Source: Pseudomonas mohnii (lineage in GTDB: Bacteria; Pseudomonadota; Gammaproteobacteria; Pseudomonadales; Pseudomonadaceae). From it: a DNA stretch of 64,000 nt. Each line of letters begins with the position of its first letter. Position 1 is the stretch's first letter. The notes under the pieces were generated by a model. That model had not been told where the DNA came from, searched no databases, and was given only the letters and a program-made list of their open reading frames with translations. This document shows, one piece after another, positions 1-64,000 of the stretch. Location: positions 1,302,001 to 1,366,000 of the forward strand of contig NZ_FNRV01000001.1 in the NCBI RefSeq assembly GCF_900105115.1, read 5' to 3'. The position numbers were made by a program, and so were the translations under genes.

Positions 1-761
1 TTCAGGAAGTGGGCTGCAACGTGGTGGGCGACGTCAGCGCCGAGACGGTCGACCAACTGGCCGAGTTGGCCGCCGACCTTGGCATTCCACACCGGCCAGG
101 TGCCGTAGCGCTTGCGGTAGGCCATGGCGTAGTTCGCCCAGACCTTGAAGGTTTTGCAGGTCTGGTCCTTGGGGCCCGGCATGTCTGCGGGGATCTCAAC
201 CCGTGGAGCGTCAGAGCGATCAACCACCAGCACCAAGCCGCGGGACTGGGTCGGCTTGTCCGAGCCATCCTGCAAGCTGTGACTGGTCTCCTGATTGGTA
301 ACCTGATTATTGGTATCCTGATTTGTCGGAGATTTTTCCGACCCTAGATCGGATTTTTTTCCGACCTTGCTCGGATATTTTTCCGAGGTAGATCGGATTT
401 TTTTCCGACCCTTGGATTCTGGCGGGGTCGGATATTTTTCCGACCCATCCTGCTTCTTGTTCCACTCGGCGGCTTTCTGGGTCAGGCGAAAAAGCGTGAT
501 GTTCGAAGTGCTGGAAAGCTCGATCAAACCAGCTTCTTCCAGGGCCTTCAGCATGCGATACGCCGTGTCCGGCTTGTCGGTCAGCAAAGGCAGCTCTTCC
601 ACGATCTTGGCCTTGCTCAAAGCAAAGAAGATCCCGTCATCAGTCTTGAGCGCTTTGGCCCAGCTTGGGCAGCCGTAGACGAACGCGAACAGCAACGCTT
701 GTTGGGAGTTGAGCCCCCACTCAAGCGCCTTCGCCTGGTTGATCGTCACGGTGAATTGCAT
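1..761 (-). CDS. phage replication initiator (O-like), C-terminus cut by window
   Basis: Runs off the left edge, so only the first 253 residues are seen. Residues 1-105 read as a winged-helix DNA-binding domain (starts MQFTVTINQAKALEW) of the kind found at the N-terminus of phage replication proteins. Residues about 105-150 are a low-complexity linker with repeated SEKxP units, because the gene carries palindromic iterons there. The 3' part (KVWANYAMAYRKRYG and on) fits a helical domain. The start lies 1 base after the Rha stop, so the two are co-transcribed. As in lambda O, the protein probably binds the origin inside its own gene and recruits the helicase. Family inferred from layout and sequence feel; not searched. 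Confidence 0.8.
   Translation of the reverse strand, partial: MQFTVTINQAKALEWGLNSQQALLFAFVYGCPSWAKALKTDDGIFFALSKAKIVEELPLLTDKPDTAYRMLKALEEAGLIELSSTSNITLFRLTQKAAEWNKKQDGSEKYPTPPESKGRKKIRSTSEKYPSKVGKKSDLGSEKSPTNQDTNNQVTNQETSHSLQDGSDKPTQSRGLVLVVDRSDAPRVEIPADMPGPKDQTCKTFKVWANYAMAYRKRYGTWPVWNAKVGGQLGQLVDRLGADVAHHVAAHFL
326..443. repeat. five 16-bp palindromic iterons, probable phage replication origin
   Basis: Five copies of TCGGA-N6-TCCGA start at 326, 349, 371, 393 and 428. The five-base arms are perfect in all five, the centres are A/T rich, and the first four are spaced 22-23 bases apart, about two helical turns. All lie inside the replication gene, as the lambda origin lies inside O. In the protein they encode repeated SEKYP or KKSD units. 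Direct observation for the repeats; origin function is inferred. Confidence 0.8.
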
Positions 762-762
762 G

Positions 763-1569
763 TCAGGCCTTCCCGACCAGTGCGGCCAGTTCGAGGAAGC
801 GATCGACGTACCAGTGAGGCTGCGTCTCGCGAGGGGATTGAGGGTTGATGAGGTTCTTGCCGTAGGTCATGCCCTTGTCGGTCACGCACCAGAAGTTGAC
901 CGTTTCCTGCTTGGAGTTCTTGCGCGGGAGCTGCCTGAGGAAGCCCTTGGCGGCCAGTGCGCGATTGAAGGCGGCCGCTGTGCTGGCGATGCCGTGATCT
1001 TTGATCAGGGCAGTAATGGCCTTAGTGGGCATGGAGCTGCCACCGGTGGCGTCTGGTGCGGCATCGACGGCGTAGCCAGGCAGGAACTTCGGATCAAGCC
1101 CGTTGTTCTGGGCGATCTTCGTGAGCATCAGCATTTGGCTGGATGGTGCAGGCTTTAGGAGGCGCGTGAAGCACTCCATGATTGCCAGTTCACCGACGAC
1201 CTTCGTGCCATTGAGCAAGACCTGCGCGCGCGCGCCCTGTTGCTGTTCCAGTTCGCGCCAGCGGCGAATCACCTTCATGCGCATCGGAGCGCTGTAGCCG
1301 GTGAGTAGGCAGTCGGTGTGCTCGCGGTCGAGCAAATACTGCACCTGCTCACGGTTGCGACCATCCAGATAGATGTCCTCAAAACTGAGTACATCTACTT
1401 TCAGGTCTTTCAGCATTGCCACGATGTCGCGCTTCACGTTGTCGTGACGCTTGCCGGTGACATTGGCGATCTCGAGTGAGGACATCGTGGTACGCGACAC
1501 GTTTTCAGAATTAACAAAACGTGTCGCGACATTGGCTGGAGTATTGACGTGGGAAATTTGGTTGTTCAT
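763..1569 (-). CDS. rha: Rha family phage regulatory protein
   Basis: 268 residues. Residues about 28-115 match the Rha/pRha pattern (SSLEIANVTGKRHDNVKRDI, later YLLDREHTDCLLTGYSA and MRMKVIRRWRELE). The C-terminal half (from KIAQNNGLDPKFLPGYA) looks like a KilAC/antirepressor-type DNA-binding tail. A GAGG ribosome site sits 6 bases before the ATG. It lies between the YmfL-like gene and the replication gene in the early minus-strand operon. Rha of phage P22 and relatives interferes with infection of strains lacking IHF; the role here is inferred from family only. Confidence 0.85.
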   Translation of the reverse strand: MNNQISHVNTPANVATRFVNSENVSRTTMSSLEIANVTGKRHDNVKRDIVAMLKDLKVDVLSFEDIYLDGRNREQVQYLLDREHTDCLLTGYSAPMRMKVIRRWRELEQQQGARAQVLLNGTKVVGELAIMECFTRLLKPAPSSQMLMLTKIAQNNGLDPKFLPGYAVDAAPDATGGSSMPTKAITALIKDHGIASTAAAFNRALAAKGFLRQLPRKNSKQETVNFWCVTDKGMTYGKNLINPQSPRETQPHWYVDRFLELAALVGKA

Positions 1570-1594
1570 GCTTACCTCATCACGTTGTGCGAAT

Positions 1595-1620
1595 AAGCCG
1601 GGTCACTACCCCGGCTTTTT
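1595..1620 (+). terminator. possible intrinsic terminator (plus direction)
   Basis: AAGCCGGG, 7-base loop, CCCGGCTT followed by TTT. It sits in the leader of rha and points against the surrounding minus-strand genes, so it may stop antisense transcripts or may be a chance hairpin in the rha mRNA leader. Confidence 0.35.
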
Positions 1621-1824
1621 CATGTCTGAAATTCAGTCGATTGCTTTTCCGCAGGCGCAACTAATCCCGTCGGCAGGGCTTCTGCCCTCAGCGTTCAATG
1701 TCCTCAAGCGTCCTGTTGTCTTGCTGTCCATTTCCTTTCCCCTGATGGTCGTCCTGGTGCGAGCGGCTTAACTGCCGGCTACGCCCGTGTTGCTCTTCGG
1801 CCCCCGCCGATGTGTTGCGATTAC

Positions 1825-2289
1825 TTACCCGGCCTTGTGCAGCTCTATCACCGCAGCTACAGCCTCGAGGCTGGCCGACATGTACTTGGCATGCAGGGCG
1901 CGGATCTTCTTGGCTTCTGCGGCATCGATCTCGCCGTCTTCCAGTGCAGTCGCCACCATCTGATCCAGGGCGCCGCGCTGTGCCGAGGCATTCAGTGAGC
2001 GCTGGTACAGGTCGACGTTATCCAGCTGGCCTGCCTCGGGCAGTCGAACGAACACACCGCCGTACATGGCGCAGATGTAGTTGGGCAGGTGTTCGGTTTT
2101 GGTTTCGCTTTCCAGGACGAAGATTTCGGTGTCGCTCAAAGGCTTGCAACCCGCCGTCTCGTAGATCTGGTTTTCGAGGCGTTTGTCCTTGATGCCCAGG
2201 CGAGCGGCAGCGCAGTCCATGCCGCCTGGGAAGGCGGTGGATACGGCAGCCATCACTTGGCGACGGGTCTCTAGTACGAGCGTTTTCAT
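1825..2289 (-). CDS. YmfL-like / CII-like regulatory protein
   Basis: 154 residues starting MKTLVLETRRQVMAAV, with the FPGGMDCAAARLG segment typical of the YmfL family of putative regulators next to cro in lambdoid prophages. The N-terminal 60 residues can form a helix-turn-helix; the C-terminal half is helical and acidic. Second gene of the early operon after the Cro-like gene, the place of cII in lambda. A CII-like role is inferred from position and fold, not proven. Confidence 0.8.
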   Translation of the reverse strand: MKTLVLETRRQVMAAVSTAFPGGMDCAAARLGIKDKRLENQIYETAGCKPLSDTEIFVLESETKTEHLPNYICAMYGGVFVRLPEAGQLDNVDLYQRSLNASAQRGALDQMVATALEDGEIDAAEAKKIRALHAKYMSASLEAVAAVIELHKAG

Positions 2290-2355
2290 GTCCTAGTTTT
2301 TCCTTTGTGCTGATACGGCCAAAATGCCATCACCGAAATGATCAAGGACGCATCC

Positions 2356-2568
2356 ATGACCGACTCTTCCGAACTACAAGGCGAGGTAGCCGCCCTTTGC
2401 TGCTTGGTAGTCGCACTGGCTTCCACCCTTCCCTTGTCGTCTCAACTCAGGCTTTGGCCTGCGTTTGAGAGGGTTGCCGGTCCGTTACGGGGTCGGCTTG
2501 GTCGTGAAGAGCTGCGAGGGTTTGAGCGGGCGACTGCATCACTCAGTTCGCAGCGGGTTGTGGGTTAG
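2356..2568 (+). CDS. small phage protein of unknown function
   Basis: 70 residues starting MTDSSELQGEVAALC, with a hydrophobic helix (about residues 8-28) then a basic tail. An AAGGA ribosome site lies 8 bases before this ATG; an earlier in-frame ATG at 2338 lacks one. It fills the otherwise empty gap between the YmfL-like gene and the Cro-like gene on the opposite strand, and its last 4 bases overlap the end of the Cro-like gene. No function recognised. Confidence 0.55.
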   Translation: MTDSSELQGEVAALCCLVVALASTLPLSSQLRLWPAFERVAGPLRGRLGREELRGFERATASLSSQRVVG

Positions 2569-2795
2569 GCGGCGGAAAGTGATTCAGTCGGATAGAGATC
2601 CGGCCGCAGCTCGTGGCGCGACACGCCGGTGGCTTTTTCGATTTCGAGAACTCGCTCGGCAGGGACACGCCCGGAGGCGCACATTTTCTGCACCGCCTGA
2701 GGAGTGACCTTGAGGAGGCGAGCTAGGGCGGACTGCCCGCCAGCGGCTTTAGCCGCCCTGCAGATAGGCAGGTCTTCGATAAGTAGCTCTTCCAT
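2565..2795 (-). CDS. Cro/YdaS-like repressor
   Basis: 76 residues from the ATG preceded by GAGG. The helix-turn-helix segment GGQSALARLLKVTPQAVQKM followed by VPAERVLEIEKATGVSRHEL fits the YdaS/Cro group that binds phage operators. Divergent from the CI-like gene across 106 bases holding repeated TTACAAC operators. First gene of the early minus-strand operon; expected to shut off cI and tune early transcription. Confidence 0.88.
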   Translation of the reverse strand: MEELLIEDLPICRAAKAAGGQSALARLLKVTPQAVQKMCASGRVPAERVLEIEKATGVSRHELRPDLYPTESLSAA

Positions 2796-2808
2796 TTTGA
2801 ACCTCAAA

Positions 2809-2880
2809 GTTACAATTACAACCAGAGGTTATCGTATGATAAGCCAACTTACAACTTACATTCACAGTGAAAATTACAAC
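2809..2880. promoter_or_regulatory. cro/cI divergent operator region (OR-like)
   Basis: The 106-base gap between the Cro-like and CI-like starts holds TTACAA(C/T) in direct repeat at 2810, 2817, 2849 and 2875, two of them as ATTACAAC (2815-2822 and 2873-2880), plus the palindrome TTATC-GTAT-GATAA at 2829-2842. The same ATTACAAC motif returns upstream of the plus-strand operon at 8553. Binding by the two repressors is inferred. Confidence 0.7.
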
Positions 2881-2901
2881 TACCGGTTGCATCATTGAGC
2901 T

Positions 2902-3615
2902 ATGAGCACATTAGGTAAGCGCATAGCGCAAAAACGAGAGCAATCAGGGTTGAGTCAGTCTGAGCTGGCTCGCCGCCTTGGCTTGTCGCCTCAAGCAATC
3001 CAGAAATGGGAGTCGGAGGCTTCGGTTCCGCGAGGACGGAGGCTCGACGAAATAGCAGGCGCCCTTTCGACTTCGGTCGGTTTTTTGGTCACTGGCGAGG
3101 CTGCAGCTGAGGCTCAGCGCAAGATTGAATCGAACGCCACAATGATCGGCTCAATTGACGTATGGGATGACGACACCCCGCTGGACGATGATGAGGTTTA
3201 CGTGCCGTTCCTTAAGGAAGTGGAGCTGTCGGCAGGGAGCGGGAAGACCGTCGTTGAGCAATCCCACAAGCAGAAACTGCGCTTTGGAAAGCTGACCCTG
3301 CGACGCCAAGGCGTACAGCCGAGCGAGGCTGTATGTGTAACTGTAAGCGGGAACAGCATGGAGCCTGTGCTGCCGGACAAAAGCACCGTGGGTGTTGACC
3401 AGGGCAGCACAAGTGTTGTGGACGGAAAGATGTATGCCATCGATCACGACGGCCAGCTCCGGGTAAAAACCCTCTACCGTCTGCCAGGTGGAGGCGTCCG
3501 TATGCGCAGCTTCAATCGGGACGAGCACCCTGATGAGGAGTACACGGCGCAAGAGATGGCCGAGCGGAACATTCACATCAAAGGCAGGGTTTTCTGGTCG
3601 TCCGTACTTTGGTAG
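2902..3615 (+). CDS. cI: CI-type phage repressor, S24 (LexA-like) self-cleaving
   Basis: 237 residues. Residues 5-62 form an HTH_3 domain (SQSELARRLGLSPQAIQKWE). The S24 domain covers about 100-230, with the probable cleavage site Ala111-Gly112, catalytic Ser152 in GNSMEP and Lys189 in RVKTLY. RecA-stimulated self-cleavage therefore should induce the prophage after DNA damage. Divergent from the Cro-like gene; the following cargo genes lie on the same strand and may be expressed from the repressor promoter in the lysogen. Confidence 0.93.
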   Translation: MSTLGKRIAQKREQSGLSQSELARRLGLSPQAIQKWESEASVPRGRRLDEIAGALSTSVGFLVTGEAAAEAQRKIESNATMIGSIDVWDDDTPLDDDEVYVPFLKEVELSAGSGKTVVEQSHKQKLRFGKLTLRRQGVQPSEAVCVTVSGNSMEPVLPDKSTVGVDQGSTSVVDGKMYAIDHDGQLRVKTLYRLPGGGVRMRSFNRDEHPDEEYTAQEMAERNIHIKGRVFWSSVLW

Positions 3616-3654
3616 TGCCGCTGATCAGCCTGTAAAAAATCCAGCGAGGAAGTT

Positions 3655-3894
3655 ATGCCCCTCACCAAGCCCAACCAACAGTTACGCCGTGATCTGAAAG
3701 AAGTCGCTGCCCTGCTCAAGTGGTCAGGGGTCGACCTGACGGGGATGACTGTACGGTTATCCGAGTCGGGGCTTGAGGCTGAGGCGCGGGAGCTGCTCAA
3801 GATAGTGGCGAGCTTTCCGGATGCCGAGGACAAGCTGGTGGCTTATGCCGCAGAGGTACAAATAGGGCTTGTTACCAGGGTGAAGGCTGAATAA
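3655..3894 (+). CDS. small cargo protein, family A copy 1
   Basis: 79 residues, helical, starting MPLTKPNQQLRRDLKE, with GAGG 6 bases before the ATG. Clearly paralogous to the 60-residue protein at 4657-4839: shared MPLxxPxQxLxRDLK start and shared end (DxLxAxAxEVxxGxxxRxKA); copy 2 lacks about 20 central residues. Lies 39 bases after cI in the lysogenic cargo region. No function recognised. Confidence 0.75.
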   Translation: MPLTKPNQQLRRDLKEVAALLKWSGVDLTGMTVRLSESGLEAEARELLKIVASFPDAEDKLVAYAAEVQIGLVTRVKAE

Positions 3895-3941
3895 CTGGAA
3901 CAGCGGTGAGAAGCAGGTGATTTAATCAAGGGCCTATCAAG

Positions 3942-4130
3942 ATGGCGCACTCGCTTCAATACCACATAGGCGAATCCGTCCGTGCCATTGAGGTCGAGGC
4001 GGAGCGACTGCTGGACGTAATGGACAGCCTCAAAGAAGCCGGAAATGAAGATCTGTCTAATACTGTCTTGGTTCAGGTGCAGAAGCTTCTTGAGGTTGCG
4101 ATAGCGCTGAGAATTGCTGCATCGGGGTGA
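3942..4130 (+). CDS. small cargo protein, family B copy 1
   Basis: 62 residues, almost wholly helical (MAHSLQYHIGESVRAIEVEAERLL). Paralogous to 4462-4647: both start M(A/G)HS, share EAE(R/K) and the pattern EAG-xxxL(S/A)-xxVLxQxxxLLExxxALR. The ribosome site is weak. Sits after family A copy 1. Function unknown. Confidence 0.7.
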   Translation: MAHSLQYHIGESVRAIEVEAERLLDVMDSLKEAGNEDLSNTVLVQVQKLLEVAIALRIAASG

Positions 4131-4227
4131 AAGCCGAGCTTGAGTTGGGGAAAGATTGCGCGAGCCAAGCCTGAATGGGCGTGGCGGTTTTGTAAAACAC
4201 GGAGCTCCATTAATTCCAAGGATAGGT

Positions 4228-4428
4228 ATGAAAAAGACAATAGCTCTATCGATGCTGGCGCTGCTTTTAGGCTGCAGTACTCACAAGCCTGAACCTCCCA
4301 TCCTCCCGCAGGGCAACATGCCGATGACGGAGCGGGAGTACCAAGAATCAGAGCTGTTGCTGCTCAATGGGCAGAAGCTGCCTCCTGAAGAGTACCAGCG
4401 GCGGCGAAATGAGATTTTGGCGCGCTAG
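4228..4428 (+). CDS. small predicted lipoprotein
   Basis: 66 residues from the ATG preceded by AAGGATAGGT. MKKTIALSMLALLLGC is a classic lipoprotein signal with lipobox LLGC (Cys16); the mature part is about 50 polar residues (EREYQESELLLLNGQKLPPEEYQ is split by helices). Upstream in-frame codons exist but have no ribosome site. It sits between the B copies of the duplicated cassettes and is probably made in the lysogen. Phage lipoproteins in this position often alter the host surface; that role is only inferred. Confidence 0.75.
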   Translation: MKKTIALSMLALLLGCSTHKPEPPILPQGNMPMTEREYQESELLLLNGQKLPPEEYQRRRNEILAR

Positions 4429-4461
4429 GAACTGCGTAACGACAACTTACAGGAGGTAGCC

Positions 4462-4647
4462 ATGGGTCACTCGGTGAAATTCCAGGCCGAGGTCTTGGCG
4501 AAGGATCTGGAGGCTCAGGCCGAAAAGATGCTTGAGCAGGAATTGATTTTTAGAGAGGCGGGACGGCCGGCACTGGCCGACCAAGTATTGGCGCAGCACA
4601 AACGATTGCTTGAAGCCATTGCAGCGCTTCGAGATCTGAATAAGTGA
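4462..4647 (+). CDS. small cargo protein, family B copy 2
   Basis: 61 residues, helical, starting MGHSVKFQAEVLAKDLEAQ, with a strong AGGAGG site before the ATG. Paralogue of 3942-4130. It ends 9 bases before family A copy 2, so the two are translated together. Confidence 0.75.
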   Translation: MGHSVKFQAEVLAKDLEAQAEKMLEQELIFREAGRPALADQVLAQHKRLLEAIAALRDLNK

Positions 4648-4656
4648 TAGGACGCC

Positions 4657-4839
4657 ATGCCGCTCAACAATCCAAAACAAGAACTAAAGCGCGACCTGAA
4701 AGACGCTGCCGCCGCTCTTGAGCATGCCGATACCCTGGCACTGATGATGCTGATCAGCGGGCTTTATGCGGGAGATCGGCTGTCGGCGCTAGCGGATGAG
4801 GTGATGGCGGGAAGGATTGTGCGGGGGAAGGCTGGGTAG
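4657..4839 (+). CDS. small cargo protein, family A copy 2
   Basis: 60 residues, starting MPLNNPKQELKRDLKD, shorter paralogue of 3655-3894 with a missing central segment. AGGA lies 6 bases before the ATG. Order here is B then A, the reverse of the first pair (A then B). Confidence 0.72.
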   Translation: MPLNNPKQELKRDLKDAAAALEHADTLALMMLISGLYAGDRLSALADEVMAGRIVRGKAG

Positions 4840-4889
4840 GTGGGCTGGTGGAGATTTTTAGGGCAGTTTTCAATCATAAGGGAAGTGAG

Positions 4890-5192
4890 ATGACCAGAGA
4901 ATACGAGCGCAACGATGTGCCACCCCAATCGCCAGTGGTGAAGAGGACGGCAAATCACATTAATGAACACTGTACCGCTGTATTTGTCATGGCTATGGGG
5001 ACGCCAGAAGGTCAGCGACTGGTTCTTCAGTTCGGAAGGGATGCTGTCGAGCTTTCTGACGGATCGACGCGAGGCAACAGTATCGTTAGCACGATCCAGC
5101 ATACCTTTGCGAACATCACTATTGATTCGTCCGAAGCCGTGCGAATGGCCGAAGCTATACTGGACTTGGCTAAGGGCAAGACGGGTCGCTAA
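4890..5192 (+). CDS. phage cargo protein of unknown function
   Basis: 100 residues from the ATG preceded by GGAAG. Mixed alpha/beta (VFVMAMGTPEGQRLVLQFG, later SEAVRMAEAILDLAKGK). An in-frame upstream ATG at 4848 lacks a ribosome site. Ends 2 bases before the next gene. No family recognised. Confidence 0.65.
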   Translation: MTREYERNDVPPQSPVVKRTANHINEHCTAVFVMAMGTPEGQRLVLQFGRDAVELSDGSTRGNSIVSTIQHTFANITIDSSEAVRMAEAILDLAKGKTGR

Positions 5193-5194
5193 CC

Positions 5195-5728
5195 ATGATG
5201 AAGCCCGATCAGCGCGCGCAAGCTAATCTTGCTACCTTCTCCATTGTGATCGCGCAAGCCAAAAGCGACCCTGAGCTCCGAGACGCCGTTCTGGCTGACG
5301 GGGCATTTCGCACGATATGGCCCTTGATTGGAGGGCATCATGACAAAGCTGATCCCGTGGAGGATACTGGCACAATGAATGACATATCCCGCGAAGAACT
5401 CGATGCAAAATTATCCGCCGTAGAAGCGCGGATGGATCGTCGCATCGCAGATTTTCAAAGCGATATGCGCCAGGCTGTGAGTGACTTTCGGCTTGAGATT
5501 CAGCCTTTGAAAGGCATGAAGACGAATATCTGGTCGGCGACAGCAGTTATGGTTGGCACCATCATCGCTGTTGTTGGCCTGTCCTTTACTGCCTTTGACT
5601 CTGGGCGCGAAACTTCTGCGCTTGTGCAAGAGGCTAAGCAGCAGTCATTAGAAACCCGGCAGCTGCTCGAGCAAATTCAAGCGCAGCAGAAGGCTTTGGT
5701 TGCTCCACAACCAACCACCTCCAAGTAA
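5195..5728 (+). CDS. membrane-anchored coiled-coil cargo protein
   Basis: Up to 177 residues. The segment from MNDISREELDAKLSAVEAR (residue 61, position 5375, GGAGG 13 bases upstream) to the end has the layout of a common Pseudomonas prophage protein: acidic coiled coil, one membrane helix (about residues 112-132, SATAVMVGTIIAVVGLSF) and a Gln-rich coiled-coil tail. The first 60 residues could be a separate or fused unit, and translation may begin at either ATG. Likely anchored in the inner membrane; function unknown. Confidence 0.7.
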   Translation: MMKPDQRAQANLATFSIVIAQAKSDPELRDAVLADGAFRTIWPLIGGHHDKADPVEDTGTMNDISREELDAKLSAVEARMDRRIADFQSDMRQAVSDFRLEIQPLKGMKTNIWSATAVMVGTIIAVVGLSFTAFDSGRETSALVQEAKQQSLETRQLLEQIQAQQKALVAPQPTTSK

Positions 5729-5754
5729 AAAGCCCGGCCCAGCGCCGGGCTTTT
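5727..5754 (+). terminator. intrinsic terminator
   Basis: AAGCCCGGC, short loop, GCCGGGCTT followed by TT, directly at the stop codon of the preceding membrane-protein gene. Confidence 0.85.
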
Positions 5755-5853
5755 CGTATCTGGCACCACCTCCCTCCCATAACCTGGCGATCAGCGGCCA
5801 CTCTTCCATGTTCCCATGGACTAAAATCGGGTTGAGCGATGGAGGGATTACGC

Positions 5854-6051
5854 ATGGACAAGCCGAAAAACGCAGAAGAGATGCGAGCGCTGCTGCTCAG
5901 CCAGCACCCCAACCTGAAAGATGATCTTGCGAAGATTTCAGACTTTGAGCTGCTGCAGCTCATGATCTGCGCCTACGAATGCGCGATTGGCATCAAAGAA
6001 GCCGAGATGGGCGAGATGGCCAGGGCGCTCTTTTCCCCTATGCTCCATTGA
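5854..6051 (+). CDS. small phage protein of unknown function
   Basis: 65 residues from the ATG preceded by GGAGGG and 7 bases. Helical and acidic (MDKPKNAEEMRALLLSQHP). The 214 bases after it, to the terminator at 6266, show only weak hairpins and no convincing gene. Confidence 0.65.
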   Translation: MDKPKNAEEMRALLLSQHPNLKDDLAKISDFELLQLMICAYECAIGIKEAEMGEMARALFSPMLH

Positions 6052-6265
6052 TTTCATCCGGCCCGTACATCTGGACGGCTTTTTTCGTATCCGCCCTGTC
6101 ACGCCTTCGTCACAGCTATCCCGCACAATGCGGGCAGCCAAAGGGATTTGGCCCCGTGCATCAAGAGCCCAGTCAAGTGCCGGGCCTTTCGTTCCCGACT
6201 TGAAACCATGAAAGCTCCGACTAAGCTAAAAATTAGCTGAAGGAGCGGCTCTCGGTGAAAAAGAC

Positions 6266-6288
6266 AGCCCGCTTACGCGGGCTTTTTT
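6266..6288 (+). terminator. intrinsic terminator
   Basis: AGCCCGC-TTAC-GCGGGCT followed by TTTTT. Confidence 0.85.
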
Positions 6289-6355
6289 ATTTGCTCAGTA
6301 GGCCGGTGGCTCGCAGCAGCTACCGCTCGGGCTCTATTTAAAATGGTGGCATCCC

Positions 6356-6598
6356 ATGGATACCATGACCAAGCAACAAATCGAAGTGATACTCTCGGAT
6401 CGACTACCGAACTGCACTGTCTCCTGCTCGATAAATCCAGATGGCACGCTGGCGGTGGCGTTGACAGGACCATCCTCACAGCAATTTACTGTCATAAACG
6501 TCGACCGTCTCCAATATCACGGGGCGGCTGGAATCAACAGGCTTGTACGGGAGATCCTGGAAGAGATGGTTATCACTCGGAAGTCCTCTAGCTTTTGA
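6356..6598 (+). CDS. small conserved phage protein of unknown function
   Basis: 80 residues (76 from the second ATG at 6365). Beta-rich centre CSINPDGTLAVALTGPSSQQ, then a helical end (INRLVREILEEMV). The NPDG turn recalls DUF1652-type Pseudomonas proteins, but the match is not firm. No clear ribosome site, so the start is uncertain. Confidence 0.6.
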   Translation: MDTMTKQQIEVILSDRLPNCTVSCSINPDGTLAVALTGPSSQQFTVINVDRLQYHGAAGINRLVREILEEMVITRKSSSF

Positions 6599-6631
6599 CA
6601 CTGCACTACCAACTGCAAAAGCTATCAAGCT

Positions 6632-6853
6632 CTATCCCTCACAGATCGTGCCTTCCACCGCGCGCGCATAGGATAGCGTCGCCACCCCTATCAAGGTCTT
6701 GCGCTCTTCTGGATCAATAATCCGCTTCTCCCGAAAATTGTCAGCGAGCCGAAGCAATTCGTCGTACTGCTCCTGCGCATTCATCTGGTCTTCTGGGTTC
6801 GTCAGTAACTCATGCCAGGCGTAAAGCGCCTGTGCTTTCGCGTCATCGTACAT
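6632..6853 (-). CDS. small helical protein, paralogue 1 (DUF1654 partner)
   Basis: 73 residues starting MYDDAKAQALYAWHELL; GGAG sits 6 bases before the ATG. Contains YDELLRLADNFREKRIIDPEE, which matches YDELISVADNLLARGIIDCSE in the gene at 7482-7682. Each copy stands divergent to, and just upstream of, a DUF1654 gene. Function unknown. Confidence 0.72.
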   Translation of the reverse strand: MYDDAKAQALYAWHELLTNPEDQMNAQEQYDELLRLADNFREKRIIDPEERKTLIGVATLSYARAVEGTICEG

Positions 6854-7099
6854 GGCCTACTCCGAAATTTTTTTGGTAGAGCTCAGAAGACTTCGGGAAA
6901 TTCAGTGGTCCGGACATACGGTATGAAGCGCAACGGCGCCGGGCTTTTTGTTTCCGCCCTCCCGCCCCTCTTGCCGGCATCGACCTGCACATAACGCAAC
7001 GGCCTGCTGATTTTCGGTCGACCTGAAGCTAGTCGAAGCCCACGACCCAAAAGAGTACAAAAGTACTCCTTCCGTATTGCCTTTTAGCGATGGATAAAA

Positions 7100-7119
7100 T
7101 ACTGTTTATTCATACAGTA
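7100..7119 (+). promoter_or_regulatory. LexA (SOS) box upstream of phage DUF1654 gene
   Basis: TACTGT-N8-ACAGTA fits the gammaproteobacterial LexA consensus in all conserved positions and is symmetric to TACTG/CAGTA. It ends 15 bases before the DUF1654 start, so LexA would block its promoter until DNA damage. Confidence 0.85.
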
Positions 7120-7134
7120 AATCAGAGATCCATC

Positions 7135-7392
7135 ATGGCAAAGGCAAAGAAAGAACCTACCCCTCCTACTCCGCCCTCCTCCTACGATCTGATGGGCATG
7201 CGTGTGCAGAAGATCATCAATTCGACTGGTGCGCAGACTGCAAAGCGAGCGGTCATCTATAAAGCCCCGGACGAGCTGCAGGATGATTGGGAGCAGTTGC
7301 TCGAGGCGATTGATGAAGCGGACAACGTGACCATCGCTCACCAGGATGATGGAGGCGTCCAGGTTTTCTGGACCGTGCCGAAAGACGATTGA
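7135..7392 (+). CDS. DUF1654 family protein (phage copy)
   Basis: 85 residues from the ATG that follows the LexA box. Proline-rich start (EPTPPTPPSS), then the DUF1654 core YDLMGMRVQKIINS, a PDEL-DDWEQLLEAIDE helix and DDGGVQVFWTVPKDD at the end. Very like the chromosomal DUF1654 gene at 41393-41632, which has its own LexA box. DUF1654 is a Pseudomonas family of unknown function; SOS control is inferred from the box. Confidence 0.88.
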   Translation: MAKAKKEPTPPTPPSSYDLMGMRVQKIINSTGAQTAKRAVIYKAPDELQDDWEQLLEAIDEADNVTIAHQDDGGVQVFWTVPKDD

Positions 7393-7409
7393 TCAAAACG
7401 AATGACTGA

Positions 7410-7436
7410 AGCCCGCCGATGTGCGGGCTTTTCTTT
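7410..7436 (+). terminator. intrinsic terminator
   Basis: AGCCCGC, 6-base loop, GCGGGCT followed by TTTCTTT, 18 bases after the DUF1654 stop. The sequence from the end of the gene through this hairpin is repeated at 7981-8031. Confidence 0.85.
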
Positions 7437-7481
7437 GCTTGCGATACAGATTCGTGACCTTGGCTGCCTGACTGCCCTGCC

Positions 7482-7682
7482 TCAATGATATTTGTGCCCT
7501 GGACTCCCAACAAGATAGCTTCCGGCTGTCCGCACCAGCTCTCGCCACTCGGAGCAGTCAATGATCCCACGGGCCAGTAGATTATCTGCAACGCTGATCA
7601 GTTCGTCGTAGCGTTTCTCGATATCGCCATTCAATGGGCGCGACAGCATCAGGCGCCACTCGGCCATAGCGGTGTTTTTCAT
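7482..7682 (-). CDS. small helical protein, paralogue 2
   Basis: 66 residues (start at MKNTAMAEW or at the inner ATG, 7667; no strong ribosome site). Paralogue of 6632-6853 through the YDEL-ADN-IID-E segment. Divergent to the decayed DUF1654 copy, repeating the arrangement of the first module. Confidence 0.62.
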   Translation of the reverse strand: MKNTAMAEWRLMLSRPLNGDIEKRYDELISVADNLLARGIIDCSEWRELVRTAGSYLVGSPGHKYH

Positions 7683-7818
7683 AATTGCTCGAGCTCGGCG
7701 ATGGTATGCAAAAAAATTGTCTCACTGGACAGGAGTCACGGCCAGATAGCCCCCCGCCGTTAGTGATTTACATTGACCCAGATCAAGCAAGGTAAAAATA
7801 TCATTACCGATTTCCGGC

Positions 7819-7991
7819 ATGGCAACCCATGCCCAGCCCACGGATTGCGAACTGATAGGCCTGCGCATCCAGAAGATCATCAATTCACCTGCCGCCCAGA
7901 AGCTGAGATCGGCGATGCGGAGGGCGTGACCCTGGAGCGCCTGGACGACGGCAGCGTCGAGATCTCGTGGGTAGTGCCGAAAGACGATTGA
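7819..7991 (+). pseudogene. decayed second DUF1654 copy
   Basis: The first half reads ELIGLRIQKIINSPAAQKL, the DUF1654 core, and hits a TGA at 7927. The end of the domain (LDDGSVEISWVVPKDD) continues in another frame to 7991. The central helix is missing. The 3' flank, including the terminator, matches that of the intact copy at an offset of 599 bases, so this is the degraded member of a tandem duplication. No LexA box was found before it. Confidence 0.8.
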
Positions 7992-8008
7992 TCAAAGCGA
8001 ATGGCTGA

Positions 8009-8031
8009 AGCCCGCCGAGCGCGGGCTTTTT
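8009..8031 (+). terminator. intrinsic terminator
   Basis: AGCCCGC, 5-base loop, GCGGGCT followed by TTTT; duplicate of the hairpin at 7410. Confidence 0.8.
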
Positions 8032-8097
8032 GTTTCGCGCAGCCATGATGGCAGTGAGCCATGATAAAATTGCGTTTCAACTTAGGAGGGAAACGCT

Positions 8098-8469
8098 TTG
8101 CCTTTGAAAGCCAAACAGATAAAGGTCGCCTTGCTTAGCCTTGCAACAGGCCTAAGCCTCACCTCTATTGTCGCCATCGCCGCATCGGCAAGTGAAGGCA
8201 TGGATGACTGTAAGCGCCTGGAAAGCTCAGCAGAGCTAGTAATGCGGGCGCGCCAGGCTGGCGCTCCGATGTCAAAAATATGGAAAGTTGCAGAGGACAC
8301 TCATGACGACTACTTGGAGGCTATGTATAAAATGCTCGCCAAAAATGCGTATGAGACCCCTCAGTATTCGACTGAGCCGATGCAGCAGCGTGCCGTCGTT
8401 GATTTTCAGAACACCTTTTTCTTGGCCTGCATTTCCAACCTAGAAAAAAAGACCAAGAAAAAATCGTGA
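8098..8469 (+). CDS. exported small phage protein, TTG start
   Basis: 123 residues. AGGAGGG ends 7 bases before a TTG, and no ATG in this frame is as well placed. Residues 1-32 form a signal peptide (basic KAKQIK, hydrophobic VALLSLATGLSLTSIVAIA, then ASA-S). The mature part has two Cys (in DDCKRL and LACISN) that could form a disulfide, and a Lys-rich tail. Last gene of the cargo region, closed by a terminator. A periplasmic role is inferred; no family recognised. Confidence 0.75.
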   Translation: MPLKAKQIKVALLSLATGLSLTSIVAIAASASEGMDDCKRLESSAELVMRARQAGAPMSKIWKVAEDTHDDYLEAMYKMLAKNAYETPQYSTEPMQQRAVVDFQNTFFLACISNLEKKTKKKS

Positions 8470-8488
8470 TTTGCTAACGAACCCAAAC

Positions 8489-8512
8489 AGCCCGCCTAGC
8501 GCGGGCTTTTTT
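8489..8512 (+). terminator. intrinsic terminator
   Basis: AGCCCGC-CTAGC-GCGGGCT followed by TTTTT, ending the cargo region. Confidence 0.85.
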
Positions 8513-8552
8513 ATGCGTGAAAAAACAACCATAGATTACTGAATTCCGTGAA

Positions 8553-8618
8553 ATTACAACTTTTAAGAAAAATATCTACAACCAATAGCTTGCACTCTGT
8601 AACTGCAGGTTGTAGATT
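8553..8618 (+). promoter_or_regulatory. PL/OL-like promoter and operator of the plus-strand operon
   Basis: TTGCAC at 8590-8595 and TAGATT at 8613-8618 are 17 bases apart, a good sigma-70 promoter. The inverted repeat ATCTACAACC (8574-8583) / GGTTGTAGAT (8608-8617) overlaps its -10, and ATTACAAC at 8553-8560 is identical to sites in the cro/cI region. The position, between the lysogenic cargo and the recombination operon, is that of lambda PL. Confidence 0.7.
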
Positions 8619-8804
8619 TGCACCCATCGCAGCGACACACAGCCACTGCGAAGGGCCGAGAGGCCTGCCGCTCTTTAACAACCTGAAGACGTACCCTGGC
8701 GCCAGACGGCGTTTGAGTCCGGGGAACAGTACGCAGCACAGCATGCTTCCTTGCGCGATATATCGGCTCGCAGGTTTGCTGAGCAACACCCACAGATTTA
8801 CTGA

Positions 8805-8825
8805 TGCCGCTTCGATGAGGCGGCA
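8805..8825 (+). promoter_or_regulatory. leader hairpin before 43-residue gene
   Basis: TGCCGC-TTCGATGAG-GCGGCA. First of a series of GC hairpins set just upstream of ribosome sites in this operon. Confidence 0.55.
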
Positions 8826-8851
8826 TTGGAAATCAACCGGAGGGCAAGACC

Positions 8852-8983
8852 ATGAATCGCAAGCAATTTCGTAAGGCCCGCGTCGCAGTGAAGTTTGACT
8901 GCATCAACCCGACCGCCTGCAACTGTGACGTTCCGGGCTATGAGAAGGCCCTGATCCTCTCACTGATGCACCGCACGAATTAG
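8852..8983 (+). CDS. very small Cys-containing phage protein
   Basis: 43 residues, MNRKQFRKARVAVKFDC then INPTACNCDVPGY. A strong CGGAGGG site lies 9 bases before the ATG, behind a hairpin. Three Cys in a short stretch (DC...ACNC) could bind a metal. First gene after the PL-like promoter, where lambda has N; no similarity to N is seen, so the role is open. Confidence 0.65.
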   Translation: MNRKQFRKARVAVKFDCINPTACNCDVPGYEKALILSLMHRTN

Positions 8984-9196
8984 GCGAAAGCCAACGAAAA
9001 AAGAGAGATGCGACCCTGGAATCTTTTCAAATAAGTCTGGATCGCCGCGTAAAGCCCCGAACGCGTCATGAAGGGGTGACAGTGCCCGATAGGTGGGTGA
9101 ATGGCGTAATGGCCTTGCATGCCGGTCCGACCTACTTCGGACACAGAATCACTGCACGACAGCCTGTCGTTAACTGCCCGATCCTCTCTATGAGAG

Positions 9197-9316
9197 CGCA
9201 TCGGGGTGTGATCTGAATCCTGCCGCCAAGCAGCACAGCTTCCATCCAGCGAGATTCGGAGGAATGAACACGGGTCGATGCAGGGATTGGCTCCTGCCAG
9301 ATCACACCCCGATGCG
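9197..9316. repeat. 17-bp perfect inverted repeat in a 709-base gene-free leader
   Basis: Arms 9197-9213 and 9300-9316 are exact reverse complements (CGCATCGGGGTGTGATC), separated by 86 bases. Between 8984 and 9692 no convincing gene is seen; open frames there lack ribosome sites and coding character. The repeat lies in the untranslated part of the PL-like transcript and could fold as RNA or bind a protein. Confidence 0.7.
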
Positions 9317-9692
9317 GACGAAACTGCGGCCTATAACCGCCCACCTGCGTCATCCCAGAATCGGTTGTTATCGAGCGCTGGCGAACTGAATACGGCCGTG
9401 GAACTCGGCGCCGGAGACGTGACCGGCAAGCAGATGCGGCGTTGAAAGCTGGGTTGAACGCTTCGGCGGCCCTGGAGAAACGCAGGTTAATACGGCGCCA
9501 GATAATGCTGGTTGCCCCTCCGAGCGGTCGTCCCGAAAGGGTCCGCTCTCGCCGGAATCGCGCCCGGCCATCTGCACCCACCCTCCCCCGACACCACCCG
9601 CATGCACTCCCCTCCGCGCCCAACGGCAACCAGCGGAATGGATGAGTGCAGCCGTGTTTTGTTGGATCAACACCGCCACTCTGGAGGCGACC

Positions 9693-9980
9693 ATGAATTA
9701 CGAAGTGATTGTTGAAGGCTTTGTCCTCCAGGTGGAGGTAACCCACTGCGAGAACACGCCGCCCTGCCCGAGCAGTTGGGACAGCGACTGGGATGCGCAG
9801 GGCTCCCGGGAACTGGAGTTCAAGTTGGTATCAGGCATCTGCTACGACGAAGACGGCGCCCGAATGGATGTCGAACGGCACCTGCTGCCTCTACTGGCCA
9901 AGCAGTACGGGCCGCAGATCGAAACCGCCCTGTGGATTGAGATCGACGCGAACCAGCGCCGGCGTAGGTGGGCAGCATGA
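9693..9980 (+). CDS. phage protein of unknown function
   Basis: 95 residues from the ATG preceded by TGGAGG and 5 bases. Beta-rich start (MNYEVIVEGFVLQVEV), the Trp/Asp-rich segment SSWDSDWDAQG and a helical end. Its stop overlaps the next start as ATGA, so it heads a tightly coupled run of five small genes up to 10729. Confidence 0.72.
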   Translation: MNYEVIVEGFVLQVEVTHCENTPPCPSSWDSDWDAQGSRELEFKLVSGICYDEDGARMDVERHLLPLLAKQYGPQIETALWIEIDANQRRRRWAA

Positions 9981-10210
9981 GCCAGCGACAGCAAGACCAT
10001 CAGACAGCCGTCACCTGGATCGAGGGTGAAATTAACAACATGATCCGCGACCTCGGCAAGCCGAACGCCAGCGCTGCAGCGACTTCAGCCATCACCCTCG
10101 CCTTCCTGCTCCACGCAATCAGTGAGGAGGAGCATCGCTGTTACCGGGCGCGCATTGATCAGATCTACGCCGACTACAACGCATCGATCAAGCAAGAGGT
10201 AGCAGCATGA
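9977..10210 (+). CDS. small helical phage protein
   Basis: 77 residues starting MSQRQQDHQTAVTWIEGEIN. ATGA overlaps on both sides give translational coupling. Helical; no family recognised. Confidence 0.7.
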   Translation: MSQRQQDHQTAVTWIEGEINNMIRDLGKPNASAAATSAITLAFLLHAISEEEHRCYRARIDQIYADYNASIKQEVAA

Positions 10211-10377
10211 CCACACCACCAGTCAAAACCCTGATCGACGAGCAGCTCGACGAGATCGAACGCAGCCTAGCGGTCATCGGCGCAGGCCTTCCCCGCGAAT
10301 TGCCGGTGTCCGCGCTGCCGCCAAAGCTTGTTGAAGCTGTTAAGGCTGGGCGAATCGCCGTGAGGCCACGACCATGA
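10207..10377 (+). CDS. very small phage protein
   Basis: 56 residues, MTTPPVKTLIDEQLDEIERS then LPRELPVSALPPKLVEAV. ATGA overlaps with both neighbours support it although it is short. Function unknown. Confidence 0.65.
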   Translation: MTTPPVKTLIDEQLDEIERSLAVIGAGLPRELPVSALPPKLVEAVKAGRIAVRPRP

Positions 10378-10616
10378 CCATGATTTGCGGTAATTGCGGC
10401 CAGTTCGGAATCCGGTGGATGGGTCCGATGAGTCGGCTCCCCCATACCGAATGCCCGCACTGCGGTGGCACGAACTGCCATCTGGTCGATCAGCCAGAGC
10501 CGGATGAGCCTGAAACTGCCACATGCAGCTGCGGCGCCCAAGGCGAGGTGAATTACGACGACGGCTCGGATCGCCGGTTCTACTGCTACAGCAGCTTACC
10601 GGCGTGCTCGCCATGA
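10374..10616 (+). CDS. small zinc-ribbon phage protein
   Basis: 80 residues with CGNC (5-8) and CPHC (27-30), a four-Cys zinc ribbon, and a second CSC...C cluster near the end (CSCGAQGEV, FYCYSSLPAC). ATGA overlaps at both ends. Probably binds zinc; partner unknown. Confidence 0.75.
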   Translation: MTMICGNCGQFGIRWMGPMSRLPHTECPHCGGTNCHLVDQPEPDEPETATCSCGAQGEVNYDDGSDRRFYCYSSLPACSP

Positions 10617-10729
10617 CCTCCTACCAACGCGCCAAGCGCTTCTGGTTCTGGCGTGGCTCTGCCATCGCCCTTCTGTTCTTCACTGCCTGGATGCTGGCCA
10701 GCTCTTACTGCGCCCAGCTCACTCAATAA
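10613..10729 (+). CDS. 38-residue membrane protein
   Basis: MTSYQRAKRFWFWRG then one membrane helix SAIALLFFTAWMLASSYC. ATGA overlap with the zinc-ribbon gene. Ends the coupled run. Confidence 0.6.
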   Translation: MTSYQRAKRFWFWRGSAIALLFFTAWMLASSYCAQLTQ

Positions 10730-10745
10730 CCCAACACCTTCAAAC

Positions 10746-10762
10746 GCTGCGTGCATCGCGGC
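10746..10762 (+). promoter_or_regulatory. leader hairpin directly before AAGGA site
   Basis: GCTGC-GTGCATC-GCGGC followed at once by AAGGA and the ATG of the coiled-coil gene; preceded by AACCCAACACCTTCAA. Confidence 0.5.
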
Positions 10763-10773
10763 AAGGATTCCTC

Positions 10774-11874
10774 ATGTCCGCAAATACCGAACTGGCCGTA
10801 GTACCGCCGCAAGAAACCGCCCTTGCCGTCTACAGCACTGAAAAGGGCCTTGAGCCCTGGCTACAGAAGATCCGCACCGAAATTGACGGCTTCACGCCTG
10901 ATATCAGCACCCGAAAGGGTCGCGATGCGATCGCTTCTATGGCCTACAAGGTTGCCCGGACCAAGACCGCTCTGGACGATGTCGGCAAGAAGCTGGTCGC
11001 CGACCTGAAGGAAGTCCCGAAGAAGATCGACGCCGAGCGAAAGCGCGTTCGCGACACTCTGGACTCATGGCAGGAAGAGGTTCGCCGTCCGCTGAACGAA
11101 TGGCAGGCCGCTGAGGACGCCAGGGTCGACAAGCACAACGATGCGATTGAACGCATCCGGGTGCTGGCCGTGGACCTGGACGGTATCACCGCCGAAGACC
11201 TGGCCGACCGCATGACAAATCTCGAAGCAGTTGCCATGGGCGCCGACTGGGAAGAGTTCGAGCCGGAAGCTGCCCGCGCCAAGGACAAAGCACTGGGCGT
11301 GCTTCGCGCCGCCCTTGCTGCTCGCCAGAAGTACGAAGCTGAGCAGCTTGAACTGGCTCGCCTTCGAAAGGAAAAAGAAGACCGCGATAAGAAGGATCAC
11401 GAAGAGCGCATTGCCCGAGAAGCTGCCGAGCGAGCCACCCGCGAGGCGGAAGAAAAGGCCCAGCGTGAGCGCGACGCCGAAGCCCAGCGCGCCCGTGATG
11501 AGAAGGCAGCAGCCGAGAAGCGCGAAAGCGACCTGAAGCTTCAGGCCGCAGAGTCTGAACGCCTCGCCGAGCAAGCCAGGCGCGAAAAGATCGAGGCCGA
11601 GCAGAAGGCTGAGCGCGACAGGCTGGCAGCTGTGGAGCGGGAGAAGCAGGCCATAGAGCAGGCTCGACTGGACGAGATCGCCCGGCAACAGGCAGCGGCC
11701 GACGAAATCCTGCGACAGGAACGACTGCGCGAGCAGGACAAAGAGCATCGCCGCTCAATCAACCTTGCAGCCCTTCAAGCCTTCGTGAAAGGCGGCATGA
11801 CTGAAGAGTGCGCGAAGCAAGCAATCACACTGATCGCCAGCCGCCAGATCCCCGCCATTTCCATTCAGTACTGA
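10774..11874 (+). CDS. long coiled-coil phage protein (recombination neighbour)
   Basis: 366 residues. The first 180 form a helical domain (LEPWLQKIRTEIDGFTPD, later KKIDAERKRVRDTLDSWQEE). Residues about 185-335 are a highly charged Glu/Lys/Arg coiled coil rich in EAE and REAEEKAQRER repeats, and the last 35 are a small helical end. AAGGA sits 6 bases before the ATG. It stands 7 bases before the ERF gene in the recombination cluster, where such proteins are common; whether it acts in recombination is inferred. Confidence 0.75.
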   Translation: MSANTELAVVPPQETALAVYSTEKGLEPWLQKIRTEIDGFTPDISTRKGRDAIASMAYKVARTKTALDDVGKKLVADLKEVPKKIDAERKRVRDTLDSWQEEVRRPLNEWQAAEDARVDKHNDAIERIRVLAVDLDGITAEDLADRMTNLEAVAMGADWEEFEPEAARAKDKALGVLRAALAARQKYEAEQLELARLRKEKEDRDKKDHEERIAREAAERATREAEEKAQRERDAEAQRARDEKAAAEKRESDLKLQAAESERLAEQARREKIEAEQKAERDRLAAVEREKQAIEQARLDEIARQQAAADEILRQERLREQDKEHRRSINLAALQAFVKGGMTEECAKQAITLIASRQIPAISIQY

Positions 11875-11881
11875 GGTCGCG

Positions 11882-12664
11882 ATGAGCAATCTTGCAGTGA
11901 AAGACCAGGTCGAGCGCATGCCGGCCATTCAAACCGAATCGGCAACCATCATGTCGATCATCCAGCAGGTGGCCATGTCGCCGGACGCTGACATCGACAA
12001 GATGGAACGCTTGATGGCGATGCATGAGCGCTTCCAGGCACAGCAGGCCAAACAGCAGTACGACGATGCGCTGGCCCAGATGCAGGAAGAAATGCCGGTG
12101 ATCGGCGAACGCGGCGGAATCAAGGACAAGAACGGCCGGATCCAGAGCACCTACGCGCTCTGGGAAGACATCAACGAGATGATCAAGCCAGTGATGGCCA
12201 AGTATGGCTTTGCCCTCACCTTCCGCACCCCGCGCAACGAGCGAGGCATCGAAGTCGAAGGCGTTCTGAGTCATCGCGCTGGGCACCGGGAAGTGACCTC
12301 GATAGTCCTGCCAGTCGATACGTCGGGCAGCAAAAACGGCGTCCAAGCTGTCGCCTCCAGCGTCAGCTACGGCAAGCGCTACACCGCAGGCCTGCTGCTC
12401 AACATCACCACGACCGGCGAAGACGACGACGGCAACGGCCCGGCCGCGCAGGTGACGCCGCGCGTGACTTCTGCCCAGGCCGCGCAACTCGCCATGCTGC
12501 TGGAGAAGTGCAGCGATAAGGCGAAAGAAGCCTTCAAAAAGATGCACGGCACCCCGGCATCGGTTGAGAAATCTCTGTTCGACCAAGTGCTCGCAATGCT
12601 CACCAAATCAGCGACCCAAAACAGCAAACCAGCCGAGGATAAAGACAATGAAAATCATCAGTAA
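11882..12664 (+). CDS. ERF family single-strand annealing protein
   Basis: 260 residues. The ERF core runs from about residue 45 to 180: KQQYDDALAQMQEEMPVI, then IQSTYALWEDINEMIKPVM, FALTFRTPR and YGKRYTAGLLLNI. The C-terminal third is polar and ends in an acidic tail. Promotes annealing of complementary single strands in phage recombination, working with the nuclease encoded next door, whose start lies inside its 3' end. Confidence 0.92.
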   Translation: MSNLAVKDQVERMPAIQTESATIMSIIQQVAMSPDADIDKMERLMAMHERFQAQQAKQQYDDALAQMQEEMPVIGERGGIKDKNGRIQSTYALWEDINEMIKPVMAKYGFALTFRTPRNERGIEVEGVLSHRAGHREVTSIVLPVDTSGSKNGVQAVASSVSYGKRYTAGLLLNITTTGEDDDGNGPAAQVTPRVTSAQAAQLAMLLEKCSDKAKEAFKKMHGTPASVEKSLFDQVLAMLTKSATQNSKPAEDKDNENHQ

Positions 12665-13265
12665 CGTAGAGCAAGGGACTCAAGAGTGGCTGGATCTGCG
12701 CCTGGGCATCGTGACCTGCTCGGAGCTGGACACTCTGCTGGTCAATGGTAAGGGCGAAGCAGGCTTCGGCGCCGGAGCATTCACCTACATGAACACGCTG
12801 ATCGGCGAGCGCATCACCGGCGAAGCTGCCGATCCGTTCCAGGGAAACCGCCACACCGAGCGCGGACATGAATACGAGGGCGTCGCCCGCGGCCTGTATC
12901 AGTCGCAGCTCGACGTCACCACCGAGCAGGTCGGCATCATCCTGAATCACGGGATTGGCTACTCGCCTGACTCGCTGATCGGCGAAGACGGCCTGTGCGA
13001 GATCAAGACCAAACTGCCGAAGTTTCAGGTGGAAGTGATCTTGTCCGGCGAGATCCCCAAGGAGCATGTCGCGCAGTGCCAGGGCGGCCTGTGGGTGTCG
13101 GATCGCGAGTGGATCGACTTCGTCAGTTACTGGCCAGGCATGAAGCTGTTCGTGAAGCGCGCCTACCGTGACGAGGTGATGATTCGCAAGATGAGCGAGC
13201 GCGTCAAAACCTTCTACGAAATCCTAGACGAGCGCATGAATCGCGTGCTCGGCATCGCCGCTTAA
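12648..13265 (+). CDS. YqaJ-like phage exonuclease
   Basis: 205 residues from the ATG that overlaps the ERF end by 17 bases. QGTQEWLDLRLGIVTCSELD near the start, then GHEYEGVAR, and ELDxxIK-type catalytic residues in SLIGEDGLCEIKTKLP followed by HVAQCQGGLWVS, all standard for lambda-Exo/YqaJ nucleases. Resects double-strand ends to give the ERF protein its substrate. Confidence 0.92.
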   Translation: MKIISNVEQGTQEWLDLRLGIVTCSELDTLLVNGKGEAGFGAGAFTYMNTLIGERITGEAADPFQGNRHTERGHEYEGVARGLYQSQLDVTTEQVGIILNHGIGYSPDSLIGEDGLCEIKTKLPKFQVEVILSGEIPKEHVAQCQGGLWVSDREWIDFVSYWPGMKLFVKRAYRDEVMIRKMSERVKTFYEILDERMNRVLGIAA

Positions 13266-13274
13266 GGAAAGCCC

Positions 13275-13757
13275 ATGCCAACACTTACCGACGTCGGCCG
13301 CATTGGTCGTGATGCTGAGCTGCGCTATACCCCGGGCGGTGACGCCGTGATCAATCTGGCCCTGGCCTGCGACTACGGTCGCAAAGGACAGGACGGCAAG
13401 CGCCCCACTCAATGGGTCGACGCCACCCTCTGGGGTAAGCAGGCCGAGGTCATGGCGCCTTACCTGCTCAAGGGACAGCAGATCTACTTCACCATGGACG
13501 ATGCCCATATCGAAACCTACGCCAAGACCAATGGCGGCGAAGGCTTCAAGCTGACGGGCAAGATCATCCTAATCAAGTTCGTCGGCTCGCCGCCTCAGGC
13601 CGCCAATCAGCCAGCGCAGCAGCCGAGGCCTCAACAGTCCCGGCAGCAGGCCGCCGCTCGCCCAGCACAGAATCAACAAGGAACGAATGGGCCGGACTAC
13701 GACAGCTTCGACGATGACATTCCCTTTGCGCCCCTCCACCACCTGAACGGTGCCTGA
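13275..13757 (+). CDS. ssb: single-stranded DNA-binding protein (phage SSB)
   Basis: 160 residues. The OB fold covers residues 1-105 (GRIGRDAELRYTPGG, WVDATLWGKQAEVMAPYL), then a Gln/Pro/Ala-rich linker. The acidic tip DSFDDDIPF that docks partner proteins in SSBs is here followed by 9 more residues, so it is not quite at the end. AAGGA lies 6 bases before the ATG. Completes the recombination trio. Confidence 0.92.
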   Translation: MPTLTDVGRIGRDAELRYTPGGDAVINLALACDYGRKGQDGKRPTQWVDATLWGKQAEVMAPYLLKGQQIYFTMDDAHIETYAKTNGGEGFKLTGKIILIKFVGSPPQAANQPAQQPRPQQSRQQAAARPAQNQQGTNGPDYDSFDDDIPFAPLHHLNGA

Positions 13758-13758
13758 T

Positions 13759-14115
13759 ATGGACCCAGCAATCGACAGAAACAACATCGCACAGATGAAA
13801 CTGGAGGCGGCGAAAGCTGCCTTTTTTGCATCTGGAGGCCGGCAGCAGTTAATCCCTATCGGCGTGGGGAAAGATAGCCTGGCCACACCAGGCGCCGAGC
13901 CTCCCAAATATGGCTACGCCAAGATCGCCGCAAAGCCGACAAAGCGCGGCAGGCTCATCACTGATGATGAAAAGGCTGCACTGGCTGCCCGGCTCATGGA
14001 ATGCAAAGCGGCCGGCATGACGCGCTACAAGGCCAGCAAGCATATCGGCATCAGCGAGACGCTTTGCCGGCGGTTGATCGCCGATTACGCGCTCGACTTC
14101 CCGGCGGCGAGTTGA
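13759..14115 (+). CDS. phage HTH protein of unknown function
   Basis: 118 residues starting MDPAIDRNNIAQMKLE. The C-terminal part has a helix-turn-helix look (GMTRYKASKHIGISETLCRR). The start is chosen at the first ATG after the SSB stop; a GTG at 13750 overlaps SSB. A DNA-binding role is inferred. Confidence 0.7.
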   Translation: MDPAIDRNNIAQMKLEAAKAAFFASGGRQQLIPIGVGKDSLATPGAEPPKYGYAKIAAKPTKRGRLITDDEKAALAARLMECKAAGMTRYKASKHIGISETLCRRLIADYALDFPAAS

Positions 14116-14196
14116 TGCGCCGCATAGCCCGCGTCCAACAACGCAAACGACAAACCTGGCTGGCATTGCCGGCCAGTGGGATAGAAGAGGTAGGTC

Positions 14197-14556
14197 ATGG
14201 CCGAGGAACAGGAGCTGACGGCGGAAGCCAAGAAGCAGCGCAAGAAACGCGAGAAGGCCGCAGCAAGGGATGCTGCATTGGGCATCGAGAAATTCACTGT
14301 TGAGGTTGCCGGGGTGTTCAAGCCTGACCTGAAGCGAGTAATGAAGGCCCACGGCATAAACAACCAGCAGGACATACACCAGCGGCTGCTGATCAACTTG
14401 ATCGCTGCCGACTTCGAAGCCCAGGCCTGGATGTTGCGGAGTGTCACGACACCTTATGAGATACCAGAAAAGGTGTCGCGAATGTTCCGAGAGGAGAGCT
14501 TGAAGGAATTACGACGCAATCCCGGGGATGAAACCTTACCCTTCACCATTATCTAG
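14197..14556 (+). CDS. phage protein of unknown function
   Basis: 119 residues; Lys/Glu-rich start (MAEEQELTAEAKKQRKKRE), then mixed helical with AWMLRSVTTPYEIPEKVS. AGAGG lies 8 bases before the ATG. Its 3' end overlaps by 21 bases the 3' end of the minus-strand gene that follows. The 80 bases before it hold no convincing gene. Confidence 0.7.
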   Translation: MAEEQELTAEAKKQRKKREKAAARDAALGIEKFTVEVAGVFKPDLKRVMKAHGINNQQDIHQRLLINLIAADFEAQAWMLRSVTTPYEIPEKVSRMFREESLKELRRNPGDETLPFTII

Positions 14557-14958
14557 ACAGAGATAACTTCTAACCTCGTAATACTCCTTAATAAATCTTA
14601 TAGTTAATTCCGCCTCGGAAAAAAGTGTGTTGACCCTATCATTCAGAATCTTAGACGTCTGCTCAAGATATCTCCAGTGGGCAAGAGAGCGCTTTAAAAT
14701 TCTTAAAGTAACAGGATAATATTCGGGAAAATTTCTAAGCTCATAAACAACAGCAATCTGCCTATCGATAAATGGAGCATCCCCTTGATTTCTTATATTC
14801 AAATCCTCTAGCAATCTATGATAACGATCGTATTGCCTCCCTCTTTCCTCAGAACGCCTTACAACTATGTAATTATAAAAAGCGATAAGAGCAATCACTA
14901 TCGATATCAGAACAGCCAAAGTCCCGTTATATTCTTGAAAAAATTCTACTATATCCAC
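14536..14958 (-). CDS. AT-rich membrane-anchored cargo protein
   Basis: 140 residues from a GTG preceded by AAGGAG and 6 bases; longer in-frame starts read into sequence unlike the rest. One membrane helix near the N-terminus (GTLAVLISIVIALIAFYNYI), then a basic RRSEERGRQYDRYH segment and a helical cytoplasmic domain. Base composition is clearly more AT-rich than neighbours and the gene opposes the operon, the marks of a late-acquired cargo gene. Possible immunity or exclusion protein; no direct evidence. Confidence 0.72.
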   Translation of the reverse strand: MDIVEFFQEYNGTLAVLISIVIALIAFYNYIVVRRSEERGRQYDRYHRLLEDLNIRNQGDAPFIDRQIAVVYELRNFPEYYPVTLRILKRSLAHWRYLEQTSKILNDRVNTLFSEAELTIRFIKEYYEVRSYLCLDNGEG

Positions 14959-15068
14959 CTGAAACTCCTTGAACCAGCTCCGTGCCGGTAACCGATCGCA
15001 TAAAACACCATCCCCTACCAAATTGCCACCACCGGTCACGGAGGGCGGCGCCCACCCGGAGATAACCT

Positions 15069-15340
15069 TGACCCCACAATTCGAAAGCCCCAACGGGCTA
15101 TGGCGGCGTCTTGGTTACGCCGTTGAGCGTGGGCCGCGCGGAGCACGGACGATTCGCCGGCCAAATGGATCTGAGGTGAACATCGACAGCGAGCGCGGAC
15201 GCCACACTGGAGAGATTGAAGCGGCGCGGCAGGAGCTGGCGCGCCTGCCGCACGGCGAAAGTGCGCGCCAGGCTGCGCAGCTCCCCATCACCTATTGCAC
15301 TGAGCGAAATCTATCACTCAGACATCCTTTGGAATCATAG
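15069..15340 (+). CDS. possible small phage protein
   Basis: 90 residues from a TTG preceded by CGGAG (earlier in-frame ATG at 14969). Reads FESPNGLWRRLGYAVERG, then EIEAARQELARLPHGES, which looks coding, but the end overlaps the minus-strand gene 15318-15542. Weakly supported; could be a remnant. Confidence 0.35.
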
Positions 15341-15542
15341 GGAACGGGCGATAGGAAGCGATTCTAGCGTTCAAAAATTCAGCAACCAGTTCTGCCTCCT
15401 CCATGGTCGCGCCTTCTCTCAGATCGAAAAAGGGCGGATCAGCCGGAAGTCCTGGGATGTCGTCTTGAAACGCCATAATCAAAAAGGGTCGCCCGTCGAC
15501 CGTCTCCTTGACCGTAAAGGCGACTCTGGTTTTGTAGCTCAT
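15318..15542 (-). CDS. small phage protein of unknown function
   Basis: 74 residues starting MSYKTRVAFTVKETVDGRPF with an ideal AAAGGAGG site. Beta-rich N-terminus, then DLREGATMEEAELVAEFLN as a helix. A single minus-strand gene inside the plus-strand operon, ending in a PFPMIPKDV tail. Function unknown. Confidence 0.72.
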   Translation of the reverse strand: MSYKTRVAFTVKETVDGRPFLIMAFQDDIPGLPADPPFFDLREGATMEEAELVAEFLNARIASYRPFPMIPKDV

Positions 15543-15645
15543 CGCGACCTCCTTTATTCGGCGTTATACCGAACCATCAACCAATACCCCACTTCAACGA
15601 ATCACGCCAGCCACCAAGAGCGGCGACTGACTCACTTACTGCGCT

Positions 15646-15804
15646 TTAGTCTTGCTTAACCCCTGTATACCAAACGCCTGTCTGCCAAACTTTCCAACTC
15701 ACGATGTTGATCTTGTGACAGTGCTCACACTGTATCTCGAACCGTTGCCTGTCATTATCGGGAACGAAGTCCATCGTTAAACCGCAGTATGCGCAATCCG
15801 ACAT
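15646..15804 (-). CDS. 52-residue zinc-ribbon protein
   Basis: Start at MSDCAYCGL, chosen for the AAGGAG site 6 bases upstream. CAYC (4-7) and CEHC (about 27-30) form a four-Cys zinc ribbon; the tail is Trp-rich (WKVWQTGVWYTG). AT-rich, opposite to the operon. Confidence 0.68.
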   Translation of the reverse strand: MSDCAYCGLTMDFVPDNDRQRFEIQCEHCHKINIVSWKVWQTGVWYTGVKQD

Positions 15805-15931
15805 TCCCAACTCCTTGTTTTCGCTATCAATCATAAAACACGCCTCAAACTGACGTTTTAAGCGTAGCCCGAATTCGCACTTTACTAAATCACGCCAGCC
15901 GGCGAGGCAGGCGCGCACCTGGAGGCAATCA

Positions 15932-16138
15932 ATGTCTACCCCCCCCCTCCGCATCAAGCGGATTGACCTGTCACGTCCGCGCATCCGTCGGCGCGTCCTG
16001 CGCGCTCTCAAATCGAGTTACAGCCTAACTGGCGGACCGATCACAAGAGCCTGGCTGTGCACTCCCGGCACTCTGGTATTCAAGCTTGGCGAATGGCGCG
16101 GTCACTACAACGCCAAGAACGAATGGGTGCCGCTATGA
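15932..16138 (+). CDS. small basic phage protein
   Basis: 68 residues, MSTPPLRIKRIDLSRPRIRR, then LTGGPITRAWLCTPGTL and a Trp-containing end. GGAGG lies 6 bases before the ATG. Very basic N-terminus; nucleic acid binding is possible. The stop overlaps the next start (ATGA). Confidence 0.7.
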   Translation: MSTPPLRIKRIDLSRPRIRRRVLRALKSSYSLTGGPITRAWLCTPGTLVFKLGEWRGHYNAKNEWVPL

Positions 16139-16326
16139 CACCTCATGAATTCATCGAGAAGAACGTTCACGACGAGCTGGTGAAGCAGGGATTCAAAGAG
16201 GGGATTTGCTTCTCCGTGTCCCGCCACGCTGTCGACTATTACCGCCAGCGCAGCATGTTCAAGAAGAACGTCATTGCGGATGTTCTGGCCTGGTCGAAGA
16301 AGCAGGCTAAGGAGATGTCGCGGTGA
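16135..16326 (+). CDS. small phage protein of unknown function
   Basis: 63 residues starting MTPHEFIEKNVHDELVKQGF, helical and basic. ATGA overlap with the gene before; its own stop overlaps a GTG of the next, probably frameshifted, reading frame. Confidence 0.68.
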   Translation: MTPHEFIEKNVHDELVKQGFKEGICFSVSRHAVDYYRQRSMFKKNVIADVLAWSKKQAKEMSR

Positions 16327-16447
16327 GCCACCCTCACCTACTCACCCGAACACCAACCAGAAGGCGCGAGAAGTCGTCCAACACGATTGGGTCAGCCAGC
16401 TATCGAGATATGCGTTCTGGTTCCGTATGGAGGACGCATTGATGTAA
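16323..16447 (+). pseudogene. possible frameshifted small phage gene
   Basis: From the GTG that overlaps the previous stop, the frame gives SHPHLLTR. A second frame then gives HPNTNQKAREVVQHDWVS and RYAFWFRMEDALM to a TAA at 16445-16447, which looks far more like a real protein. One missing base near 16345 would join them. Either a decayed gene or a sequencing error; its 3' part overlaps the minus-strand gene 16392-16613. Confidence 0.35.
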
Positions 16448-16613
16448 CCACAGAAACCTCGTACTTCCTGACTGGTTCGCCTAAAGCATTGAGCTCTTCG
16501 TAATAGTGCACTTCGGTATCTTGCTCGCTATCCGGTCCCAACCATTCAAAGTCATTGCGGACTAGCTTATGGCCCTCTGGAATTCCAATTATTTTTTTAT
16601 GCTTGTCAATCAT
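16392..16613 (-). CDS. small phage cargo protein
   Basis: 73 residues starting MIDKHKKIIGIPEGHKLVRN with an AGGAGGG site 4 bases before the ATG. Beta-rich (EVHYYEELNALGEPVRKYEV). Relatively AT-rich and opposed to the operon. No family recognised. Confidence 0.68.
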   Translation of the reverse strand: MIDKHKKIIGIPEGHKLVRNDFEWLGPDSEQDTEVHYYEELNALGEPVRKYEVSVVTSMRPPYGTRTHISIAG

Positions 16614-16683
16614 TGAGCCCTCCTCGGCCCTATTCCGTATCTCATCTTAACCAATACCCCGCCTCTACGAATAACTCCACCGC

Positions 16684-16698
16684 CCGGGCATGACCCGG
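16684..16698 (+). promoter_or_regulatory. leader hairpin before methyltransferase ribosome site
   Basis: CCGGG-CATGA-CCCGG followed by AAAGGA and the ATG at 16711; preceded by AACCAATACCCCGCCTC, a string also present at 15577. Confidence 0.5.
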
Positions 16699-16710
16699 AA
16701 AGGATCCCCT

Positions 16711-17634
16711 ATGCCTACAGCAATCGATTTGTTCGCCGGTCTCGGCGGATGGTCAACCGGTGCCCGCAATGCTGGTATCGATGTTCTTTGGGCCGCCAAC
16801 CACTGGCCGGTCGCGGTTGAGTGGCACGGCGCCAATCACCCGGATGCAATTCACATCTGCCAGGACCTGCACCAAGCGGATTGGTCGAAGGTTCCGGCCC
16901 ACGACATCATGCTGGCTTCGCCGTGCTGCCAAGGCCATTCGAAAGCCCGCGGCAAAAAGTCAGGCAGCGCTCAGCACGATGCATCTCGATCGACAGCCTG
17001 GGCCGTCGTGTCCGCCGCCGAGTTCCACCGGCCGGAAGTGGTCTTGGTCGAGAACGTCGAAGAATTCACGGCCTGGGCCTTATACCCAGCCTGGTCACAG
17101 GCAATGGCGGCGCTCGGTTACATGATCGCGCCCCATGTCGTTGATTGCGCGGACCTTGGCGTACCGCAGCATCGCGTGCGCCTGTTTCTGGTCTGCACCC
17201 GAAGCAAGGCTCCGCTCAACCTGCAGTTGCATCAGCGCGAACACGTCCCTGCTTCATCGTTCATCGACTTTGATGCTGGCAAATGGAGTGCAGTTGAAAA
17301 GCCTGGGCGCGCCGAATCGACGCTGCTCCGGGTGAAGAACGGCCGCGAACGCTTCGGCGATCGATTCATCATGCCCTACTACGGGTCAGGGTCGGGACTT
17401 ACTGGCCGCAGCCTGGATCGGCCGATCGGCACCATCACCACACTGGATCGGTGGGCCCTGGTGCGTGGCGATGAGATGCGGATGCTCTCGGCGAACGAGG
17501 CACTTGCCGCCATGTCGTTCCCAGCCGACACGAAGCGCCCGGACAACCATCGGTTGACCATGCATATGGCGGGCAACGCGGTGCCGCCGCTTGCAGGACA
17601 ACGAGTAATCGAAGCTCTGCTGAGAGCAGCATGA
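16711..17634 (+). CDS. phage C5-cytosine DNA methyltransferase
   Basis: 307 residues from the ATG preceded by AAGGA. Motif I DLFAGLGG (6-13), motif IV SPCCQGHS (70-77, with Cys73 in the catalytic place and Cys72 where Pro is usual), motif VI VENV (114-117), motif VIII QHRVR (153-157), and a C-terminal AGNAVPP motif X. Transfers a methyl group to cytosine C5. No restriction partner is seen nearby, so it is likely a solitary enzyme shielding phage DNA from host nucleases. Confidence 0.93.
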   Translation: MPTAIDLFAGLGGWSTGARNAGIDVLWAANHWPVAVEWHGANHPDAIHICQDLHQADWSKVPAHDIMLASPCCQGHSKARGKKSGSAQHDASRSTAWAVVSAAEFHRPEVVLVENVEEFTAWALYPAWSQAMAALGYMIAPHVVDCADLGVPQHRVRLFLVCTRSKAPLNLQLHQREHVPASSFIDFDAGKWSAVEKPGRAESTLLRVKNGRERFGDRFIMPYYGSGSGLTGRSLDRPIGTITTLDRWALVRGDEMRMLSANEALAAMSFPADTKRPDNHRLTMHMAGNAVPPLAGQRVIEALLRAA

Positions 17635-17662
17635 CCATCCTTTAGGGCTTGATCCGGTAAGC

Positions 17663-17911
17663 CTAGTCTGCCCAGACAGCAGTGTTCATGGTGATTGCAG
17701 GATGCTGGTTGCTATCCCGATCGTACTCCTTAGCTATCCACTTTTTCATCAAGGCTGAATTCAATCGCCGCCCCTGCTGCATGATCTTCATGACCTGCTT
17801 ATCGATTTTGTACGGCCCGCAGTCAGCGCACACACCTGAATACCAGTCGTCATCGCGCCTCAACTGCTGCGCGATATTAGTTCTGCAAATTATGCATGTC
17901 ATATGGTCCAC
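17663..17911 (-). CDS. small zinc-finger-like cargo protein
   Basis: 82 residues from a GTG behind GGGAG, or 79 from the ATG at 17902. CIIC and CADC (about 22 residues apart) make a zinc site; the rest is basic and helical (KIDKQVMKIMQQGRR). Opposed to the operon, AT-richer than its neighbours. Confidence 0.65.
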   Translation of the reverse strand: MDHMTCIICRTNIAQQLRRDDDWYSGVCADCGPYKIDKQVMKIMQQGRRLNSALMKKWIAKEYDRDSNQHPAITMNTAVWAD

Positions 17912-17969
17912 AACTGCTACTCCCGGAAAACAACCTTTCAACTATAGCTGCCTGCAGTGAGGTATCCCC

Positions 17970-18602
17970 ATGCTCACAGAAAACAAACCGGCCGAGCCTG
18001 CTCCAAGCTTGGCGACCGGTCACGAACTCAACGCTGCGACTTGGTCTGACTTCGTGGCGCGGCTGCGCTATGACTGCAATGGCCCCCGGGTCCGGGATCA
18101 CAGCACCGCGGCGGCCATCTTCATCGTGGAGCAACGCCGCATCGTCTGCGGTCTGGACATGGACTACACCGAGCAACGACTGGTTTATTTCCACAGCGGC
18201 GAGAGCGAATGTTTCAGTCCGAAAGAGTACTGGGACCAGTGTGACCGGCATGAAAAGGCCGGACTGAACAAGGCCATGCAGCTCTGGTCGGAATGCCAGT
18301 TCATGAAAGCCAGTGAGGATGATCAGTGGCACGTCCTTGGCGAGTTGGAAGATCACACCGTCACCGGCTGGCAGGAAGAGTGGGTCTACGTGAATGCTCA
18401 CCTGACCTATGCAGGGGCTGAAGCCTTCATTCAGCGCAAGAAACACGATTATCGTCGTGGCCTGCGCGTCTACGTCGAATCGCAGTATTACGCCTGGGAG
18501 TTCGAAGCGATCAAGGCTGCGATCCTCGATGGCACGCTGACCTACACGCCGAAGCCGGCAGTGAATGCCCACGATCTGGTATCGATGGAGATTGCAGGAT
18601 GA
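17970..18602 (+). CDS. phage protein of unknown function
   Basis: 210 residues, with a GAGG site 9 bases before the ATG. Mixed fold with many aromatic residues (LVYFHSGESECFSPKEYWDQ, later RRGLRVYVESQYYAWEFEA). Its stop overlaps the next start (ATGA). No family recognised. Confidence 0.72.
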   Translation: MLTENKPAEPAPSLATGHELNAATWSDFVARLRYDCNGPRVRDHSTAAAIFIVEQRRIVCGLDMDYTEQRLVYFHSGESECFSPKEYWDQCDRHEKAGLNKAMQLWSECQFMKASEDDQWHVLGELEDHTVTGWQEEWVYVNAHLTYAGAEAFIQRKKHDYRRGLRVYVESQYYAWEFEAIKAAILDGTLTYTPKPAVNAHDLVSMEIAG

Positions 18603-19096
18603 GCGAAGTTCATCGCTATAACGTCGTGACGATGCTTTCTGAAAGCGGCAACCGAATCGGTTACGACCCTCACGGCCCGGCGGTTGTCATGGCTTCAGAC
18701 TTCGACCGGGTAACCGCCGAGCGTGATGGCCTACAGCTGAGCCTGACCACCGCAGACCAGACCATCGACGACCTTCAGGCCGCAATCGCTCGCCGCAACC
18801 AGCGGATTGAGGAGCTCGAGCGTGACAAAGACCGCCTGGACGCCATCGAGGCGAACTTCTGGGACGTGCGCCATCACAGCGACGCACTTGCCGATACGGG
18901 TGACTACACCTCGAGTATCGAAATCGTCGGTCAATGGATGGATAAACCGAATGAGCGCGTAATCGGTGAGAACTACAGCGAGAACCTGCGGGCGGCCATT
19001 GACCAGGCCATGACGGCGCCGGCCTATCCCCGGCTCGCCCAGAATATCCAGAGATCGACGCACTGCTCGATGCTACCGCCGCGCTATAACCCGTAA
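18599..19096 (+). CDS. phage coiled-coil protein
   Basis: 165 residues; residues about 40-85 are a coiled coil (TAERDGLQLSLTTADQTIDD and RNQRIEELERDKDRL), common in phage ead/Ea22-like proteins. ATGA overlap with the gene before. Function unknown. Confidence 0.7.
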   Translation: MSEVHRYNVVTMLSESGNRIGYDPHGPAVVMASDFDRVTAERDGLQLSLTTADQTIDDLQAAIARRNQRIEELERDKDRLDAIEANFWDVRHHSDALADTGDYTSSIEIVGQWMDKPNERVIGENYSENLRAAIDQAMTAPAYPRLAQNIQRSTHCSMLPPRYNP

Positions 19097-19117
19097 CCCC
19101 CTCCCCCTTCAAAGTCA

Positions 19118-19131
19118 GCCGCTATAGCGGC
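19118..19131 (+). promoter_or_regulatory. leader hairpin directly before AAGGA site
   Basis: GCCGC-TATA-GCGGC followed at once by AAGGACG, 12 bases before the ATG at 19148; preceded by AACCCCCTCCCCCTTCAAAG. Confidence 0.55.
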
Positions 19132-19147
19132 AAGGACGCGCTCGACC

Positions 19148-19585
19148 ATGGAAAAGAAAAAGCTCGGCCCGGACCATTATCGCTACGTTGATGAAATCGG
19201 CCCCGATGGCCTTGAGGTTCATTGCATCACCTATCAGGTGATCGGTGAAACCGCGCAGTGCTGGTACATCGCCGATGACTACACGGTGAACATGATCAAC
19301 GGCTACCAGCACAGCTGGACCGCTGAAGCCGTGAAGAAGCGCCGCAAGCGCGTATCGAAGGATTCCGGCGGCAAGCGGTTCGCCTACCCTGACAAGGCGC
19401 ATGCTCTGCGCTCCTACAAGATCCGCAAGTCGCGTCAGCTGGGGCATGCAGAACTGACGTTGGAGCGCGCCCGTGCGGCTCTTGGCTACTTCGGTGATCT
19501 GTCCGTGACCAATGAGGCGCCCGTCGCCGACAAGCTGATCATCCCGAACGAGCACATCCAGGGACTGGGCTGGGGGTATTGCTGA
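19148..19585 (+). CDS. phage protein of unknown function
   Basis: 145 residues, MEKKKLGPDHYRYVDEIGPD, beta-rich first half (YQVIGETAQCWYIADDY), then a basic helical segment KKRRKRVSKDSGGKRF and a helical end. Its stop overlaps the next start (TGATG). No family recognised. Confidence 0.7.
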   Translation: MEKKKLGPDHYRYVDEIGPDGLEVHCITYQVIGETAQCWYIADDYTVNMINGYQHSWTAEAVKKRRKRVSKDSGGKRFAYPDKAHALRSYKIRKSRQLGHAELTLERARAALGYFGDLSVTNEAPVADKLIIPNEHIQGLGWGYC

Positions 19586-19683
19586 TGATTTTGCTCACAG
19601 CGCCAGCCCTCGCCTGGTTCGTCTGCGTGTACTGCTACAAGGAGCTGCGGGGAATAAAAATCGCCCCATCAGCCACCGAATGA
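19585..19683 (+). CDS. 32-residue membrane peptide
   Basis: MILLTAPALAWFVCVYCYKE then a short polar tail. The start shares a base with the previous stop, which supports translation. Small single-helix peptides of this kind are common in phage early operons. The 200 bases after it hold repeated leader-like sequence but no plus-strand gene. Confidence 0.5.
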   Translation: MILLTAPALAWFVCVYCYKELRGIKIAPSATE

Positions 19684-19885
19684 ACCGGACAGGAGTTCGG
19701 CAGCTGATGAGACGTAAACCTAAACAATAGCTCACTTGATCAGTTTGTCATGGGCGAAGCAATGGCGATAAGGGTTCACCCCGCCAGCCACTTCAGGGGA
19801 GAAAGCGTGTACGCAACTGGCGAGGCGAACGAATAAACCATAGCTCGCCTGCTCCGCCTCCCTCTCACCCTTCATCCGATTTCAC

Positions 19886-19916
19886 AATCCATCTACAAGT
19901 CTGCCGGTGAACGGCG
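19886..19916 (+). repeat. leader repeat copy 1, orphan
   Basis: AATCCAT...CTACAAGTCTGCCGGTGAACGGCG. Nearly the same as 20242-20276, including the GCCG-GTGAA-CGGC hairpin. Here no plus-strand gene follows; the minus-strand gene 19917-20159 lies between the two copies. Confidence 0.7.
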
Positions 19917-20159
19917 TCAAGGCAGCTGACTATCGACCCAGCGCTCTGCGGCCGACATCGCTGCATCCAAAGCGGTCGGGTAATCAGTCCACGGGCCTGA
20001 CAGCTCAGCCGCGACTTCGCCCAGTCCAACGATTTGCGCTGGCTCAATGATTATTGCTGATTCGGGTACCAAGTCGTTCGGTCTCTTCCAGGCGAACTTG
20101 AGGAACATTGTGTGGCCCCGGTACACATGCGCGATCGGCACATCCAGATTGTGTGACAC
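19917..20159 (-). CDS. small phage cargo protein
   Basis: 80 residues from a GTG preceded by GGGAGG (spacing short); in-frame ATGs at 20177, 20207 and 20219 are alternatives without ribosome sites. FLKFAWKRPNDLVPESAIII, then a helical end (ALDAAMSAAERWVDSQLP). Opposed to the operon and bracketed by two copies of a leader sequence. Confidence 0.65.
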   Translation of the reverse strand: MSHNLDVPIAHVYRGHTMFLKFAWKRPNDLVPESAIIIEPAQIVGLGEVAAELSGPWTDYPTALDAAMSAAERWVDSQLP

Positions 20160-20241
20160 ACGACCTCCCACAGACATATCAGTTTGAACGCATATTTTTA
20201 CACCCATCCTGACGCCCATGGAATCTGGGCAAAACGCTACT

Positions 20242-20276
20242 AATCCATTCCCCTATAAGCCTGCCGGTGAACGGCG
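20242..20276 (+). repeat. leader repeat copy 2, with hairpin before AGGAA site
   Basis: Contains the hairpin GCCG-GTGAA-CGGC (20263-20275) followed by GCGAGGAA and the ATG at 20291. Partner of 19886-19916. Confidence 0.6.
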
Positions 20277-20290
20277 GGCGAGGAATTCCT

Positions 20291-20713
20291 ATGTCTGAAA
20301 TACCAAAGCGTCCTTCCGCCAGCAAGGAAATCATCCTGGCGGCAGCTCAGATAGTGGCGACCAAGATTAATGCAGATGCCGAGACTATCGCTCAACACTT
20401 CCAGCCACATATGGACGGCTACGACCTTGCCAAAGAGCTGGATAAATGGGCTGGGTGGGACACAACTCGCGACGAGATGGAGTCGCTCGACGAAGTTGGA
20501 CACCTTGTAGACGAGGCTGTCAGGGATGCCGAGAAGGCATGGTTCGCCGAGAACGATATCCAGCCTCCAGTCCCAGTCGGGACACGAATAAAGGAAGGGC
20601 TGATTACCGGCATCTACGATTACTCGCCGGCCTCCTACCTGGTCAAGGAAGACGGCTGCCTGGACGACAGTCGACACCGGATTGTCCGCTTTGAAAACGC
20701 GGTCGCCGCCTAA
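20291..20713 (+). CDS. phage protein of unknown function
   Basis: 140 residues, MSEIPKRPSASKEIILAAAQ, helical first half, then a beta-rich part (VPVGTRIKEGLITGIYDYSP). GAGGAA lies 7 bases before the ATG, behind the leader hairpin. No family recognised. Confidence 0.7.
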   Translation: MSEIPKRPSASKEIILAAAQIVATKINADAETIAQHFQPHMDGYDLAKELDKWAGWDTTRDEMESLDEVGHLVDEAVRDAEKAWFAENDIQPPVPVGTRIKEGLITGIYDYSPASYLVKEDGCLDDSRHRIVRFENAVAA

Positions 20714-20730
20714 TCCCCACCCCACCTTCT

Positions 20731-20745
20731 GCCGCCACGCGCGGC
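20731..20745 (+). promoter_or_regulatory. leader hairpin before excisionase ribosome site
   Basis: GCCGC-CACGC-GCGGC followed by ATGGAG, then the ATG at 20759; preceded by TAATCCCCACCCCACCTTC. Confidence 0.5.
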
Positions 20746-20758
20746 ATGGAGCATGTAC

Positions 20759-21172
20759 ATGGCAAACGCAACAGCGGCCAAGACCACCACTATTCCACCG
20801 AGGTTCATCAGGTTCATGGATGCGCCCGGCTATCTCGGCATGTGCAAGGACGAATTCAACAAAACGGTCAGGCCGAATGTCCGGGAGTTTCCCATCGGAA
20901 AACAGGGCGTGGGGTTCGATCGCATCGAGCTGGACGCGTGGGCTGATGCCTACGTCGAGAGCAAGTCGATTGAAAAGGCAGCCAATCAGGACAACAATCG
21001 CCCTCGCAGCGAGCGCCAGGGTGAAGCCAAAGGAGGTAAACCATGGCGAGAAAAGCGATCTCTGGTCTCTATCAAAAAGGTGGAGTCTGGCAAATCGACA
21101 AAGTTTTCCGGGGTGAGCGACTTCGAGAAAGCACTGGAACTGGTGACCGGCAAGAAGCCGAGCAGTACCTGA
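20759..21172 (+). CDS. xis: probable excisionase / recombination directionality factor
   Basis: 137 residues; GGAG lies 7 bases before the ATG. Residues about 14-65 (RFIRFMDAPGYLGMCKDEFN, then FPIGKQGVGFDRIELDAWAD) resemble the winged-helix DNA-binding fold of excisionases, with AWADAYVE like the end of MerR/Xis domains. The tail (SDFEKALELVTGKK) is coding in spite of overlapping the integrase start by 130 bases in another frame. Family call is from position and fold pattern. Confidence 0.75.
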   Translation: MANATAAKTTTIPPRFIRFMDAPGYLGMCKDEFNKTVRPNVREFPIGKQGVGFDRIELDAWADAYVESKSIEKAANQDNNRPRSERQGEAKGGKPWREKRSLVSIKKVESGKSTKFSGVSDFEKALELVTGKKPSST

Positions 21173-22221
21173 TTCACCGGCTGGAGCAACTTCGACAGCA
21201 GAAGGTATACGGCGTACGCCGCACCAGAACTTGGGAGGAAGCGGCGACAAGATTTCTGATCGAGAGCAAAGACCAGCCCTCAATCAAACTGACGGCGCAC
21301 CACCTGAAGCAGCTTCACCCCTATCTCAAGGACCTGCCATTGACTCATATCGATGACCAGGCACTTGAACCGTTCGTGAAGGACCGTTTGAAGGGAATGG
21401 TGACGCCAGACGGGAAGCAGCTGAAGCCGGTAGCGCCACGCACGATCAATATCTCGATCGAACGGGTGATACGGGTTCTGTCGCTTTGTGCAAGGAAATG
21501 GCGGGATGAGGAGCGGCGGCCCTGGCTTGATTCGGTGCCAATGCTGGCGAAGCTGGACCTGAAGAAAAAGGTGCGAGAGCCCTACCCCATGACATGGGAA
21601 GAGCAATCGATCCTTTTCGGGGAGTTGCCGGCGCACCTGCAGACGATGGCCCTGTTCAAGGTGAACACGGGTTGCCGCGAGCAGGAGGTCTGCAAGTTGA
21701 GGTGGGACTGGGAGATTTCGGTGCCGGAGCTTGGCACCAGCGTATTCCTGATCCCGTCCGACTTCGGCGGCCGAAATGAACGGTCAGGTGTAAAAAACGG
21801 AGATGAGCGACTGGTCGTGCTCAATAGCGTGGCGAAATCGATCATCGACAAGCAGCGAGGCCTGAGCAAGGACTGGGTTTTCCCTTACAACGGCAGCGCG
21901 TTGAATCGAATGAACGACTCGGCCTGGAAGAAAGCGCGGGTGAGAGCGGCGAAACTCTGGCAGGAGGAAAACCTTCGCCCCGCTCACCCTGGGTATGCAT
22001 CCATCAGGGTGCACGACTTGAAACACACGTTTGGTCGTCGCCTTCGGGCGGCAGGTGTCACACAGGAGGACCGCAAGGCACTTCTGGGACACAAGAACGG
22101 CAGCATCACCAGTCACTACTCGGGCGCAGAGCTCGGGCATCTGATTGAAGCTGCGAACATGGTATCAGCAACCGACTCGCGGGGACCGGTGCTGACGATC
22201 TTGAAGAGGAAAACGGGATGA
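21043..22221 (+). CDS. int: tyrosine recombinase (prophage integrase)
   Basis: 392 residues from the ATG preceded by AAAGGAGG. Arm-binding and core-binding domains fill residues 1-185. The catalytic domain has Arg212 (NTGCREQEV), H324-D-L-K-H328 (box II, with Lys327 where Arg is most common), LLGHKNGS around His350 and Tyr359 in SHYSG. The HDLKHTFGRRLRAAG form appears to be a known proteobacterial subfamily. Inserts the phage at tRNA-Pro; the 3' end lies 69 bases from that tRNA. Confidence 0.95.
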   Translation: MARKAISGLYQKGGVWQIDKVFRGERLRESTGTGDRQEAEQYLIHRLEQLRQQKVYGVRRTRTWEEAATRFLIESKDQPSIKLTAHHLKQLHPYLKDLPLTHIDDQALEPFVKDRLKGMVTPDGKQLKPVAPRTINISIERVIRVLSLCARKWRDEERRPWLDSVPMLAKLDLKKKVREPYPMTWEEQSILFGELPAHLQTMALFKVNTGCREQEVCKLRWDWEISVPELGTSVFLIPSDFGGRNERSGVKNGDERLVVLNSVAKSIIDKQRGLSKDWVFPYNGSALNRMNDSAWKKARVRAAKLWQEENLRPAHPGYASIRVHDLKHTFGRRLRAAGVTQEDRKALLGHKNGSITSHYSGAELGHLIEAANMVSATDSRGPVLTILKRKTG

Positions 22222-22245
22222 AGTCCCGAAAAACTCCCCACCAAT

Positions 22246-22274
22246 GAAAAAGCCCAACCTAAGAAGATTGGGCT
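22246..22274 (-). terminator. intrinsic terminator of tRNA-Pro
   Basis: On the minus strand AGCCCAA, loop, TTGGGCT followed by TTTTT, 17 bases past the tRNA 3' end. It may equally halt integrase read-through. Confidence 0.75.
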
Positions 22275-22290
22275 AAGTCATTGAAAAATA

Positions 22291-22367
22291 TGGTCGGGAC
22301 GGAGTGATTCGAACACTCGACCCCTAGCACCCCATGCTAGTGCGCTACCGGACTGCGCTACGCCCCG
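22291..22367 (-). tRNA. tRNA-Pro(GGG)
   Basis: 77 bases with encoded CCA. Acceptor CGGGGCG/CGTCCCG, anticodon stem CTAGC/GCTAG around ATGGGGT (anticodon GGG), T-loop GTTCGAATC. Target of the lambda-like prophage. Confidence 0.97.
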
Positions 22368-22456
22368 ACTAGGTGTGAAACCTGTTCCTCATCTCGAGGA
22401 ACGCTCAAGAATATATCGCAAGCTTTTGAAAACTGGAAGTATTTAAAAGCAGGAAT

Positions 22457-22813
22457 TTACTTCTTGAGGACCACCAGAACATCTTCCAGCTCAGCGATCA
22501 TCTGGCGAATCATTTGTTTGTATTGCGTGGTGTCGTCTTTGGCTTCATCACCGGACAAACGCAGGCGTGCGCCGCCGATGGTGAATCCTTGATCGTAAAG
22601 AAGCGCTCGGATCTGCCGGATCATCAGCACGTCCTGGCGCTGATAATACCGGCGGTTTCCGCGGCGTTTGACGGGGTTGAGTTGAGGAAACTCCTGCTCC
22701 CAATAGCGCAGCACGTGCGGTTTTACCGCACATAGCTCGCTGACTTCACCGATGGTGAAGTAGCGTTTGCCTGGGATGACGGGTAGCTCGTCGTTATGAC
22801 TTGGTTCCAGCAT
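22457..22813 (-). CDS. MerR family transcriptional regulator (ihfA-linked)
   Basis: 118 residues from the ATG preceded by GAGG inside the ihfA end (20-base overlap). MerR winged helix from residue 17: [20 protein letters not shown], then [18 protein letters not shown], and a C-terminal coiled coil ([18 protein letters not shown]). The usual gene after ihfA in Pseudomonas. No effector-binding Cys is seen. Target unknown. Confidence 0.92.
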
Positions 22814-23096
22814 AAGCCTCAACTCGGGCCTTCAACTTCTGCCCTGGACGAAAGGTGACCACACGGCGAGCCGTGATCGGGATTTCTTCTCCCGTTTTCG
22901 GATTGCGGCCAGGCCGCTGGCGTTTGTCCCGAAGGTCAAAATTGCCGAAACCGGACAACTTGACTTGTTCGTTGTCTTCAAGAGCGTGCCTGATTTCCTC
23001 GAAAAACAGTTCGACCAATTCCTTGGCTTCCCGCTTGTTCAGGCCCAGCTCTTCATACAGACGTTCCGCCATCTCAGCTTTCGTCAAAGCCCCCAT
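22794..23096 (-). CDS. ihfA: integration host factor subunit alpha
   Basis: 100 residues, full length. Starts [20 protein letters not shown]; the DNA-bending arm is in [14 protein letters not shown], followed by [13 protein letters not shown]. Forms a heterodimer with IHF-beta and bends DNA at specific sites; needed for many phage recombinations. Follows pheT by 3 bases, as in most gammaproteobacteria. Confidence 0.98.
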
Positions 23097-23099
23097 ACG

Positions 23100-25481
23100 T
23101 CACTTCCTTAACGTGGCGTTCAACCTTTGTTCGAGCGAGGTGAGGATGTTTTGCGTCGCAGAATTCACCTCATCGTCATTAAGAGTGCGCGATGGATGCT
23201 GCCAGGTCAAGCCAACTGCGAGGCTTTTTCTATCAGGATCAATGCCTTTACCCTGATACACGTCAAATAGCCTGAGGTCTGTCAGCCATTCGCCTGCATT
23301 TTCACGGATTACGTCCAGCACAGCCGCGGCTGCAACGTCTTTGTCCGCAATCAATGCCAAGTCACGACGCACTTCAGGAAAACGCGATAACTCCTGGAAT
23401 TTAGGCATTTTGCCCGACGCGACTTCTGCCAGAACCAGTTCGAAAACGAACACGGGACGGTCCAGCCCAAGCGTTTTCGATAATTCAGGGTGGATCGCGC
23501 CGACAAAACCGACCAAACGCCCCTCACGCTCGATACGCGCAGTTTGACCCGGATGCAATGCTGGGTGCTTGCCCGGCACGAACGTGAACGCGTCCAGCGC
23601 ACCGGCAAAGCCCAACACCGCTTCCACGTCAGCCTTGACGTCGAAGAAGTCCACGGTGTCGCGACCTTGCGCCCAGCCTTCAGGCAGACGGCTACCGCAA
23701 ACCACACCCGCGAGCATTGGCTCTTGCTTCAAGCCTTCAAGTTGACCGACAAAGCGCAGGCCGCTTTCAAACAGACGTACACGATCTTGCTGACGGTTCA
23801 GGTTGTGCTGCAGCGCCTTGATCAGGCCAGGCCACAAGGACGAACGCATCGCAGCCATGTCGTTCGAAATCGGATTGGCCAGCAGCAGCGGTTCAACACC
23901 CGGATTAAACAACTCGAACTGTTTCGGATCGATGAAACTGTAGGTGATCGCTTCCTGATAACCACGAGCTACCAGCAGTCGGCGCAGTTCGGGCAGATCG
24001 CTACGGGCTTCAGCCTTGGCTTGCGGCGCCAGACGCGCTTGCGGGTAACGAACCGGCAGGCGGTTATAGCCATACAAACGAGCCAGCTCTTCGATCAGGT
24101 CGACTTCCAGGCTGATGTCGAAACGATGGCTTGGCACTTCTACGCGCCACTGCCCTGCTCCGTCGGCGGTAATTCCCAAGCCTAAAGCACTGAGCAGACG
24201 CTCGACTTCGGCCGAATCCATTTCCATCCCCAACATCTGGGCAATGCGTTGGCTACGTAGGGTCACCGGCGCGATCGACGGCAGGTGCTGCTCGCTGACG
24301 GTTTCAATGATCGGACCCGCTTCGCCACCGGTGATTTCCAGCAGCAGGCCAGTGGCGCGCTCCATGGCTTCACGGGCCAGTTGCCAGTCCACACCACGCT
24401 CATAGCGGTGCGACGCGTCGGTGTGCAGGCCATAGGAACGGGCCTTGCCAGCGACAGCGATCTGATCGAAGAACGCGCTTTCCAGGAATATGTCGCGAGT
24501 GGTCGCGGTGTTGACACCGCTGTGCTCACCACCCATGACACCGGCAATTGCCAGCGCACGGGTATGGTCGGCAATCACCAGCGTATCGCTACGCAGGCTG
24601 ACTTCCTGTCCATCGAGAAGAACCAGCTTTTCACCCTCTTCGGCCATCCGCACGCGGATGCCGCCGTTGATTTCGGCGAGGTCGAAGGCGTGCAGCGGTT
24701 GACCCAGCTCCAACATGACGTAGTTGGTGATATCGACAGCAGCGTCGATGCTGCGCACCTCGGAGCGACGCAGGCGCTCAACCATCCACAGCGGCGTAGG
24801 CCGGGACAGGTCGACGTTACGGATGACACGCCCCAGGTAACGCGGGCAGGCGGCAGGTGCCAGCACTTCAACCGAGCGCACTTCATCATGCGCCGCTGGA
24901 ACCGCAGCCACTACGGGGCGAGTGACCTGGGCGGCGTACAGCGCGCCGACTTCGCGAGCAAGGCCCGCCAGGGACAGGCAGTCGCCGCGGTTCGGGGTCA
25001 GGTCGACCTCGATGCTGGTGTCGTCCAGGTTCAGATACTCACGAATGTCCTGGCCCACAGGCGCATCGACAGGCAATTCCATCAAGCCGTCGTTGCCTTC
25101 TCCGACTTGCAGTTCGGCCTGGGAGCACAGCATGCCGTTGGATTCAACGCCACGCAGCTTGGCTTTCTTGATTTTGAAATCGCCCGGCAACTCGGCACCG
25201 ATGGTGGCGAACGGAATCTTCAGGCCCGGGCGTACGTTTGGCGCACCACAAACGACCTGGAACGTCTCCGAACCATTGCTGACCTGGCAAACACGCAGTT
25301 TGTCGGCGTCCGGGTGCTGTTCGGTGCTCAGCACCTCGCCCACGATGACGCCGCTGAATACACCGGCGGCCGGCGTGACGCTATCGACCTCAAGACCGGC
25401 CATCGACAGACGAGCAACCAGCTCGTCACGACTTACCTGCGGGCTTACCCAGCCACGCAGCCATTGTTCACTGAATTTCAT
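23100..25481 (-). CDS. pheT: phenylalanyl-tRNA synthetase beta subunit
   Basis: 793 residues, normal for the family. EMAP/tRNA-binding-like domain near residues 39-150 (GVIVGEVLSTEQHPDADKLR), B3/B4 editing region in the middle, B5 domain about 405-475 and the C-terminal anticodon-binding fold (FPEVRRDLALIADKDV). With PheS it forms the alpha2beta2 enzyme charging tRNA-Phe. Co-transcribed with pheS, 26 bases upstream. Confidence 0.98.
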   Translation of the reverse strand: MKFSEQWLRGWVSPQVSRDELVARLSMAGLEVDSVTPAAGVFSGVIVGEVLSTEQHPDADKLRVCQVSNGSETFQVVCGAPNVRPGLKIPFATIGAELPGDFKIKKAKLRGVESNGMLCSQAELQVGEGNDGLMELPVDAPVGQDIREYLNLDDTSIEVDLTPNRGDCLSLAGLAREVGALYAAQVTRPVVAAVPAAHDEVRSVEVLAPAACPRYLGRVIRNVDLSRPTPLWMVERLRRSEVRSIDAAVDITNYVMLELGQPLHAFDLAEINGGIRVRMAEEGEKLVLLDGQEVSLRSDTLVIADHTRALAIAGVMGGEHSGVNTATTRDIFLESAFFDQIAVAGKARSYGLHTDASHRYERGVDWQLAREAMERATGLLLEITGGEAGPIIETVSEQHLPSIAPVTLRSQRIAQMLGMEMDSAEVERLLSALGLGITADGAGQWRVEVPSHRFDISLEVDLIEELARLYGYNRLPVRYPQARLAPQAKAEARSDLPELRRLLVARGYQEAITYSFIDPKQFELFNPGVEPLLLANPISNDMAAMRSSLWPGLIKALQHNLNRQQDRVRLFESGLRFVGQLEGLKQEPMLAGVVCGSRLPEGWAQGRDTVDFFDVKADVEAVLGFAGALDAFTFVPGKHPALHPGQTARIEREGRLVGFVGAIHPELSKTLGLDRPVFVFELVLAEVASGKMPKFQELSRFPEVRRDLALIADKDVAAAAVLDVIRENAGEWLTDLRLFDVYQGKGIDPDRKSLAVGLTWQHPSRTLNDDEVNSATQNILTSLEQRLNATLRK

Positions 25482-25507
25482 CCTGCTCTCCTAAGAATTC
25501 GTTACGA

Positions 25508-26578
<1,071 letters not shown>

Positions 26579-26633
26579 ATGACGTTTAACACCTAGCCCC
26601 ACAGAGGTGAGACCGGGTGACTGTCGGGGGTAC

Positions 26634-26990
26634 TTAAGCCAAGGTGGCTTTAGCTTTCTCGACAATCGCAGCAAACGCCGCTTTTTCGTTCACTGCCAGA
26701 TCAGCCAGAACCTTACGGTCGATCTCGATGGACGCTTTTTTCAGGCCGGCGATGAAACGGCTGTAGGACAGACCGTTGATACGAGCACCAGCGTTGATAC
26801 GAGCGATCCACAGAGCGCGGAACTGACGTTTTTTCTGACGACGGTCACGGTAGGCGTATTGGCCTGCCTTGATTACCGCTTGCTTGGCAACACGGAATAC
26901 GCGCGAGCGAGCGCCGTAGTAGCCTTTAGCAAGTTTCAGAATTTTTTTGTGACGTTTACGGGCAATGACGCCACGCTTTACACGAGCCAT
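26634..26990 (-). CDS. rplT: 50S ribosomal protein L20
   Basis: 118 residues, full length: [20 protein letters not shown], then [20 protein letters not shown]. Binds 23S rRNA early in 50S assembly; in E. coli it also represses rpmI-rplT translation. Follows rpmI by 28 bases. Confidence 0.98.
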
Positions 26991-27018
26991 GAGTTACTTC
27001 CTCTATTCTTGACTAAAA

Positions 27019-27213
27019 TTAACGAAGGCGCAGCATGCGCTCGACTTTTGCCACGTCAGACGGATGCAGCAAGCTGCTACCGCGCAGTTGACGCTTACGC
27101 TTGGTCGACATTTTGGTCAGGATGTGGCTCTTGAAAGCGTGCTTGTGCTTGATACCGTTAGCAGTTTTCAGAAACCGCTTAGCAGCACCACTTTTGGTCT
27201 TCATTTTTGGCAT
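27019..27213 (-). CDS. rpmI: 50S ribosomal protein L35
   Basis: 64 residues, full length: [20 protein letters not shown]. Small basic protein of the large subunit; lies between infC and rplT in the usual order. Confidence 0.98.
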
Positions 27214-27273
27214 GTTCGGATACTCCGCATTCAGTTGATAAACATAATCAGAAGGCCTGCCGTGCCCTGTTGA

Positions 27274-27825
27274 TTACTTCTTCTTTTTCGGGGCGATGAC
27301 CATGATCAGCTGGCGTCCTTCCATCTTAGGATGCTGTTCGACCGAACCGTACTCGAGCAAGTCACCTTCAACTCGCTTGAGGAGTTCCATCCCCAGCTCC
27401 TGGTGGGCCATCTCACGGCCGCGGAATCGCAAGGATACCTTGGCCCTGTCCCCGTCACTCAGGAAACGTACCAGGTTGCGCAGTTTTACCTGGTAATCCC
27501 CTTCCTCCGTCCCTGGACGAAACTTGATTTCTTTAACCTGAATCTGCTTCTGGTTTTTCTTGGCCGCAGCAACCTGCTTCTTCTTCTCGAAGATCGACTT
27601 GCCGTAGTCCATCAGTTTGCAAACAGGGGGTACTGCATCGGCGGAAATTTCCACCAGATCCAGTTTGGCCTCTTCAGCCTTAAGAAGCGCGTCTTCAATT
27701 GACACAATCCCAAGCTGCTCGCCTTCAGCCCCAATTAACCGAACCTCGCGTGCCGAGATATTCTCGTTGATCGGGGCTTTCGGTGCAGCTCGTTTATCTT
27801 GTCTCATTTCACGCTTAATAATAAT
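27274..27825 (-). CDS. infC: translation initiation factor IF-3 (AUU start)
   Basis: 183 residues if translation starts at the first of three ATT codons (27825), giving [12 protein letters not shown], the usual Pseudomonas N-terminus; the first ATG (27807) would cut six residues. GGAG stands just before. N-domain ([20 protein letters not shown]), basic linker [15 protein letters not shown]-domain ending IAPKKKK. Prevents premature 70S assembly and checks start codons; the rare AUU lets IF-3 repress its own synthesis in E. coli. Shares one base with the thrS stop. Confidence 0.95.
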
Positions 27826-29747
27826 TACTCCGAATCTTGGCGACCACGCCGGGAAACCGCTTGCGCGAGGAACTCAGCAAACTGGGCGACGGGCATCGAG
27901 CCCAGGTCAGCACCTTCGCGAGTACGCACAGCGACAGTCTGCATCTCGACTTCCCGATCTCCGATAACCAAGAGATAGGGAACCTTGAGCAAGGTATGCT
28001 CACGGATTTTAAAGCCGATCTTTTCATTTCTCAAGTCAGACTTGGCACGAAACCCGCTTTCGTTGAGAGTTTTTTCGACCTCGGCGGCAAAATCTGCCTG
28101 TTTATCAGTGATATTCATGATCACTGCCTGAGTCGGCGCCAGCCACGCAGGGAATGCACCCTCGTAGTGCTCGATCAGAATTCCGACGAAACGCTCGAAG
28201 GATCCCAGGATCGCCCGATGCAACATCACCGGATGCTTGCGGCTGTTGTCTTCGGAGACGAATTCGGCACCCAGTCGGACTGGCAGGTTAAAATCGAGCT
28301 GCAGGGTACCACACTGCCAGACACGACCCAGGCAATCTTTCAGAGAGAATTCGATCTTCGGACCGTAGAACGCACCTTCACCGGGCTGCAGATCGTACGG
28401 CAAGCCTGCGCTATCAAGGGCTGCAGCCAATGCAGCTTCGGCGCGATCCCACAACTCGTCGGAACCGACGCGCTTTTCCGGACGAGTGGACAGTTTCATC
28501 TCGACATCTTTAAAGCCGAAGTCGGCGTAAACGTCCATGGTCAGTTTGATGAACGCTGCGGATTCGGCCTGCATCTGCTCTTCGGTGCAGAAGATGTGGG
28601 CGTCGTCCTGAGTGAACGCACGAACGCGCATAATGCCGTGAAGGGCACCCGATGGCTCGTTACGGTGGCAAGCACCGAACTCGGCCAGACGCATTGGCAA
28701 CTCGCGGTAGCTCTTCAGGCCCTGGTTGAACACCTGCACATGGCAAGGGCAGTTCATTGGCTTGATGGCGTAGTCGCGGTTTTCCGACTGCGTGGTGAAC
28801 ATGTTGTCGGCGTAGTTGGCCCAGTGCCCGGACTTTTCCCACAGGCTGCGGTCAACGACCTGGGGAGTCTTGATCTCCAGGTAACCATTGTCGCGTTGAA
28901 CCTTGCGCATGTACTGCTCGAGCACTTGGTACAGCGTCCAGCCGTTCGGGTGCCAAAACACCATGCCTGGCGCTTCTTCCTGGGTGTGGAACAGGCCCAG
29001 ACGCTTGCCGATCTTGCGGTGATCGCGCTTTTCAGCTTCTTCAATACGCTGGATGTACGCCGCCAGCTGTTTTTTGTCAGCCCATGCGGTGCCGTAAACG
29101 CGCTGTAACTGCTCGTTCTTGGCATCGCCACGCCAGTAGGCGCCGGACAACTTGGTCAGCTTGAATGATTTCAGGAAACGGGTGTTCGGCACGTGCGGAC
29201 CGCGGCACATGTCGACGTATTCTTCGTGATAGTACAGGCCCATTGCCTGTTCGTTCGGCATGTCCTCGACCAGACGCAGCTTGTAGTCTTCACCGCGAGC
29301 CTTGAACACTTCGATCACTTCGGCGCGCGGAGTGACTTTCTTGATGACATCGTAATCTTTTTCGATCAGCTGCTGCATGCGCTGTTCGATGGCGGCCAGG
29401 TCGTCCGGAGTGAAAGGACGCTCGAAGGCGATGTCGTAATAGAAGCCTTCGTCAATGACCGGGCCAATCACCATTTTGGCGGTTGGATACAGCTGCTTGA
29501 CCGCGTGGCCGACCAAGTGGGCGCAAGAGTGGCGAATGATCTCCAGCCCCTCTTCATCCTTTGGCGTAATGATTTGTAGCGTTGCGTCGCTGTCGATGAT
29601 GTCGCTGGCATCGGCCAGCTTGCCATTGACCTTACCGGCCACCGTGGCCTTGGCCAGGCCCGCACCAATGGATGCTGCGACCTCGGCGATGGATACCGGG
29701 TGATCGAATGAACGTTGACTGCCGTCGGGAAGAGTAATAGTTGGCAT
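27825..29747 (-). CDS. thrS: threonyl-tRNA synthetase
   Basis: 640 residues from the ATG preceded by AGGAGG. TGS domain 1-61 ([20 protein letters not shown]), editing domain with [10 protein letters not shown], class II core with the zinc-binding Cys in [10 protein letters not shown] and [15 protein letters not shown], and an anticodon-binding end. Charges tRNA-Thr and clears mischarged serine. First gene of the thrS-infC-rpmI-rplT cluster. Confidence 0.98.
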
Positions 29748-30123
29748 GGCGCCTCCTCTCCTAGTGGTGACCCCTACCAAAGGTCACGTGGGTTGGGATG
29801 AGCCAGTACAAGATCCGATCCAGGCCATTCACTGACGAACGCCTGCCTTACAGCGGCAGGAGCCTTGCGGCCAACCGGAAAACCGAACCAGAGTGACTGG
29901 GATTCAAATCAGGGTTATTCGTGCGCCTGCCGCGACCGGGACTGAAGGTCGACCGGAGCCTGCAAACGCCCGAGCCAGGCATGCTAGCACAGATGAATGG
30001 TCGTCGCGGTACAGAGCTTTACCAACAGGGTAAATCTTACGTTTTTATGCCAGAGTGCTGAACTTGATCCCCGCTTTACCCCTCGAACATCAAGTCATCG
30101 ACCCACAAAGGAGCATCCTCGGC
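29748..30123. other. intergenic leader region between thrS and the exported protein gene
   Basis: 376 bases without a gene. It must hold the thrS promoter and leader (minus) and the promoter of the plus-strand gene at 30124. No clear operator-like or terminator hairpin was made out by eye. Confidence 0.5.
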
Positions 30124-30426
30124 ATGCGTCTGAATCGTTTATTCGCTGTAGTCGCACCCATCGTCCTGCTGTTGCCGCTGGCCGCCCACGCTGAATGGCC
30201 CAAAGGCGCGCGCGAAAAATACATGGCTCAGTGCGTCCCTGCGGCCGCACAAAGGATCGGCGACGCTGCGGCCAAGGCCCACTGTGCTTGCGGTGCCGAT
30301 GCAATCAAATCGTACCCCGCCAAAGATCTACAGGCCCTGATGGACAACAAGGCCAGCAATGAACTGCAACAGCAGGCCCTTACCCAGATTGCCAAGTGCA
30401 AGGCCACCAATCCGACGCAAAAATAA
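30124..30426 (+). CDS. small exported Cys-containing protein
   Basis: 100 residues. Signal peptide MRLNRLFAVVAPIVLLLPLAAHA, then a mature domain with four Cys (QCVPAA, HCACGAD, AKCKA) that can form two disulfides. AAGGAG stands 12 bases before the chosen ATG. Likely periplasmic; conserved-looking but of unknown function. Confidence 0.8.
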   Translation: MRLNRLFAVVAPIVLLLPLAAHAEWPKGAREKYMAQCVPAAAQRIGDAAAKAHCACGADAIKSYPAKDLQALMDNKASNELQQQALTQIAKCKATNPTQK

Positions 30427-30536
30427 GCCCGCCCAAGCTTCAAAAAGGCATTTTCAGCCAGCAAACAGCCCCTGAAAATCGCTTTTTCGGACATTTTATG
30501 CAGGTTTTACAGCTTTTTTTATCACCTTTACTTTCG

Positions 30537-30567
30537 GCTGAAAGCCTTTTAAATCAGGGCTTTCAGC
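30537..30567. repeat. 10-bp inverted repeat in the cold-shock gene leader
   Basis: GCTGAAAGCC / GGCTTTCAGC with an 11-base AT-rich loop, about 150 bases before the cold-shock gene. The 290-base gap (30427-30718) otherwise holds the promoter and long leader expected for such a gene; no other gene is seen. Confidence 0.5.
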
Positions 30568-30718
30568 GATATCAGCCAACAAAGAATGTGCGACTGTAGG
30601 GCAAACAGCACCCGTGGGGGGCTCCCAAAGCGAACATTTCGACTATGATACCCCGGTGTGCCCAGTTGGCCTGAGCAGCACAGTACTACTGAAAATATAT
30701 GTTTCTTGGAGATACACC

Positions 30719-30931
30719 ATGTCTAATCGCCAAACCGGCACCGTTAAATGGTTCAACGATGAAAAAGGCTTCGGCTTCATCACTCCTCAAGGTGGCGGTG
30801 ACGACCTGTTCGTACACTTCAAAGCTATCGAAAGCGACGGTTTCAAAAGCCTGAAAGAAGGCCAAACCGTTTCCTTCGTGGCTGAGAAAGGCCAAAAGGG
30901 TATGCAAGCTGCTCAAGTTCGCCCAGAGTAA
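30719..30931 (+). CDS. cold-shock domain protein (CspA family)
   Basis: 70 residues: [20 protein letters not shown] with RNP1 (KGFGFI) and RNP2 (LFVHF) motifs, the entire OB-fold cold-shock domain. Binds single-stranded RNA or DNA and melts RNA structure. GGAG lies 7 bases before the ATG; a strong terminator follows. Confidence 0.96.
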
Positions 30932-30952
30932 TTTCCAGGCGCACTAAAAAAA

Positions 30953-30977
30953 CCCCGTCCATGTGACGGGGTTTTTT
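30953..30977 (+). terminator. intrinsic terminator after cold-shock gene
   Basis: CCCCGTC-CATGT-GACGGGG followed by TTTTTT; preceded by AAAAAAA, so it can also end the minus-strand lipoprotein gene. Confidence 0.92.
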
Positions 30978-31000
30978 ATGGATAACGCAAAAGTGGGCGA

Positions 31001-31321
31001 TCAGCCGCAGTTCACGCGAGTCACGACTTTATTGGCGTCGGTGCTCAGGTTGAGGCGATCGGAGCGATACTCCAGGGTCACCATGTCATTTGGCGACAGG
31101 AACCGCGCATTCTGTGCACCTGCACGCTTGCGCGCCTGCTCCAGCAGTTCAGCCGAAGCCGTTTTGCCCAGGGTGAATTCGGCCGCTTTCGCTTCGCAAC
31201 GGCTGTGACCTGTGTCAGTCGTCGTTACAGGGTCAGTTGCCGAATCGGTAGCGGCAGTGCTGCAACCGGCCAGCGTGGCAACGGCCAACAGAGCACCCAA
31301 TGACGCGAGCTTCCAAGGCAT
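31001..31321 (-). CDS. I78-family peptidase inhibitor lipoprotein
   Basis: 106 residues from the ATG preceded by AAAGGAGG. Lipoprotein signal MPWKLASLGALLAVATLAGC (lipobox LAGC), then an I78-type domain: CEAKAAEFTLGKTA, KRAGAQNARFLSPNDMVTLE, YRSDRLN and the closing VNCG with a likely Cys-Cys bond. I78 inhibitors act on serine peptidases; the target here is unknown. Outer-membrane or periplasmic. Confidence 0.85.
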   Translation of the reverse strand: MPWKLASLGALLAVATLAGCSTAATDSATDPVTTTDTGHSRCEAKAAEFTLGKTASAELLEQARKRAGAQNARFLSPNDMVTLEYRSDRLNLSTDANKVVTRVNCG

Positions 31322-31484
31322 GACGCCTCCTTTTTCGATAGTTAACCTAAATTTGTGCGACCGCCAATCCGGCGCTTGGTTCATCGAGCGTTCTGGCAAC
31401 AAGGCCGCCGCCGCAGACAAACGGCAAGTTTGCCTGAGCATTGCCCTGCCCTTCATGCCTTAATCGTGACTGAATATGAACGGG

Positions 31485-31790
31485 TCAATAGACGTCGATG
31501 TAATCGAATGCCGGCTTCGGCCAGTTCTGCTTCAGCGCATTGAAGATTTGCATGACCCAGACCTCGTCACTGGCCGCGACCCGTCCGACATAACCAGAAC
31601 CCTTGGCCCAAGTCTCCAGGCGAAACAGCAACCCGTCGATATCGGTGCCGCCCACGACACCCGATGAAATATAGGCGATACCGCCCTTGGTCACTCGCAA
31701 CTGGGTGTGCTCATCATCGCTGGCGGCAGCCAGCAGCTGACGCACCGCCTCAAGGGTCAAGCCATCAGGCGTATTCAAATCGATCTGCAC
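31485..31790 (-). CDS. conserved small protein of unknown function
   Basis: 101 residues, MQIDLNTPDGLTLEAVRQLL, with a helix-then-sheet look (HTQLRVTKGGIAYISSG) and an aromatic end (KPAFDYIDVY). No signal peptide. No family recognised. Confidence 0.72.
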   Translation of the reverse strand: MQIDLNTPDGLTLEAVRQLLAAASDDEHTQLRVTKGGIAYISSGVVGGTDIDGLLFRLETWAKGSGYVGRVAASDEVWVMQIFNALKQNWPKPAFDYIDVY

Positions 31791-31922
31791 AGCGCAGTCC
31801 TTGAAAAGTCGTTAAAGACCAAGTGTCGCATAGCCCTCCATTGATGCCTAAGTCGGAGTGCCAAAAGTCCTGCAAAATGGTTAACTCGACACTCAGACCT
31901 TCCCGACCGCACGAGCACCACA

Positions 31923-32132
31923 ATGACCACCGTAAGCATCGACGCCGCCATTAACGCCAAGTGGTCAGAGGGCCACAGCTCTTATAGCCCCGGCAGCCCG
32001 GAAGAGCTCGCAATCATCGGTATCGATTTACTGGTCAAGGAACTGGGCACCGAAGCTGCCCAATCCTTTATCCAACAGATTTTCGAGAAATACCCGCCCC
32101 ATCAGGGCGGCGGACATTCCGAACGCTCGTAA
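31923..32132 (+). CDS. conserved small protein of unknown function
   Basis: 69 residues, MTTVSIDAAINAKWSEGHSS, then ELAIIGIDLLVKELGTEAAQ as a helix and a His/Gly-rich tail. Convergent with the nucleoside hydrolase gene, 3 bases away. Function unknown. Confidence 0.7.
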   Translation: MTTVSIDAAINAKWSEGHSSYSPGSPEELAIIGIDLLVKELGTEAAQSFIQQIFEKYPPHQGGGHSERS

Positions 32133-32135
32133 GGG

Positions 32136-33164
32136 TTACGTCAGGCGGGCCAGGCGTTCGGTCAGCAGATCGAAGAATCCCTGGGCGTCGCCGCGGTCCA
32201 CCCAGAACGCATTCTTCGGCGCCCCGAGGCCGTTATGCCAGTCGACAATGGTTTGACCGAAGGTCGGCCCCTCGCGACTGTCGACCACTACGTTGACATG
32301 GCGACCGCTGAACAGCTCCGGCTTGAGCAGGTAAGCAATGACCGTAGCGTCATGCACGGGGCCACCCGGGATACCGAAGTACTCCATGTCGCCCTTGATG
32401 TACTCACTCAGAATATCGCCGACCAGTTTGCTGGCATTGTTGTCCAGCGCCGCGATCTGCTGCAGGCGCGCATCACTGGTGAGGATCTTGTGGGTCACAT
32501 CCAGCGGCAGGTAAGTCAGCCTTGCGCCACTTTTGAGTACAACCTCGGCAGCGTGTGGATCGGCGAACAGGTTGAATTCCGCGACAGGTGTGATGTTGCC
32601 GCCATTGAAATGCGCACCGCCCATGATCACGACGTCCTTGATGCCCTGGACGATTTCAGGGTCCTGGATCAGCGCGAGCGCCAGGTTGGTTTGCGGCCCC
32701 AGCATGGCGATGGTGATGCTGTGGGGCCTGGCCGCCTTCAGAGTGTCGATCAGGAAGTCGACCGCACCGCCCTTGGCCAAACCTTTCTTCGGTTCGTAAA
32801 CGAGGACACCCGACAGACCCTCCTTGCCATGAATATCTTCGGCATGGATAGGCGTTCGCTGCAGCGGTGTCGGTGCCCCGGCGTAGACCGGCACGTCCTC
32901 GCGCCCCGCCCACTCCCGGGCCAATCGTGCGTTGCGTGACGTCTTGTCCAGCCGAACGTTGCCAGCGACCGTGGTCAACGCATGGATATTGAGTTCGTCC
33001 GGCGATGCCAGCGCAAACAACAATGCGATCACGTCGTCAGCACCGGGGTCGGTATCGATGATCAAGTCGATCTTTTCCACAGCCTGAACGCTGCTTGGGT
33101 TAATCAGGGACAAAAGCAACAGACTCCGACGCAAGAGGTACAGTTTCCGAGTATAGCGACACAT
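32136..33164 (-). CDS. nucleoside hydrolase with export signal, rbs-linked
   Basis: 342 residues. An N-terminal signal-like stretch (RRSLLLLSLINPSSVQA) comes before the hydrolase domain, which opens with the calcium site DTDPGADD and carries VVIMGG and the later HDATVIAYLL segment. Splits ribonucleosides into base and ribose. It is the last gene after rbsD; if exported, it would feed ribose to the RbsABC transporter. The signal peptide is inferred and cytosolic location from a later start is possible. Confidence 0.88.
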   Translation of the reverse strand: MCRYTRKLYLLRRSLLLLSLINPSSVQAVEKIDLIIDTDPGADDVIALLFALASPDELNIHALTTVAGNVRLDKTSRNARLAREWAGREDVPVYAGAPTPLQRTPIHAEDIHGKEGLSGVLVYEPKKGLAKGGAVDFLIDTLKAARPHSITIAMLGPQTNLALALIQDPEIVQGIKDVVIMGGAHFNGGNITPVAEFNLFADPHAAEVVLKSGARLTYLPLDVTHKILTSDARLQQIAALDNNASKLVGDILSEYIKGDMEYFGIPGGPVHDATVIAYLLKPELFSGRHVNVVVDSREGPTFGQTIVDWHNGLGAPKNAFWVDRGDAQGFFDLLTERLARLT

Positions 33165-33207
33165 GACCCATGCCTTGTGCAGGACAGAAACAGAGAAACC
33201 AAGCGAT

Positions 33208-33612
33208 TCAGAACGTCACTCCGGCGACCAGGACGATATTGCAGTAAGGCTGGCATTCACCGGTACGAACAATCGCCCGGGCTTGCCGGCTGAGGACTTT
33301 GAATTGTTCATGACTCAGCAGCTCACGCCGGCCAAGCGCGCCCTCGGCGTTCAGCTTGTCCAGCGCGACCAGCGCCGACGGCTTTTTCTCCAGAATCTCT
33401 TGCGCCAACACATGGCTTTCGACCTGCATTTCGCTGAGTACAACGTTCAAAGTGCTGATGAAGTCCGGAATGCCGTGGGTCAAGGCCAGGTCAATCAGCT
33501 CGACCCCCGGAGGCACCGGCAACCCCGCATCGCCGATCACCACTTTGTCGCCGTGGCCCAGTGAAGCAATCAGCCGCGACAGCGCGACGTTGAGCAAAGG
33601 TGTCTTTTTCAT
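33208..33612 (-). CDS. rbsD: D-ribose pyranase
   Basis: 134 residues, full length. [22 protein letters not shown] with the conserved His19, GDAGLPVP and the C-terminal [14 protein letters not shown]. Converts beta-ribopyranose to the furanose form used by ribokinase. Its start overlaps the rbsK end by 4 bases. Confidence 0.96.
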
Positions 33613-34526
33613 GGTGTATTAAAAGCCTGTACATCGGACAAGGTCGGAATGGAGGGTTGCGCACCAGCACGGGTGACCGACAGCGCCGCAGCGAACTGCC
33701 CGAAACGAATCGCTTCAGCCTCACTTTGGCCAGACGCCAGCGCGGCGGCGAATCCGCCGACGAAGGTATCGCCGGCCGCGGTGGTGTCAACCGCCTTCAC
33801 CGCTGGCGCCGGAAAATGCTCGGAACGCGTGCCATCGTTGAACAGGGCGCCATCGGCCCCAAGCGTGACAATCACTTTTCCGGCCCCCATCTCGATCAAT
33901 CGGTTAGCGGCTGATTGCGCCGATTGCCGAGAGTCCACCCACACGCCACTCAGTGCCGACGCCTCGCTCTCGTTAGGAATCAGATAGTCGATGTTCGCGT
34001 ACCAGTGCGCCGGAAGCGGACGACTGGCCGGCGCGGGGTTGAGGATCACGATCTTGCCCAGCTCTCGACCACGCTTGAGCGCATGGCCGACCGTCGCATC
34101 CGGCACTTCCAACTGGCAGATGATGACGTCGGCCGATTGCAGCACCGAGTCGAAGCAGCCAATCACGGCTGGCGTCAGCAAACCGTTGGCACCGGCGACG
34201 ATCACGATCGCGTTCTGGCTATTGTCATCGACCACGATCAACGCCACGCCACTGGAACCGTCCACGGTGCTGACTGCCTGACAATCGATCCGTTCGGCCA
34301 ACAGCGCTTCGCGCAGCTCCTTACCGTAGGCATCGCTGCCCACGCAGCCAACCATCGACACCTGCGCCCCGAGTCGCGCGGCGGCTACGGCCTGATTCGC
34401 GCCCTTGCCGCCGGAAACCGTGGTAAAGGATTCACCAATCAGCGTTTCCCCGCCCCGCGGCAGCCGAGGCGCGCGGGTGACCAAATCCATGTTCAGACTG
34501 CCTATTACCACTACTTTTGCTGGCAT
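33609..34526 (-). CDS. rbsK: ribokinase
   Basis: 305 residues. PfkB fold: [20 protein letters not shown] near the start, [16 protein letters not shown], and the ATP/anion-hole end [18 protein letters not shown] with the catalytic Asp. Phosphorylates ribose to ribose 5-phosphate. Between rbsR and rbsD. Confidence 0.97.
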
Positions 34527-34550
34527 ACATCACTACTCATTCGTTCTGTT

Positions 34551-35570
34551 TCAGCGATATTCGGCAAACACGCCTGCTAATGGCGCCGTCGATTCACGCA
34601 TCACGATGCTGGGCGTCACAATCCGTTGCTCAGTGCTCAGTTGCGGCTTGGCGATCCGTCGTAGCAGCACTTCGGCCGCCATCTCGCCCAACTGCAGGAT
34701 CGACTGGCCGACGGTGGTCAATGCTGGATAGACATAGCGACTCATCTGGATATCGTCGAAGCCGATCACCGACAACTGTGTCGGTACGCGAATGTTGCGC
34801 TCGGCGGCGGCTCGCAGCACACCGATGCCGATCATGTCGTTGGCGGCGAAGATTGCACTGGGCGGATTGCGCTCCAGCAGGATCGCGGCAGCGTTGTAAC
34901 CGCCGGTACTGGTGAAGTCACTTTCCAGCATGCGTTCGCGTGGCACCTCGATACCTGCGTCCGTCAGTGCACGGCAAAATCCGGCCAGTCGCATTTGCGC
35001 CACACTGGTGGTGGTCGGCCCGCTGATGGTGGCGATATCCCTATGCCCCAATTCCAGCAGGTGTCGAGTCGCCAGATACGCGCCGTATTCGTGGTCGATG
35101 CGCACCAGGTCCACATCGACACCTTCCAGGCCTCGGTCGACGATCACCATCGGTGTACGCACGCCCGCCAGGCCTTGGGCCAGGCTGCTGTCACCGCCGG
35201 CCGACGCGACGATCAGCCCGTCGATGCGTTTTTCCAGCAGTACGCGCAGGTAGTTGCGCTGCTTGTCCGGATTGTCGTCGGAGTTGCAGAGAATCACGCA
35301 GTAGCCATTGCGCTCACAGTAATCCTCGATGCCCCGCGCCAGCTCCGCAAAGTACGGGTTGAGGCTGTTGGGCACCAGCAAGCCGATGGTCGCGGTGGTT
35401 TTGGCCTTGAGGGAACGGGCCACGGCGCTGGGTACGTAGTCGAGGGTCTTGATGGCAGCCTCGACTTTGACCCGTACTTCCTCGCTGACTGGCCGGGTTT
35501 TGTTCACCACATGGGAAACCGTGGTGTAGGAAATGCCCGCAAGTGCCGCTACATCCTTGATCGTTGCCAT
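34551..35570 (-). CDS. rbsR: LacI family ribose operon repressor
   Basis: 339 residues. HTH at 1-50 (ATIKDVAALAGISYTTVSHV, hinge VARSLKAKTT), then a periplasmic-binding-protein-like sensor (IGLLVPNSLNPYFAELARGI). Lies in the middle of the operon, between rbsC and rbsK. The palindrome CGCAAACGTTTGCG before rbsB is its likely operator; ribose should release it. Confidence 0.94.
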   Translation of the reverse strand: MATIKDVAALAGISYTTVSHVVNKTRPVSEEVRVKVEAAIKTLDYVPSAVARSLKAKTTATIGLLVPNSLNPYFAELARGIEDYCERNGYCVILCNSDDNPDKQRNYLRVLLEKRIDGLIVASAGGDSSLAQGLAGVRTPMVIVDRGLEGVDVDLVRIDHEYGAYLATRHLLELGHRDIATISGPTTTSVAQMRLAGFCRALTDAGIEVPRERMLESDFTSTGGYNAAAILLERNPPSAIFAANDMIGIGVLRAAAERNIRVPTQLSVIGFDDIQMSRYVYPALTTVGQSILQLGEMAAEVLLRRIAKPQLSTEQRIVTPSIVMRESTAPLAGVFAEYR

Positions 35571-35573
35571 GAC

Positions 35574-36551
35574 TCATGCCCGCCGACTAGCGCGTTGACT
35601 GCGGTAGGTATCGAGCACCACCGCCACCACGATCACCGCGCCGGTGATGATGCGCTTGGTCGGTTCGGTCGCGCCGATCTGCGCCAGGCCGGCCGCCAGC
35701 ACGGAAATGATCAACACACCAAAGAACGTGCTGATCACCGAACCACGGCCGCCCATCAGGCTGGTACCGCCGATGACCACGGCCGCGATCACCTGCAGCT
35801 CAAGACCGGAACCCGCATTCGGATCCGCCGCCTCAAGACGCGAAATCTGGAACAGCGCCGCGATACCGGCCAACAGCCCCATCAGACTGAACACCAGGAC
35901 CTTGTAGGGCTTGGGATTGATGCCCGCCAGGCGAACCGCCTCTTCATTGGTGCCGATGCCAATCAGGTATCGCCCAAACACCGTGCGGGTCAACACGGCC
36001 TGGGCAATGAAGATAATCAGCAAGGCAATGATGAAGGACGGTGAAATGCCGAAGGCGATCGGGTTGGACAGCCAGGCAAAGGCGTCACCAATGTAGGCGG
36101 TGCGCGAGCCGGTCATCTGATACGCCACGCCACGCGCCATCTCCAGCACGCCGAGTGACACGATGAACGACGGAATTCGCCACGCCACGGTAATGGAACC
36201 GGTGATGGTCCCGGCCAATGCGGCGGCCGCCATGCCGAGCAGAGCAGCGGGCAGGACACTCCAGCCCCAGCCCAGTGTCGCCACGCTGACTGTCGACGCG
36301 GCCAGCGCCAGCACCGAACCGACCGACAGGTCGATGCCACCGATAATCAGCACGAACGTCATGCCGACCGCGAGGACCATCAAGTCCGGAATCTGGTTGG
36401 CCAGCGTGCTGAAGGTATCGTAAGAAAGAAAGTGGCTGCTCAGCAGCGAGAACAGGACCACCATCGCCAGCAAGGCACCGGCCAGGCCCAGGTAAGTGCC
36501 GAGACCGTAAAAATTGCCACTGCGTTTGCCGGCGGAAGATGCGGTTTTCAT
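35574..36551 (-). CDS. rbsC: ribose ABC transporter permease
   Basis: 325 residues, eight or more hydrophobic helices. GGIDLSVGSVLALAASTVSV and the EAA-like loop GTNEEAVRLAGINPKPYKV mark the sugar-type permease family. Overlaps rbsA by 4 bases; 3 bases before rbsR. Confidence 0.96.
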   Translation of the reverse strand: MKTASSAGKRSGNFYGLGTYLGLAGALLAMVVLFSLLSSHFLSYDTFSTLANQIPDLMVLAVGMTFVLIIGGIDLSVGSVLALAASTVSVATLGWGWSVLPAALLGMAAAALAGTITGSITVAWRIPSFIVSLGVLEMARGVAYQMTGSRTAYIGDAFAWLSNPIAFGISPSFIIALLIIFIAQAVLTRTVFGRYLIGIGTNEEAVRLAGINPKPYKVLVFSLMGLLAGIAALFQISRLEAADPNAGSGLELQVIAAVVIGGTSLMGGRGSVISTFFGVLIISVLAAGLAQIGATEPTKRIITGAVIVVAVVLDTYRSQRASRRA

Positions 36552-38101
36552 TGAAGATCCCTAGGCGCTGCTTCGTTGAGCAGCGCATCACGTTTTTGGT
36601 AGCCGGCAAAAGCGGCCGCAAGCAAGTCATCCTGGGTCCAGCTGTCGCGCTCGAACGTGTCAATCAGGCGCCCTGCCGACAGCACGCCGATGCGGTCGCA
36701 GATCAGCATCAGCTCGCGCAGATCGCTGGACACTACCACTAGCGCCTTGCCCTGCCGTGTCAGTTCGCCGAGCAAGGCGTAGATGTCGAACTTGGCGCCG
36801 ACATCGATGCCACGGGTTGGCTCGTCGAACAGCAGCACCGAGCAATCGCGCTCCAGCCAACGGCCAATCACGACTTTCTGCTGGTTGCCGCCGGACAATT
36901 CGGACACCCGTTGTGCAGGGCCGGAACTGCGGATGTGCATGGCGTCGATTTGCCGCTGGGCCAGGGAAGACTCTTCGCCATTGTTGACGAAGCCGCCGCT
37001 GGAAATGCGGGGCATGTTGCCCAGCGCAATGTTGGCGCCGATCGATTGCGTCAACAGCAGGCCTTCACCCTTGCGATCTTCGGTGATCAGGGCGATGCCG
37101 TGACCGACCGCGTCCACCGGAGACCGGATGCTGACTACCTGCGCCGGGGAGCCCAGGGCAACGGTGCCGCTGTCGGCGATATCGGCGCCAAAGATCAACC
37201 GTAGCAATTCGGTGCGCCCTGCCCCGATCAAACCGGAAATGCCGAAGATCTCACCGGCACGCACTTCAAAGGACACGTCGCGAACCTTGTCGGAGCGGGT
37301 CAGCCCTTTGACCGTCAGCGCCGGAGCGCCGATGGTGCGCGGCCCCATGTCGATGTGTTCGCCCAGTTCACGGCCAACCATCAGGGTGACCAACTGTTCG
37401 CTGTTGTAATTGGCCATCGGCTCGACGCACACCAGGTTGCCGTCTCGCAGTACCGCAATGCGCTGCGCCACCCGGGCCAACTCTTCGAGGCGATGGGAGA
37501 TGTAAATTATCGATACACCCCGTGCCTGCAGGCGGGTGATCTGCTCGAACAACATTTCGACTTCACGCGCCGTGAGCATCGCCGTGGGTTCGTCGAGGAT
37601 CAGCACATGGCAATCGCCGATCAGGTTGCGGGCGATCTCGACCATTTGCTGATGACCGATACCCAGCTCACCGACCGGCGTGTCCGGGTCGATTGCATCG
37701 AGGCCGACCTGAGCCATGGCTTCAATGGCGGCCTTGCGCAGTTGCTTGCGGCTGATCCAGCCACCATTGTTCGGCAGATTGTCGAGAAACAGGTTTTCCG
37801 CCACCGACAGGGTCGGCAGCAGATTGAGTTCCTGCATGACCATACGTATGCCCAGGTCTTCAGCCTGGGTCCGGCTGCCAGGGCGATAATCCTGCCCCTG
37901 AAACTGCATCCGGCCGGTGGTGGGCGTGACAAGCCCACCAATGATCTTCGACAGCGTACTTTTACCAGCGCCGTTCTCACCAGTCAGCGCCAGCACTTCA
38001 CCGCGCATGAGCGTCAGGTCGATGCCGGTCAGGACCGGTTGGGCGTAGGTCTTGCCGATACCGCTGACCGAGAGGACAGCGTTCGGGTCGCGAACGGACA
38101 T
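36548..38101 (-). CDS. rbsA: ribose ABC transporter ATPase
   Basis: 517 residues from the ATG preceded by GGAG. Two ATPase halves: the first with Walker A GENGAGKST, signature LGIGHQQMVEIA and Walker B VLILDEPTAML; the second with the degenerate A loop GLIGAGRTELLR, signature LSGGNQQKVVIGRW and VLLFDEPTRGIDVG. Powers ribose import with RbsBC. Confidence 0.97.
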   Translation of the reverse strand: MSVRDPNAVLSVSGIGKTYAQPVLTGIDLTLMRGEVLALTGENGAGKSTLSKIIGGLVTPTTGRMQFQGQDYRPGSRTQAEDLGIRMVMQELNLLPTLSVAENLFLDNLPNNGGWISRKQLRKAAIEAMAQVGLDAIDPDTPVGELGIGHQQMVEIARNLIGDCHVLILDEPTAMLTAREVEMLFEQITRLQARGVSIIYISHRLEELARVAQRIAVLRDGNLVCVEPMANYNSEQLVTLMVGRELGEHIDMGPRTIGAPALTVKGLTRSDKVRDVSFEVRAGEIFGISGLIGAGRTELLRLIFGADIADSGTVALGSPAQVVSIRSPVDAVGHGIALITEDRKGEGLLLTQSIGANIALGNMPRISSGGFVNNGEESSLAQRQIDAMHIRSSGPAQRVSELSGGNQQKVVIGRWLERDCSVLLFDEPTRGIDVGAKFDIYALLGELTRQGKALVVVSSDLRELMLICDRIGVLSAGRLIDTFERDSWTQDDLLAAAFAGYQKRDALLNEAAPRDLQ

Positions 38102-38156
38102 AAAAACTCTCCATGCGCTCGCCCGGACGGGCGAGCACCTTTGTGTCGCCAAGGGC

Positions 38157-39113
38157 TTATTTGGTAACCAGCTCTACCGGGGTCTCGATCACACCATTGG
38201 CGCCGATGTCGACTTTTTCACCCTTGATGATCTTGAGCGCAGTCTCGATGCCGAACACCGCTTGCTTGGCCGCAAACTGGTCGGCAGTGGCCAGGACCCG
38301 GCCATCCTTGAGCATCGGCTTGATGGCGTTGATATTGTCATACCCCACCACTTGCACCTTGCCGGCCTTGCCTGCGGCACGCACGGCAGACACCACACCC
38401 ACGGCCATGCTGTCGTTGCCAGCCAGCAGGGCTTTCACTTGCGGGTACTCGCTCAGAATCGAAGCGGCGACTTTATTACCCTTGTCGATTTCCCAGTCGC
38501 CGGACTGTACGGACACAACCTTGATCTGCGCCGCTTCCATCGCGTCCTTGAAACCTGCAGTACGAGCCTGAGCGTTAGTGGTGGTGGACACGCCTTCGAT
38601 GATGCCGACTTCATCACCGGCCTTCAGCTGTTTGGCCAGGTACTCGCCGACCAGACGCGCACCTTTGCGGTTATCCGGCCCTACGAACGGGACATTGATG
38701 TTCTTGCTTTTGACGATGGCTGGATCCAGCTGATTGTCGATGTTGATCACGGTGATACCCGCATCAACGGCTTTCTTGATTACCGGCACCATGGCTTTTG
38801 AGTCAGCGGGGGCGATGACCAGCGCATTGACTTTGGCCAGGATCATTTGCTCGACGATACGTGTCTGGCCGGCCGTATCCGTTTCGTCCTTGATGCCATT
38901 GGAAATCAGATCGAATTCATCGGAGTGGCCTTTCTGATAGGCCTTGGCGCCGTCTTCCATGGTCAGAAAGAATTCGTTGGCCAGGGATTTCATCACTAGC
39001 GCGACTTTTGGTTTTGCAGGCGTCTCGGCGAAGGCCGAAGAAACAGGCAGCGCGACGGATGCGGCAGCCAGCATAGCGACAGCGAGAAGGCGTCCAGCGA
39101 ATGGCAGCTTCAT
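38157..39113 (-). CDS. rbsB: ribose-binding periplasmic protein
   Basis: 318 residues. Signal peptide about 1-29 (LLAVAMLAAASVALPVSSAFA), then the type I sugar-binding fold: KVALVMKSLANEFFLTMEDG, VGPDNRKGARLVGEYL, GYDNINAIKPMLKDG. Delivers ribose to RbsAC. First gene of the seven-gene minus-strand operon, just after the LacI-type operator. Confidence 0.96.
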   Translation of the reverse strand: MKLPFAGRLLAVAMLAAASVALPVSSAFAETPAKPKVALVMKSLANEFFLTMEDGAKAYQKGHSDEFDLISNGIKDETDTAGQTRIVEQMILAKVNALVIAPADSKAMVPVIKKAVDAGITVINIDNQLDPAIVKSKNINVPFVGPDNRKGARLVGEYLAKQLKAGDEVGIIEGVSTTTNAQARTAGFKDAMEAAQIKVVSVQSGDWEIDKGNKVAASILSEYPQVKALLAGNDSMAVGVVSAVRAAGKAGKVQVVGYDNINAIKPMLKDGRVLATADQFAAKQAVFGIETALKIIKGEKVDIGANGVIETPVELVTK

Positions 39114-39209
39114 GGGTTCACTCCGATCTTATGATTATTTTGAGCAATGCTTGCGCTGGCGTTTGGCTTGATGGCGCCCGGCGATGGATTTAACTCATCG
39201 ATGACGCCG

Positions 39210-39223
39210 CGCAAACGTTTGCG
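39210..39223. promoter_or_regulatory. LacI-type operator upstream of rbsB (probable RbsR site)
   Basis: Perfect 14-bp palindrome CGCAAACGTTTGCG with the central CG typical of LacI-family sites, about 97 bases before rbsB, whose regulator gene is in the operon. Confidence 0.8.
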
Positions 39224-39301
39224 TAGATCGGACTATGCGAACCCTGCTGACATTTGTCAACGACCGTAACGCGCTGAATAGCGCGACGGCCGGCATTCAC
39301 C

Positions 39302-39760
39302 TCAGGCCGTTGTATTGACCACCGACCCAGTGCCGCTGCCCTTGGCCATTTCTTTGATCAAGCTGGCGCTGACTTCCAGAATGGCGCTGTTGGTTTGCGC
39401 GATCTGCCCTTGAATGCCTGACACTATGGCTATCTTGGTTTCCGGCGTGGGGTAGCTCGCTGCCTGAGCTGCCGCCAGTGTTTGCTGCTGCTCGCGCAAC
39501 TGTTGCTGCAGCTCTTTCAGACGCTTGAGCAAGACTTTCACGGCGACACTGGTGTTATCGTCGGCTTCGGACTTTTGAGTGTCTGCGCTTTTGTCCAAAC
39601 CAACAGGGCCGGTCCTGACTTGTTTGTCGTCATCCTCCTTCGTGCCTAGCGCTTGAGCAGCGGCATCGGCCGCCGCATCACTCAGTGCACGAAGCGTCGC
39701 GGCTGACTGTCCACCAATGGTGATGCCCGCCGCGTTTGGAAAACCTACAGATAACGACAT
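39302..39760 (-). CDS. coiled-coil protein of unknown function
   Basis: 152 residues, MSLSVGFPNAAGITIGGQSA. Ala-rich N-terminus, an acidic linker with charged pairs (KEDDDKQVRT), a strong Gln/Leu coiled coil (LLKRLKELQQQLREQQQTL) and a Gly/Ser/Thr tail. No signal peptide. No family recognised. Confidence 0.75.
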   Translation of the reverse strand: MSLSVGFPNAAGITIGGQSAATLRALSDAAADAAAQALGTKEDDDKQVRTGPVGLDKSADTQKSEADDNTSVAVKVLLKRLKELQQQLREQQQTLAAAQAASYPTPETKIAIVSGIQGQIAQTNSAILEVSASLIKEMAKGSGTGSVVNTTA

Positions 39761-41184
<1,424 letters not shown>

Positions 41185-41224
41185 TTCGTCCTCGCCTGAC
41201 CGGTCCCGGTCGGGCACTGCTTCA

Positions 41225-41249
41225 CCACTCGCCGATGTTTGGCGAGTGG
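41225..41249 (+). other. hairpin after asparaginase gene
   Basis: CCACTCGCC-GATGTTT-GGCGAGTGG, a 9-bp perfect stem 41 bases past the stop but without a T run; may be a weak terminator or mRNA end stabiliser. Confidence 0.45.
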
Positions 41250-41356
41250 CTCGCACCTCTCCTGAAAAAAAAACAGCGCCCTACACCAAATCGAAAAAAA
41301 TGCTGTCAGAGGATTTTCTTGAATTTTAAGCAGTTGCGAAATTGCCTACAGTTAAA

Positions 41357-41376
41357 TACTGTATGCACGTACAGCT
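41357..41376 (+). promoter_or_regulatory. LexA (SOS) box upstream of DUF1654-endA
   Basis: TACTGT-N8-ACAG: CTGT and ACAG half sites at perfect spacing, in the symmetric form CTGTATGCACGTACAG. It ends 16 bases before the DUF1654 start. Confidence 0.88.
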
Positions 41377-41392
41377 TAATAAGGATAATTCT

Positions 41393-41632
41393 GTGGACAC
41401 CACCTCCGCCTCACATGACGCCTATGTACGCATGGGTCTGCGCGTTCAGAAAATCATCAACTCCCCGACTGCCCAAAAAGCCAAGGCCGCACTGATCTTC
41501 CGACTTCCCGATGAGCCGGTGGATGAGTGGGAGCGCTTGCTCGAAGAAATTGACGAGAACGACAACGTGACCCTCGCCTATCGCGACGATGGCGGCGTGC
41601 AGATTTTTTGGGTTGTGCCGAAGGAAGACTGA
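41393..41632 (+). CDS. DUF1654 family protein (chromosomal copy, SOS-linked)
   Basis: 79 residues from a GTG with AAGGA 7 bases upstream; no ATG fits. The core MGLRVQKIINSPTAQKAK, helix DEWERLLEEIDENDNVT and end DDGGVQIFWVVPKED closely match the prophage protein at 7135-7392. It lies behind a LexA box and 4 bases before an endonuclease I gene, so the two form an SOS-type operon. Molecular role unknown. Confidence 0.9.
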   Translation: MDTTSASHDAYVRMGLRVQKIINSPTAQKAKAALIFRLPDEPVDEWERLLEEIDENDNVTLAYRDDGGVQIFWVVPKED

Positions 41633-41636
41633 GTCA

Positions 41637-42326
41637 ATGAGTGTCCGCTGTTTTGCTTTGCTGTTGCTGCTGTTCGCCATGGGGGCCCAGGCTGACGCAC
41701 CGCGCACCTTCAACGAAGCCAAGAAAGTTGCCTGGAAGCTGTACGCCCCACAGTCCACCGAATTTTATTGCGGCTGCAAATACACCGGTAACCGGGTGAA
41801 TCTCTCGGCCTGCGGCTATGTGCCGCGTAAAAATGCCAAACGCGCGGCGCGCATCGAGTGGGAACACATTGTTCCAGCCTGGCAAATCGGTCACCAGCGC
41901 CAGTGCTGGCAGGAGGGAGGCCGCAAGAATTGCACGCGCTACGATCCGACCTATCAGAAGGCCGAGGCGGATCTGCATAACCTGGTGCCGAGCATCGGGG
42001 AGGTGAATGGCGATCGCAGCAACTTCAGTTTCGGCTGGCTGCCGGAACAGCCTGGCCAATATGGCTCGTGCCTGACCCAAATCGATTTCAAGGCAAAGAA
42101 AGTCATGCCGCGCCCCTCCATTCGCGGCATGATCGCCCGGACTTATTTCTACATGAGCAAACAGTACGGCTTGCGTTTATCGAAACAGGATCGGCAACTG
42201 TACGAAGCCTGGGACAAAACCTATCCGGTCCAGGCCTGGGAACGTCAGCGTAACCAGAGCGTGGCGTGCGTGATGGGGCGCGGTAACGAGTTTGTCGGGC
42301 CGGTAGACATGAAAGCCTGCGGTTAA
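41637..42326 (+). CDS. endA: endonuclease I (EndA family)
   Basis: 229 residues. Signal peptide to about residue 19 (CFALLLLLFAMGAQA), then the EndA domain: VNLSACGYVP, the metal-binding IEWEHIVPAWQIG, and DLHNLVPSIGEVNGDRSNF. Cys pairs fit disulfides in the periplasm. Cuts double-stranded DNA without sequence choice. Coupled to DUF1654 behind a LexA box, implying release or activity during DNA damage. Confidence 0.94.
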   Translation: MSVRCFALLLLLFAMGAQADAPRTFNEAKKVAWKLYAPQSTEFYCGCKYTGNRVNLSACGYVPRKNAKRAARIEWEHIVPAWQIGHQRQCWQEGGRKNCTRYDPTYQKAEADLHNLVPSIGEVNGDRSNFSFGWLPEQPGQYGSCLTQIDFKAKKVMPRPSIRGMIARTYFYMSKQYGLRLSKQDRQLYEAWDKTYPVQAWERQRNQSVACVMGRGNEFVGPVDMKACG

Positions 42327-42341
42327 GCGCTTTGCGAAACG

Positions 42342-42376
42342 AACAAGGCCTCGGGCTCAACACCCGAGGCCTTGTT
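42342..42376 (+). terminator. intrinsic terminator after endA
   Basis: AACAAGGCCTCGGG, 7-base loop, CCCGAGGCCTTGTT followed by GTTT; 14-bp stem. Confidence 0.85.
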
Positions 42377-42455
42377 GTTTTCAGACCGCCGAAAAACGAG
42401 TCACTGTGGACATCCTCCAAGAGGCTCCACCGAACATCACCCGTAAAATGGATCG

Positions 42456-42821
42456 TTACTGAGCTGTCGGACGCTCGAGGACCAGCACTTCAACATTCTG
42501 TTTCTTCGCACGGACGATGGCCGCATTCACCTCGGCCTGTTTAGCCTCGGCTTCGGCTTTCGAACTGTATGGGCCCATCAGAATGCGGACCTTGCCGTTC
42601 TCCTTGACGACACTGGACATGAAATTGTGTTCGATCAACCAGCCGCTGAGGTCGCTGACAGCCTGAGGCGTTTCACCTCGAACCTCGAGATCCCATTGAG
42701 GACCTGAGGCCTGCACTGGAGCAGCGGCCGTTGCCGGCACAGGCTTAGGTGGTTCAACGCGCTTGCCCTCACCGCATCCCGCCAGCGCCAGCACTGCCAT
42801 AACCAAGACCATTTTGCGCAC
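42456..42821 (-). CDS. SPOR-domain lipoprotein
   Basis: 121 residues. Lipoprotein signal MRKMVLVMAVLALAGC, Pro/Ala linker, then a SPOR-like domain (residues about 45-115: VSDLSGWLIEHNFMSSVVKE, VRILMGPYSSKAEAEAKQAE). SPOR domains bind peptidoglycan lacking stem peptides at division sites. Inner leaflet of the outer membrane is likely. Confidence 0.85.
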   Translation of the reverse strand: MRKMVLVMAVLALAGCGEGKRVEPPKPVPATAAAPVQASGPQWDLEVRGETPQAVSDLSGWLIEHNFMSSVVKENGKVRILMGPYSSKAEAEAKQAEVNAAIVRAKKQNVEVLVLERPTAQ

Positions 42822-43071
42822 AGCGTTTCCCTCTGAATGCCTAAACCGGCGATTTTAACATTCATGAATACTTCTCGAGTGCCGCAAAATGGGCTTAAAA
42901 CAACGAGAATGATGGATGCGGCCTCTGTATAGTTACGCCTTGGGAATTAATGCTGCATCTGCACGTCAGAAAGAGGCACCCAAACTTTGAGACTTCGCAC
43001 TAATCTATACATACCACCGACCTCTGCACTGTCCGAATCAGGTGCCCCACAAAGCAATCAAGGAGAAGACC

Positions 43072-43266
43072 ATGCTGATACTCACCCGCAAAGTCGGTGA
43101 AAGCATAAACATTGGTGATGACATTACGATCACCATCCTGGGCGTAAGCGGCCAGCAAGTCAGGATCGGCATCAACGCTCCGAAAGACGTTGCGGTGCAT
43201 CGCGAAGAAATTTACCAGCGCATTCAGGCCGGCCTGACCGCGCCCGACAAACCGCAAACCCCCTGA
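43072..43266 (+). CDS. rsmE: RsmE / CsrA family translational regulator
   Basis: 64 residues: [20 protein letters not shown], then [20 protein letters not shown] with the RNA-binding GxNAP and VHREE elements. Length and the C-terminal tail [12 protein letters not shown] point to RsmE rather than the 62-residue RsmA of Pseudomonas. Binds GGA hairpins in mRNA leaders and is held by small RNAs of the Gac system. AAGGAG stands 6 bases before the ATG and could itself be a target. Confidence 0.93.
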
Positions 43267-43422
43267 ACCCTGCGCCGTCAGTAGCCAGCCCGTTCGCTCC
43301 GTAACGACGGCTGGCTAAAGATTCAGGTGTCACCACAAACTCCGCTCAGTCGCTGACCTGGCTGATTCAGGCCAAGTCGCAGGCCATGACGGCCAGATAT
43401 TCTCGCCGCCCCCTCCCAACGC

Positions 43423-43878
43423 TCAACCATAGGTCACCCCCCGCGCCATGCCCGTGGCCGCCACGATGATCAGCAATACCAGCAGCGCTTCGATGTGACT
43501 GGCCCTGGCAAACAGCTTCGCGCGCCCGATGTCGATAGCGGTGCCGCGCGCCAACGCGATCCTCCATTTGATCAGCGTGATCATCGGCGCAATCTCCAGC
43601 AGCAGGATGATCACAAACAACGCTATCTTGAGGTGGAACAACGGTTGGTGCAGATAGTAGTCCGTGCCTTTCTCGTAGCCACCGAAGGCTCGCATCCCGC
43701 CGCTAACCAGTAAAATCAGGGCCGAAATCCCCCACAGATTATCGGCAAGCAATACGCTGCGCACCTCCCCCGTACCAGCCATCAACCGCCGAAATGCCGT
43801 GCCACGGGCCAGGACCGCCGAAAAAGCCAGCGCAACAGCCAATAGGTGAACGGCGGCAAGGATCCAGTGAATCAGCAT
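43423..43878 (-). CDS. DUF2214 family membrane protein
   Basis: 151 residues from the ATG preceded by AGGAG. Four membrane helices (LIHWILAAVHLLAVALAFSA, WGISALILLVSGG, LKIALFVIILLLEIAPMITL, IEALLVLLIIVAATGMARG) with conserved His in the first and third. Inner membrane; function unknown. Confidence 0.85.
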   Translation of the reverse strand: MLIHWILAAVHLLAVALAFSAVLARGTAFRRLMAGTGEVRSVLLADNLWGISALILLVSGGMRAFGGYEKGTDYYLHQPLFHLKIALFVIILLLEIAPMITLIKWRIALARGTAIDIGRAKLFARASHIEALLVLLIIVAATGMARGVTYG

Positions 43879-44101
43879 CGAGAAACTCCTGTCAGGACAA
43901 AGTTGAAACAGCCTGTCAGTAGTAGCCCATGAATCGATGGATTGCGCCGCCTCGCAAACTGTCGACATTCGAGGCCCACCCTTGGAGAACGCGGCGCCCC
44001 GGACCGACTAGACTCCAACACGCTGGCAATTGCAGGCTCCTGCAGCCACCACCCCCCCAACAGCAGTCACTCCCACCGTGTTGACTTGAGTACACAAAAT
44101 C

Positions 44102-44854
44102 ATGTGTGAATCATGTGATTCAAACTCTGCTCCACCCACAAATGATCGCCGCCGTTTTCTTCGGCTTGCCGGACTGGGAGCAGGCGCTCTGCTTCTCGCC
44201 GGCGCACTGCCCAACCGAATCATCCAGGCAGCCGAAAAAACATCCACCCCTCCAAAACCACAAAATGCAATCAACCCTGACGAGGCACTGCAACGGCTGA
44301 TCCAGGGAAATGAACGGTACGTGAGCGGCAACTCAAAGACCCACGACTTCAAGGACGAGCGCGAAGCACTGGTTTCCGGCCAGAATCCCTTCGTGGCCGT
44401 ACTGAGTTGCTCTGACTCGCGTATCGCACCCGAATACGCATTTGATACCGCGCGAGGTGATCTTTTCGCCATACGCGTTGCCGGTAACTTCGTTACCGAC
44501 GAAGGACTGGCAAGCATTGAATACGGCGTCGCCGTGCTCGGTGCACCACTGATTCTCGTACTGGGACACGAAAGTTGCGGCGCCATCGAAGCCGGCATAA
44601 AAGCCGTCAAAGACCACACCGTATTCCCAGGGCATATTCCGAAACTGACTGACGCACTCAAGTCATCTGTCGAGACCGTCCTCAAACAACCAGGGGATCT
44701 GGTGGAAAATGCGACCGTGCAAAATGTCAAAAACTCGGTCGAACGCCTCAAGAAGGCCACGCCCCTGCTGACTGATGCGCTGAGCAAAGGCAAATTGAAA
44801 ATAGTGGGCGGCATCTATCGCCTGGCGACCGGAAAAGTCGAGCTGATCGCCTGA
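44102..44854 (+). CDS. beta-class carbonic anhydrase with Tat signal
   Basis: 250 residues. Tat signal with twin arginine at 16-18 (DRRRFLRLAGLGAGALLLAG). Zinc ligands Cys103, His156 and Cys159 with Asp105/Arg107 (SCSDSR and LGHESCG) mark a beta-carbonic anhydrase. Exported folded to the periplasm, where it would interconvert CO2 and bicarbonate. No clear ribosome site; start set by the signal peptide. Confidence 0.9.
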   Translation: MCESCDSNSAPPTNDRRRFLRLAGLGAGALLLAGALPNRIIQAAEKTSTPPKPQNAINPDEALQRLIQGNERYVSGNSKTHDFKDEREALVSGQNPFVAVLSCSDSRIAPEYAFDTARGDLFAIRVAGNFVTDEGLASIEYGVAVLGAPLILVLGHESCGAIEAGIKAVKDHTVFPGHIPKLTDALKSSVETVLKQPGDLVENATVQNVKNSVERLKKATPLLTDALSKGKLKIVGGIYRLATGKVELIA

Positions 44855-44883
44855 GCCGAAAAGCCATTCATGGCAGGCCGTAG

Positions 44884-44914
44884 AAAAAACGAGCCCAGCG
44901 CGATGGCTGGGCTC
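44884..44914 (-). terminator. intrinsic terminator between convergent genes
   Basis: GAGCCCAGC / GCTGGGCTC stem; on the minus strand it is followed by GTTTTTT. Confidence 0.85.
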
Positions 44915-44917
44915 TGT

Positions 44918-45121
44918 TCACTTTCTGTTTTCCATCATTTTGTCGGCGAGCGCCTTGGCCCTTTCGATCAACATATTCTGTCTGTCTTCGTGAGTAGCGC
45001 CAGTGGTGCCGCCGACGACCGGAGCGGTCAGGTGACTTTCGGCAATCAAGGCAGCGCAGAAGTATTGATCCCAGACGAGCTTGTCGTCGGATGCCTGTTT
45101 GTTTGTTGGGTCGCAAATCAT
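44918..45121 (-). CDS. small protein of unknown function
   Basis: 67 residues from the ATG preceded by GAGGAG. MICDPTNKQASDDKLVWDQY, then a helical segment ending KALADKMMENRK. Hydrophilic, probably cytosolic. No family recognised. Confidence 0.7.
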   Translation of the reverse strand: MICDPTNKQASDDKLVWDQYFCAALIAESHLTAPVVGGTTGATHEDRQNMLIERAKALADKMMENRK

Positions 45122-45175
45122 GGGAGACTCCTCGTGGGGAGGTAGCACGGCTCATTTTACGCCTGAATTACGGCG

Positions 45176-45301
45176 TTAGAGGATCCACCTCAAAAGAACA
45201 CGAGAGGCAATCCAGGGGGACGCCTGAACCACCGCCCATTGGAGCAAGAGGCAAATGGACAAGTAAGCCGCAAAAAAACGAATCATCGCTCGCCGCCCCA
45301 T
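45176..45301 (-). CDS. 41-residue membrane protein
   Basis: Start set at the ATG behind GGGAGG; reads MGRRAMIRFFAAYLSICLLL, then QWAVVQASPW and a basic end. One membrane helix. Short and not recognised. Confidence 0.45.
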   Translation of the reverse strand: MGRRAMIRFFAAYLSICLLLQWAVVQASPWIASRVLLRWIL

Positions 45302-45559
45302 CAACTTGCCCTCCCGCTTAATTTCGCGAAACAAACGTTGGGTGGTCTGTTTTAGTTGGATGCAATTCAACGATGACAGTTCAATGTAGCTGGAACTGAT
45401 TTTTATTCAGTTTTTCATCAATGCTCAAGGCCCGAGGGCCAGTCTGCGCGACGACAGTGACATCTACTGGTTTTTGCATTAATTATTCGGCAACCTGCCG
45501 ACTTTACCCGCAGCGTTGGGCCAACTTAATAGGGCTCACTGATCAAAAGGACTTCACGG

Positions 45560-45814
45560 ATGCCATTTTCACTGGAAGAAAGAACCGCTCTTTTAGCGCT
45601 CAAGGGTGTAGGCCCGGCTGTCATTGCCCGGCTTGAACAGATGGGGATCAAATCGCTTGCCGAACTCGGCACATCGAATGTTGGTGACATCCTGGCCCAG
45701 GCATCCGCAGCGTCAGGCTCGACATGCTGGAAGAATAGCCCTCAAGCCCGGGCTGCCATTACCGCGGCAGTCGAGTTTGCGAAAGGCTCAAAGCTGCCCT
45801 CCTCACTTCGCTGA
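45560..45814 (+). CDS. helix-hairpin-helix protein
   Basis: 84 residues. MPFSLEERTALLALKGVGPA, then VIARLEQMGIKSLAELG, a helix-hairpin-helix of the type in the pathogenicity-locus (Cdd1) family. AAGGA lies before the ATG. Probably binds DNA non-specifically; role unknown. Confidence 0.8.
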   Translation: MPFSLEERTALLALKGVGPAVIARLEQMGIKSLAELGTSNVGDILAQASAASGSTCWKNSPQARAAITAAVEFAKGSKLPSSLR

Positions 45815-45858
45815 CCTCACCTGCAGCCCCAGTAAAGAGAAACAAAGACGCAGGCGTC

Positions 45859-46014
45859 TTAACCGATCACGCCATCTTTATAGGTCGTGGTCGCCATGAC
45901 GATCATCCACTGGACAGGTCTCGCGACGCCTGCAATGACCCCCAGGACCAACCAGGCGACCTTCCGTGAGTACGCAATACCAAGACGGGGCAGCGATAGC
46001 CAAGCAGCGCTCAT
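45859..46014 (-). CDS. possible small membrane protein
   Basis: 51 residues, MSAAWLSLPRLGIAYSRKVA, then WLVLGVIAGVARPVQWMIVM as a membrane helix and TTTYKDGVIG. No strong ribosome site. It lies just outside the left repeat of the prophage remnant. Confidence 0.4.
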   Translation of the reverse strand: MSAAWLSLPRLGIAYSRKVAWLVLGVIAGVARPVQWMIVMATTTYKDGVIG

Positions 46015-46103
46015 GAACGTGAAAGCCCACCTGAAGATGTCGCGCGGTGGTTCGTGTGCCCAAAATATTCCCGACGTTTGTCCAAACACCAGGCAACAAA
46101 AAA

Positions 46104-46125
46104 GGGCCCACCTTTCGGTGAGCCC
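46104..46125 (-). terminator. original tRNA-Val terminator, now stranded at attL
   Basis: GGGC-C-CACC / GGTG-A-GCCC with one mismatch, followed on the minus strand by TTTTTT. It stands 3' of the truncated tRNA-Val copy. Confidence 0.7.
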
Positions 46126-46205
46126 CTCTAGACCACCCAGCAGAGCGGATTTTGTTTGGTAGGCGCGATTGGACTCGAACCAACGACCCCCACCACGTCA
46201 AGGTG
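46123..46205. repeat. left att repeat (tRNA-Val 3' half plus flank)
   Basis: 83 bases matching 53136-53218 at 81 positions (differences at CC(A/G)CCC and CCA(C/T)GTC). Holds the 3' 46 bases of tRNA-Val and 37 bases downstream; the 5' half of the tRNA is missing here. Confidence 0.92.
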
Positions 46206-46309
46206 TCCAAGACACGAACACAACGTGTTGATTTTTAAAGATATATTCGATTTTTTCCATAGGTAAAAATCAGACAAATCACCCTATAAGAATCAATAAT
46301 TTAGCGTTG

Positions 46310-46901
46310 TATATTCCTACAGTAATCTCGCTTCTTCTGGCGACCATAAAATCCTTGCACCTTCCCCAGGTCGTCCGCATCCATCCGAAAGATTGGCCAC
46401 CCGTCTCCGGCGTTCTGGTGCGCTCGGTGGCCTCGTTGGTTGCTTTTGCCTGTGCATCGTCGGCGTCCAGCTTATCCCACTTCGCCTGCCACTCGTTGCC
46501 CAGAACCAGGCCGCCAACATCGCCGCATGCTGTGGCAGTTCCAGCAGCTAGGGTTGATTTATCAGGTCCAGGCCAAGCGTTTCGCCGCACTCGGCATAGT
46601 TGGCCCGGCCGGTTATCTGGATCAGGCCCCACCCCCGGTACTTGGAGCCGTCGCCCTTCATGGTATTACCCAGATCTGCCCGGCCCTCGTACTTGGCTTG
46701 GATCGGGGTAGGCCCCTAGATTTCTCGCACATACTGCAACTGGCCTGACTCATGACCGATTTGGGCAATGAAGGCAGCCATGCGCTTTGGACTTACGACT
46801 TGGTAATGCCGCATCCCAGTGTTGAGCGCGGAAACAAAAACGCCCGCTGGGCTGCGGGCGTTCGGGAGGCTCTGCAGCAACTGCTGAGCGGTGAGGGGCA
46901 T
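46310..46901 (-). pseudogene. decayed GH19 endolysin
   Basis: Starts as MPLTAQQLLQSLPNARSPAG and AFIAQIGHESGQLQYVRE, the N-terminus of phage GH19 lysozyme/chitinase. It then has TAG, an internal loss of about 50 residues, continues in the same frame with [20 protein letters not shown], meets a second TAG (after LINQP) and shifts frame (WQAKWDKLDADDAQAKATNE). No active product expected. The Glu of GHESG is kept. Confidence 0.85.
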
Positions 46902-47001
46902 GCTTTTCTCCAGGGAATACCTACGCGATGGCGGTCGTGAAAATTCAGATAGAGGGTGGCGTGCTACGATCGACGGTTTATCCGTTATGGAAAGCTGCAC
47001 A

Positions 47002-48882
47002 ATGAACAGGTTACTTCGCTTTCTCTTTGGGCGTGCCAACAAAGCTTATAGCCTGCTTACGAAGAGCTCTTCTGCTCCGGCAGCGCAAGAAGTTTTAACC
47101 GTCACACCTAGCACGCATGTCCTGATGTGCGAAGCGCTTTTCGATAAAGATTTTTACCTTACGCAATATCCAGATATTGGCGCAGCGGGCGTCGATCCGC
47201 TCCAACACTATATTGACGCAGGACATGCCGAGGGGAGGCACCCACTCAACCTGCGCGCCCCTAACGCTGAATCGAAAATTGCTCGCGCACTCGAATACAA
47301 TCCAGCAGATCAGATGACAATTACATTGCGTATTGTCTTGGACTTAGAGTCTGGGGACGTCGACCGAGTTTCTGCTGCCGCTACACTATACAAAGACGCC
47401 CTAAAAGACTTCTCGCAGTCACCATCGCTAATTGGGCACTTCGAACAGGCCGCGTTCTTCGTCGTCGGACGTTGGATAAGGCATGAATGCCTGCATGGGA
47501 TCAATGACGTAAAAGAACTGATTTCAAACCTTCTAAATATTTTCCCAGAGTCAAGGGTCCTATCTGCTCTGAATGCGATTTTGTTGTTCGAGCGAGGCGA
47601 ACTTCACTTAGCACAGCAAGAATTTTTCAAGAATCAAACAATGCAGAACCTGCCGCCCGAGATATCTGATATTTGCCAACGCGCAATGCGGCAGATTCTG
47701 GATGCAGAAGCAGTAAATGTTCGATCAGCCTCAGATAAAGGACTCCTTCTTTTGGATTCGGCGTTTCCGTCGAAGATCTCGTCTTTCCGATTTGGGGAAT
47801 TTTCAACATATCTTACTGCAATCGAAGATAGCGAGATTCATTGCCGTCCTGACGGAAACCTGTTCAACTTCGGGGAATCAAGCGCGCTGGCAACTCAGAT
47901 TGACGACTTCGCAAAAAAAAGCGATGTTAGCAACGAAAGAATAAAGCGCTTTGATATAAATAATATTGGCAATCCTAAGGTTGCCTATTGCGTATTCTTG
48001 AACCTCGCCGACCTTTTCTTTACGCAAATCGGGGTCCCCTCAGCTCAGCATTTAATATTTACCCTCTATCCAGGTGGTGGTTTCGCTCCGAACTGTCCGC
48101 GATCTGATGCTTCGCTACGTCGACTTTGTGATAACCCAAAGGTCTCCAAGATCATAACCACTCAAATAACATCATATCGCTATCTGGTAGACAACCGTTT
48201 TTGCAGTCCTGAACGAATCGTTCATATTTTCGGCGGAATTATCCCAGAACTATATACCAATACCCCACCCTTACCGCGACCGATCGATCAAACGGCGATC
48301 AATGTTTGCTTCGTTGCGCAACGCTATTCAGCTATAGGAGCGGAAAAGGGGTATGACGTTTTTGCCGATGTCATAAAAAAATTCTCTAACAACCCTTCTA
48401 TCAACTTCCATATCGTTGGCGGATTCGACGCTTCAGTGATAGATCTTGGAGATGCTCGCAACGTAACCTTTTATGGTACAAGGCCGTCGACATTCTTCCC
48501 TGAGTTCTACGCATCTATGGACGTCATACTGTCTCCCAACATCCAGCGCTCAGCACTTGATCCGTCCCACCCAGAAACCTTCGATGGATTCCCGACAACC
48601 TGCGTCGTCGAGGCTAGCCTGCAAGGAGTAGCGATGTTTTTGACGGACTATCAGAACATGAACCAGAATCTGGACGGAACGCCAATTTTCTCGTCAGCCG
48701 AGATGGAGATTATTACCCGTGATTGCGAAATGATCTGCAACCGACTCCAGTATTACATCGGAGATAGGGAAGCGTTGCGCAATCTCGGCCAAACTGGACG
48801 CCTGGCAATCCTTCGAGAATTTAGCTTCGAACGCCAAATGGTTCCTAGAATCGAACTACTTAATAGCTACCTTGCCGTATAG
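47002..48882 (+). CDS. glycosyltransferase-like cargo protein
   Basis: 626 residues. Residues about 45-95 form the small FDxxFYLxQYPDI...DPLQHYIDAGHAEGR unit often found in front of glycosyltransferases. The middle is helical. Residues about 430-600 have the GT-B/GT4 look: VCFVAQRYSAIGAEKGYDVF, FHIVGGF, FYASMDVILSPN, and the FDGFPTTCVVEASLQG acceptor/donor segment. AT-richer than its surroundings and opposite to the tail genes, so a cargo gene, perhaps changing the host surface sugar. GGAAAG lies before the ATG; an upstream ATG at 46987 is possible. Confidence 0.8.
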   Translation: MNRLLRFLFGRANKAYSLLTKSSSAPAAQEVLTVTPSTHVLMCEALFDKDFYLTQYPDIGAAGVDPLQHYIDAGHAEGRHPLNLRAPNAESKIARALEYNPADQMTITLRIVLDLESGDVDRVSAAATLYKDALKDFSQSPSLIGHFEQAAFFVVGRWIRHECLHGINDVKELISNLLNIFPESRVLSALNAILLFERGELHLAQQEFFKNQTMQNLPPEISDICQRAMRQILDAEAVNVRSASDKGLLLLDSAFPSKISSFRFGEFSTYLTAIEDSEIHCRPDGNLFNFGESSALATQIDDFAKKSDVSNERIKRFDINNIGNPKVAYCVFLNLADLFFTQIGVPSAQHLIFTLYPGGGFAPNCPRSDASLRRLCDNPKVSKIITTQITSYRYLVDNRFCSPERIVHIFGGIIPELYTNTPPLPRPIDQTAINVCFVAQRYSAIGAEKGYDVFADVIKKFSNNPSINFHIVGGFDASVIDLGDARNVTFYGTRPSTFFPEFYASMDVILSPNIQRSALDPSHPETFDGFPTTCVVEASLQGVAMFLTDYQNMNQNLDGTPIFSSAEMEIITRDCEMICNRLQYYIGDREALRNLGQTGRLAILREFSFERQMVPRIELLNSYLAV

Positions 48883-48903
48883 CACACAAAAATATCTTAT
48901 GGA

Positions 48904-49080
48904 TTATACGGGAGATGGTAGCATCGCCTGTATAGATCCTGCTTGTGACTCATAGAAGGTCTTGTAACGGGGGTCAGATGTTTGCACCTCTCCTTGATTA
49001 AGCCACACATCAGTATCTTGGGGACAACTAAAAAGCGAGAAAATAACCGATTCACTATCATCTTCAAATTGTACAAACAT
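48904..49080 (-). CDS. small tail-fibre-linked protein
   Basis: 58 residues, MFVQFEDDSESVIFSLFSCP, QDTDVWLNQGEVQTSDPRYK and a QAMLPSPV end. AAGGA lies 7 bases before the ATG, 10 bases after the tail fibre stop. This type of protein (MFVQF start, PQDxxVxxNxGEVxxxD) follows tail fibre genes in many Pseudomonas prophages and may be a fibre chaperone; that role is inferred. Confidence 0.75.
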   Translation of the reverse strand: MFVQFEDDSESVIFSLFSCPQDTDVWLNQGEVQTSDPRYKTFYESQAGSIQAMLPSPV

Positions 49081-49090
49081 AATCCATCCT

Positions 49091-50453
49091 TCAAATAGAG
49101 TAGCAGGTGATAGTCCCGGAAATAGTCATTGTACCGGCTGTCGACGTACCAGTGTAAAATAGTGTTTGCGCTGTGACTATAGGAACATCTGTAAATGGAA
49201 CGTTTAGTCCGCCATTCACGGCAGTGTTGTTTGTGTTAATTCCGCCACTACCAATAAAAGAAGTTGACCCCATAAACGTAGCTGCAATAGTAGCACCCGA
49301 AATACTGGAAACCACCTGAATATTCCCTCGACAAGTCCTAGCATTTTTCGGAACAACACCGGCAATCGAGAACGGAACTGGCGACCCTGATTGCGTTGTT
49401 GTGGTGATAATGTACACGCCAACTATGAAGATCTGTCTGTCAGCTATGTAACACGCCACAAACTGACTGCTTGCGTTGGTTGGAACAACGGTTAATAGCG
49501 CCGACGCCGTGTAACCAGCCGGCATATTTGCACCGCCATAGACCTCTGCTGCTGCCGCGGCCGTGGCATTCGACGCGAGAAGCGCTGAAACCCCAGTGGT
49601 GGGATTGGAAATGGCATAAATGGCCACAAACCCACTTACCGGAGCTGTGCCGGTATCCATACCGCCAGCGCCTGTGGTCGCCAGGTTGATTGTCTTGTTG
49701 AAGCTTGCGAGACAGTAACGCAGTCCGCCAAGCGCGGTTTCTACGACGATCTCATCAGCAGTCAGCGTCGCAGTCGCGGATGCAGCTGCTACTGACATCC
49801 TGAGGTTTCTGGCCTGCCCAACAACCCCCGCAACCTGGCTGAATTGAACAGCATGCTGGCTTCGGGTTGCTGGTGCGACCTGCAACGCCCCCCCCGGAAC
49901 TGTCAATCAGAACCCATGATCCGCCACCAATCGAAGTGTTGTACTGCAGCCAAACATCGCTGTTGACGACGATTTCGCCACCTTGAAGGGCGCTGTGCCC
50001 GAAGCCAACGAGGGGTTTTGCGCCCAAGCCGTTTGGGTTGAACGTGCAGGCACCGGTGTTGGCTACGGAGGCTTTGTACTTGAGAACCATGCCGTCAGTC
50101 AGCGCGGCAACCGGCGGGTTGAACGCCGCTGTGTGCGCGTTCGCCGTGCCACCTCCAGCGGCGTAAGAACCGCTGCCAATTTGCGATAGGCCGTTGATTG
50201 CCAGTTCGAGGTTGGCCAGCAGCGTAGCGGTAGTACCGTCGTCGACTGCGTTCTGCCCAGAGCGGTTGGCGATCAATTGCCCGATCACGGCAGCCACAAT
50301 GGATGATTGGCGCCAGGCCTTGTTCAACTGAGCAGAGTTGGCGGTACCCGAAGAAAATCCGTTAAGACGAGCTGCAAGAGCCAAGTAGTCTGCTTGAGAC
50401 ATAACATTGGCGCCCACGGCAGAGCCGAACGGCAAGAAGTCATTCGTTGGCAT
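49091..50453 (-). CDS. tail fibre protein, split by a G8 tract (frameshifted or phase-variable)
   Basis: The 5' part (from MPTNDFLPFGSAVGANVMSQ to WVLIDSSGG) and the 3' part (ALQVAPATRSQHAVQF to GTMTISGTITCYSI) lie in different frames that meet at eight G on the minus strand (49888-49895). With seven G the frame is open for 453 residues; with eight it ends after RTSNPKPACCSIQ and about 20 more codons. N-terminal half is a phage fibre shaft with KAxVANTGACTFNPNG; the C-terminal half is Thr/Ser/Ala-rich and beta-rich, as in receptor-binding tips. Confidence 0.75.
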
Positions 50454-50465
50454 AAAAACCCCGAG

Positions 50466-51128
50466 TTATGAGTAGACTTTTCCCCAACTTCCTTGATCGA
50501 AGCCGGCGACGTATTGATTGGCGACATCGAACCCGAAGAGCGGGCCGTCAGTGGTTGGTGCGATGTAATAGAGAACGCCGACGCTTTGTGGCTTGATGGG
50601 GATGTACCCACCAGTGAGCAGTGCCAGCTCGATCGCACTTGGCGCCTTGCCGGCTACACCAATGGTGATGGTCATGTCCTGGTTGTCCTGGATGAACACC
50701 TGCGAATCACCACTGAACACCGAATCCAGAATCTCTTTCGACTGTTCGAGCGTGCCATCCCAGCGGTTGGCGCCAATCTTGGCTTTGAGCAACGTACGAT
50801 AGGTTTCGTTGTCGAGCGTGGTTATGCCCGAATCCGGATCAAATGGCCCTTTCCATGCTCCCTGATCAAACCCCAGGCCGTCAGTGTCCAGCGCAAAATA
50901 AACATTGGTCAGCGGTGTAGAAATGTTCCGCGATATCCCGACCCACAAACCTACATCATCAAGTTGCGCGTCTTCAGCACTATCGAGATCAAAGTCTTCA
51001 GGCAGCCCCGCGGCGACCTCATTCGTGTCAACAAAGCACTGGGCAATGCCCTCAACCATCGCCATGTACTTGGGCTTATCCGCGTGCTGGCTGGTAATTT
51101 TCCCGGTGTAGTCCTTGATATCTGCCAT
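50466..51128 (-). CDS. phage tail protein (DUF2612 type)
   Basis: 220 residues. MADIKDYTGKITSQHADKPK, then QLDDVGLWVGISRNIS, LLKAKIGANRWDGTLEQSKE and two GFDQGxW units. This is the DUF2612 protein that follows baseplate J in several myovirus-type prophages and links baseplate to fibre. Between baseplate J and the fibre gene. Confidence 0.82.
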   Translation of the reverse strand: MADIKDYTGKITSQHADKPKYMAMVEGIAQCFVDTNEVAAGLPEDFDLDSAEDAQLDDVGLWVGISRNISTPLTNVYFALDTDGLGFDQGAWKGPFDPDSGITTLDNETYRTLLKAKIGANRWDGTLEQSKEILDSVFSGDSQVFIQDNQDMTITIGVAGKAPSAIELALLTGGYIPIKPQSVGVLYYIAPTTDGPLFGFDVANQYVAGFDQGSWGKVYS

Positions 51129-51129
51129 G

Positions 51130-52308
51130 TCAGGTCACCGTTAGGACAATGCTCGCCGGCGTGCAGGAGGCTGCTTCGTTGAATGCCAGCGGCACGTCAG
51201 GAGTGCCGGGGCCGCCCGGGCCTGATAGCGTGAGCGCGGTCAGCTTGAACGTGTTGCTGCCTGGAATGCTGTTCGCCGCTGTGAGCGCGTCCGCCCATTC
51301 GACCGTTCCGCTGGGGCCGCCACCGATTGCCACCAGGTTGACGTAGTCGGATACGGCCTGCTGAAGCGCAGTGCCGATAGCCGAGGTGTATCCAGGCAAA
51401 GCCTTGAGGGATGCCGCCGCTGTGATGGCGCGATAAGTCGGCCTGAAAAAGTTGATCGGGATCGGCATACCGTAGACATTCATCACCGTCGCTGATGTTG
51501 TACCGTAGGTCCCGCCACCCGGGCCTTTTTTGCCTGCGATGGCTGAGGCGATAGCGGATACATCACCACCCTCCACTACCATCGCCAGGCTGTTTCCGGG
51601 AATTCCGTTCACGTCGGTGACTTTGGTGTCGTTGTCGTAAGCGACGTACCGGGTTACACCGGCAACACCGGCTACGGCCCCGATGGTGCCCTCAAGCACG
51701 GTTCGGGACGGCAATGCCGTAGATGTCTTCTGCCGCTGGCGAAGCGCTGAATCAGTTTCGACTGGCGCGCCTTCACTGGCTGGAAAGGCGTTGGAAACAC
51801 TCTGCCAGCCGCGCGTCATCGTGGCGATCTTGTTGATCTGATCAGGCCCGGCCGAAATGGCGCCGGCCGTCGCACAAACTGCCGTAACAATGATCGAGCC
51901 CGAAGGCGGGATGGTCACTGTCGCCGGAAGCACCCATTTGTTGTTGTTCTGGTCCTGGGCGAAACCTTGGGTAATCACGGTGCCCGCCTGGCCAACAATG
52001 GTCAGATCTGCCTGGGAGTTCGTCGGCACCGCCCGACTGATGCCGTTGATCTTCACGTTGCTGGAAAGCGCGGCCTTTTGCGCGGTGCCCGGCGAGAACG
52101 ACAGATAGGCAGCAATCGTCGCGGCATTGGCATCGCTGATGGCCAGGGCGATCACACCGAGAAACTGACCATCCTGCGAATCGGATTCAAGATAGATGTC
52201 GTCACCGTAGATCGATCGGTACTTTGACTGGAGATAGGCTAGGACTTCGGCGTAAGTCGGCGCGGAAATACCGGTCGCCGAAATGGTCGGTGCAGTTGGA
52301 GAGGCCAT
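51130..52308 (-). CDS. baseplate J-like protein
   Basis: 392 residues. YGDDIYLESDSQDGQFLGVI near the start, TDSALRQRQKTSTALPS and TLEGTIGAVAGVAGVTRYVA-like middle, and VNLVAIGGGPSGTVEWADAL at the end, all features of gpJ-like baseplate proteins of contractile tails. One base before the DUF2612 gene, overlapping order with the gene upstream. Confidence 0.9.
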   Translation of the reverse strand: MASPTAPTISATGISAPTYAEVLAYLQSKYRSIYGDDIYLESDSQDGQFLGVIALAISDANAATIAAYLSFSPGTAQKAALSSNVKINGISRAVPTNSQADLTIVGQAGTVITQGFAQDQNNNKWVLPATVTIPPSGSIIVTAVCATAGAISAGPDQINKIATMTRGWQSVSNAFPASEGAPVETDSALRQRQKTSTALPSRTVLEGTIGAVAGVAGVTRYVAYDNDTKVTDVNGIPGNSLAMVVEGGDVSAIASAIAGKKGPGGGTYGTTSATVMNVYGMPIPINFFRPTYRAITAAASLKALPGYTSAIGTALQQAVSDYVNLVAIGGGPSGTVEWADALTAANSIPGSNTFKLTALTLSGPGGPGTPDVPLAFNEAASCTPASIVLTVT

Positions 52309-52662
52309 TTAAAGTGTCTCGCTGATGGTCGTCTGCCCGAAGTCCGTGGTGATTTCCACCGTGGGAATGAAGGTTCGGGTTTCTGGATCGAAGGTGCTGT
52401 CGTAGCTGTCGATCTGGGTAACGCCTTGCGTGCCAAGCACACGCCGCTGAACGGCAGAGTCACGCGTGGCAACAGTTCGTTCACCCAGCACCTGGGTGCT
52501 CCACGGCATACCCTCGGTTTTGTCGAGGAACCATTCGCCCTGCTCGAGCTTCAATCGTGTGCTCACGGCCTGGGCCGGGGCCTGCGGTGTGTCGTGGTAG
52601 AAGTCAGCCTGCTGGTGGCCAAAGGTGTAGTCACCGTTGGCGTCGAGCTTTCGGTATCTCAT
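52309..52662 (-). CDS. baseplate-associated phage protein
   Basis: 117 residues. MRYRKLDANGDYTFGHQQAD, then RLKLEQGEWFLDKTEGMPW, RRVLGTQGVTQIDSYDS. Resembles the small gp25/gp46-type baseplate proteins that stand before gpJ. Its start lies near the junction with the integrase fragment (about 52680), so its own promoter region has probably been lost. Confidence 0.78.
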   Translation of the reverse strand: MRYRKLDANGDYTFGHQQADFYHDTPQAPAQAVSTRLKLEQGEWFLDKTEGMPWSTQVLGERTVATRDSAVQRRVLGTQGVTQIDSYDSTFDPETRTFIPTVEITTDFGQTTISETL

Positions 52663-52689
52663 GGCACAGGTACCCCACTCGTTCCGGTA

Positions 52690-53060
52690 CCGGCCTGTAC
52701 CTGACTGGTTTTATGCTGCTGCAGGCTGATCGTCCCCACTACTCGCCGAAGGCACGCAAACGGACACAGCGGGGCGCCAAGCTACACTGGAATGCGGTGA
52801 CGCCTGACTACCTGACCAAGTCCTTCGCCCAGGCGCGGGACGATTCGAAGGCTGACGAAGAATTGCCGACCGGCGAGCGCCCCACTTTTCACGAGATCCG
52901 CGCTTTAGGGGCATGGCTATATGAGCAGCAGAATTTCCCGATGGAATACATCCAGGCGTTGTTGGGTCATGCGGACGAGAAGATGACGAAGCATTATCAG
53001 GAAGGACACGGAGATAAGACGATCGAGTACGTCGAAGTGGGCGCCGAATTGGCGTTCTGA
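52690..53060 (+). pseudogene. 3' fragment of a tyrosine integrase
   Basis: Carries the end of the catalytic domain: TFHEIRALGAWLYEQQNFPM, LLGHADEKMTKHYQEGH with the nucleophile Tyr, and IEYVEVGAELAF. The N-terminal part and the first catalytic Arg are gone; the fragment is joined straight to baseplate genes. Points towards the right att repeat, the usual place. Not expected to recombine. Confidence 0.88.
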
Positions 53061-53068
53061 GGTGGGGG

Positions 53069-53100
53069 TTTTGCAAAAGTTTTGCAAAAGTTTTGCAAAA
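53069..53100. repeat. three tandem TTTTGCAAAAG units
   Basis: Three copies at 11-base spacing (53069, 53080, 53091), each centred on the palindrome TTTTGCAAAA. They sit between the integrase stop and the att repeat, the place of arm-type integrase sites. Confidence 0.75.
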
Positions 53101-53110
53101 CGCAGAAAGC

Positions 53111-53139
53111 AAAAAGGGGTCACCGTTTCCGGTGACCCC
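53111..53139 (-). terminator. phage-borne terminator of intact tRNA-Val
   Basis: Ten-bp perfect stem GGGGTCACCG-TTTC-CGGTGACCCC followed on the minus strand by TTTTT. Different in sequence from the terminator at 46104 but in the same place relative to the tRNA. Confidence 0.88.
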
Positions 53140-53218
53140 TCTAGACCGCCCAGCAGAGCGGATTTTGTTTGGTAGGCGCGATTGGACTCGAACCAACGAC
53201 CCCCACCATGTCAAGGTG
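53136..53218. repeat. right att repeat (within intact tRNA-Val and flank)
   Basis: Partner of 46123-46205, 81 of 83 bases equal. The tRNA is complete at this end. Confidence 0.92.
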
Positions 53219-53246
53219 GTGCTCTAACCAACTGAGCTACGTGCCT
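53170..53246 (-). tRNA. tRNA-Val(GAC)
   Basis: 77 bases with encoded CCA. Acceptor AGGCACG/CGCGCCT, anticodon stem CCACC/GGTGG around TTGACAT (anticodon GAC), T-loop GTTCGAGTC. Integration target of the 7-kb remnant. Confidence 0.96.
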
Positions 53247-53429
53247 GCTGTGAGGCGGCATTCTACGGAATTCCGGAGGGGTGTCAACACCTTTTTTCGA
53301 GCTAACCCTATGAATATGCAAAATATTTAATTTTGCTGCTGCAAAGAAGATTTTCCGGTGGCTGGCGGTCGTTTTTTAACTCGGGTAGGATCAACACACT
53401 CGTAAAATATATTAAACAGAGGCTGCAGG

Positions 53430-54713
53430 ATGGCGCACACCCCCTACCCAGAGTCCTACTACGCCGCATCGGCCAATACGACCCCACCGCGTCCGGCTTT
53501 GCAGCATGACGTTGAGACTGATGTCTGTGTGATCGGCGCCGGTTATACCGGGTTGTCCTCGGCTCTGTTTCTGCTGGAGAACGGCTTTCGGGTAACGGTG
53601 CTTGAAGCGGCCAAGGTGGGTTTCGGCGCGTCGGGACGCAACGGCGGCCAGATCGTTAACAGCTACAGCCGCGATATCGACGTGATCGAGCGCAGTGTCG
53701 GCCCCAGGCAGGCTCAGTTGCTGGGGCAAATGGCGTTCGAAGGTGGGCGGATCATTCGTGAGCGAGTGGCCAAGTACAACATCCAGTGCGACTTGAAGGA
53801 CGGTGGCGTGTTCGCTGCCATCACCGCCAAGCAGATGGGTCACCTGGAATCCCAGAAGCGCCTGTGGGAGCGTTTCGGTCACACGCAGCTTGAGCTGATG
53901 GATCAAAAACGCATCCGCGAGGTAGTGGCCTGCGATCAGTACGTCGGCGGCATGCTCGACATGAGCGGCGGGCACATTCATCCGCTTAACCTGGCGCTGG
54001 GCGAAGCAGCTGCGGTCGAGTCGCTGGGCGGCACGATCTACGAGCAATCGCCGGCAGTGCGCATCGAACGCGGCACGAACCCGGTGGTGCACACGCCGCA
54101 GGGCAAGGTCCGGGCCAAATTCATCATCGTGGCGGGCAACGCCTACCTGGGCAATCTCGTACCCGAGCTGGCCGCCAAGTCGATGCCGTGCGGCACACAG
54201 GTCATTACGACTGAACCCTTGGGCGATGCATTGGCGAAAAGTCTGCTGCCTCAGGATTACTGCGTCGAGGACTGCAACTACCTGCTCGACTACTACCGCC
54301 TCAGCGGTGACAAGCGCCTGATTTTCGGCGGCGGCGTGGTGTATGGCGCGCGCGACCCGGCGAACATCGAAGCCATCATTCGACCCAAAATGCTCAAGGC
54401 TTTCCCGCAACTCAAGGACGTGAAGATCGATTACGCCTGGACCGGCAATTTCCTGCTGACCCTGTCCCGCCTGCCTCAGGTCGGACGGTTGGGCGACAAC
54501 ATCTATTATTCCCAGGGTTGCAGCGGCCATGGCGTGACCTATACGCACCTGGCGGGCAAGGTGCTGGCCGAGGCATTGCGCGGTCAGGCGGAGCGCTTCG
54601 ACGCCTTTGCCGACCTGCCGCACTACCCGTTCCCTGGCGGCCAATTGCTGCGCACACCCTTTGCGGCATTGGGCGCCTGGTATTACGGATTGCGGGACAA
54701 GTTCGGGTACTGA
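53430..54713 (+). CDS. puuB: FAD-dependent amine oxidoreductase (PuuB-like gamma-glutamylputrescine oxidase)
   Basis: 427 residues. FAD-binding DVCVIGAGYTGLSSALFLLE at 31-50, GFGASGRNGGQIVNSYS typical of the DAO/PuuB group, and the C-terminal QGCSGHGVTYTHLAGKVLAE. Family members oxidise gamma-glutamylated or free amines in polyamine breakdown. Stands alone with a terminator behind it. Substrate inferred from similarity pattern. Confidence 0.88.
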   Translation: MAHTPYPESYYAASANTTPPRPALQHDVETDVCVIGAGYTGLSSALFLLENGFRVTVLEAAKVGFGASGRNGGQIVNSYSRDIDVIERSVGPRQAQLLGQMAFEGGRIIRERVAKYNIQCDLKDGGVFAAITAKQMGHLESQKRLWERFGHTQLELMDQKRIREVVACDQYVGGMLDMSGGHIHPLNLALGEAAAVESLGGTIYEQSPAVRIERGTNPVVHTPQGKVRAKFIIVAGNAYLGNLVPELAAKSMPCGTQVITTEPLGDALAKSLLPQDYCVEDCNYLLDYYRLSGDKRLIFGGGVVYGARDPANIEAIIRPKMLKAFPQLKDVKIDYAWTGNFLLTLSRLPQVGRLGDNIYYSQGCSGHGVTYTHLAGKVLAEALRGQAERFDAFADLPHYPFPGGQLLRTPFAALGAWYYGLRDKFGY

Positions 54714-54726
54714 TCGTCAGATACGA

Positions 54727-54756
54727 AAAGGGCCGCTTGATGCGGCCCCTTCTTTT
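54727..54756 (+). terminator. intrinsic terminator
   Basis: AAGGGCCGC-TTGAT-GCGGCCCCTT followed by CTTTT; 11 bases past the oxidoreductase stop. Confidence 0.85.
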
Positions 54757-54765
54757 AACAGCGCG

Positions 54766-55737
54766 TCAAAGTCGATCCCGTGCAATTCCACTGCGAATCC
54801 GCAAGATATCTGCCAGCACGGCCAGCGCAATTTCCGCCGGCGTCTTGCTGCCCAGGTTCAGACCGATCGGCGCATGAATCCGCGCCAGCTCGACATCCCC
54901 CAGCCCGCCAATGCGCCGCAGCCGTTCGAAGCGCTTTTGCGATGTCTGCACCGACCCCATCACACCGATGTAAAACGCCTCGGTGCGCACCGCTTCCATC
55001 ATAGCCAGGTCATCGATGCGCGGATCGTGGGTCAGTGCCACCACCGCCGTATCGCTATGGCAGCCGCCATCGGCGATGAACACCGAGGGCAATTGGCGAC
55101 GGATCTCCACGTCCTCCAGCACCACGCCTTCCAGCACCTCGTCGCGCGGATCACAGAGGATCACTTCAAAGCCCAGGCCCACGGCAAACTCCGCGCAGGC
55201 GTGCGCCACGCTGGAATACCCGGCCAGCAACAAACGCTGAGCCGCGCCGATGCGCAGTCGGACCCGGTCGATCTCACGCTCGACCCGCACGCCCTGCTCG
55301 CGATCATCGACCAGACTGCGCGCGCCGCTGGCCAGATCGACTTCGCGGATCAACCGGCGTCGACCCAACAGCGCCGCCTCCAACGCCCGCAAATGCGCTT
55401 GCTCCTCGCAACCGGGCTCGAGCTTCTCCACCAGCACATCGAGCACGCCGCCACAGGGCAGGCTCACCCGCGAGCGCGGGTCATCGCCTTCACCGTAGCG
55501 AACGACGCTGACCGCCTGCTCAAAGGCGCCCTCGGCGACGCGCTCAAGGAAGTCCTCCTCGACGCAGCCGCCGGACAGCGATCCGATCCACAGCCCTTCG
55601 GCGTTCACCGCCAGCAGCGAGCCCGGCGCTCGGGGCGCCGAGCCGTAGGTGGCGAGCACGGTGCACAGCCAGACGCGCTGACCGGCCGCCGACCACTCCA
55701 GAGCCCGGCGCACCACTTGCAGGTCGAGATGCTGCAT
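54766..55737 (-). CDS. XdhC family molybdenum-cofactor chaperone
   Basis: 323 residues. XdhC/CoxI domain (LCTVLATYGSAPRAPGSLLA, IGSLSGGCVEEDFLERV) then a Rossmann-like half (LLLAGYSSVAHACAEFAVGL, DPRIDDLAMMEAVRTEAFYI). Such proteins bind and sulfurate the molybdenum cofactor and insert it into xanthine dehydrogenase-type enzymes. Starts 1 base after the cytochrome stop, last gene of the hydroxylase operon. Confidence 0.93.
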   Translation of the reverse strand: MQHLDLQVVRRALEWSAAGQRVWLCTVLATYGSAPRAPGSLLAVNAEGLWIGSLSGGCVEEDFLERVAEGAFEQAVSVVRYGEGDDPRSRVSLPCGGVLDVLVEKLEPGCEEQAHLRALEAALLGRRRLIREVDLASGARSLVDDREQGVRVEREIDRVRLRIGAAQRLLLAGYSSVAHACAEFAVGLGFEVILCDPRDEVLEGVVLEDVEIRRQLPSVFIADGGCHSDTAVVALTHDPRIDDLAMMEAVRTEAFYIGVMGSVQTSQKRFERLRRIGGLGDVELARIHAPIGLNLGSKTPAEIALAVLADILRIRSGIARDRL

Positions 55738-55738
55738 G

Positions 55739-56974
55739 TCAGTGCGCCTTGTGCTCGAGCGGCGAAGCTTCTGCCCGCAGCTTCTGCACGTCGTTTACCG
55801 CCAGGTCACCCGATTGCCCGCCCCAGCCCTGACGCAGGTAGTTCAGCAGATCAGTGAGCTGCTCCTGACTGAGTTTCCGGGCAAAACCCGGCATCGGTTG
55901 CATGTGTTCGAACCCGGTAAATTTCTGTTCGCCGATACCATCGTCGATCACCCGCACCAGGTTGCGCGGATCTTCCAGGCGCAGCGTTGTGTTGCCGCGC
56001 ATGGCCACAGCGATGTGCGGTTTGCCTTCACCACCCACCGCATGGCAACCGGCACAAACATTTAAATATTCCTGACGCCCGCGCTGGGCACTCGCAGTCA
56101 ATTGCTCCAATGGCACTTCGGTCAGCACTTTTGCCGTCGGCGGCTGATCGCCGAGCAGGAAGGTCGCCATGGCTGCCAGGTCCGGGTCATTGAGGCCTTG
56201 GGTGCTGTTGTGGAACACCGGGAACATCTCGTTGAACATCGTGCCCTGGGCGCTCATGCCGTGCTTGAGGAACGAGCTCAGGTCCTGATGATTCCAGCCG
56301 CGAGCCGCCAGGTCAGTGGCCAGCAGGCTCGGCGCGAGATAGCCATTGAGTAGACCGCCGGTCATGCGCTTGTCCTGTTGCATCGCACCAGGCAAGCCGC
56401 GTGGGGTATGGCATTCGCCGCAATGGCCGAGTACGTCAACCATGTACTGGCCACGTTTCCAGGCTTCACTTTTGCCTTCAGCCGGCGCCAGTTTCACGCC
56501 ATTGCCGTAGAGCATGTTCCACCCCATCAGGCCCAGGCGCACGTTGAACGGAAAGCTCAGGCGGGTCACCGGCGCAGCACGCTCGATGGGCTCGACGGTC
56601 TTCAGGTACGCATGAATCGCGTCGGAGTCCTCGCGCGGCATCAAGTGATACGAGGTGTACGGCATCGCCGGGTACAGATTCGCACCATCGCGGCGCTTGC
56701 CTTCCGTCAACGCGGCGAAGAATTCGTCATCGTTGTACAGACCGATGCCGTGCTCTTTGCTCGGGGTAATGTTGGTGCCGTAGATCGTGCCGAACGGCGA
56801 GACGATCGGCAGACCGCCCGCGAACGGCGCGCCACCCGGCGCGGTGTGACAGGCCATGCAGTCGGCGGCGCGAGCGAGGTATTCGCCGCGTTTAACCTGA
56901 TCATCGGCATGAACCAAAAACACCGGCGCAGCCAAGCCGACCGCCAGCGCCAGGCGGGTAAGTAGGTGCTTCAT
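55739..56974 (-). CDS. triheme cytochrome c of the molybdenum hydroxylase
   Basis: 411 residues from MKHLLTRLALAVGLAAPVFL, a signal peptide. Three heme sites: CMACH (39-43), CGECH (about 190) and CAGCH (about 315), each in a class I-like domain; distal Met in MPYTS and MQPMPGF-type loops. Passes electrons from the periplasmic hydroxylase to the respiratory chain. Two bases after the Fe-S subunit. The open frame extends upstream through the Fe-S gene but only this ATG has signal and site. Confidence 0.93.
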   Translation of the reverse strand: MKHLLTRLALAVGLAAPVFLVHADDQVKRGEYLARAADCMACHTAPGGAPFAGGLPIVSPFGTIYGTNITPSKEHGIGLYNDDEFFAALTEGKRRDGANLYPAMPYTSYHLMPREDSDAIHAYLKTVEPIERAAPVTRLSFPFNVRLGLMGWNMLYGNGVKLAPAEGKSEAWKRGQYMVDVLGHCGECHTPRGLPGAMQQDKRMTGGLLNGYLAPSLLATDLAARGWNHQDLSSFLKHGMSAQGTMFNEMFPVFHNSTQGLNDPDLAAMATFLLGDQPPTAKVLTEVPLEQLTASAQRGRQEYLNVCAGCHAVGGEGKPHIAVAMRGNTTLRLEDPRNLVRVIDDGIGEQKFTGFEHMQPMPGFARKLSQEQLTDLLNYLRQGWGGQSGDLAVNDVQKLRAEASPLEHKAH

Positions 56975-56976
56975 GC

Positions 56977-57516
56977 TTAACCCTCCTTGACCAGGCCGAG
57001 ATCGGTCAGCACGTTGCGCGTGGCGCTGTAGTAGCGCACGTACCCGGTGCAGCGGCAGATGTGGTGGCCAAGGCTGTCCTCGATGACCTTTTCCAACTGG
57101 CTTTTGACGATGGGCTGGCGCTGCAGCTTTTCCACCAGCACGGTCGCCGCGTTGACGAAACCGGGCGCGCAGTAGCTGCACTGGAAGGCGAACTCGTCGA
57201 CGAAACGCTGCTGGATCGGATTCAGCTCGGTGACCTTGCCCTGCTCGTCGCGGGTCGCGTGACCTTCGATGGTCCGTACTTTCTTGCCTTCGAAATAATG
57301 CGCGCCAGTGATGCAGGTGCGCACTTCTTCGCTGGTGCCGTCAGGGTTGTCGACGATGACCACACAGGCATGGCAAATGCCCTGGCCGCAACCCAGGCGC
57401 GAGCCGGTAAGGTTCTTGTATTCGTGCAGGTAGTCGATCATCGGCAGGTCATCAGGGATGTCCACCGGGCCGACGGATTGACCGTTGAGGGTCAGTTGAA
57501 GTGGACGGTTAGCCAT
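56977..57516 (-). CDS. 2Fe-2S subunit of molybdenum hydroxylase
   Basis: 179 residues. Plant-type 2Fe-2S site GCGQGICHACVV (about 42-53) and the second cluster CSYCAPGF ... CRCTGY in the helical domain, as in IorA/CoxS proteins. A somewhat longer linker (HYFEGKKVRTIEGHATRDEQ) than usual. Its start overlaps the large subunit end by 8 bases. Confidence 0.94.
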   Translation of the reverse strand: MANRPLQLTLNGQSVGPVDIPDDLPMIDYLHEYKNLTGSRLGCGQGICHACVVIVDNPDGTSEEVRTCITGAHYFEGKKVRTIEGHATRDEQGKVTELNPIQQRFVDEFAFQCSYCAPGFVNAATVLVEKLQRQPIVKSQLEKVIEDSLGHHICRCTGYVRYYSATRNVLTDLGLVKEG

Positions 57517-60340
57517 TGAGGGCCTCCTTGATGCGTGCAGAAGTGATAGGCAGGTCGCGTACGCGTTTGCCGATGGCGTGAGCCACACCGTTGCCGATGG
57601 CACCGACCACCGGGATCATCACCACCTCGGCGATGCCCTTGGACGGGTCGCTCGGCGACAATGGCGGCAGGATTTCCGCAGTCTGTTTCCACACCGCCAC
57701 GTGTCGCGCCATGGGTAGGCGGTAACGGTTGAAGTTCCAGTCACCCTCCCCCGGTCCGCCTTCGTACAGAGGCATTTCTTCCATCAGCGCATGGCCGATG
57801 CCCATGGCGATGCCGCCTTCGATCTGACCCTTGACCAGCTCGGGCACCAGCACCCGACCGCACTCGACCCACGAGTGGTGGTTGAGCACTTCGACTTCCG
57901 CCGACCCCTTGTTCACTTTCAACTCGACCAGCGTGGCGACAGGGCTGTAGTAGGTCACGGCTGCGTTGTTCAACTGGGTCGCCGGGTAGGCGATGTTCTG
58001 CCGATCCAGCAAATGGAAACCGGCGCTGTTCATTTGCGCCAGCTTCGCCTTCGGTGCACCGTCGCCGTACTTGACCGCCAGGCCATCGAGCGGCAAGCGC
58101 TCACGCACGCCATCGATGCTGAACTCGGCCTCGGCCCAGCTCCAGCGGTTGAAACCGTGCACCGTGGCGGCCGTCACCAGACCGCGCTCGTGAGCACGCT
58201 TGGCCAGCACTTCGAACGGCAACGGCTCCATGCCGTTGGCGGTCAGCTTGCCATCGACCCAATGAGCATCCTCGCGACGCACCACATACGGGTTGGCCTG
58301 GCCGCCATAAGGGCCCTGGCGCCAGATCTCCAGCGCCGCCGGCCACAAACCGTGGTTGAACAGCACACGTGCCGCTTCACGGGTGGCGTGGCTGAAGTAG
58401 TAAGCCGAATTGGTAGCCGACGAGGCCGAAGCGATTTTGCCGACCCAGCGCGGATTGCGCAGGAAGTTGTCCTGCTCGGCCTGGCTCATGATGTAAGGGT
58501 TGCCGCCGGTCATCAGCTGCATCTCTTTCCATTCGGTTTCGCCGGTCTTTACTTCGTGCGCCGGGTTACCGAGGAAATCGGCCACGACCATCGCTTGCGA
58601 AGTCGACATGCCGGTACCGATTTCGATGCCTATGTGGCGCAGGGTGATGCGGCCTTCGGCAGTGAATTCGATGCTGGCCATCGGCGCTTCGGAGCCGGTG
58701 CCGAAGTCTTTCTGGCAAATGGCGAACCCGATGCCATACCAGTGATCCGGATCAGCCGCCTCGCGCTGCTTCTTGATCGCGTCGCGGTTTTTCCAGACCT
58801 CGTGAACCGCCGCCTTGTCGAGAATCTCGTGCAGACGCAACGCCCCTGCCGGCACTGCACCCTGGGTGTTTTTCATGCCCGAACGCAGGGCGTTTTTCTT
58901 GCGCAGGTCGATGGCATCGACGCCCAAGCGACCGGCGATTTCGTCGACCATCATCTCGGTCGACGCCATGCTCTGCAGGGTGCCATAGCCACGCATCGAC
59001 CCGGCTTCAACGGCGCGGGAATGATAGGCCGTGACCTGTAAATCGTTCTGCGGCATGTAGTAGATCGACTGCGCCGCCGTGGCCCCCACCGCCGCCACCG
59101 AAGGGCTGTAGTTGACCCGTCCGCCACCGTCGACGCTCATGTCGGCGCGGAAAATCTTGAAGCTGTGATCGTTCTTGTCGACCGCCAGCTGATAGCGAAT
59201 GTCGAACGGGTGACGCTTGATGCCGCTCTGGAACTGCTCGTAGCGATCGTTGGCCAGACGCACCGGCACACCGGCGCCGTACAGCGCTGCCAAGGCGGCG
59301 TAATAAACGAAAATGTTGTGGTCTTTCGAGCCGTAGCCAACGGTGTAACCCGGGTGCATGTTCAGGTTCGCCAGGCCGAAACGCGACGGCGCGATCATCT
59401 TCGCGGTCTCGGTTGCAGCTTCCAGCGGGCACTGGGTCGCCACCACGAAATGCAGAGTCTTATTCGCCGGGTCATACCAGCCGTTGCCGTTGTCCGGCTC
59501 CATCGCCGCCGGTTCGATCGACGGGGTCTTGTAGCGCTCGTCGAACACCAGCCAGTTGTCTGGCGGCGTCTCGAGCTGTTGCTTCATGCGCTCGGCGTAG
59601 AACAAGCCGCGCTCGGTCAGGTTACCGTGCAGGTTCGGTTGGGAATTCCACACCGGACGGCGATTGCGCAGCATCGGGAACAGGATCGAATCCTTGAGGC
59701 TGGCGAATTCGTCTTCGTCCGCAGAGGTCGCGCCGCCCACCCGCACGTAGCGGAAGCTGCCATAGGGATCGCCTTCGTAGTACGGCACTTGGGCCCCGTA
59801 GCGAATCGCCTTGTCATTGAACTTGAGTTTGGCCTTGGCCTGGCGGAAACGCTCGAAGTCATTCCAGATAAGGATCGCCACCGGGTGACCGATGAACATG
59901 GGTACCTTGCCGACCGGCAACAATGGATCGGGGGCGTGTTCTTCCGGGAAGACGATGCCGTCCTTGACCAGATCCTCGGCGGTGACGATGCGGTCCGGCT
60001 GCAGATCGGTAGCGAGCCATGACAGGTCGTAACCGTCGTAAATGCGATCAGCCTTGACGGTTTTCAGCAGCATCGCGTGGCCTTGTTGTTGCGGCCAGCC
60101 CGGCATGTCCCTGGAACGGATATCACGGGCAAAAACCTTGCTGCCACAGACCTTGGACAAGGCATCGTTACGGGCACGCGCCTTGCCGTTGTTGCCGAGC
60201 CATTGCTCGGATGGCACGGTCACGCTGTTTTCCATCAAGGCGGCCAGCGCCTGACTGCTGAGCGGTGTAAGCGTCACGCTCACACCCGCTACCAGCCCGC
60301 CCTGAAGGAACGAACGCCGGGATATTTCACGGTTGGACAT
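57509..60340 (-). CDS. molybdenum-binding subunit of an IorB-type hydroxylase, Tat-exported
   Basis: 943 residues. Tat signal SRRSFLQGGLVAGVSVTL at the N-terminus. Aldehyde oxidase/xanthine dehydrogenase fold with RGYGTLQSMASTEMMVDEIA, IGIEIGTGMSTSQAM and the C-terminal IEGGIAMGIGHALMEE cofactor segment with the expected Glu in GIAEVVMIPVVGAIGNGV. Closest in layout to isoquinoline 1-oxidoreductase-like enzymes; substrate unknown. First gene of a four-gene operon with Fe-S subunit, cytochrome c and XdhC. Confidence 0.92.
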   Translation of the reverse strand: MSNREISRRSFLQGGLVAGVSVTLTPLSSQALAALMENSVTVPSEQWLGNNGKARARNDALSKVCGSKVFARDIRSRDMPGWPQQQGHAMLLKTVKADRIYDGYDLSWLATDLQPDRIVTAEDLVKDGIVFPEEHAPDPLLPVGKVPMFIGHPVAILIWNDFERFRQAKAKLKFNDKAIRYGAQVPYYEGDPYGSFRYVRVGGATSADEDEFASLKDSILFPMLRNRRPVWNSQPNLHGNLTERGLFYAERMKQQLETPPDNWLVFDERYKTPSIEPAAMEPDNGNGWYDPANKTLHFVVATQCPLEAATETAKMIAPSRFGLANLNMHPGYTVGYGSKDHNIFVYYAALAALYGAGVPVRLANDRYEQFQSGIKRHPFDIRYQLAVDKNDHSFKIFRADMSVDGGGRVNYSPSVAAVGATAAQSIYYMPQNDLQVTAYHSRAVEAGSMRGYGTLQSMASTEMMVDEIAGRLGVDAIDLRKKNALRSGMKNTQGAVPAGALRLHEILDKAAVHEVWKNRDAIKKQREAADPDHWYGIGFAICQKDFGTGSEAPMASIEFTAEGRITLRHIGIEIGTGMSTSQAMVVADFLGNPAHEVKTGETEWKEMQLMTGGNPYIMSQAEQDNFLRNPRWVGKIASASSATNSAYYFSHATREAARVLFNHGLWPAALEIWRQGPYGGQANPYVVRREDAHWVDGKLTANGMEPLPFEVLAKRAHERGLVTAATVHGFNRWSWAEAEFSIDGVRERLPLDGLAVKYGDGAPKAKLAQMNSAGFHLLDRQNIAYPATQLNNAAVTYYSPVATLVELKVNKGSAEVEVLNHHSWVECGRVLVPELVKGQIEGGIAMGIGHALMEEMPLYEGGPGEGDWNFNRYRLPMARHVAVWKQTAEILPPLSPSDPSKGIAEVVMIPVVGAIGNGVAHAIGKRVRDLPITSARIKEALNG

Positions 60341-60742
60341 GGATCATCCTCTGGGCGGTTATGGGGTCCGCCCTTCTGGTTATGTACTGGAAATCTCGAG
60401 TCTTGCAGAAGCCCTTCCTTGACGCTGCAAAGGGCTGTAGTGGCAGTGCAAAGCTGACCGAAAGGTTAAGTTTATAGGCTTATGCGCTCGCGGCAAATAA
60501 CCAGACACAAAAAACTGACTAAAGAATCAAAAAACTGCGACTTTGCACCGCAGCAAACCACTGAACTAACTCACATCTACCCTCCCTGCAGGAGCGAGCC
60601 TGCTCGCGAAAGCGCCGTTCTAGCTGATGTAAATTTTGAATGTGCCGACGCCTTCGCGAGCAAGCTCGCTCCTACAGGGATGCGTGCTGGATAAAGGGTT
60701 GCAGCCAGGAGGAAAACAGGAGAAAGGTCAAATTTTAGACAC
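60341..60742. other. intergenic region upstream of hydroxylase operon
   Basis: About 400 bases with no gene. Holds the operon promoter (minus strand) and the REP palindrome pair at 60584-60679. Confidence 0.6.
60584..60679. repeat. inverted pair of Pseudomonas REP elements
   Basis: Arms 60584-60610 and 60653-60679 are inverted copies, 25 of 27 bases equal, around AGGAGCGAGC(C/T)TGCTCGCGAA, the common REP of the P. fluorescens group; the spacer is 42 bases. Each arm also folds on itself (GAGCGAGC / GCTCGC). Confidence 0.88.
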
Positions 60743-60769
60743 AAAAAACCCCGGTCTTTCGACCAGGGT
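60743..60769 (-). terminator. intrinsic terminator of the tRNA operon
   Basis: ACCC-C-GGTC / GACC-A-GGGT with one mismatch, followed on the minus strand by TTTTTT. Confidence 0.75.
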
Positions 60770-60845
60770 CTTTGCTATCGACTCGAAGTAGCGCAGTTGG
60801 CTTTCTTCGTAGCTCCAAGGCGTTCAGTGGGCCTCGGAGCAGATA

Positions 60846-60922
60846 TGGCGCAGCGGACGGGACTCGAACCCGCGACCCCCAGCGTGACAGGCCGGTATTC
60901 TAACCGACTGAACTACCGCTGC
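60846..60922 (-). tRNA. tRNA-Asp(GTC)
   Basis: 77 bases with CCA. Acceptor GCAGCGG/CCGCTGC, anticodon loop CTGTCAC (GTC). Anticodon stem has one G-U pair, unlike the second copy. Confidence 0.97.
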
Positions 60923-61014
60923 GTATCGCTGTGGACTTGCGTCCAGGTAACTCGTCTGATTGAAAACTCAGTAGCTTTTCAATCTCGAACCAGATGAATC
61001 TGACTCGGAAAATA

Positions 61015-61091
61015 TGGCGCAGCGGACGGGACTCGAACCCGCGACCCCCGGCGTGACAGGCCGGTATTCTAACCGACTGAACTACCGCTGC
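61015..61091 (-). tRNA. tRNA-Asp(GTC), second copy
   Basis: 77 bases, equal to the copy at 60846 apart from one anticodon-stem base that gives a perfect CCGGC/GCCGG stem. Confidence 0.97.
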
Positions 61092-61144
61092 GCGTCGGTG
61101 GAGGCATTTCAGCTTCCATCTTGCTTTCGCAAGACTCTCGAGAG

Positions 61145-61220
61145 TGGTGGGTGATGACGGGATCGAACCGCCGACATTCTGCTTGTAAGGCAGACGCTCT
61201 CCCAGCTGAGCTAATCACCC
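61145..61220 (-). tRNA. tRNA-Val(TAC)
   Basis: 76 bases with CCA. Acceptor GGGTGAT/ATCACCC-type pair, anticodon loop CTTACAA (TAC). First of the Val-Asp-Asp tRNA run read on the minus strand. Confidence 0.97.
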
Positions 61221-61405
61221 GTTTGCATCTCCGAGGCCGCGAAATTTACGCAGGTAGCGAACCTAAGTCAATAGCAGGATTGAAGTTTTTTTCAGAAACA
61301 GCTTTTAGCGACGAGTTTCAAGCTGCAAGAGTAGAGCGGAGCTGCGTAAGCAGGACTGACTCGGGCGGCCTTAACTGGCAGCTTGAAGCGTGAGACCTGC
61401 AGCGG

Positions 61406-62167
61406 CTACTCGTAAACCATCTTCTTGGTCATGCCGCCGTCGACCACGAACTCCTGGCCTGTCACGAAACCGGCGTTCTTCGACAACAGCCACGCGACCA
61501 TCGCCGCCACGTCCTCGACCGTCCCTACCCGGCCTGCCGGATGCTGCGCATGATCGGCATCGGTCAACGGCTCGGCGCGTCGCACCGAAGGGTCTCGCGC
61601 ATCGATCCAGCCGGGGCTGACCGCATTGACGCGAATCTCCGGGCCAAGGCTGATCGCCAACGCATGAGTCAAGGCCAGCAAACCGCCCTTGCTCGCTGCG
61701 TAAGCCTCAGTATCGGGTTCCGATTGCCCGGCGCGGGTCGAGGCCAGATTGACGATCGCCCCGCTGTGAGCACGCAAGTAAGGCGCACAGTGCTTGGCCA
61801 ACAACATCGGCCCACTGAGATTCACCGCCAATACCCGATTCCAGTACGCCAGGTCGAGACTTTCCAGGGTGATGTTATGCGGATCGGCTACCGCCGCATT
61901 GCACACCAACGCATCCAGACGCCCAAACTGCCCCAACACCTCGGCAACACCCAGCGCCACCTGCCCTTCGTTCGACACGTCCATGGCGATGAACCAGGCG
62001 TTTTCGCCAAGGACCTTCGCCACTTTCGAACCACGCACCCGATCCACGTCCGTCAGCACGACTTGCCAGCCTTCGCTGATCAGCCAGGCGGCAATCCCCA
62101 GGCCGATGCCCCGCGCGGCACCGGTAACCAGTGCAACGCGGCCATTGGAGCCGGCTGGCGTGGACAT
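61406..62167 (-). CDS. SDR family oxidoreductase
   Basis: 253 residues from the ATG (a GTG three codons earlier overlaps metZ). Cofactor motif [12 protein letters not shown] at about 16-27, NAAVA, catalytic Ser/Tyr/Lys in [22 protein letters not shown] (split by helices), PGWIDARD and the GQEFVVDGG end. Classical short-chain dehydrogenase using NAD(P). Substrate unknown. Co-transcribed with metZ. Confidence 0.9.
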
Positions 62168-62172
62168 TTCGA

Positions 62173-63384
62173 TCACAAGGCAGCCAACCCGCGCGCCAGG
62201 TCGGCTTGCAGGTCAGCCACGTCTTCCAGCCCCACCGCAACGCGGATCAGGCTGTCCCGAATGCCCGCAGCTTCACGCTCTTGGGGCGCCAGACGCCCGT
62301 GAGAGGTGGTACTCGGGTGGGTGATGGTGGTTTTGCTGTCGCCCAGGTTGGCGGTGATCGAAATCAGGCGGGTCGCGTCGATAAAACGCCAGGCACCCTC
62401 TTTGCCACCCTTGACCTCGAAACTCACCACCGCACCAAAGCCCTTCTGCTGACGCTGGGCCAACTCATGCTGCGGATGGCTCTTGAGCCCGGCGTAATGG
62501 ACTTTTTCGACGCCGTCCTGCTGCTCCAGCCACTCGGCCAGTTGCTGGGCATTGGCGCAATGCGCCTTCATCCGCAGATTCAGGGTTTCCAAACCCTTGA
62601 GGAAGATCCAGGCGTTGAACGGGCTGAGGGTCGGCCCGGCGGTACGCAGGAAACCGACCACTTCTTTCATCTGCTCACTGCGACCGGCCACGACACCGCC
62701 CATGCAACGACCCTGGCCGTCGATGAACTTGGTTGCCGAGTGAACGACGACGTCCGCCCCCAATTTCAACGGCTGTTGCAACGCCGGGGTGCAGAAGCAG
62801 TTGTCGACCACCAGCATCGCGCCTTTGGCGTGAGCGATTTTCGCCAGCTCGGCAATATCCACCAGCTCGGCCAGCGGGTTGGACGGCGACTCGACAAACA
62901 GCAATTTGGTATTGGCCTTGATTGCCGCATCCCAGCCGGACAAATCCGCCAGGGGGACGTAATCGACTTCGACGCCGAAGCGCTTGAAGTATTTTTCAAA
63001 CAGACTGATGGTCGAGCCAAACACGCTGCGCGATACCAGCACGTGATCGCCAGCACTGCACAGGCTCATCACCACCGCCATGATCGCGGCCATGCCGGTC
63101 GCGGTGGCCACGGCCTGCTCGGCGCCTTCCAGCGCGGCAATGCGCTCTTCGAAAGCGCGAACGGTCGGGTTGGTGTAGCGCGAATAAACGTTGCCCGGCA
63201 CTTCCCCGGCAAAACGTGCGGCCGCGTCGGCGGCAGTGCGGAATACGTAGCTGGAAGTGAAGAACATCGGATCACCGTGTTCGCCTTCCGGCGTACGGTG
63301 CTGACCGGCACGTACGGCCAGGGTATCGAACGCTACGCCTTCGAGGTCGCTGTCCAACCGACCGGCATCCCAATCCTGACTCAT
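62173..63384 (-). CDS. metZ: O-succinylhomoserine sulfhydrylase
   Basis: 403 residues. PLP enzyme of the Cys/Met family: [40 protein letters not shown], and [14 protein letters not shown] with the PLP-binding Lys. Makes homocysteine from O-succinylhomoserine and sulfide in Pseudomonas methionine synthesis. Lies downstream of purF, as usual in the genus. Confidence 0.96.
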
Positions 63385-63439
63385 GCTGTCACTCCTTGCC
63401 CCGTTCTTGAAAAATAAGAATTCGTTGGTAGATACAAAA

Positions 63440-63457
63440 CCGGCCCCTAGGGGCCGG
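63440..63457 (-). terminator. intrinsic terminator after purF
   Basis: CCGGCCCC-TA-GGGGCCGG, perfect; on the minus strand followed by TTTTG. Perfectly palindromic, so it can fold in either direction. Confidence 0.8.
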
Positions 63458-63464
63458 TAATGAT

Positions 63465-64000
63465 TCAGTTGTTATACAGATCGATGATCGCACTGACCGC
63501 CTGGGTCTTGACCTTGGAGGCATCGTTACGTGCCTGCTCGATCTTGTTCAGGTAGGCCTCGTCGACGTCGCCGGTCACGTACTGGCCGTCGAAGACTGCA
63601 CAATCGAACTTCTCGATCTTGATCTTGCCGCCGCCGACCGCTTCGATCAAATCAGGCAGGTCCTGATAGATCAGCCAATCGGCACCGATCAGATCAGCCA
63701 CGTCCTGGGTCGAACGGTTGTGGGCGATCAGTTCGTGGGCGCTCGGCATATCGATGCCGTAGACGTTCGGGAAACGCACGGCCGGCGCTGCGGAGCAGAA
63801 GTAGACATTCTTGGCACCCGCTTCACGCGCCATCTGGATGATCTGCTTGCAAGTGGTGCCGCGCACGATGGAGTCATCCACCAGCATCACGTTCTTGCCG
63901 CGGAATTCCAGCTCGATGGCGTTGAGTTTCTGCCGTACGGATTTTTTCCGCGCGGCCTGGCCCGGCATGATGAAGGTGCGGCCGATATAACGGTTCTTCA
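63465..64000 (-). CDS. purF: amidophosphoribosyltransferase, 3' part
   Basis: Only the C-terminal 178 residues lie in the window. [20 protein letters not shown], the PRPP loop [17 protein letters not shown], and [20 protein letters not shown]. First step of purine synthesis: PRPP plus glutamine to phosphoribosylamine. The gene continues past the right edge. Confidence 0.96.

Follow-up and report, generated by a model that had tools for sequence, protein, structure and literature searches.

Hairpin leaders in the window

The window analysed here, a 64,000-nucleotide stretch of Pseudomonas mohnii DNA, carries a prophage in which several genes are preceded by hairpins at or near the Shine-Dalgarno sequence (SD). 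The features that concern us, with the basis for each in brackets, are the following.

8669..8680, + strand: motif CGCTCTTTAACA, presumably a boxA-like antitermination motif, 5' of the first leader (exact match)
8795..8834, + strand: R1 leader of gene 8852, reading GATTT, a bulged A, CTGATGCCGCTTC, loop GAT, GAGGCGGCATTGG and AAATC (fold, covariation)
8839..8843, + strand: SD GGAGG of gene 8852 (sequence)
8852..8983, + strand: small ORF of 43 aa, the first gene behind the R1 leader (own gene call)
10728..10745, + strand: G-poor tract of the type B leader, AACCCAACACCTTCAAAC (sequence)
10746..10762, + strand: type B flush hairpin GCTGCG-TGCAT-CGCGGC, 0 nt before AAGGA (read and scored)
10763..10767, + strand: SD AAGGA of gene 10774 (sequence)
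10774..11874, + strand: phrog_1376 protein, TolA protein by name in some phage records (PHROGs)
14156..14176, + strand: 9 bp hairpin CTGGCTGGC-ATT-GCCGGCCAG, 10 nt before SD GAGG of gene 14197, not flush (folding)
16684..16698, + strand: type C flush hairpin CCGGG-CATGA-CCCGG, 1 nt before AAGGA (read and scored)
16711..17634, + strand: C5 cytosine DNA methyltransferase (PF00145)
19099..19117, + strand: type A tract, same as the consensus CCCTCCCCCTTCAAAGTCA (conserved over 41 upstream/downstream combinations)
19118..19131, + strand: type A flush hairpin GCCGC-TATA-GCGGC, 0 nt before AAGGA (read and scored)
19132..19136, + strand: SD AAGGA of gene 19148 (sequence)
19148..19585, + strand: phrog_13631 protein, no assigned function (PHROGs)
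20259..20279, + strand: type D flush hairpin GCCTGCCG-GTGAA-CGGCGGGC, 0 nt before GAGG (read and scored)
20280..20283, + strand: SD GAGG of gene 20291 (sequence)
20291..20713, + strand: phrog_17597 protein, no assigned function (PHROGs)
20730..20746, + strand: type E flush hairpin TGCCGC-CACGC-GCGGCA, 1 nt before GGAG (read and scored)
20759..21172, + strand: phrog_13517 protein, with a 130 nt overlap with the integrase start (PHROGs)

Five starts (10774, 16711, 19148, 20291 and 20759) have a flush leader, in which a G-poor tract, predicted to be single-stranded, is followed by a GC hairpin of 5-8 bp that ends 0-1 nt before the SD. When the upstream sequence of each start is dinucleotide-shuffled 300 times, the hairpin there gives a p of 0.007 or less in every case. 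It is the position of the stem relative to the SD that stands out; whole-leader folding energy is unremarkable in five of the seven window leaders folded, and in the best folds of 10774, 20291 and 20759 some of the tract is paired with the SD or the spacer. Intrinsic terminators were rejected, as the sequence has no T run behind the stems at the named leaders. In the window's own genome GCGGCAAGGA stands before ATG at 10 places, and the reversed pattern at 2.

A sequence-only reading of the same DNA had described a single kind of leader, a hairpin close to the SD and in most cases a C-rich string ahead of it, before six genes that do not overlap their neighbor (8852 and the five above). The hairpins are present at all six, 0-4 nt from the SD, and occur more widely than had been noted, but two distinct classes had been merged, the flush leaders and the R1 leader at 8852. 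A clear C-rich string stands at 10774, 19148 and 20759 and a partial one at 16711 and 20291, while 8852 has none. Nor does every non-overlapping start conform: 9693, 15932 and 17970 are without a flush stem, and the hairpin of 14197 lies too far 5' of its SD to be flush.

Flush stems across related loci

Related loci were found with three baits (phrog_1376, phrog_13517 and the type A 19-mer), and a strict stem was defined as at least 5 bp, of which at least 4 are GC and no more than one is G.U, with a loop of 3-8 and 0-1 nt to the SD. Genes were called with a home-made caller that gave 24 of the 30 annotated genes of one phage stretch exactly and 26 by stop, and whose overlap rule was loosened, after that benchmark, for the flush-stem gene counts. 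Strict stems precede 104/745 same-strand phage genes with a gap of 30 nt or more (14.0% of these uncoupled genes, against 0.9% in shuffles), 10/642 abutting phage genes with a gap under 15 (1.6%; shuffles 1.8%), and 2/178 host genes (1.1%; shuffles 0.6%). With bait genes and type A excluded the count is 71/686 (10.3% vs 1.2%). The frequency peaks at a distance to the SD of 0 nt (7.9% of genes) and 1 nt (6.6%), with 2.7% at 2 nt, 2.3% at 3 nt and 0.4-1.6% from 4 to 23 nt.

That the stems go with uncoupled genes is seen within the same operons too, where they precede 0/25 ERF, 0/17 integrase and 2/44 exonuclease genes. On the other side, 86% of uncoupled phage genes are without a strict flush stem, and there are sets of uncoupled orthologues in which no member has one (18599 0/8, 14197 0/6, 20291 0/2). 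That they are a general phage feature was rejected on the uncoupled starts of the stretches read from lambda (0/18), Sf6 (0/17), PAJU2 (0/15) and Haboob (2/17). Alphaproteobacterial loci gave 0/106, while Burkholderiales (2/57; 0.4 in shuffles) and other gammaproteobacteria (3/45; 0.2) were above shuffles. Because the reversed pattern was also common in one of the pattern searches, mere presence of a pattern is uninformative, and the evidence lies in the loci read.

That stems and loops vary while pairing is kept, as had been suggested, is borne out by compensatory and wobble changes. Pairing is retained in 24 of 32 distinct leaders of phrog_1376 orthologues, in 18 arm/loop forms (1.3 expected), and in 17 of 39 leaders of phrog_13517 orthologues (1.5 expected). 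The 24/32 is the unselected count for phrog_1376, since the set A1 (35 of 80 phrog_1376 loci) was hand-picked for distinct leaders, with L069 and L073, which have no clear flush stem, left out; in A1 the cells and score exceed shuffled, and the pairs changed on both sides (3) are not above shuffled (3.1). Among flush stems with one non-Watson-Crick position, that position is G.U in 48, A.C in 9 and another mismatch in 30 (shuffles 1.8, 2.5 and 10.7), with 20, 9 and 26 distinct arm pairs, respectively. Wobble pairs are thus kept far above A.C mismatches, which argues that the sense RNA matters. A DNA palindrome or operator was rejected on this preference and on the loops, although mismatches of other kinds likewise exceed the shuffles (30 vs 10.7).

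The tract of flush leaders contains 10% G vs 25%, and its predicted unpaired probability is 0.68 vs 0.42 (p 7e-26). Only 64% of leaders have a stem predicted with a mean pair probability above 0.5, and by a rough count only 23% reach a standby surface score of 20. The median predicted energy for opening the SD is 3.04 kcal/mol in hairpin leaders, against 3.30 in phage genes that lack a hairpin (p 0.36) and 3.45 with shuffled upstream sequence (a small difference, p 0.019), so that simple unmasking of the SD is a weak explanation. That the C-rich tract sequesters the SD was rejected (complementarity 3.10 vs 3.25 with shuffled tracts), although three window leaders can pair in this way.

The stem ends 0 nt from the SD in 30/47 AAGGA and 25/36 GAGG leaders and 1 nt from it in 29/66 GGAG leaders, and only 7/25 stems of AAGGAG leaders lie at 0 nt. 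Stems also cluster by their distance to the start codon (11-13 nt in 118/177), and the SD and the start are therefore hard to separate as the anchor except in type A, in which the SD-to-start spacing ranges from 5 to 13 nt. Set against the 16S 3' end, the final base of the stem is opposite 1541 or 1542 in 93/208 cases and 1539 in 25/208, all GAGG leaders, and hairpin leaders have a slightly weaker SD helix (median -5.8 vs -6.5, p 7e-4); these observations are suggestive only.

The same leader can serve many genes. In type A a single 38-nt leader stands before 22 gene families, as a conserved island with 16 families on its upstream side and 22 on its downstream side, in 41 pairings, and identity runs from 0.80-0.99 in the tract through 0.6-0.7 in the next 20 nt to a background of about 0.4 beyond the edges. 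The type A hairpin and SD were fixed by the search pattern; the tract lay outside it, and its sequence is kept beyond what structure alone needs. Type A is thus a conserved stretch between non-homologous genes on both sides, as phage boundary sequences are, and for this type the module boundary of the sequence-only reading is supported. Type D lies before an SD and start in 120/124 occurrences, in 37 families; type H, a loose eighth pattern, reached only 7/27. An ERF recombinase (PF04404) is encoded nearby.

The R1 leader

The R1 hairpin at 8852 is bulged, comprises about 18 bp, ends 4 nt before GGAGG and has a fold z of -4.5, and a model of R1 matches the window at 8784-8840. A PHROGs search with the 43 aa ORF at 8852..8983 gave no match. 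Covariation in R1 is very strong (A3 0.504 vs 0.165 shuffled; A5 0.523 vs 0.141). Set A3 comprised 33 of 36 contexts plus the window, leaving out L293 and L460 (plainly not the element) and L036 (a near copy); these contexts were picked by flanking motifs, so the outer helix is conditioned and the inner pairs are not. The rows of A5, window included, were fitted to the model. Two U.G pairs are kept (45/47 rows each), as is the flank GGRAANNCAAC, which was also a search motif used to find R1 contexts; the bulged base is mostly conserved and the remaining stem is variable. R1 was found in 29/59 genomes of the genus and 0/55 of other genera in the class. It stands before 63 protein families (counted on 127 of 129 matches, the two dropped being the same places as others) and before successive early genes, in up to 3 copies per locus. 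Rfam 15 covariance models, run on window positions 1-23000, matched none of the named leaders up to an E of 1; their only hits were the tRNA and three sub-threshold ones, all away from these leaders.

The window contains 1 exact copy of the presumed boxA-like motif, where chance would give 0.21, and it lies 115 nt upstream of the R1 match. A similar motif lies 5' of the first R1 in 46/69 loci, at 179-294 nt in 32 of these 46, and none was found in downstream control stretches, whose number is unstated. In a lambda-type nut site, at the head of an operon, boxA lies beside a boxB hairpin; the motif here is separate, and R1 recurs before later genes.

A probable start module and its alternatives

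Comparative evidence gives reason to think that in temperate Pseudomonas phages the hairpin leaders act in the mRNA as portable modules for translation initiation, at genes not translationally coupled to their neighbor, and we consider this probable. Comparative computation brings out the structure of the leaders, their strand, their closeness to the SD, the predicted single-stranded tract and the many-to-many pairing of leaders with genes; the translation signal proposed by the sequence-only reading draws support from the stem placed against the SD, the kept pairing and the sense orientation before ORFs. In a flush leader the G-poor tract of about 20 nt would serve as a standby or landing strip on which the 30S subunit lands, and the compact 5-8 bp hairpin would stack end-on upon the short SD:anti-SD helix, which would raise translation and let the start work in any gene context. 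R1, which follows the boxA-like motif close to the start of the early operon, has a longer bulged hairpin (GAUUUCACUG...GGGAAAUCAAC) that may do the same job or add recognition or processing. Since such a self-contained start signal is repeated before unrelated genes, it would offer homology for whole-gene exchange by the phage annealing recombinase (ERF), and the conserved leader sequence may in this way serve recombination besides its start role.

Two other readings make the leaders RNA elements of another kind. It is quite improbable that they are elements of mRNA processing or stability, with RNase III acting at R1 and RNase E in the tract and each gene given its own stable messenger. R1, at about 18 bp with a mostly conserved bulge and up to 3 copies per locus before successive early genes, would suit this, as would the predicted single-stranded tract. 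RNase III signals lie between the early genes of T7, and R1 is like them a hairpin before each of several early genes. The placement of the short flush stems against the SD is left unexplained, however, and stems of 5-8 bp are too short for RNase III. Somewhat less probable still is a role as operators to which an RNA-binding regulator of translation, from phage or host, would bind. The two kept U.G pairs of R1 and its flank, itself a search motif, resemble a recognition pattern, and the short RsmA core CANGGA is enriched in flush leaders (50/127 vs 106/850), an enrichment that follows from stems ending in C before AAGGA; ANGGA lies in the hairpin loop of 18/127 flush leaders, compared with 62/850 for phage genes without hairpins and 15/178 for host genes. 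Yet the loops and stems of the flush class have no sequence in common, and an RsmA/CsrA site was rejected as a general reading because the full motif CANGGAYG occurs in 1/115 flush leaders without type A, 5/127 with it and 14/850 without a hairpin.

The leaders might instead be mainly recombination boundary DNA, kept at junctions for recombinase-driven gene swaps and with the hairpin secondary, which we regard as unlikely. The conserved type A tract (0.80-0.99 identity, about 0.4 beyond the island's edges) between 16 upstream and 22 downstream families and the nearby ERF recombinase are in keeping with this reading, and the available text of PMC3945230 reports Rad52-like recombinases as drivers of phage mosaicism and D3 Erf as efficient on diverged sequence. 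DNA homology, however, explains neither the pairing-preserving stem changes within the same orthologous gene nor the preference for G.U over A.C and the stem placement against the SD, and in mycobacteriophages boundary sequences were reported not to be findable at most mosaic junctions (PMC3029335, available part).

For a start module, several known systems offer comparison. In the standby-site model, a biophysical model from synthetic 5' UTRs, ribosome landing is governed by a free distal strand, and for the case with no proximal spacer the model names co-axial stacking with the mRNA-rRNA duplex (PMC3936740, in the portion available). The leaders here share its order of single-stranded strand (predicted in our case), hairpin and SD, including the zero-spacer case, but are a natural repeated element with a spacer of 0-1. 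Against a gain from the hairpin stands a test with T7 and E. coli on structures far upstream, which found no translation gain from single hairpins alone, a rise with two tandem hairpins, and lowered translation of C-rich transcripts (PMC11087576, in its accessible part). The start-associated sequences (SAS) of cluster K mycobacteriophages are one 13-bp sequence, GGGATAGGAGCCC, at gene starts, and changes in the ESAS inverted repeats do not generally support RNA pairing, according to the authors (PMC3203893, available sections). Like SAS/ESAS, the leaders are multi-copy, contain the SD, precede non-structural genes of different families and belong to one phage group; they have no sequence in common with SAS, however, and their many stem sequences keep pairing. 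The mycobacteriophage comparison of the sequence-only reading is therefore an apt analogy without homology (the SAS 13-mer has 0 matches within 2 mismatches in the window), and its interpretation as a whole is partly supported. Lambdoid boundary sequences (bsq in the Sf6 record) are likewise short and conserved between non-homologous flanks, with homology for exchange proposed, whereas the present element is a structured ribosome-binding leader. Titles and abstract starts among the open-access literature matches listed held no description of these leaders, and the palindrome string as a query to the open-access library returned a single match, an unrelated spider paper.

Short RNA hairpins before the SD of many unrelated phage genes look like interchangeable start signals that aid gene swaps. 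More tentatively, R1, as a new family of structured RNA near the head of the early operon, could together with flush hairpins that stack on the SD:anti-SD helix provide context-independent ribosome binding and make early genes swappable as plug-in units, a fuller picture that we rate as possible but somewhat doubtful. The leaders could be used as context-independent ribosome binding sites for Pseudomonas. If the reading as start modules is true, it would offer a physical test of whether an SD-touching hairpin aids initiation, add one more covariation-supported RNA family (R1), and mark accessory-gene slots, with the genes behind one leader type collectable by a simple search; it would also explain how newly captured phage genes stay translated.

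Stem position and pairing in the flush leaders

The sequence-only reading had placed a hairpin directly 5' of the Shine-Dalgarno (SD) at six starts, and this was confirmed at all six. At five of them (10774, 16711, 19148, 20291 and 20759) the 3' end of a short GC stem lies 0 or 1 nt from the SD, which defines the flush class, and at gene 8852 a long bulged hairpin ends 4 nt before it. Leader by leader, only 8852 (z -4.5) and 20291 (z -2.2) have a whole-leader folding energy out of the ordinary; the distinguishing trait of these leaders is the position of the stem, not the folding energy of the whole leader. Stems also lie 1-2 nt from the SD at the minus-strand starts 14958 and 15542, inside the operon.

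A home-made gene caller was applied to 285 related phage loci, and near-identical upstream stretches were collapsed. Among the resulting 1830 phage and 252 host genes, strict stems (at least 5 bp and 4 GC pairs, at most one G.U, loop 3-8) ending 0-1 nt before the SD were counted against dinucleotide shuffles. The proposal that a search of related phages would find the motif above background before genes set apart from their neighbour was borne out: same-strand genes with a gap of at least 30 nt carry a strict flush stem in 104 of 745 cases (shuffles 0.9%). Counted by gap size, the figures are 56/281 at gaps of 30-90 nt (1.1%) and 58/749 at gaps above 90 nt on either strand (0.8%). The count is 10/642 at gaps below 15 nt (1.8%) and 2/178 in host genes (0.6%), and the profile of stem-to-SD distance has its maximum at 0 and 1 nt. 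With the bait families (phrog_1376, the family of gene 10774, and phrog_13517, that of gene 20759) and the type A leader of 19148 removed, 71 of 686 remain against 1.2%, spread over 51 of 384 protein families and 40 different stems.

In a second set, of named genomes holding phrog_1376 relatives, flush stems number 24/223 in Pseudomonas (3.2 expected), 5/32 in Stutzerimonas and Halopseudomonas (0 expected), 2/57 in Burkholderiales (0.4), 3/45 in other gammaproteobacteria (0.2) and 0/106 in alphaproteobacteria (1.2). The Achromobacter and Bordetella loci inspected have phrog_1376 starting directly 3' of the preceding gene; the contrast with these is not absolute, since 4-bp stems near the SD are visible in two of them.

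Orthologous leaders picked regardless of structure uphold the earlier impression that the stems differ in sequence yet keep pairing. With a flush stem defined here by at least 5 bp, 3 GC pairs and a loop of 10 or less, 24 of 32 distinct phrog_1376 leaders have one (1.3 expected), in 18 arm/loop forms, as do 17/39 phrog_13517 leaders (1.5), 3/14 methyltransferase leaders (0.2) and 2/9 leaders of the 17970 gene (0.3). Among coupled neighbours there were none at ERF (0/25) or integrase (0/17), 2/44 at the exonuclease (1.7 expected) and 2/12 at SSB (0.5), and the uncoupled orthologue sets of 18599 (0/8), 14197 (0/6) and 20291 (0/2) also had none. In an alignment of 35 phrog_1376 leaders (33 distinct) picked by hand, covariation is 0.331, where shuffling gives 0.164 and sliding no more than 0.165, and cells with both sides changed number 23 against 9.9; pairs changed on both sides number 3, the same as in shuffles. 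Flush stems with one non-Watson-Crick position hold G.U in 48 cases, A.C in 9 and other mismatches in 30, against shuffle values of 1.8, 2.5 and 10.7. This keeping of G.U over A.C, between which a DNA palindrome could not distinguish, argues from sequence that the flush hairpin acts as RNA, on the sense strand.

Portable leaders and the R1 family

The type A leader, GCCGCTATAGCGGC, was searched for as hairpin plus SD, hence those bases are fixed by construction and the 19-nt tract is free. The tract keeps 0.80-0.99 identity over 41 neighbour combinations; identity is 0.6-0.7 across the 20 nt 3' of the SD and, farther out on either side, about 0.4. The 186 contexts comprise 22 downstream families among the 162 with a called gene and 16 upstream families among 93, the 41 combinations coming from the 83 contexts with both neighbours. 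Among the matches listed, an ORF of at least 30 aa follows the exact type A 19-mer in 146 of 154 distinct contexts, and the 142 genomes searched from other genera of the class all lack the 19-mer. The palindrome alone is found in 60 of 199 genomes of the genus, where the backwards pattern is also common; 30 of its loci were inspected, with SD and start at 23, damaged copies at 3 and chance-like matches at 4. The window's own genome has the type A hairpin at two more places. L309, in that genome, and L093 are related loci with damaged type A leaders in which the start codon reads ATA. Type A conservation extends partly a few codons past the start, and several unrelated proteins behind this leader begin MPEE (e.g. 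L002:3558-3884); it is as if exchange breakpoints lay just inside the gene.

When an SD was not required of the search, SD and start followed the pattern in 174/383 contexts for type A (palindrome counted on both strands; 23 families), 82/89 for type B, at 10774 (9 families), 76/94 for type C, at 16711 (6 families), 120/124 for type D, at 20291 (37 families), and 121/501 for the loose pattern of type E, at 20759, which includes antisense and unrelated sites (20 families). Type D is present in 33 of the 99 genomes searched within the genus and has SD and start at 19 of 28 places inspected (28 of 39 listed). A decayed type D-like leader (GTCTGCCGGTGAACGGCGTC) lies at 19899-19918, with a start codon absent close downstream. 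The pairing of leaders with genes is many-to-many, one family having different leaders and one leader preceding many families.

The leader of 8852 is a member of a second family, R1, arranged as GATTTCACTG, then ~9 bp of variable stem closed by a short loop, and lastly GGGAAATCAACC. Across 34 sequences 94.3% of pair cells hold, both-side changes occur in 10 of 17 pairs, and covariation reaches 0.504 (shuffled, 0.165; slid, 0.068 or less); 47 distinct model-fitted matches from genus genomes give 0.523 against 0.141. Of 59 genomes searched within the genus under strict filters, 29 give a model match at E <=0.001, the window's genome among them; leaving that genome aside, none of the 55 searched from other genera of the class gives one. 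R1 had no Rfam 15 match in the window. An ORF of at least 30 aa starts within 80 nt of 113 of 115 distinct elements, and 93 of the 115 have a called gene within 110 nt, in 63 downstream families. Copies number up to 3 per locus, spaced 148 to 1406 nt. One further motif precedes the first leader:

8669-8680: boxA-like CGCTCTTTAACA

A similar motif stands upstream of the first R1 copy at 46 of 69 loci, 179-294 nt away in 32 of the 46, and there is none in downstream control stretches; given this placement R1 is separate from the motif, and we infer that R1 lies close to the start of an antiterminated early operon. Six of the 8 phage records that match the unannotated intergenic stretch 9155-9316 share 38-62 nt of it at 97-100% identity. 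The stretch contains a 17-nt inverted repeat (arms 9197-9213 and 9300-9316) and has the look of a non-coding RNA; bases 9150-9299, folded with the second repeat arm left out, do no better than shuffles (z -0.73).

Prophage setting and possible exchange at leaders

Window bases 1 to about 22300 form part of a temperate phage, which adjoins a tRNA-Pro gene and encodes an ERF recombinase, an SSB and a C5 methyltransferase in addition to the following gene:

21043-22221: tyrosine integrase

Pseudomonas phages make up 19 of the 20 phage records with similar DNA, and on this basis the host is treated as Pseudomonas. The phrog_13517 gene (20759-21172) and the integrase gene share 130 nt at the integrase start, read in different frames, and relatives show this overlap too (median gap -130, 17 distinct leaders).

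The suggestion that the leaders are module boundaries holds as regards the edges of type A identity and the many-to-many joining; recombination at the leaders themselves is what we infer from these. Given the drop in identity at the edges and the many-to-many joining, exchange at the leaders would fit the sequences, and its enzyme would likely be ERF. Rad52-like recombinases have been reported as drivers of mosaicism, and the Erf of D3 as efficient on diverged sequence (PMC3945230); for mycobacteriophages, one account describes most junctions as lacking boundary sequences (PMC3029335). The likeness to mycobacteriophages first drawn is partial: the start-associated sequences of cluster K are the nearest kind, but their 13-mer is absent here, and those repeats are described as not generally supporting RNA pairing (PMC3203893). 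Among the titles and abstract starts listed from the open literature, none describes the Pseudomonas leaders.

A possible role in translation initiation

G makes up 10% of the 20 nt 5' of the stem, compared with 25% elsewhere, a level regained at 30-40 nt. These 20 nt are predicted to be unpaired with a probability of 0.68, as against 0.42 for phage genes that lack hairpins (p 7e-26). This tract often opens with an apparent stop codon (of 115 tracts, 17% have TAACCC, against 2% in shuffles), and the flush stem is predicted to form (mean pair probability >0.5) in 64% of leaders. The tie of stem to SD, the lack of such stems at coupled genes and the unpaired strand 5' of the stem point to translation initiation as the function of the flush leaders.

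Simple unmasking of the SD by the hairpin is disfavoured, the predicted cost of opening the SD being the same as in other phage genes. Hairpin leaders have a slightly weaker SD helix, a difference that would be compatible with help from the hairpin but proves nothing. In a published standby-site model, ribosome landing is governed by the free strand around a hairpin; the model names co-axial stacking for cases in which a spacer to the mRNA-rRNA helix is absent (PMC3936740). Landing on the tract together with stacking is favoured on the strength of this model, such that the ribosome would land on the G-poor tract and the flush hairpin may stack end-on upon the short SD helix.
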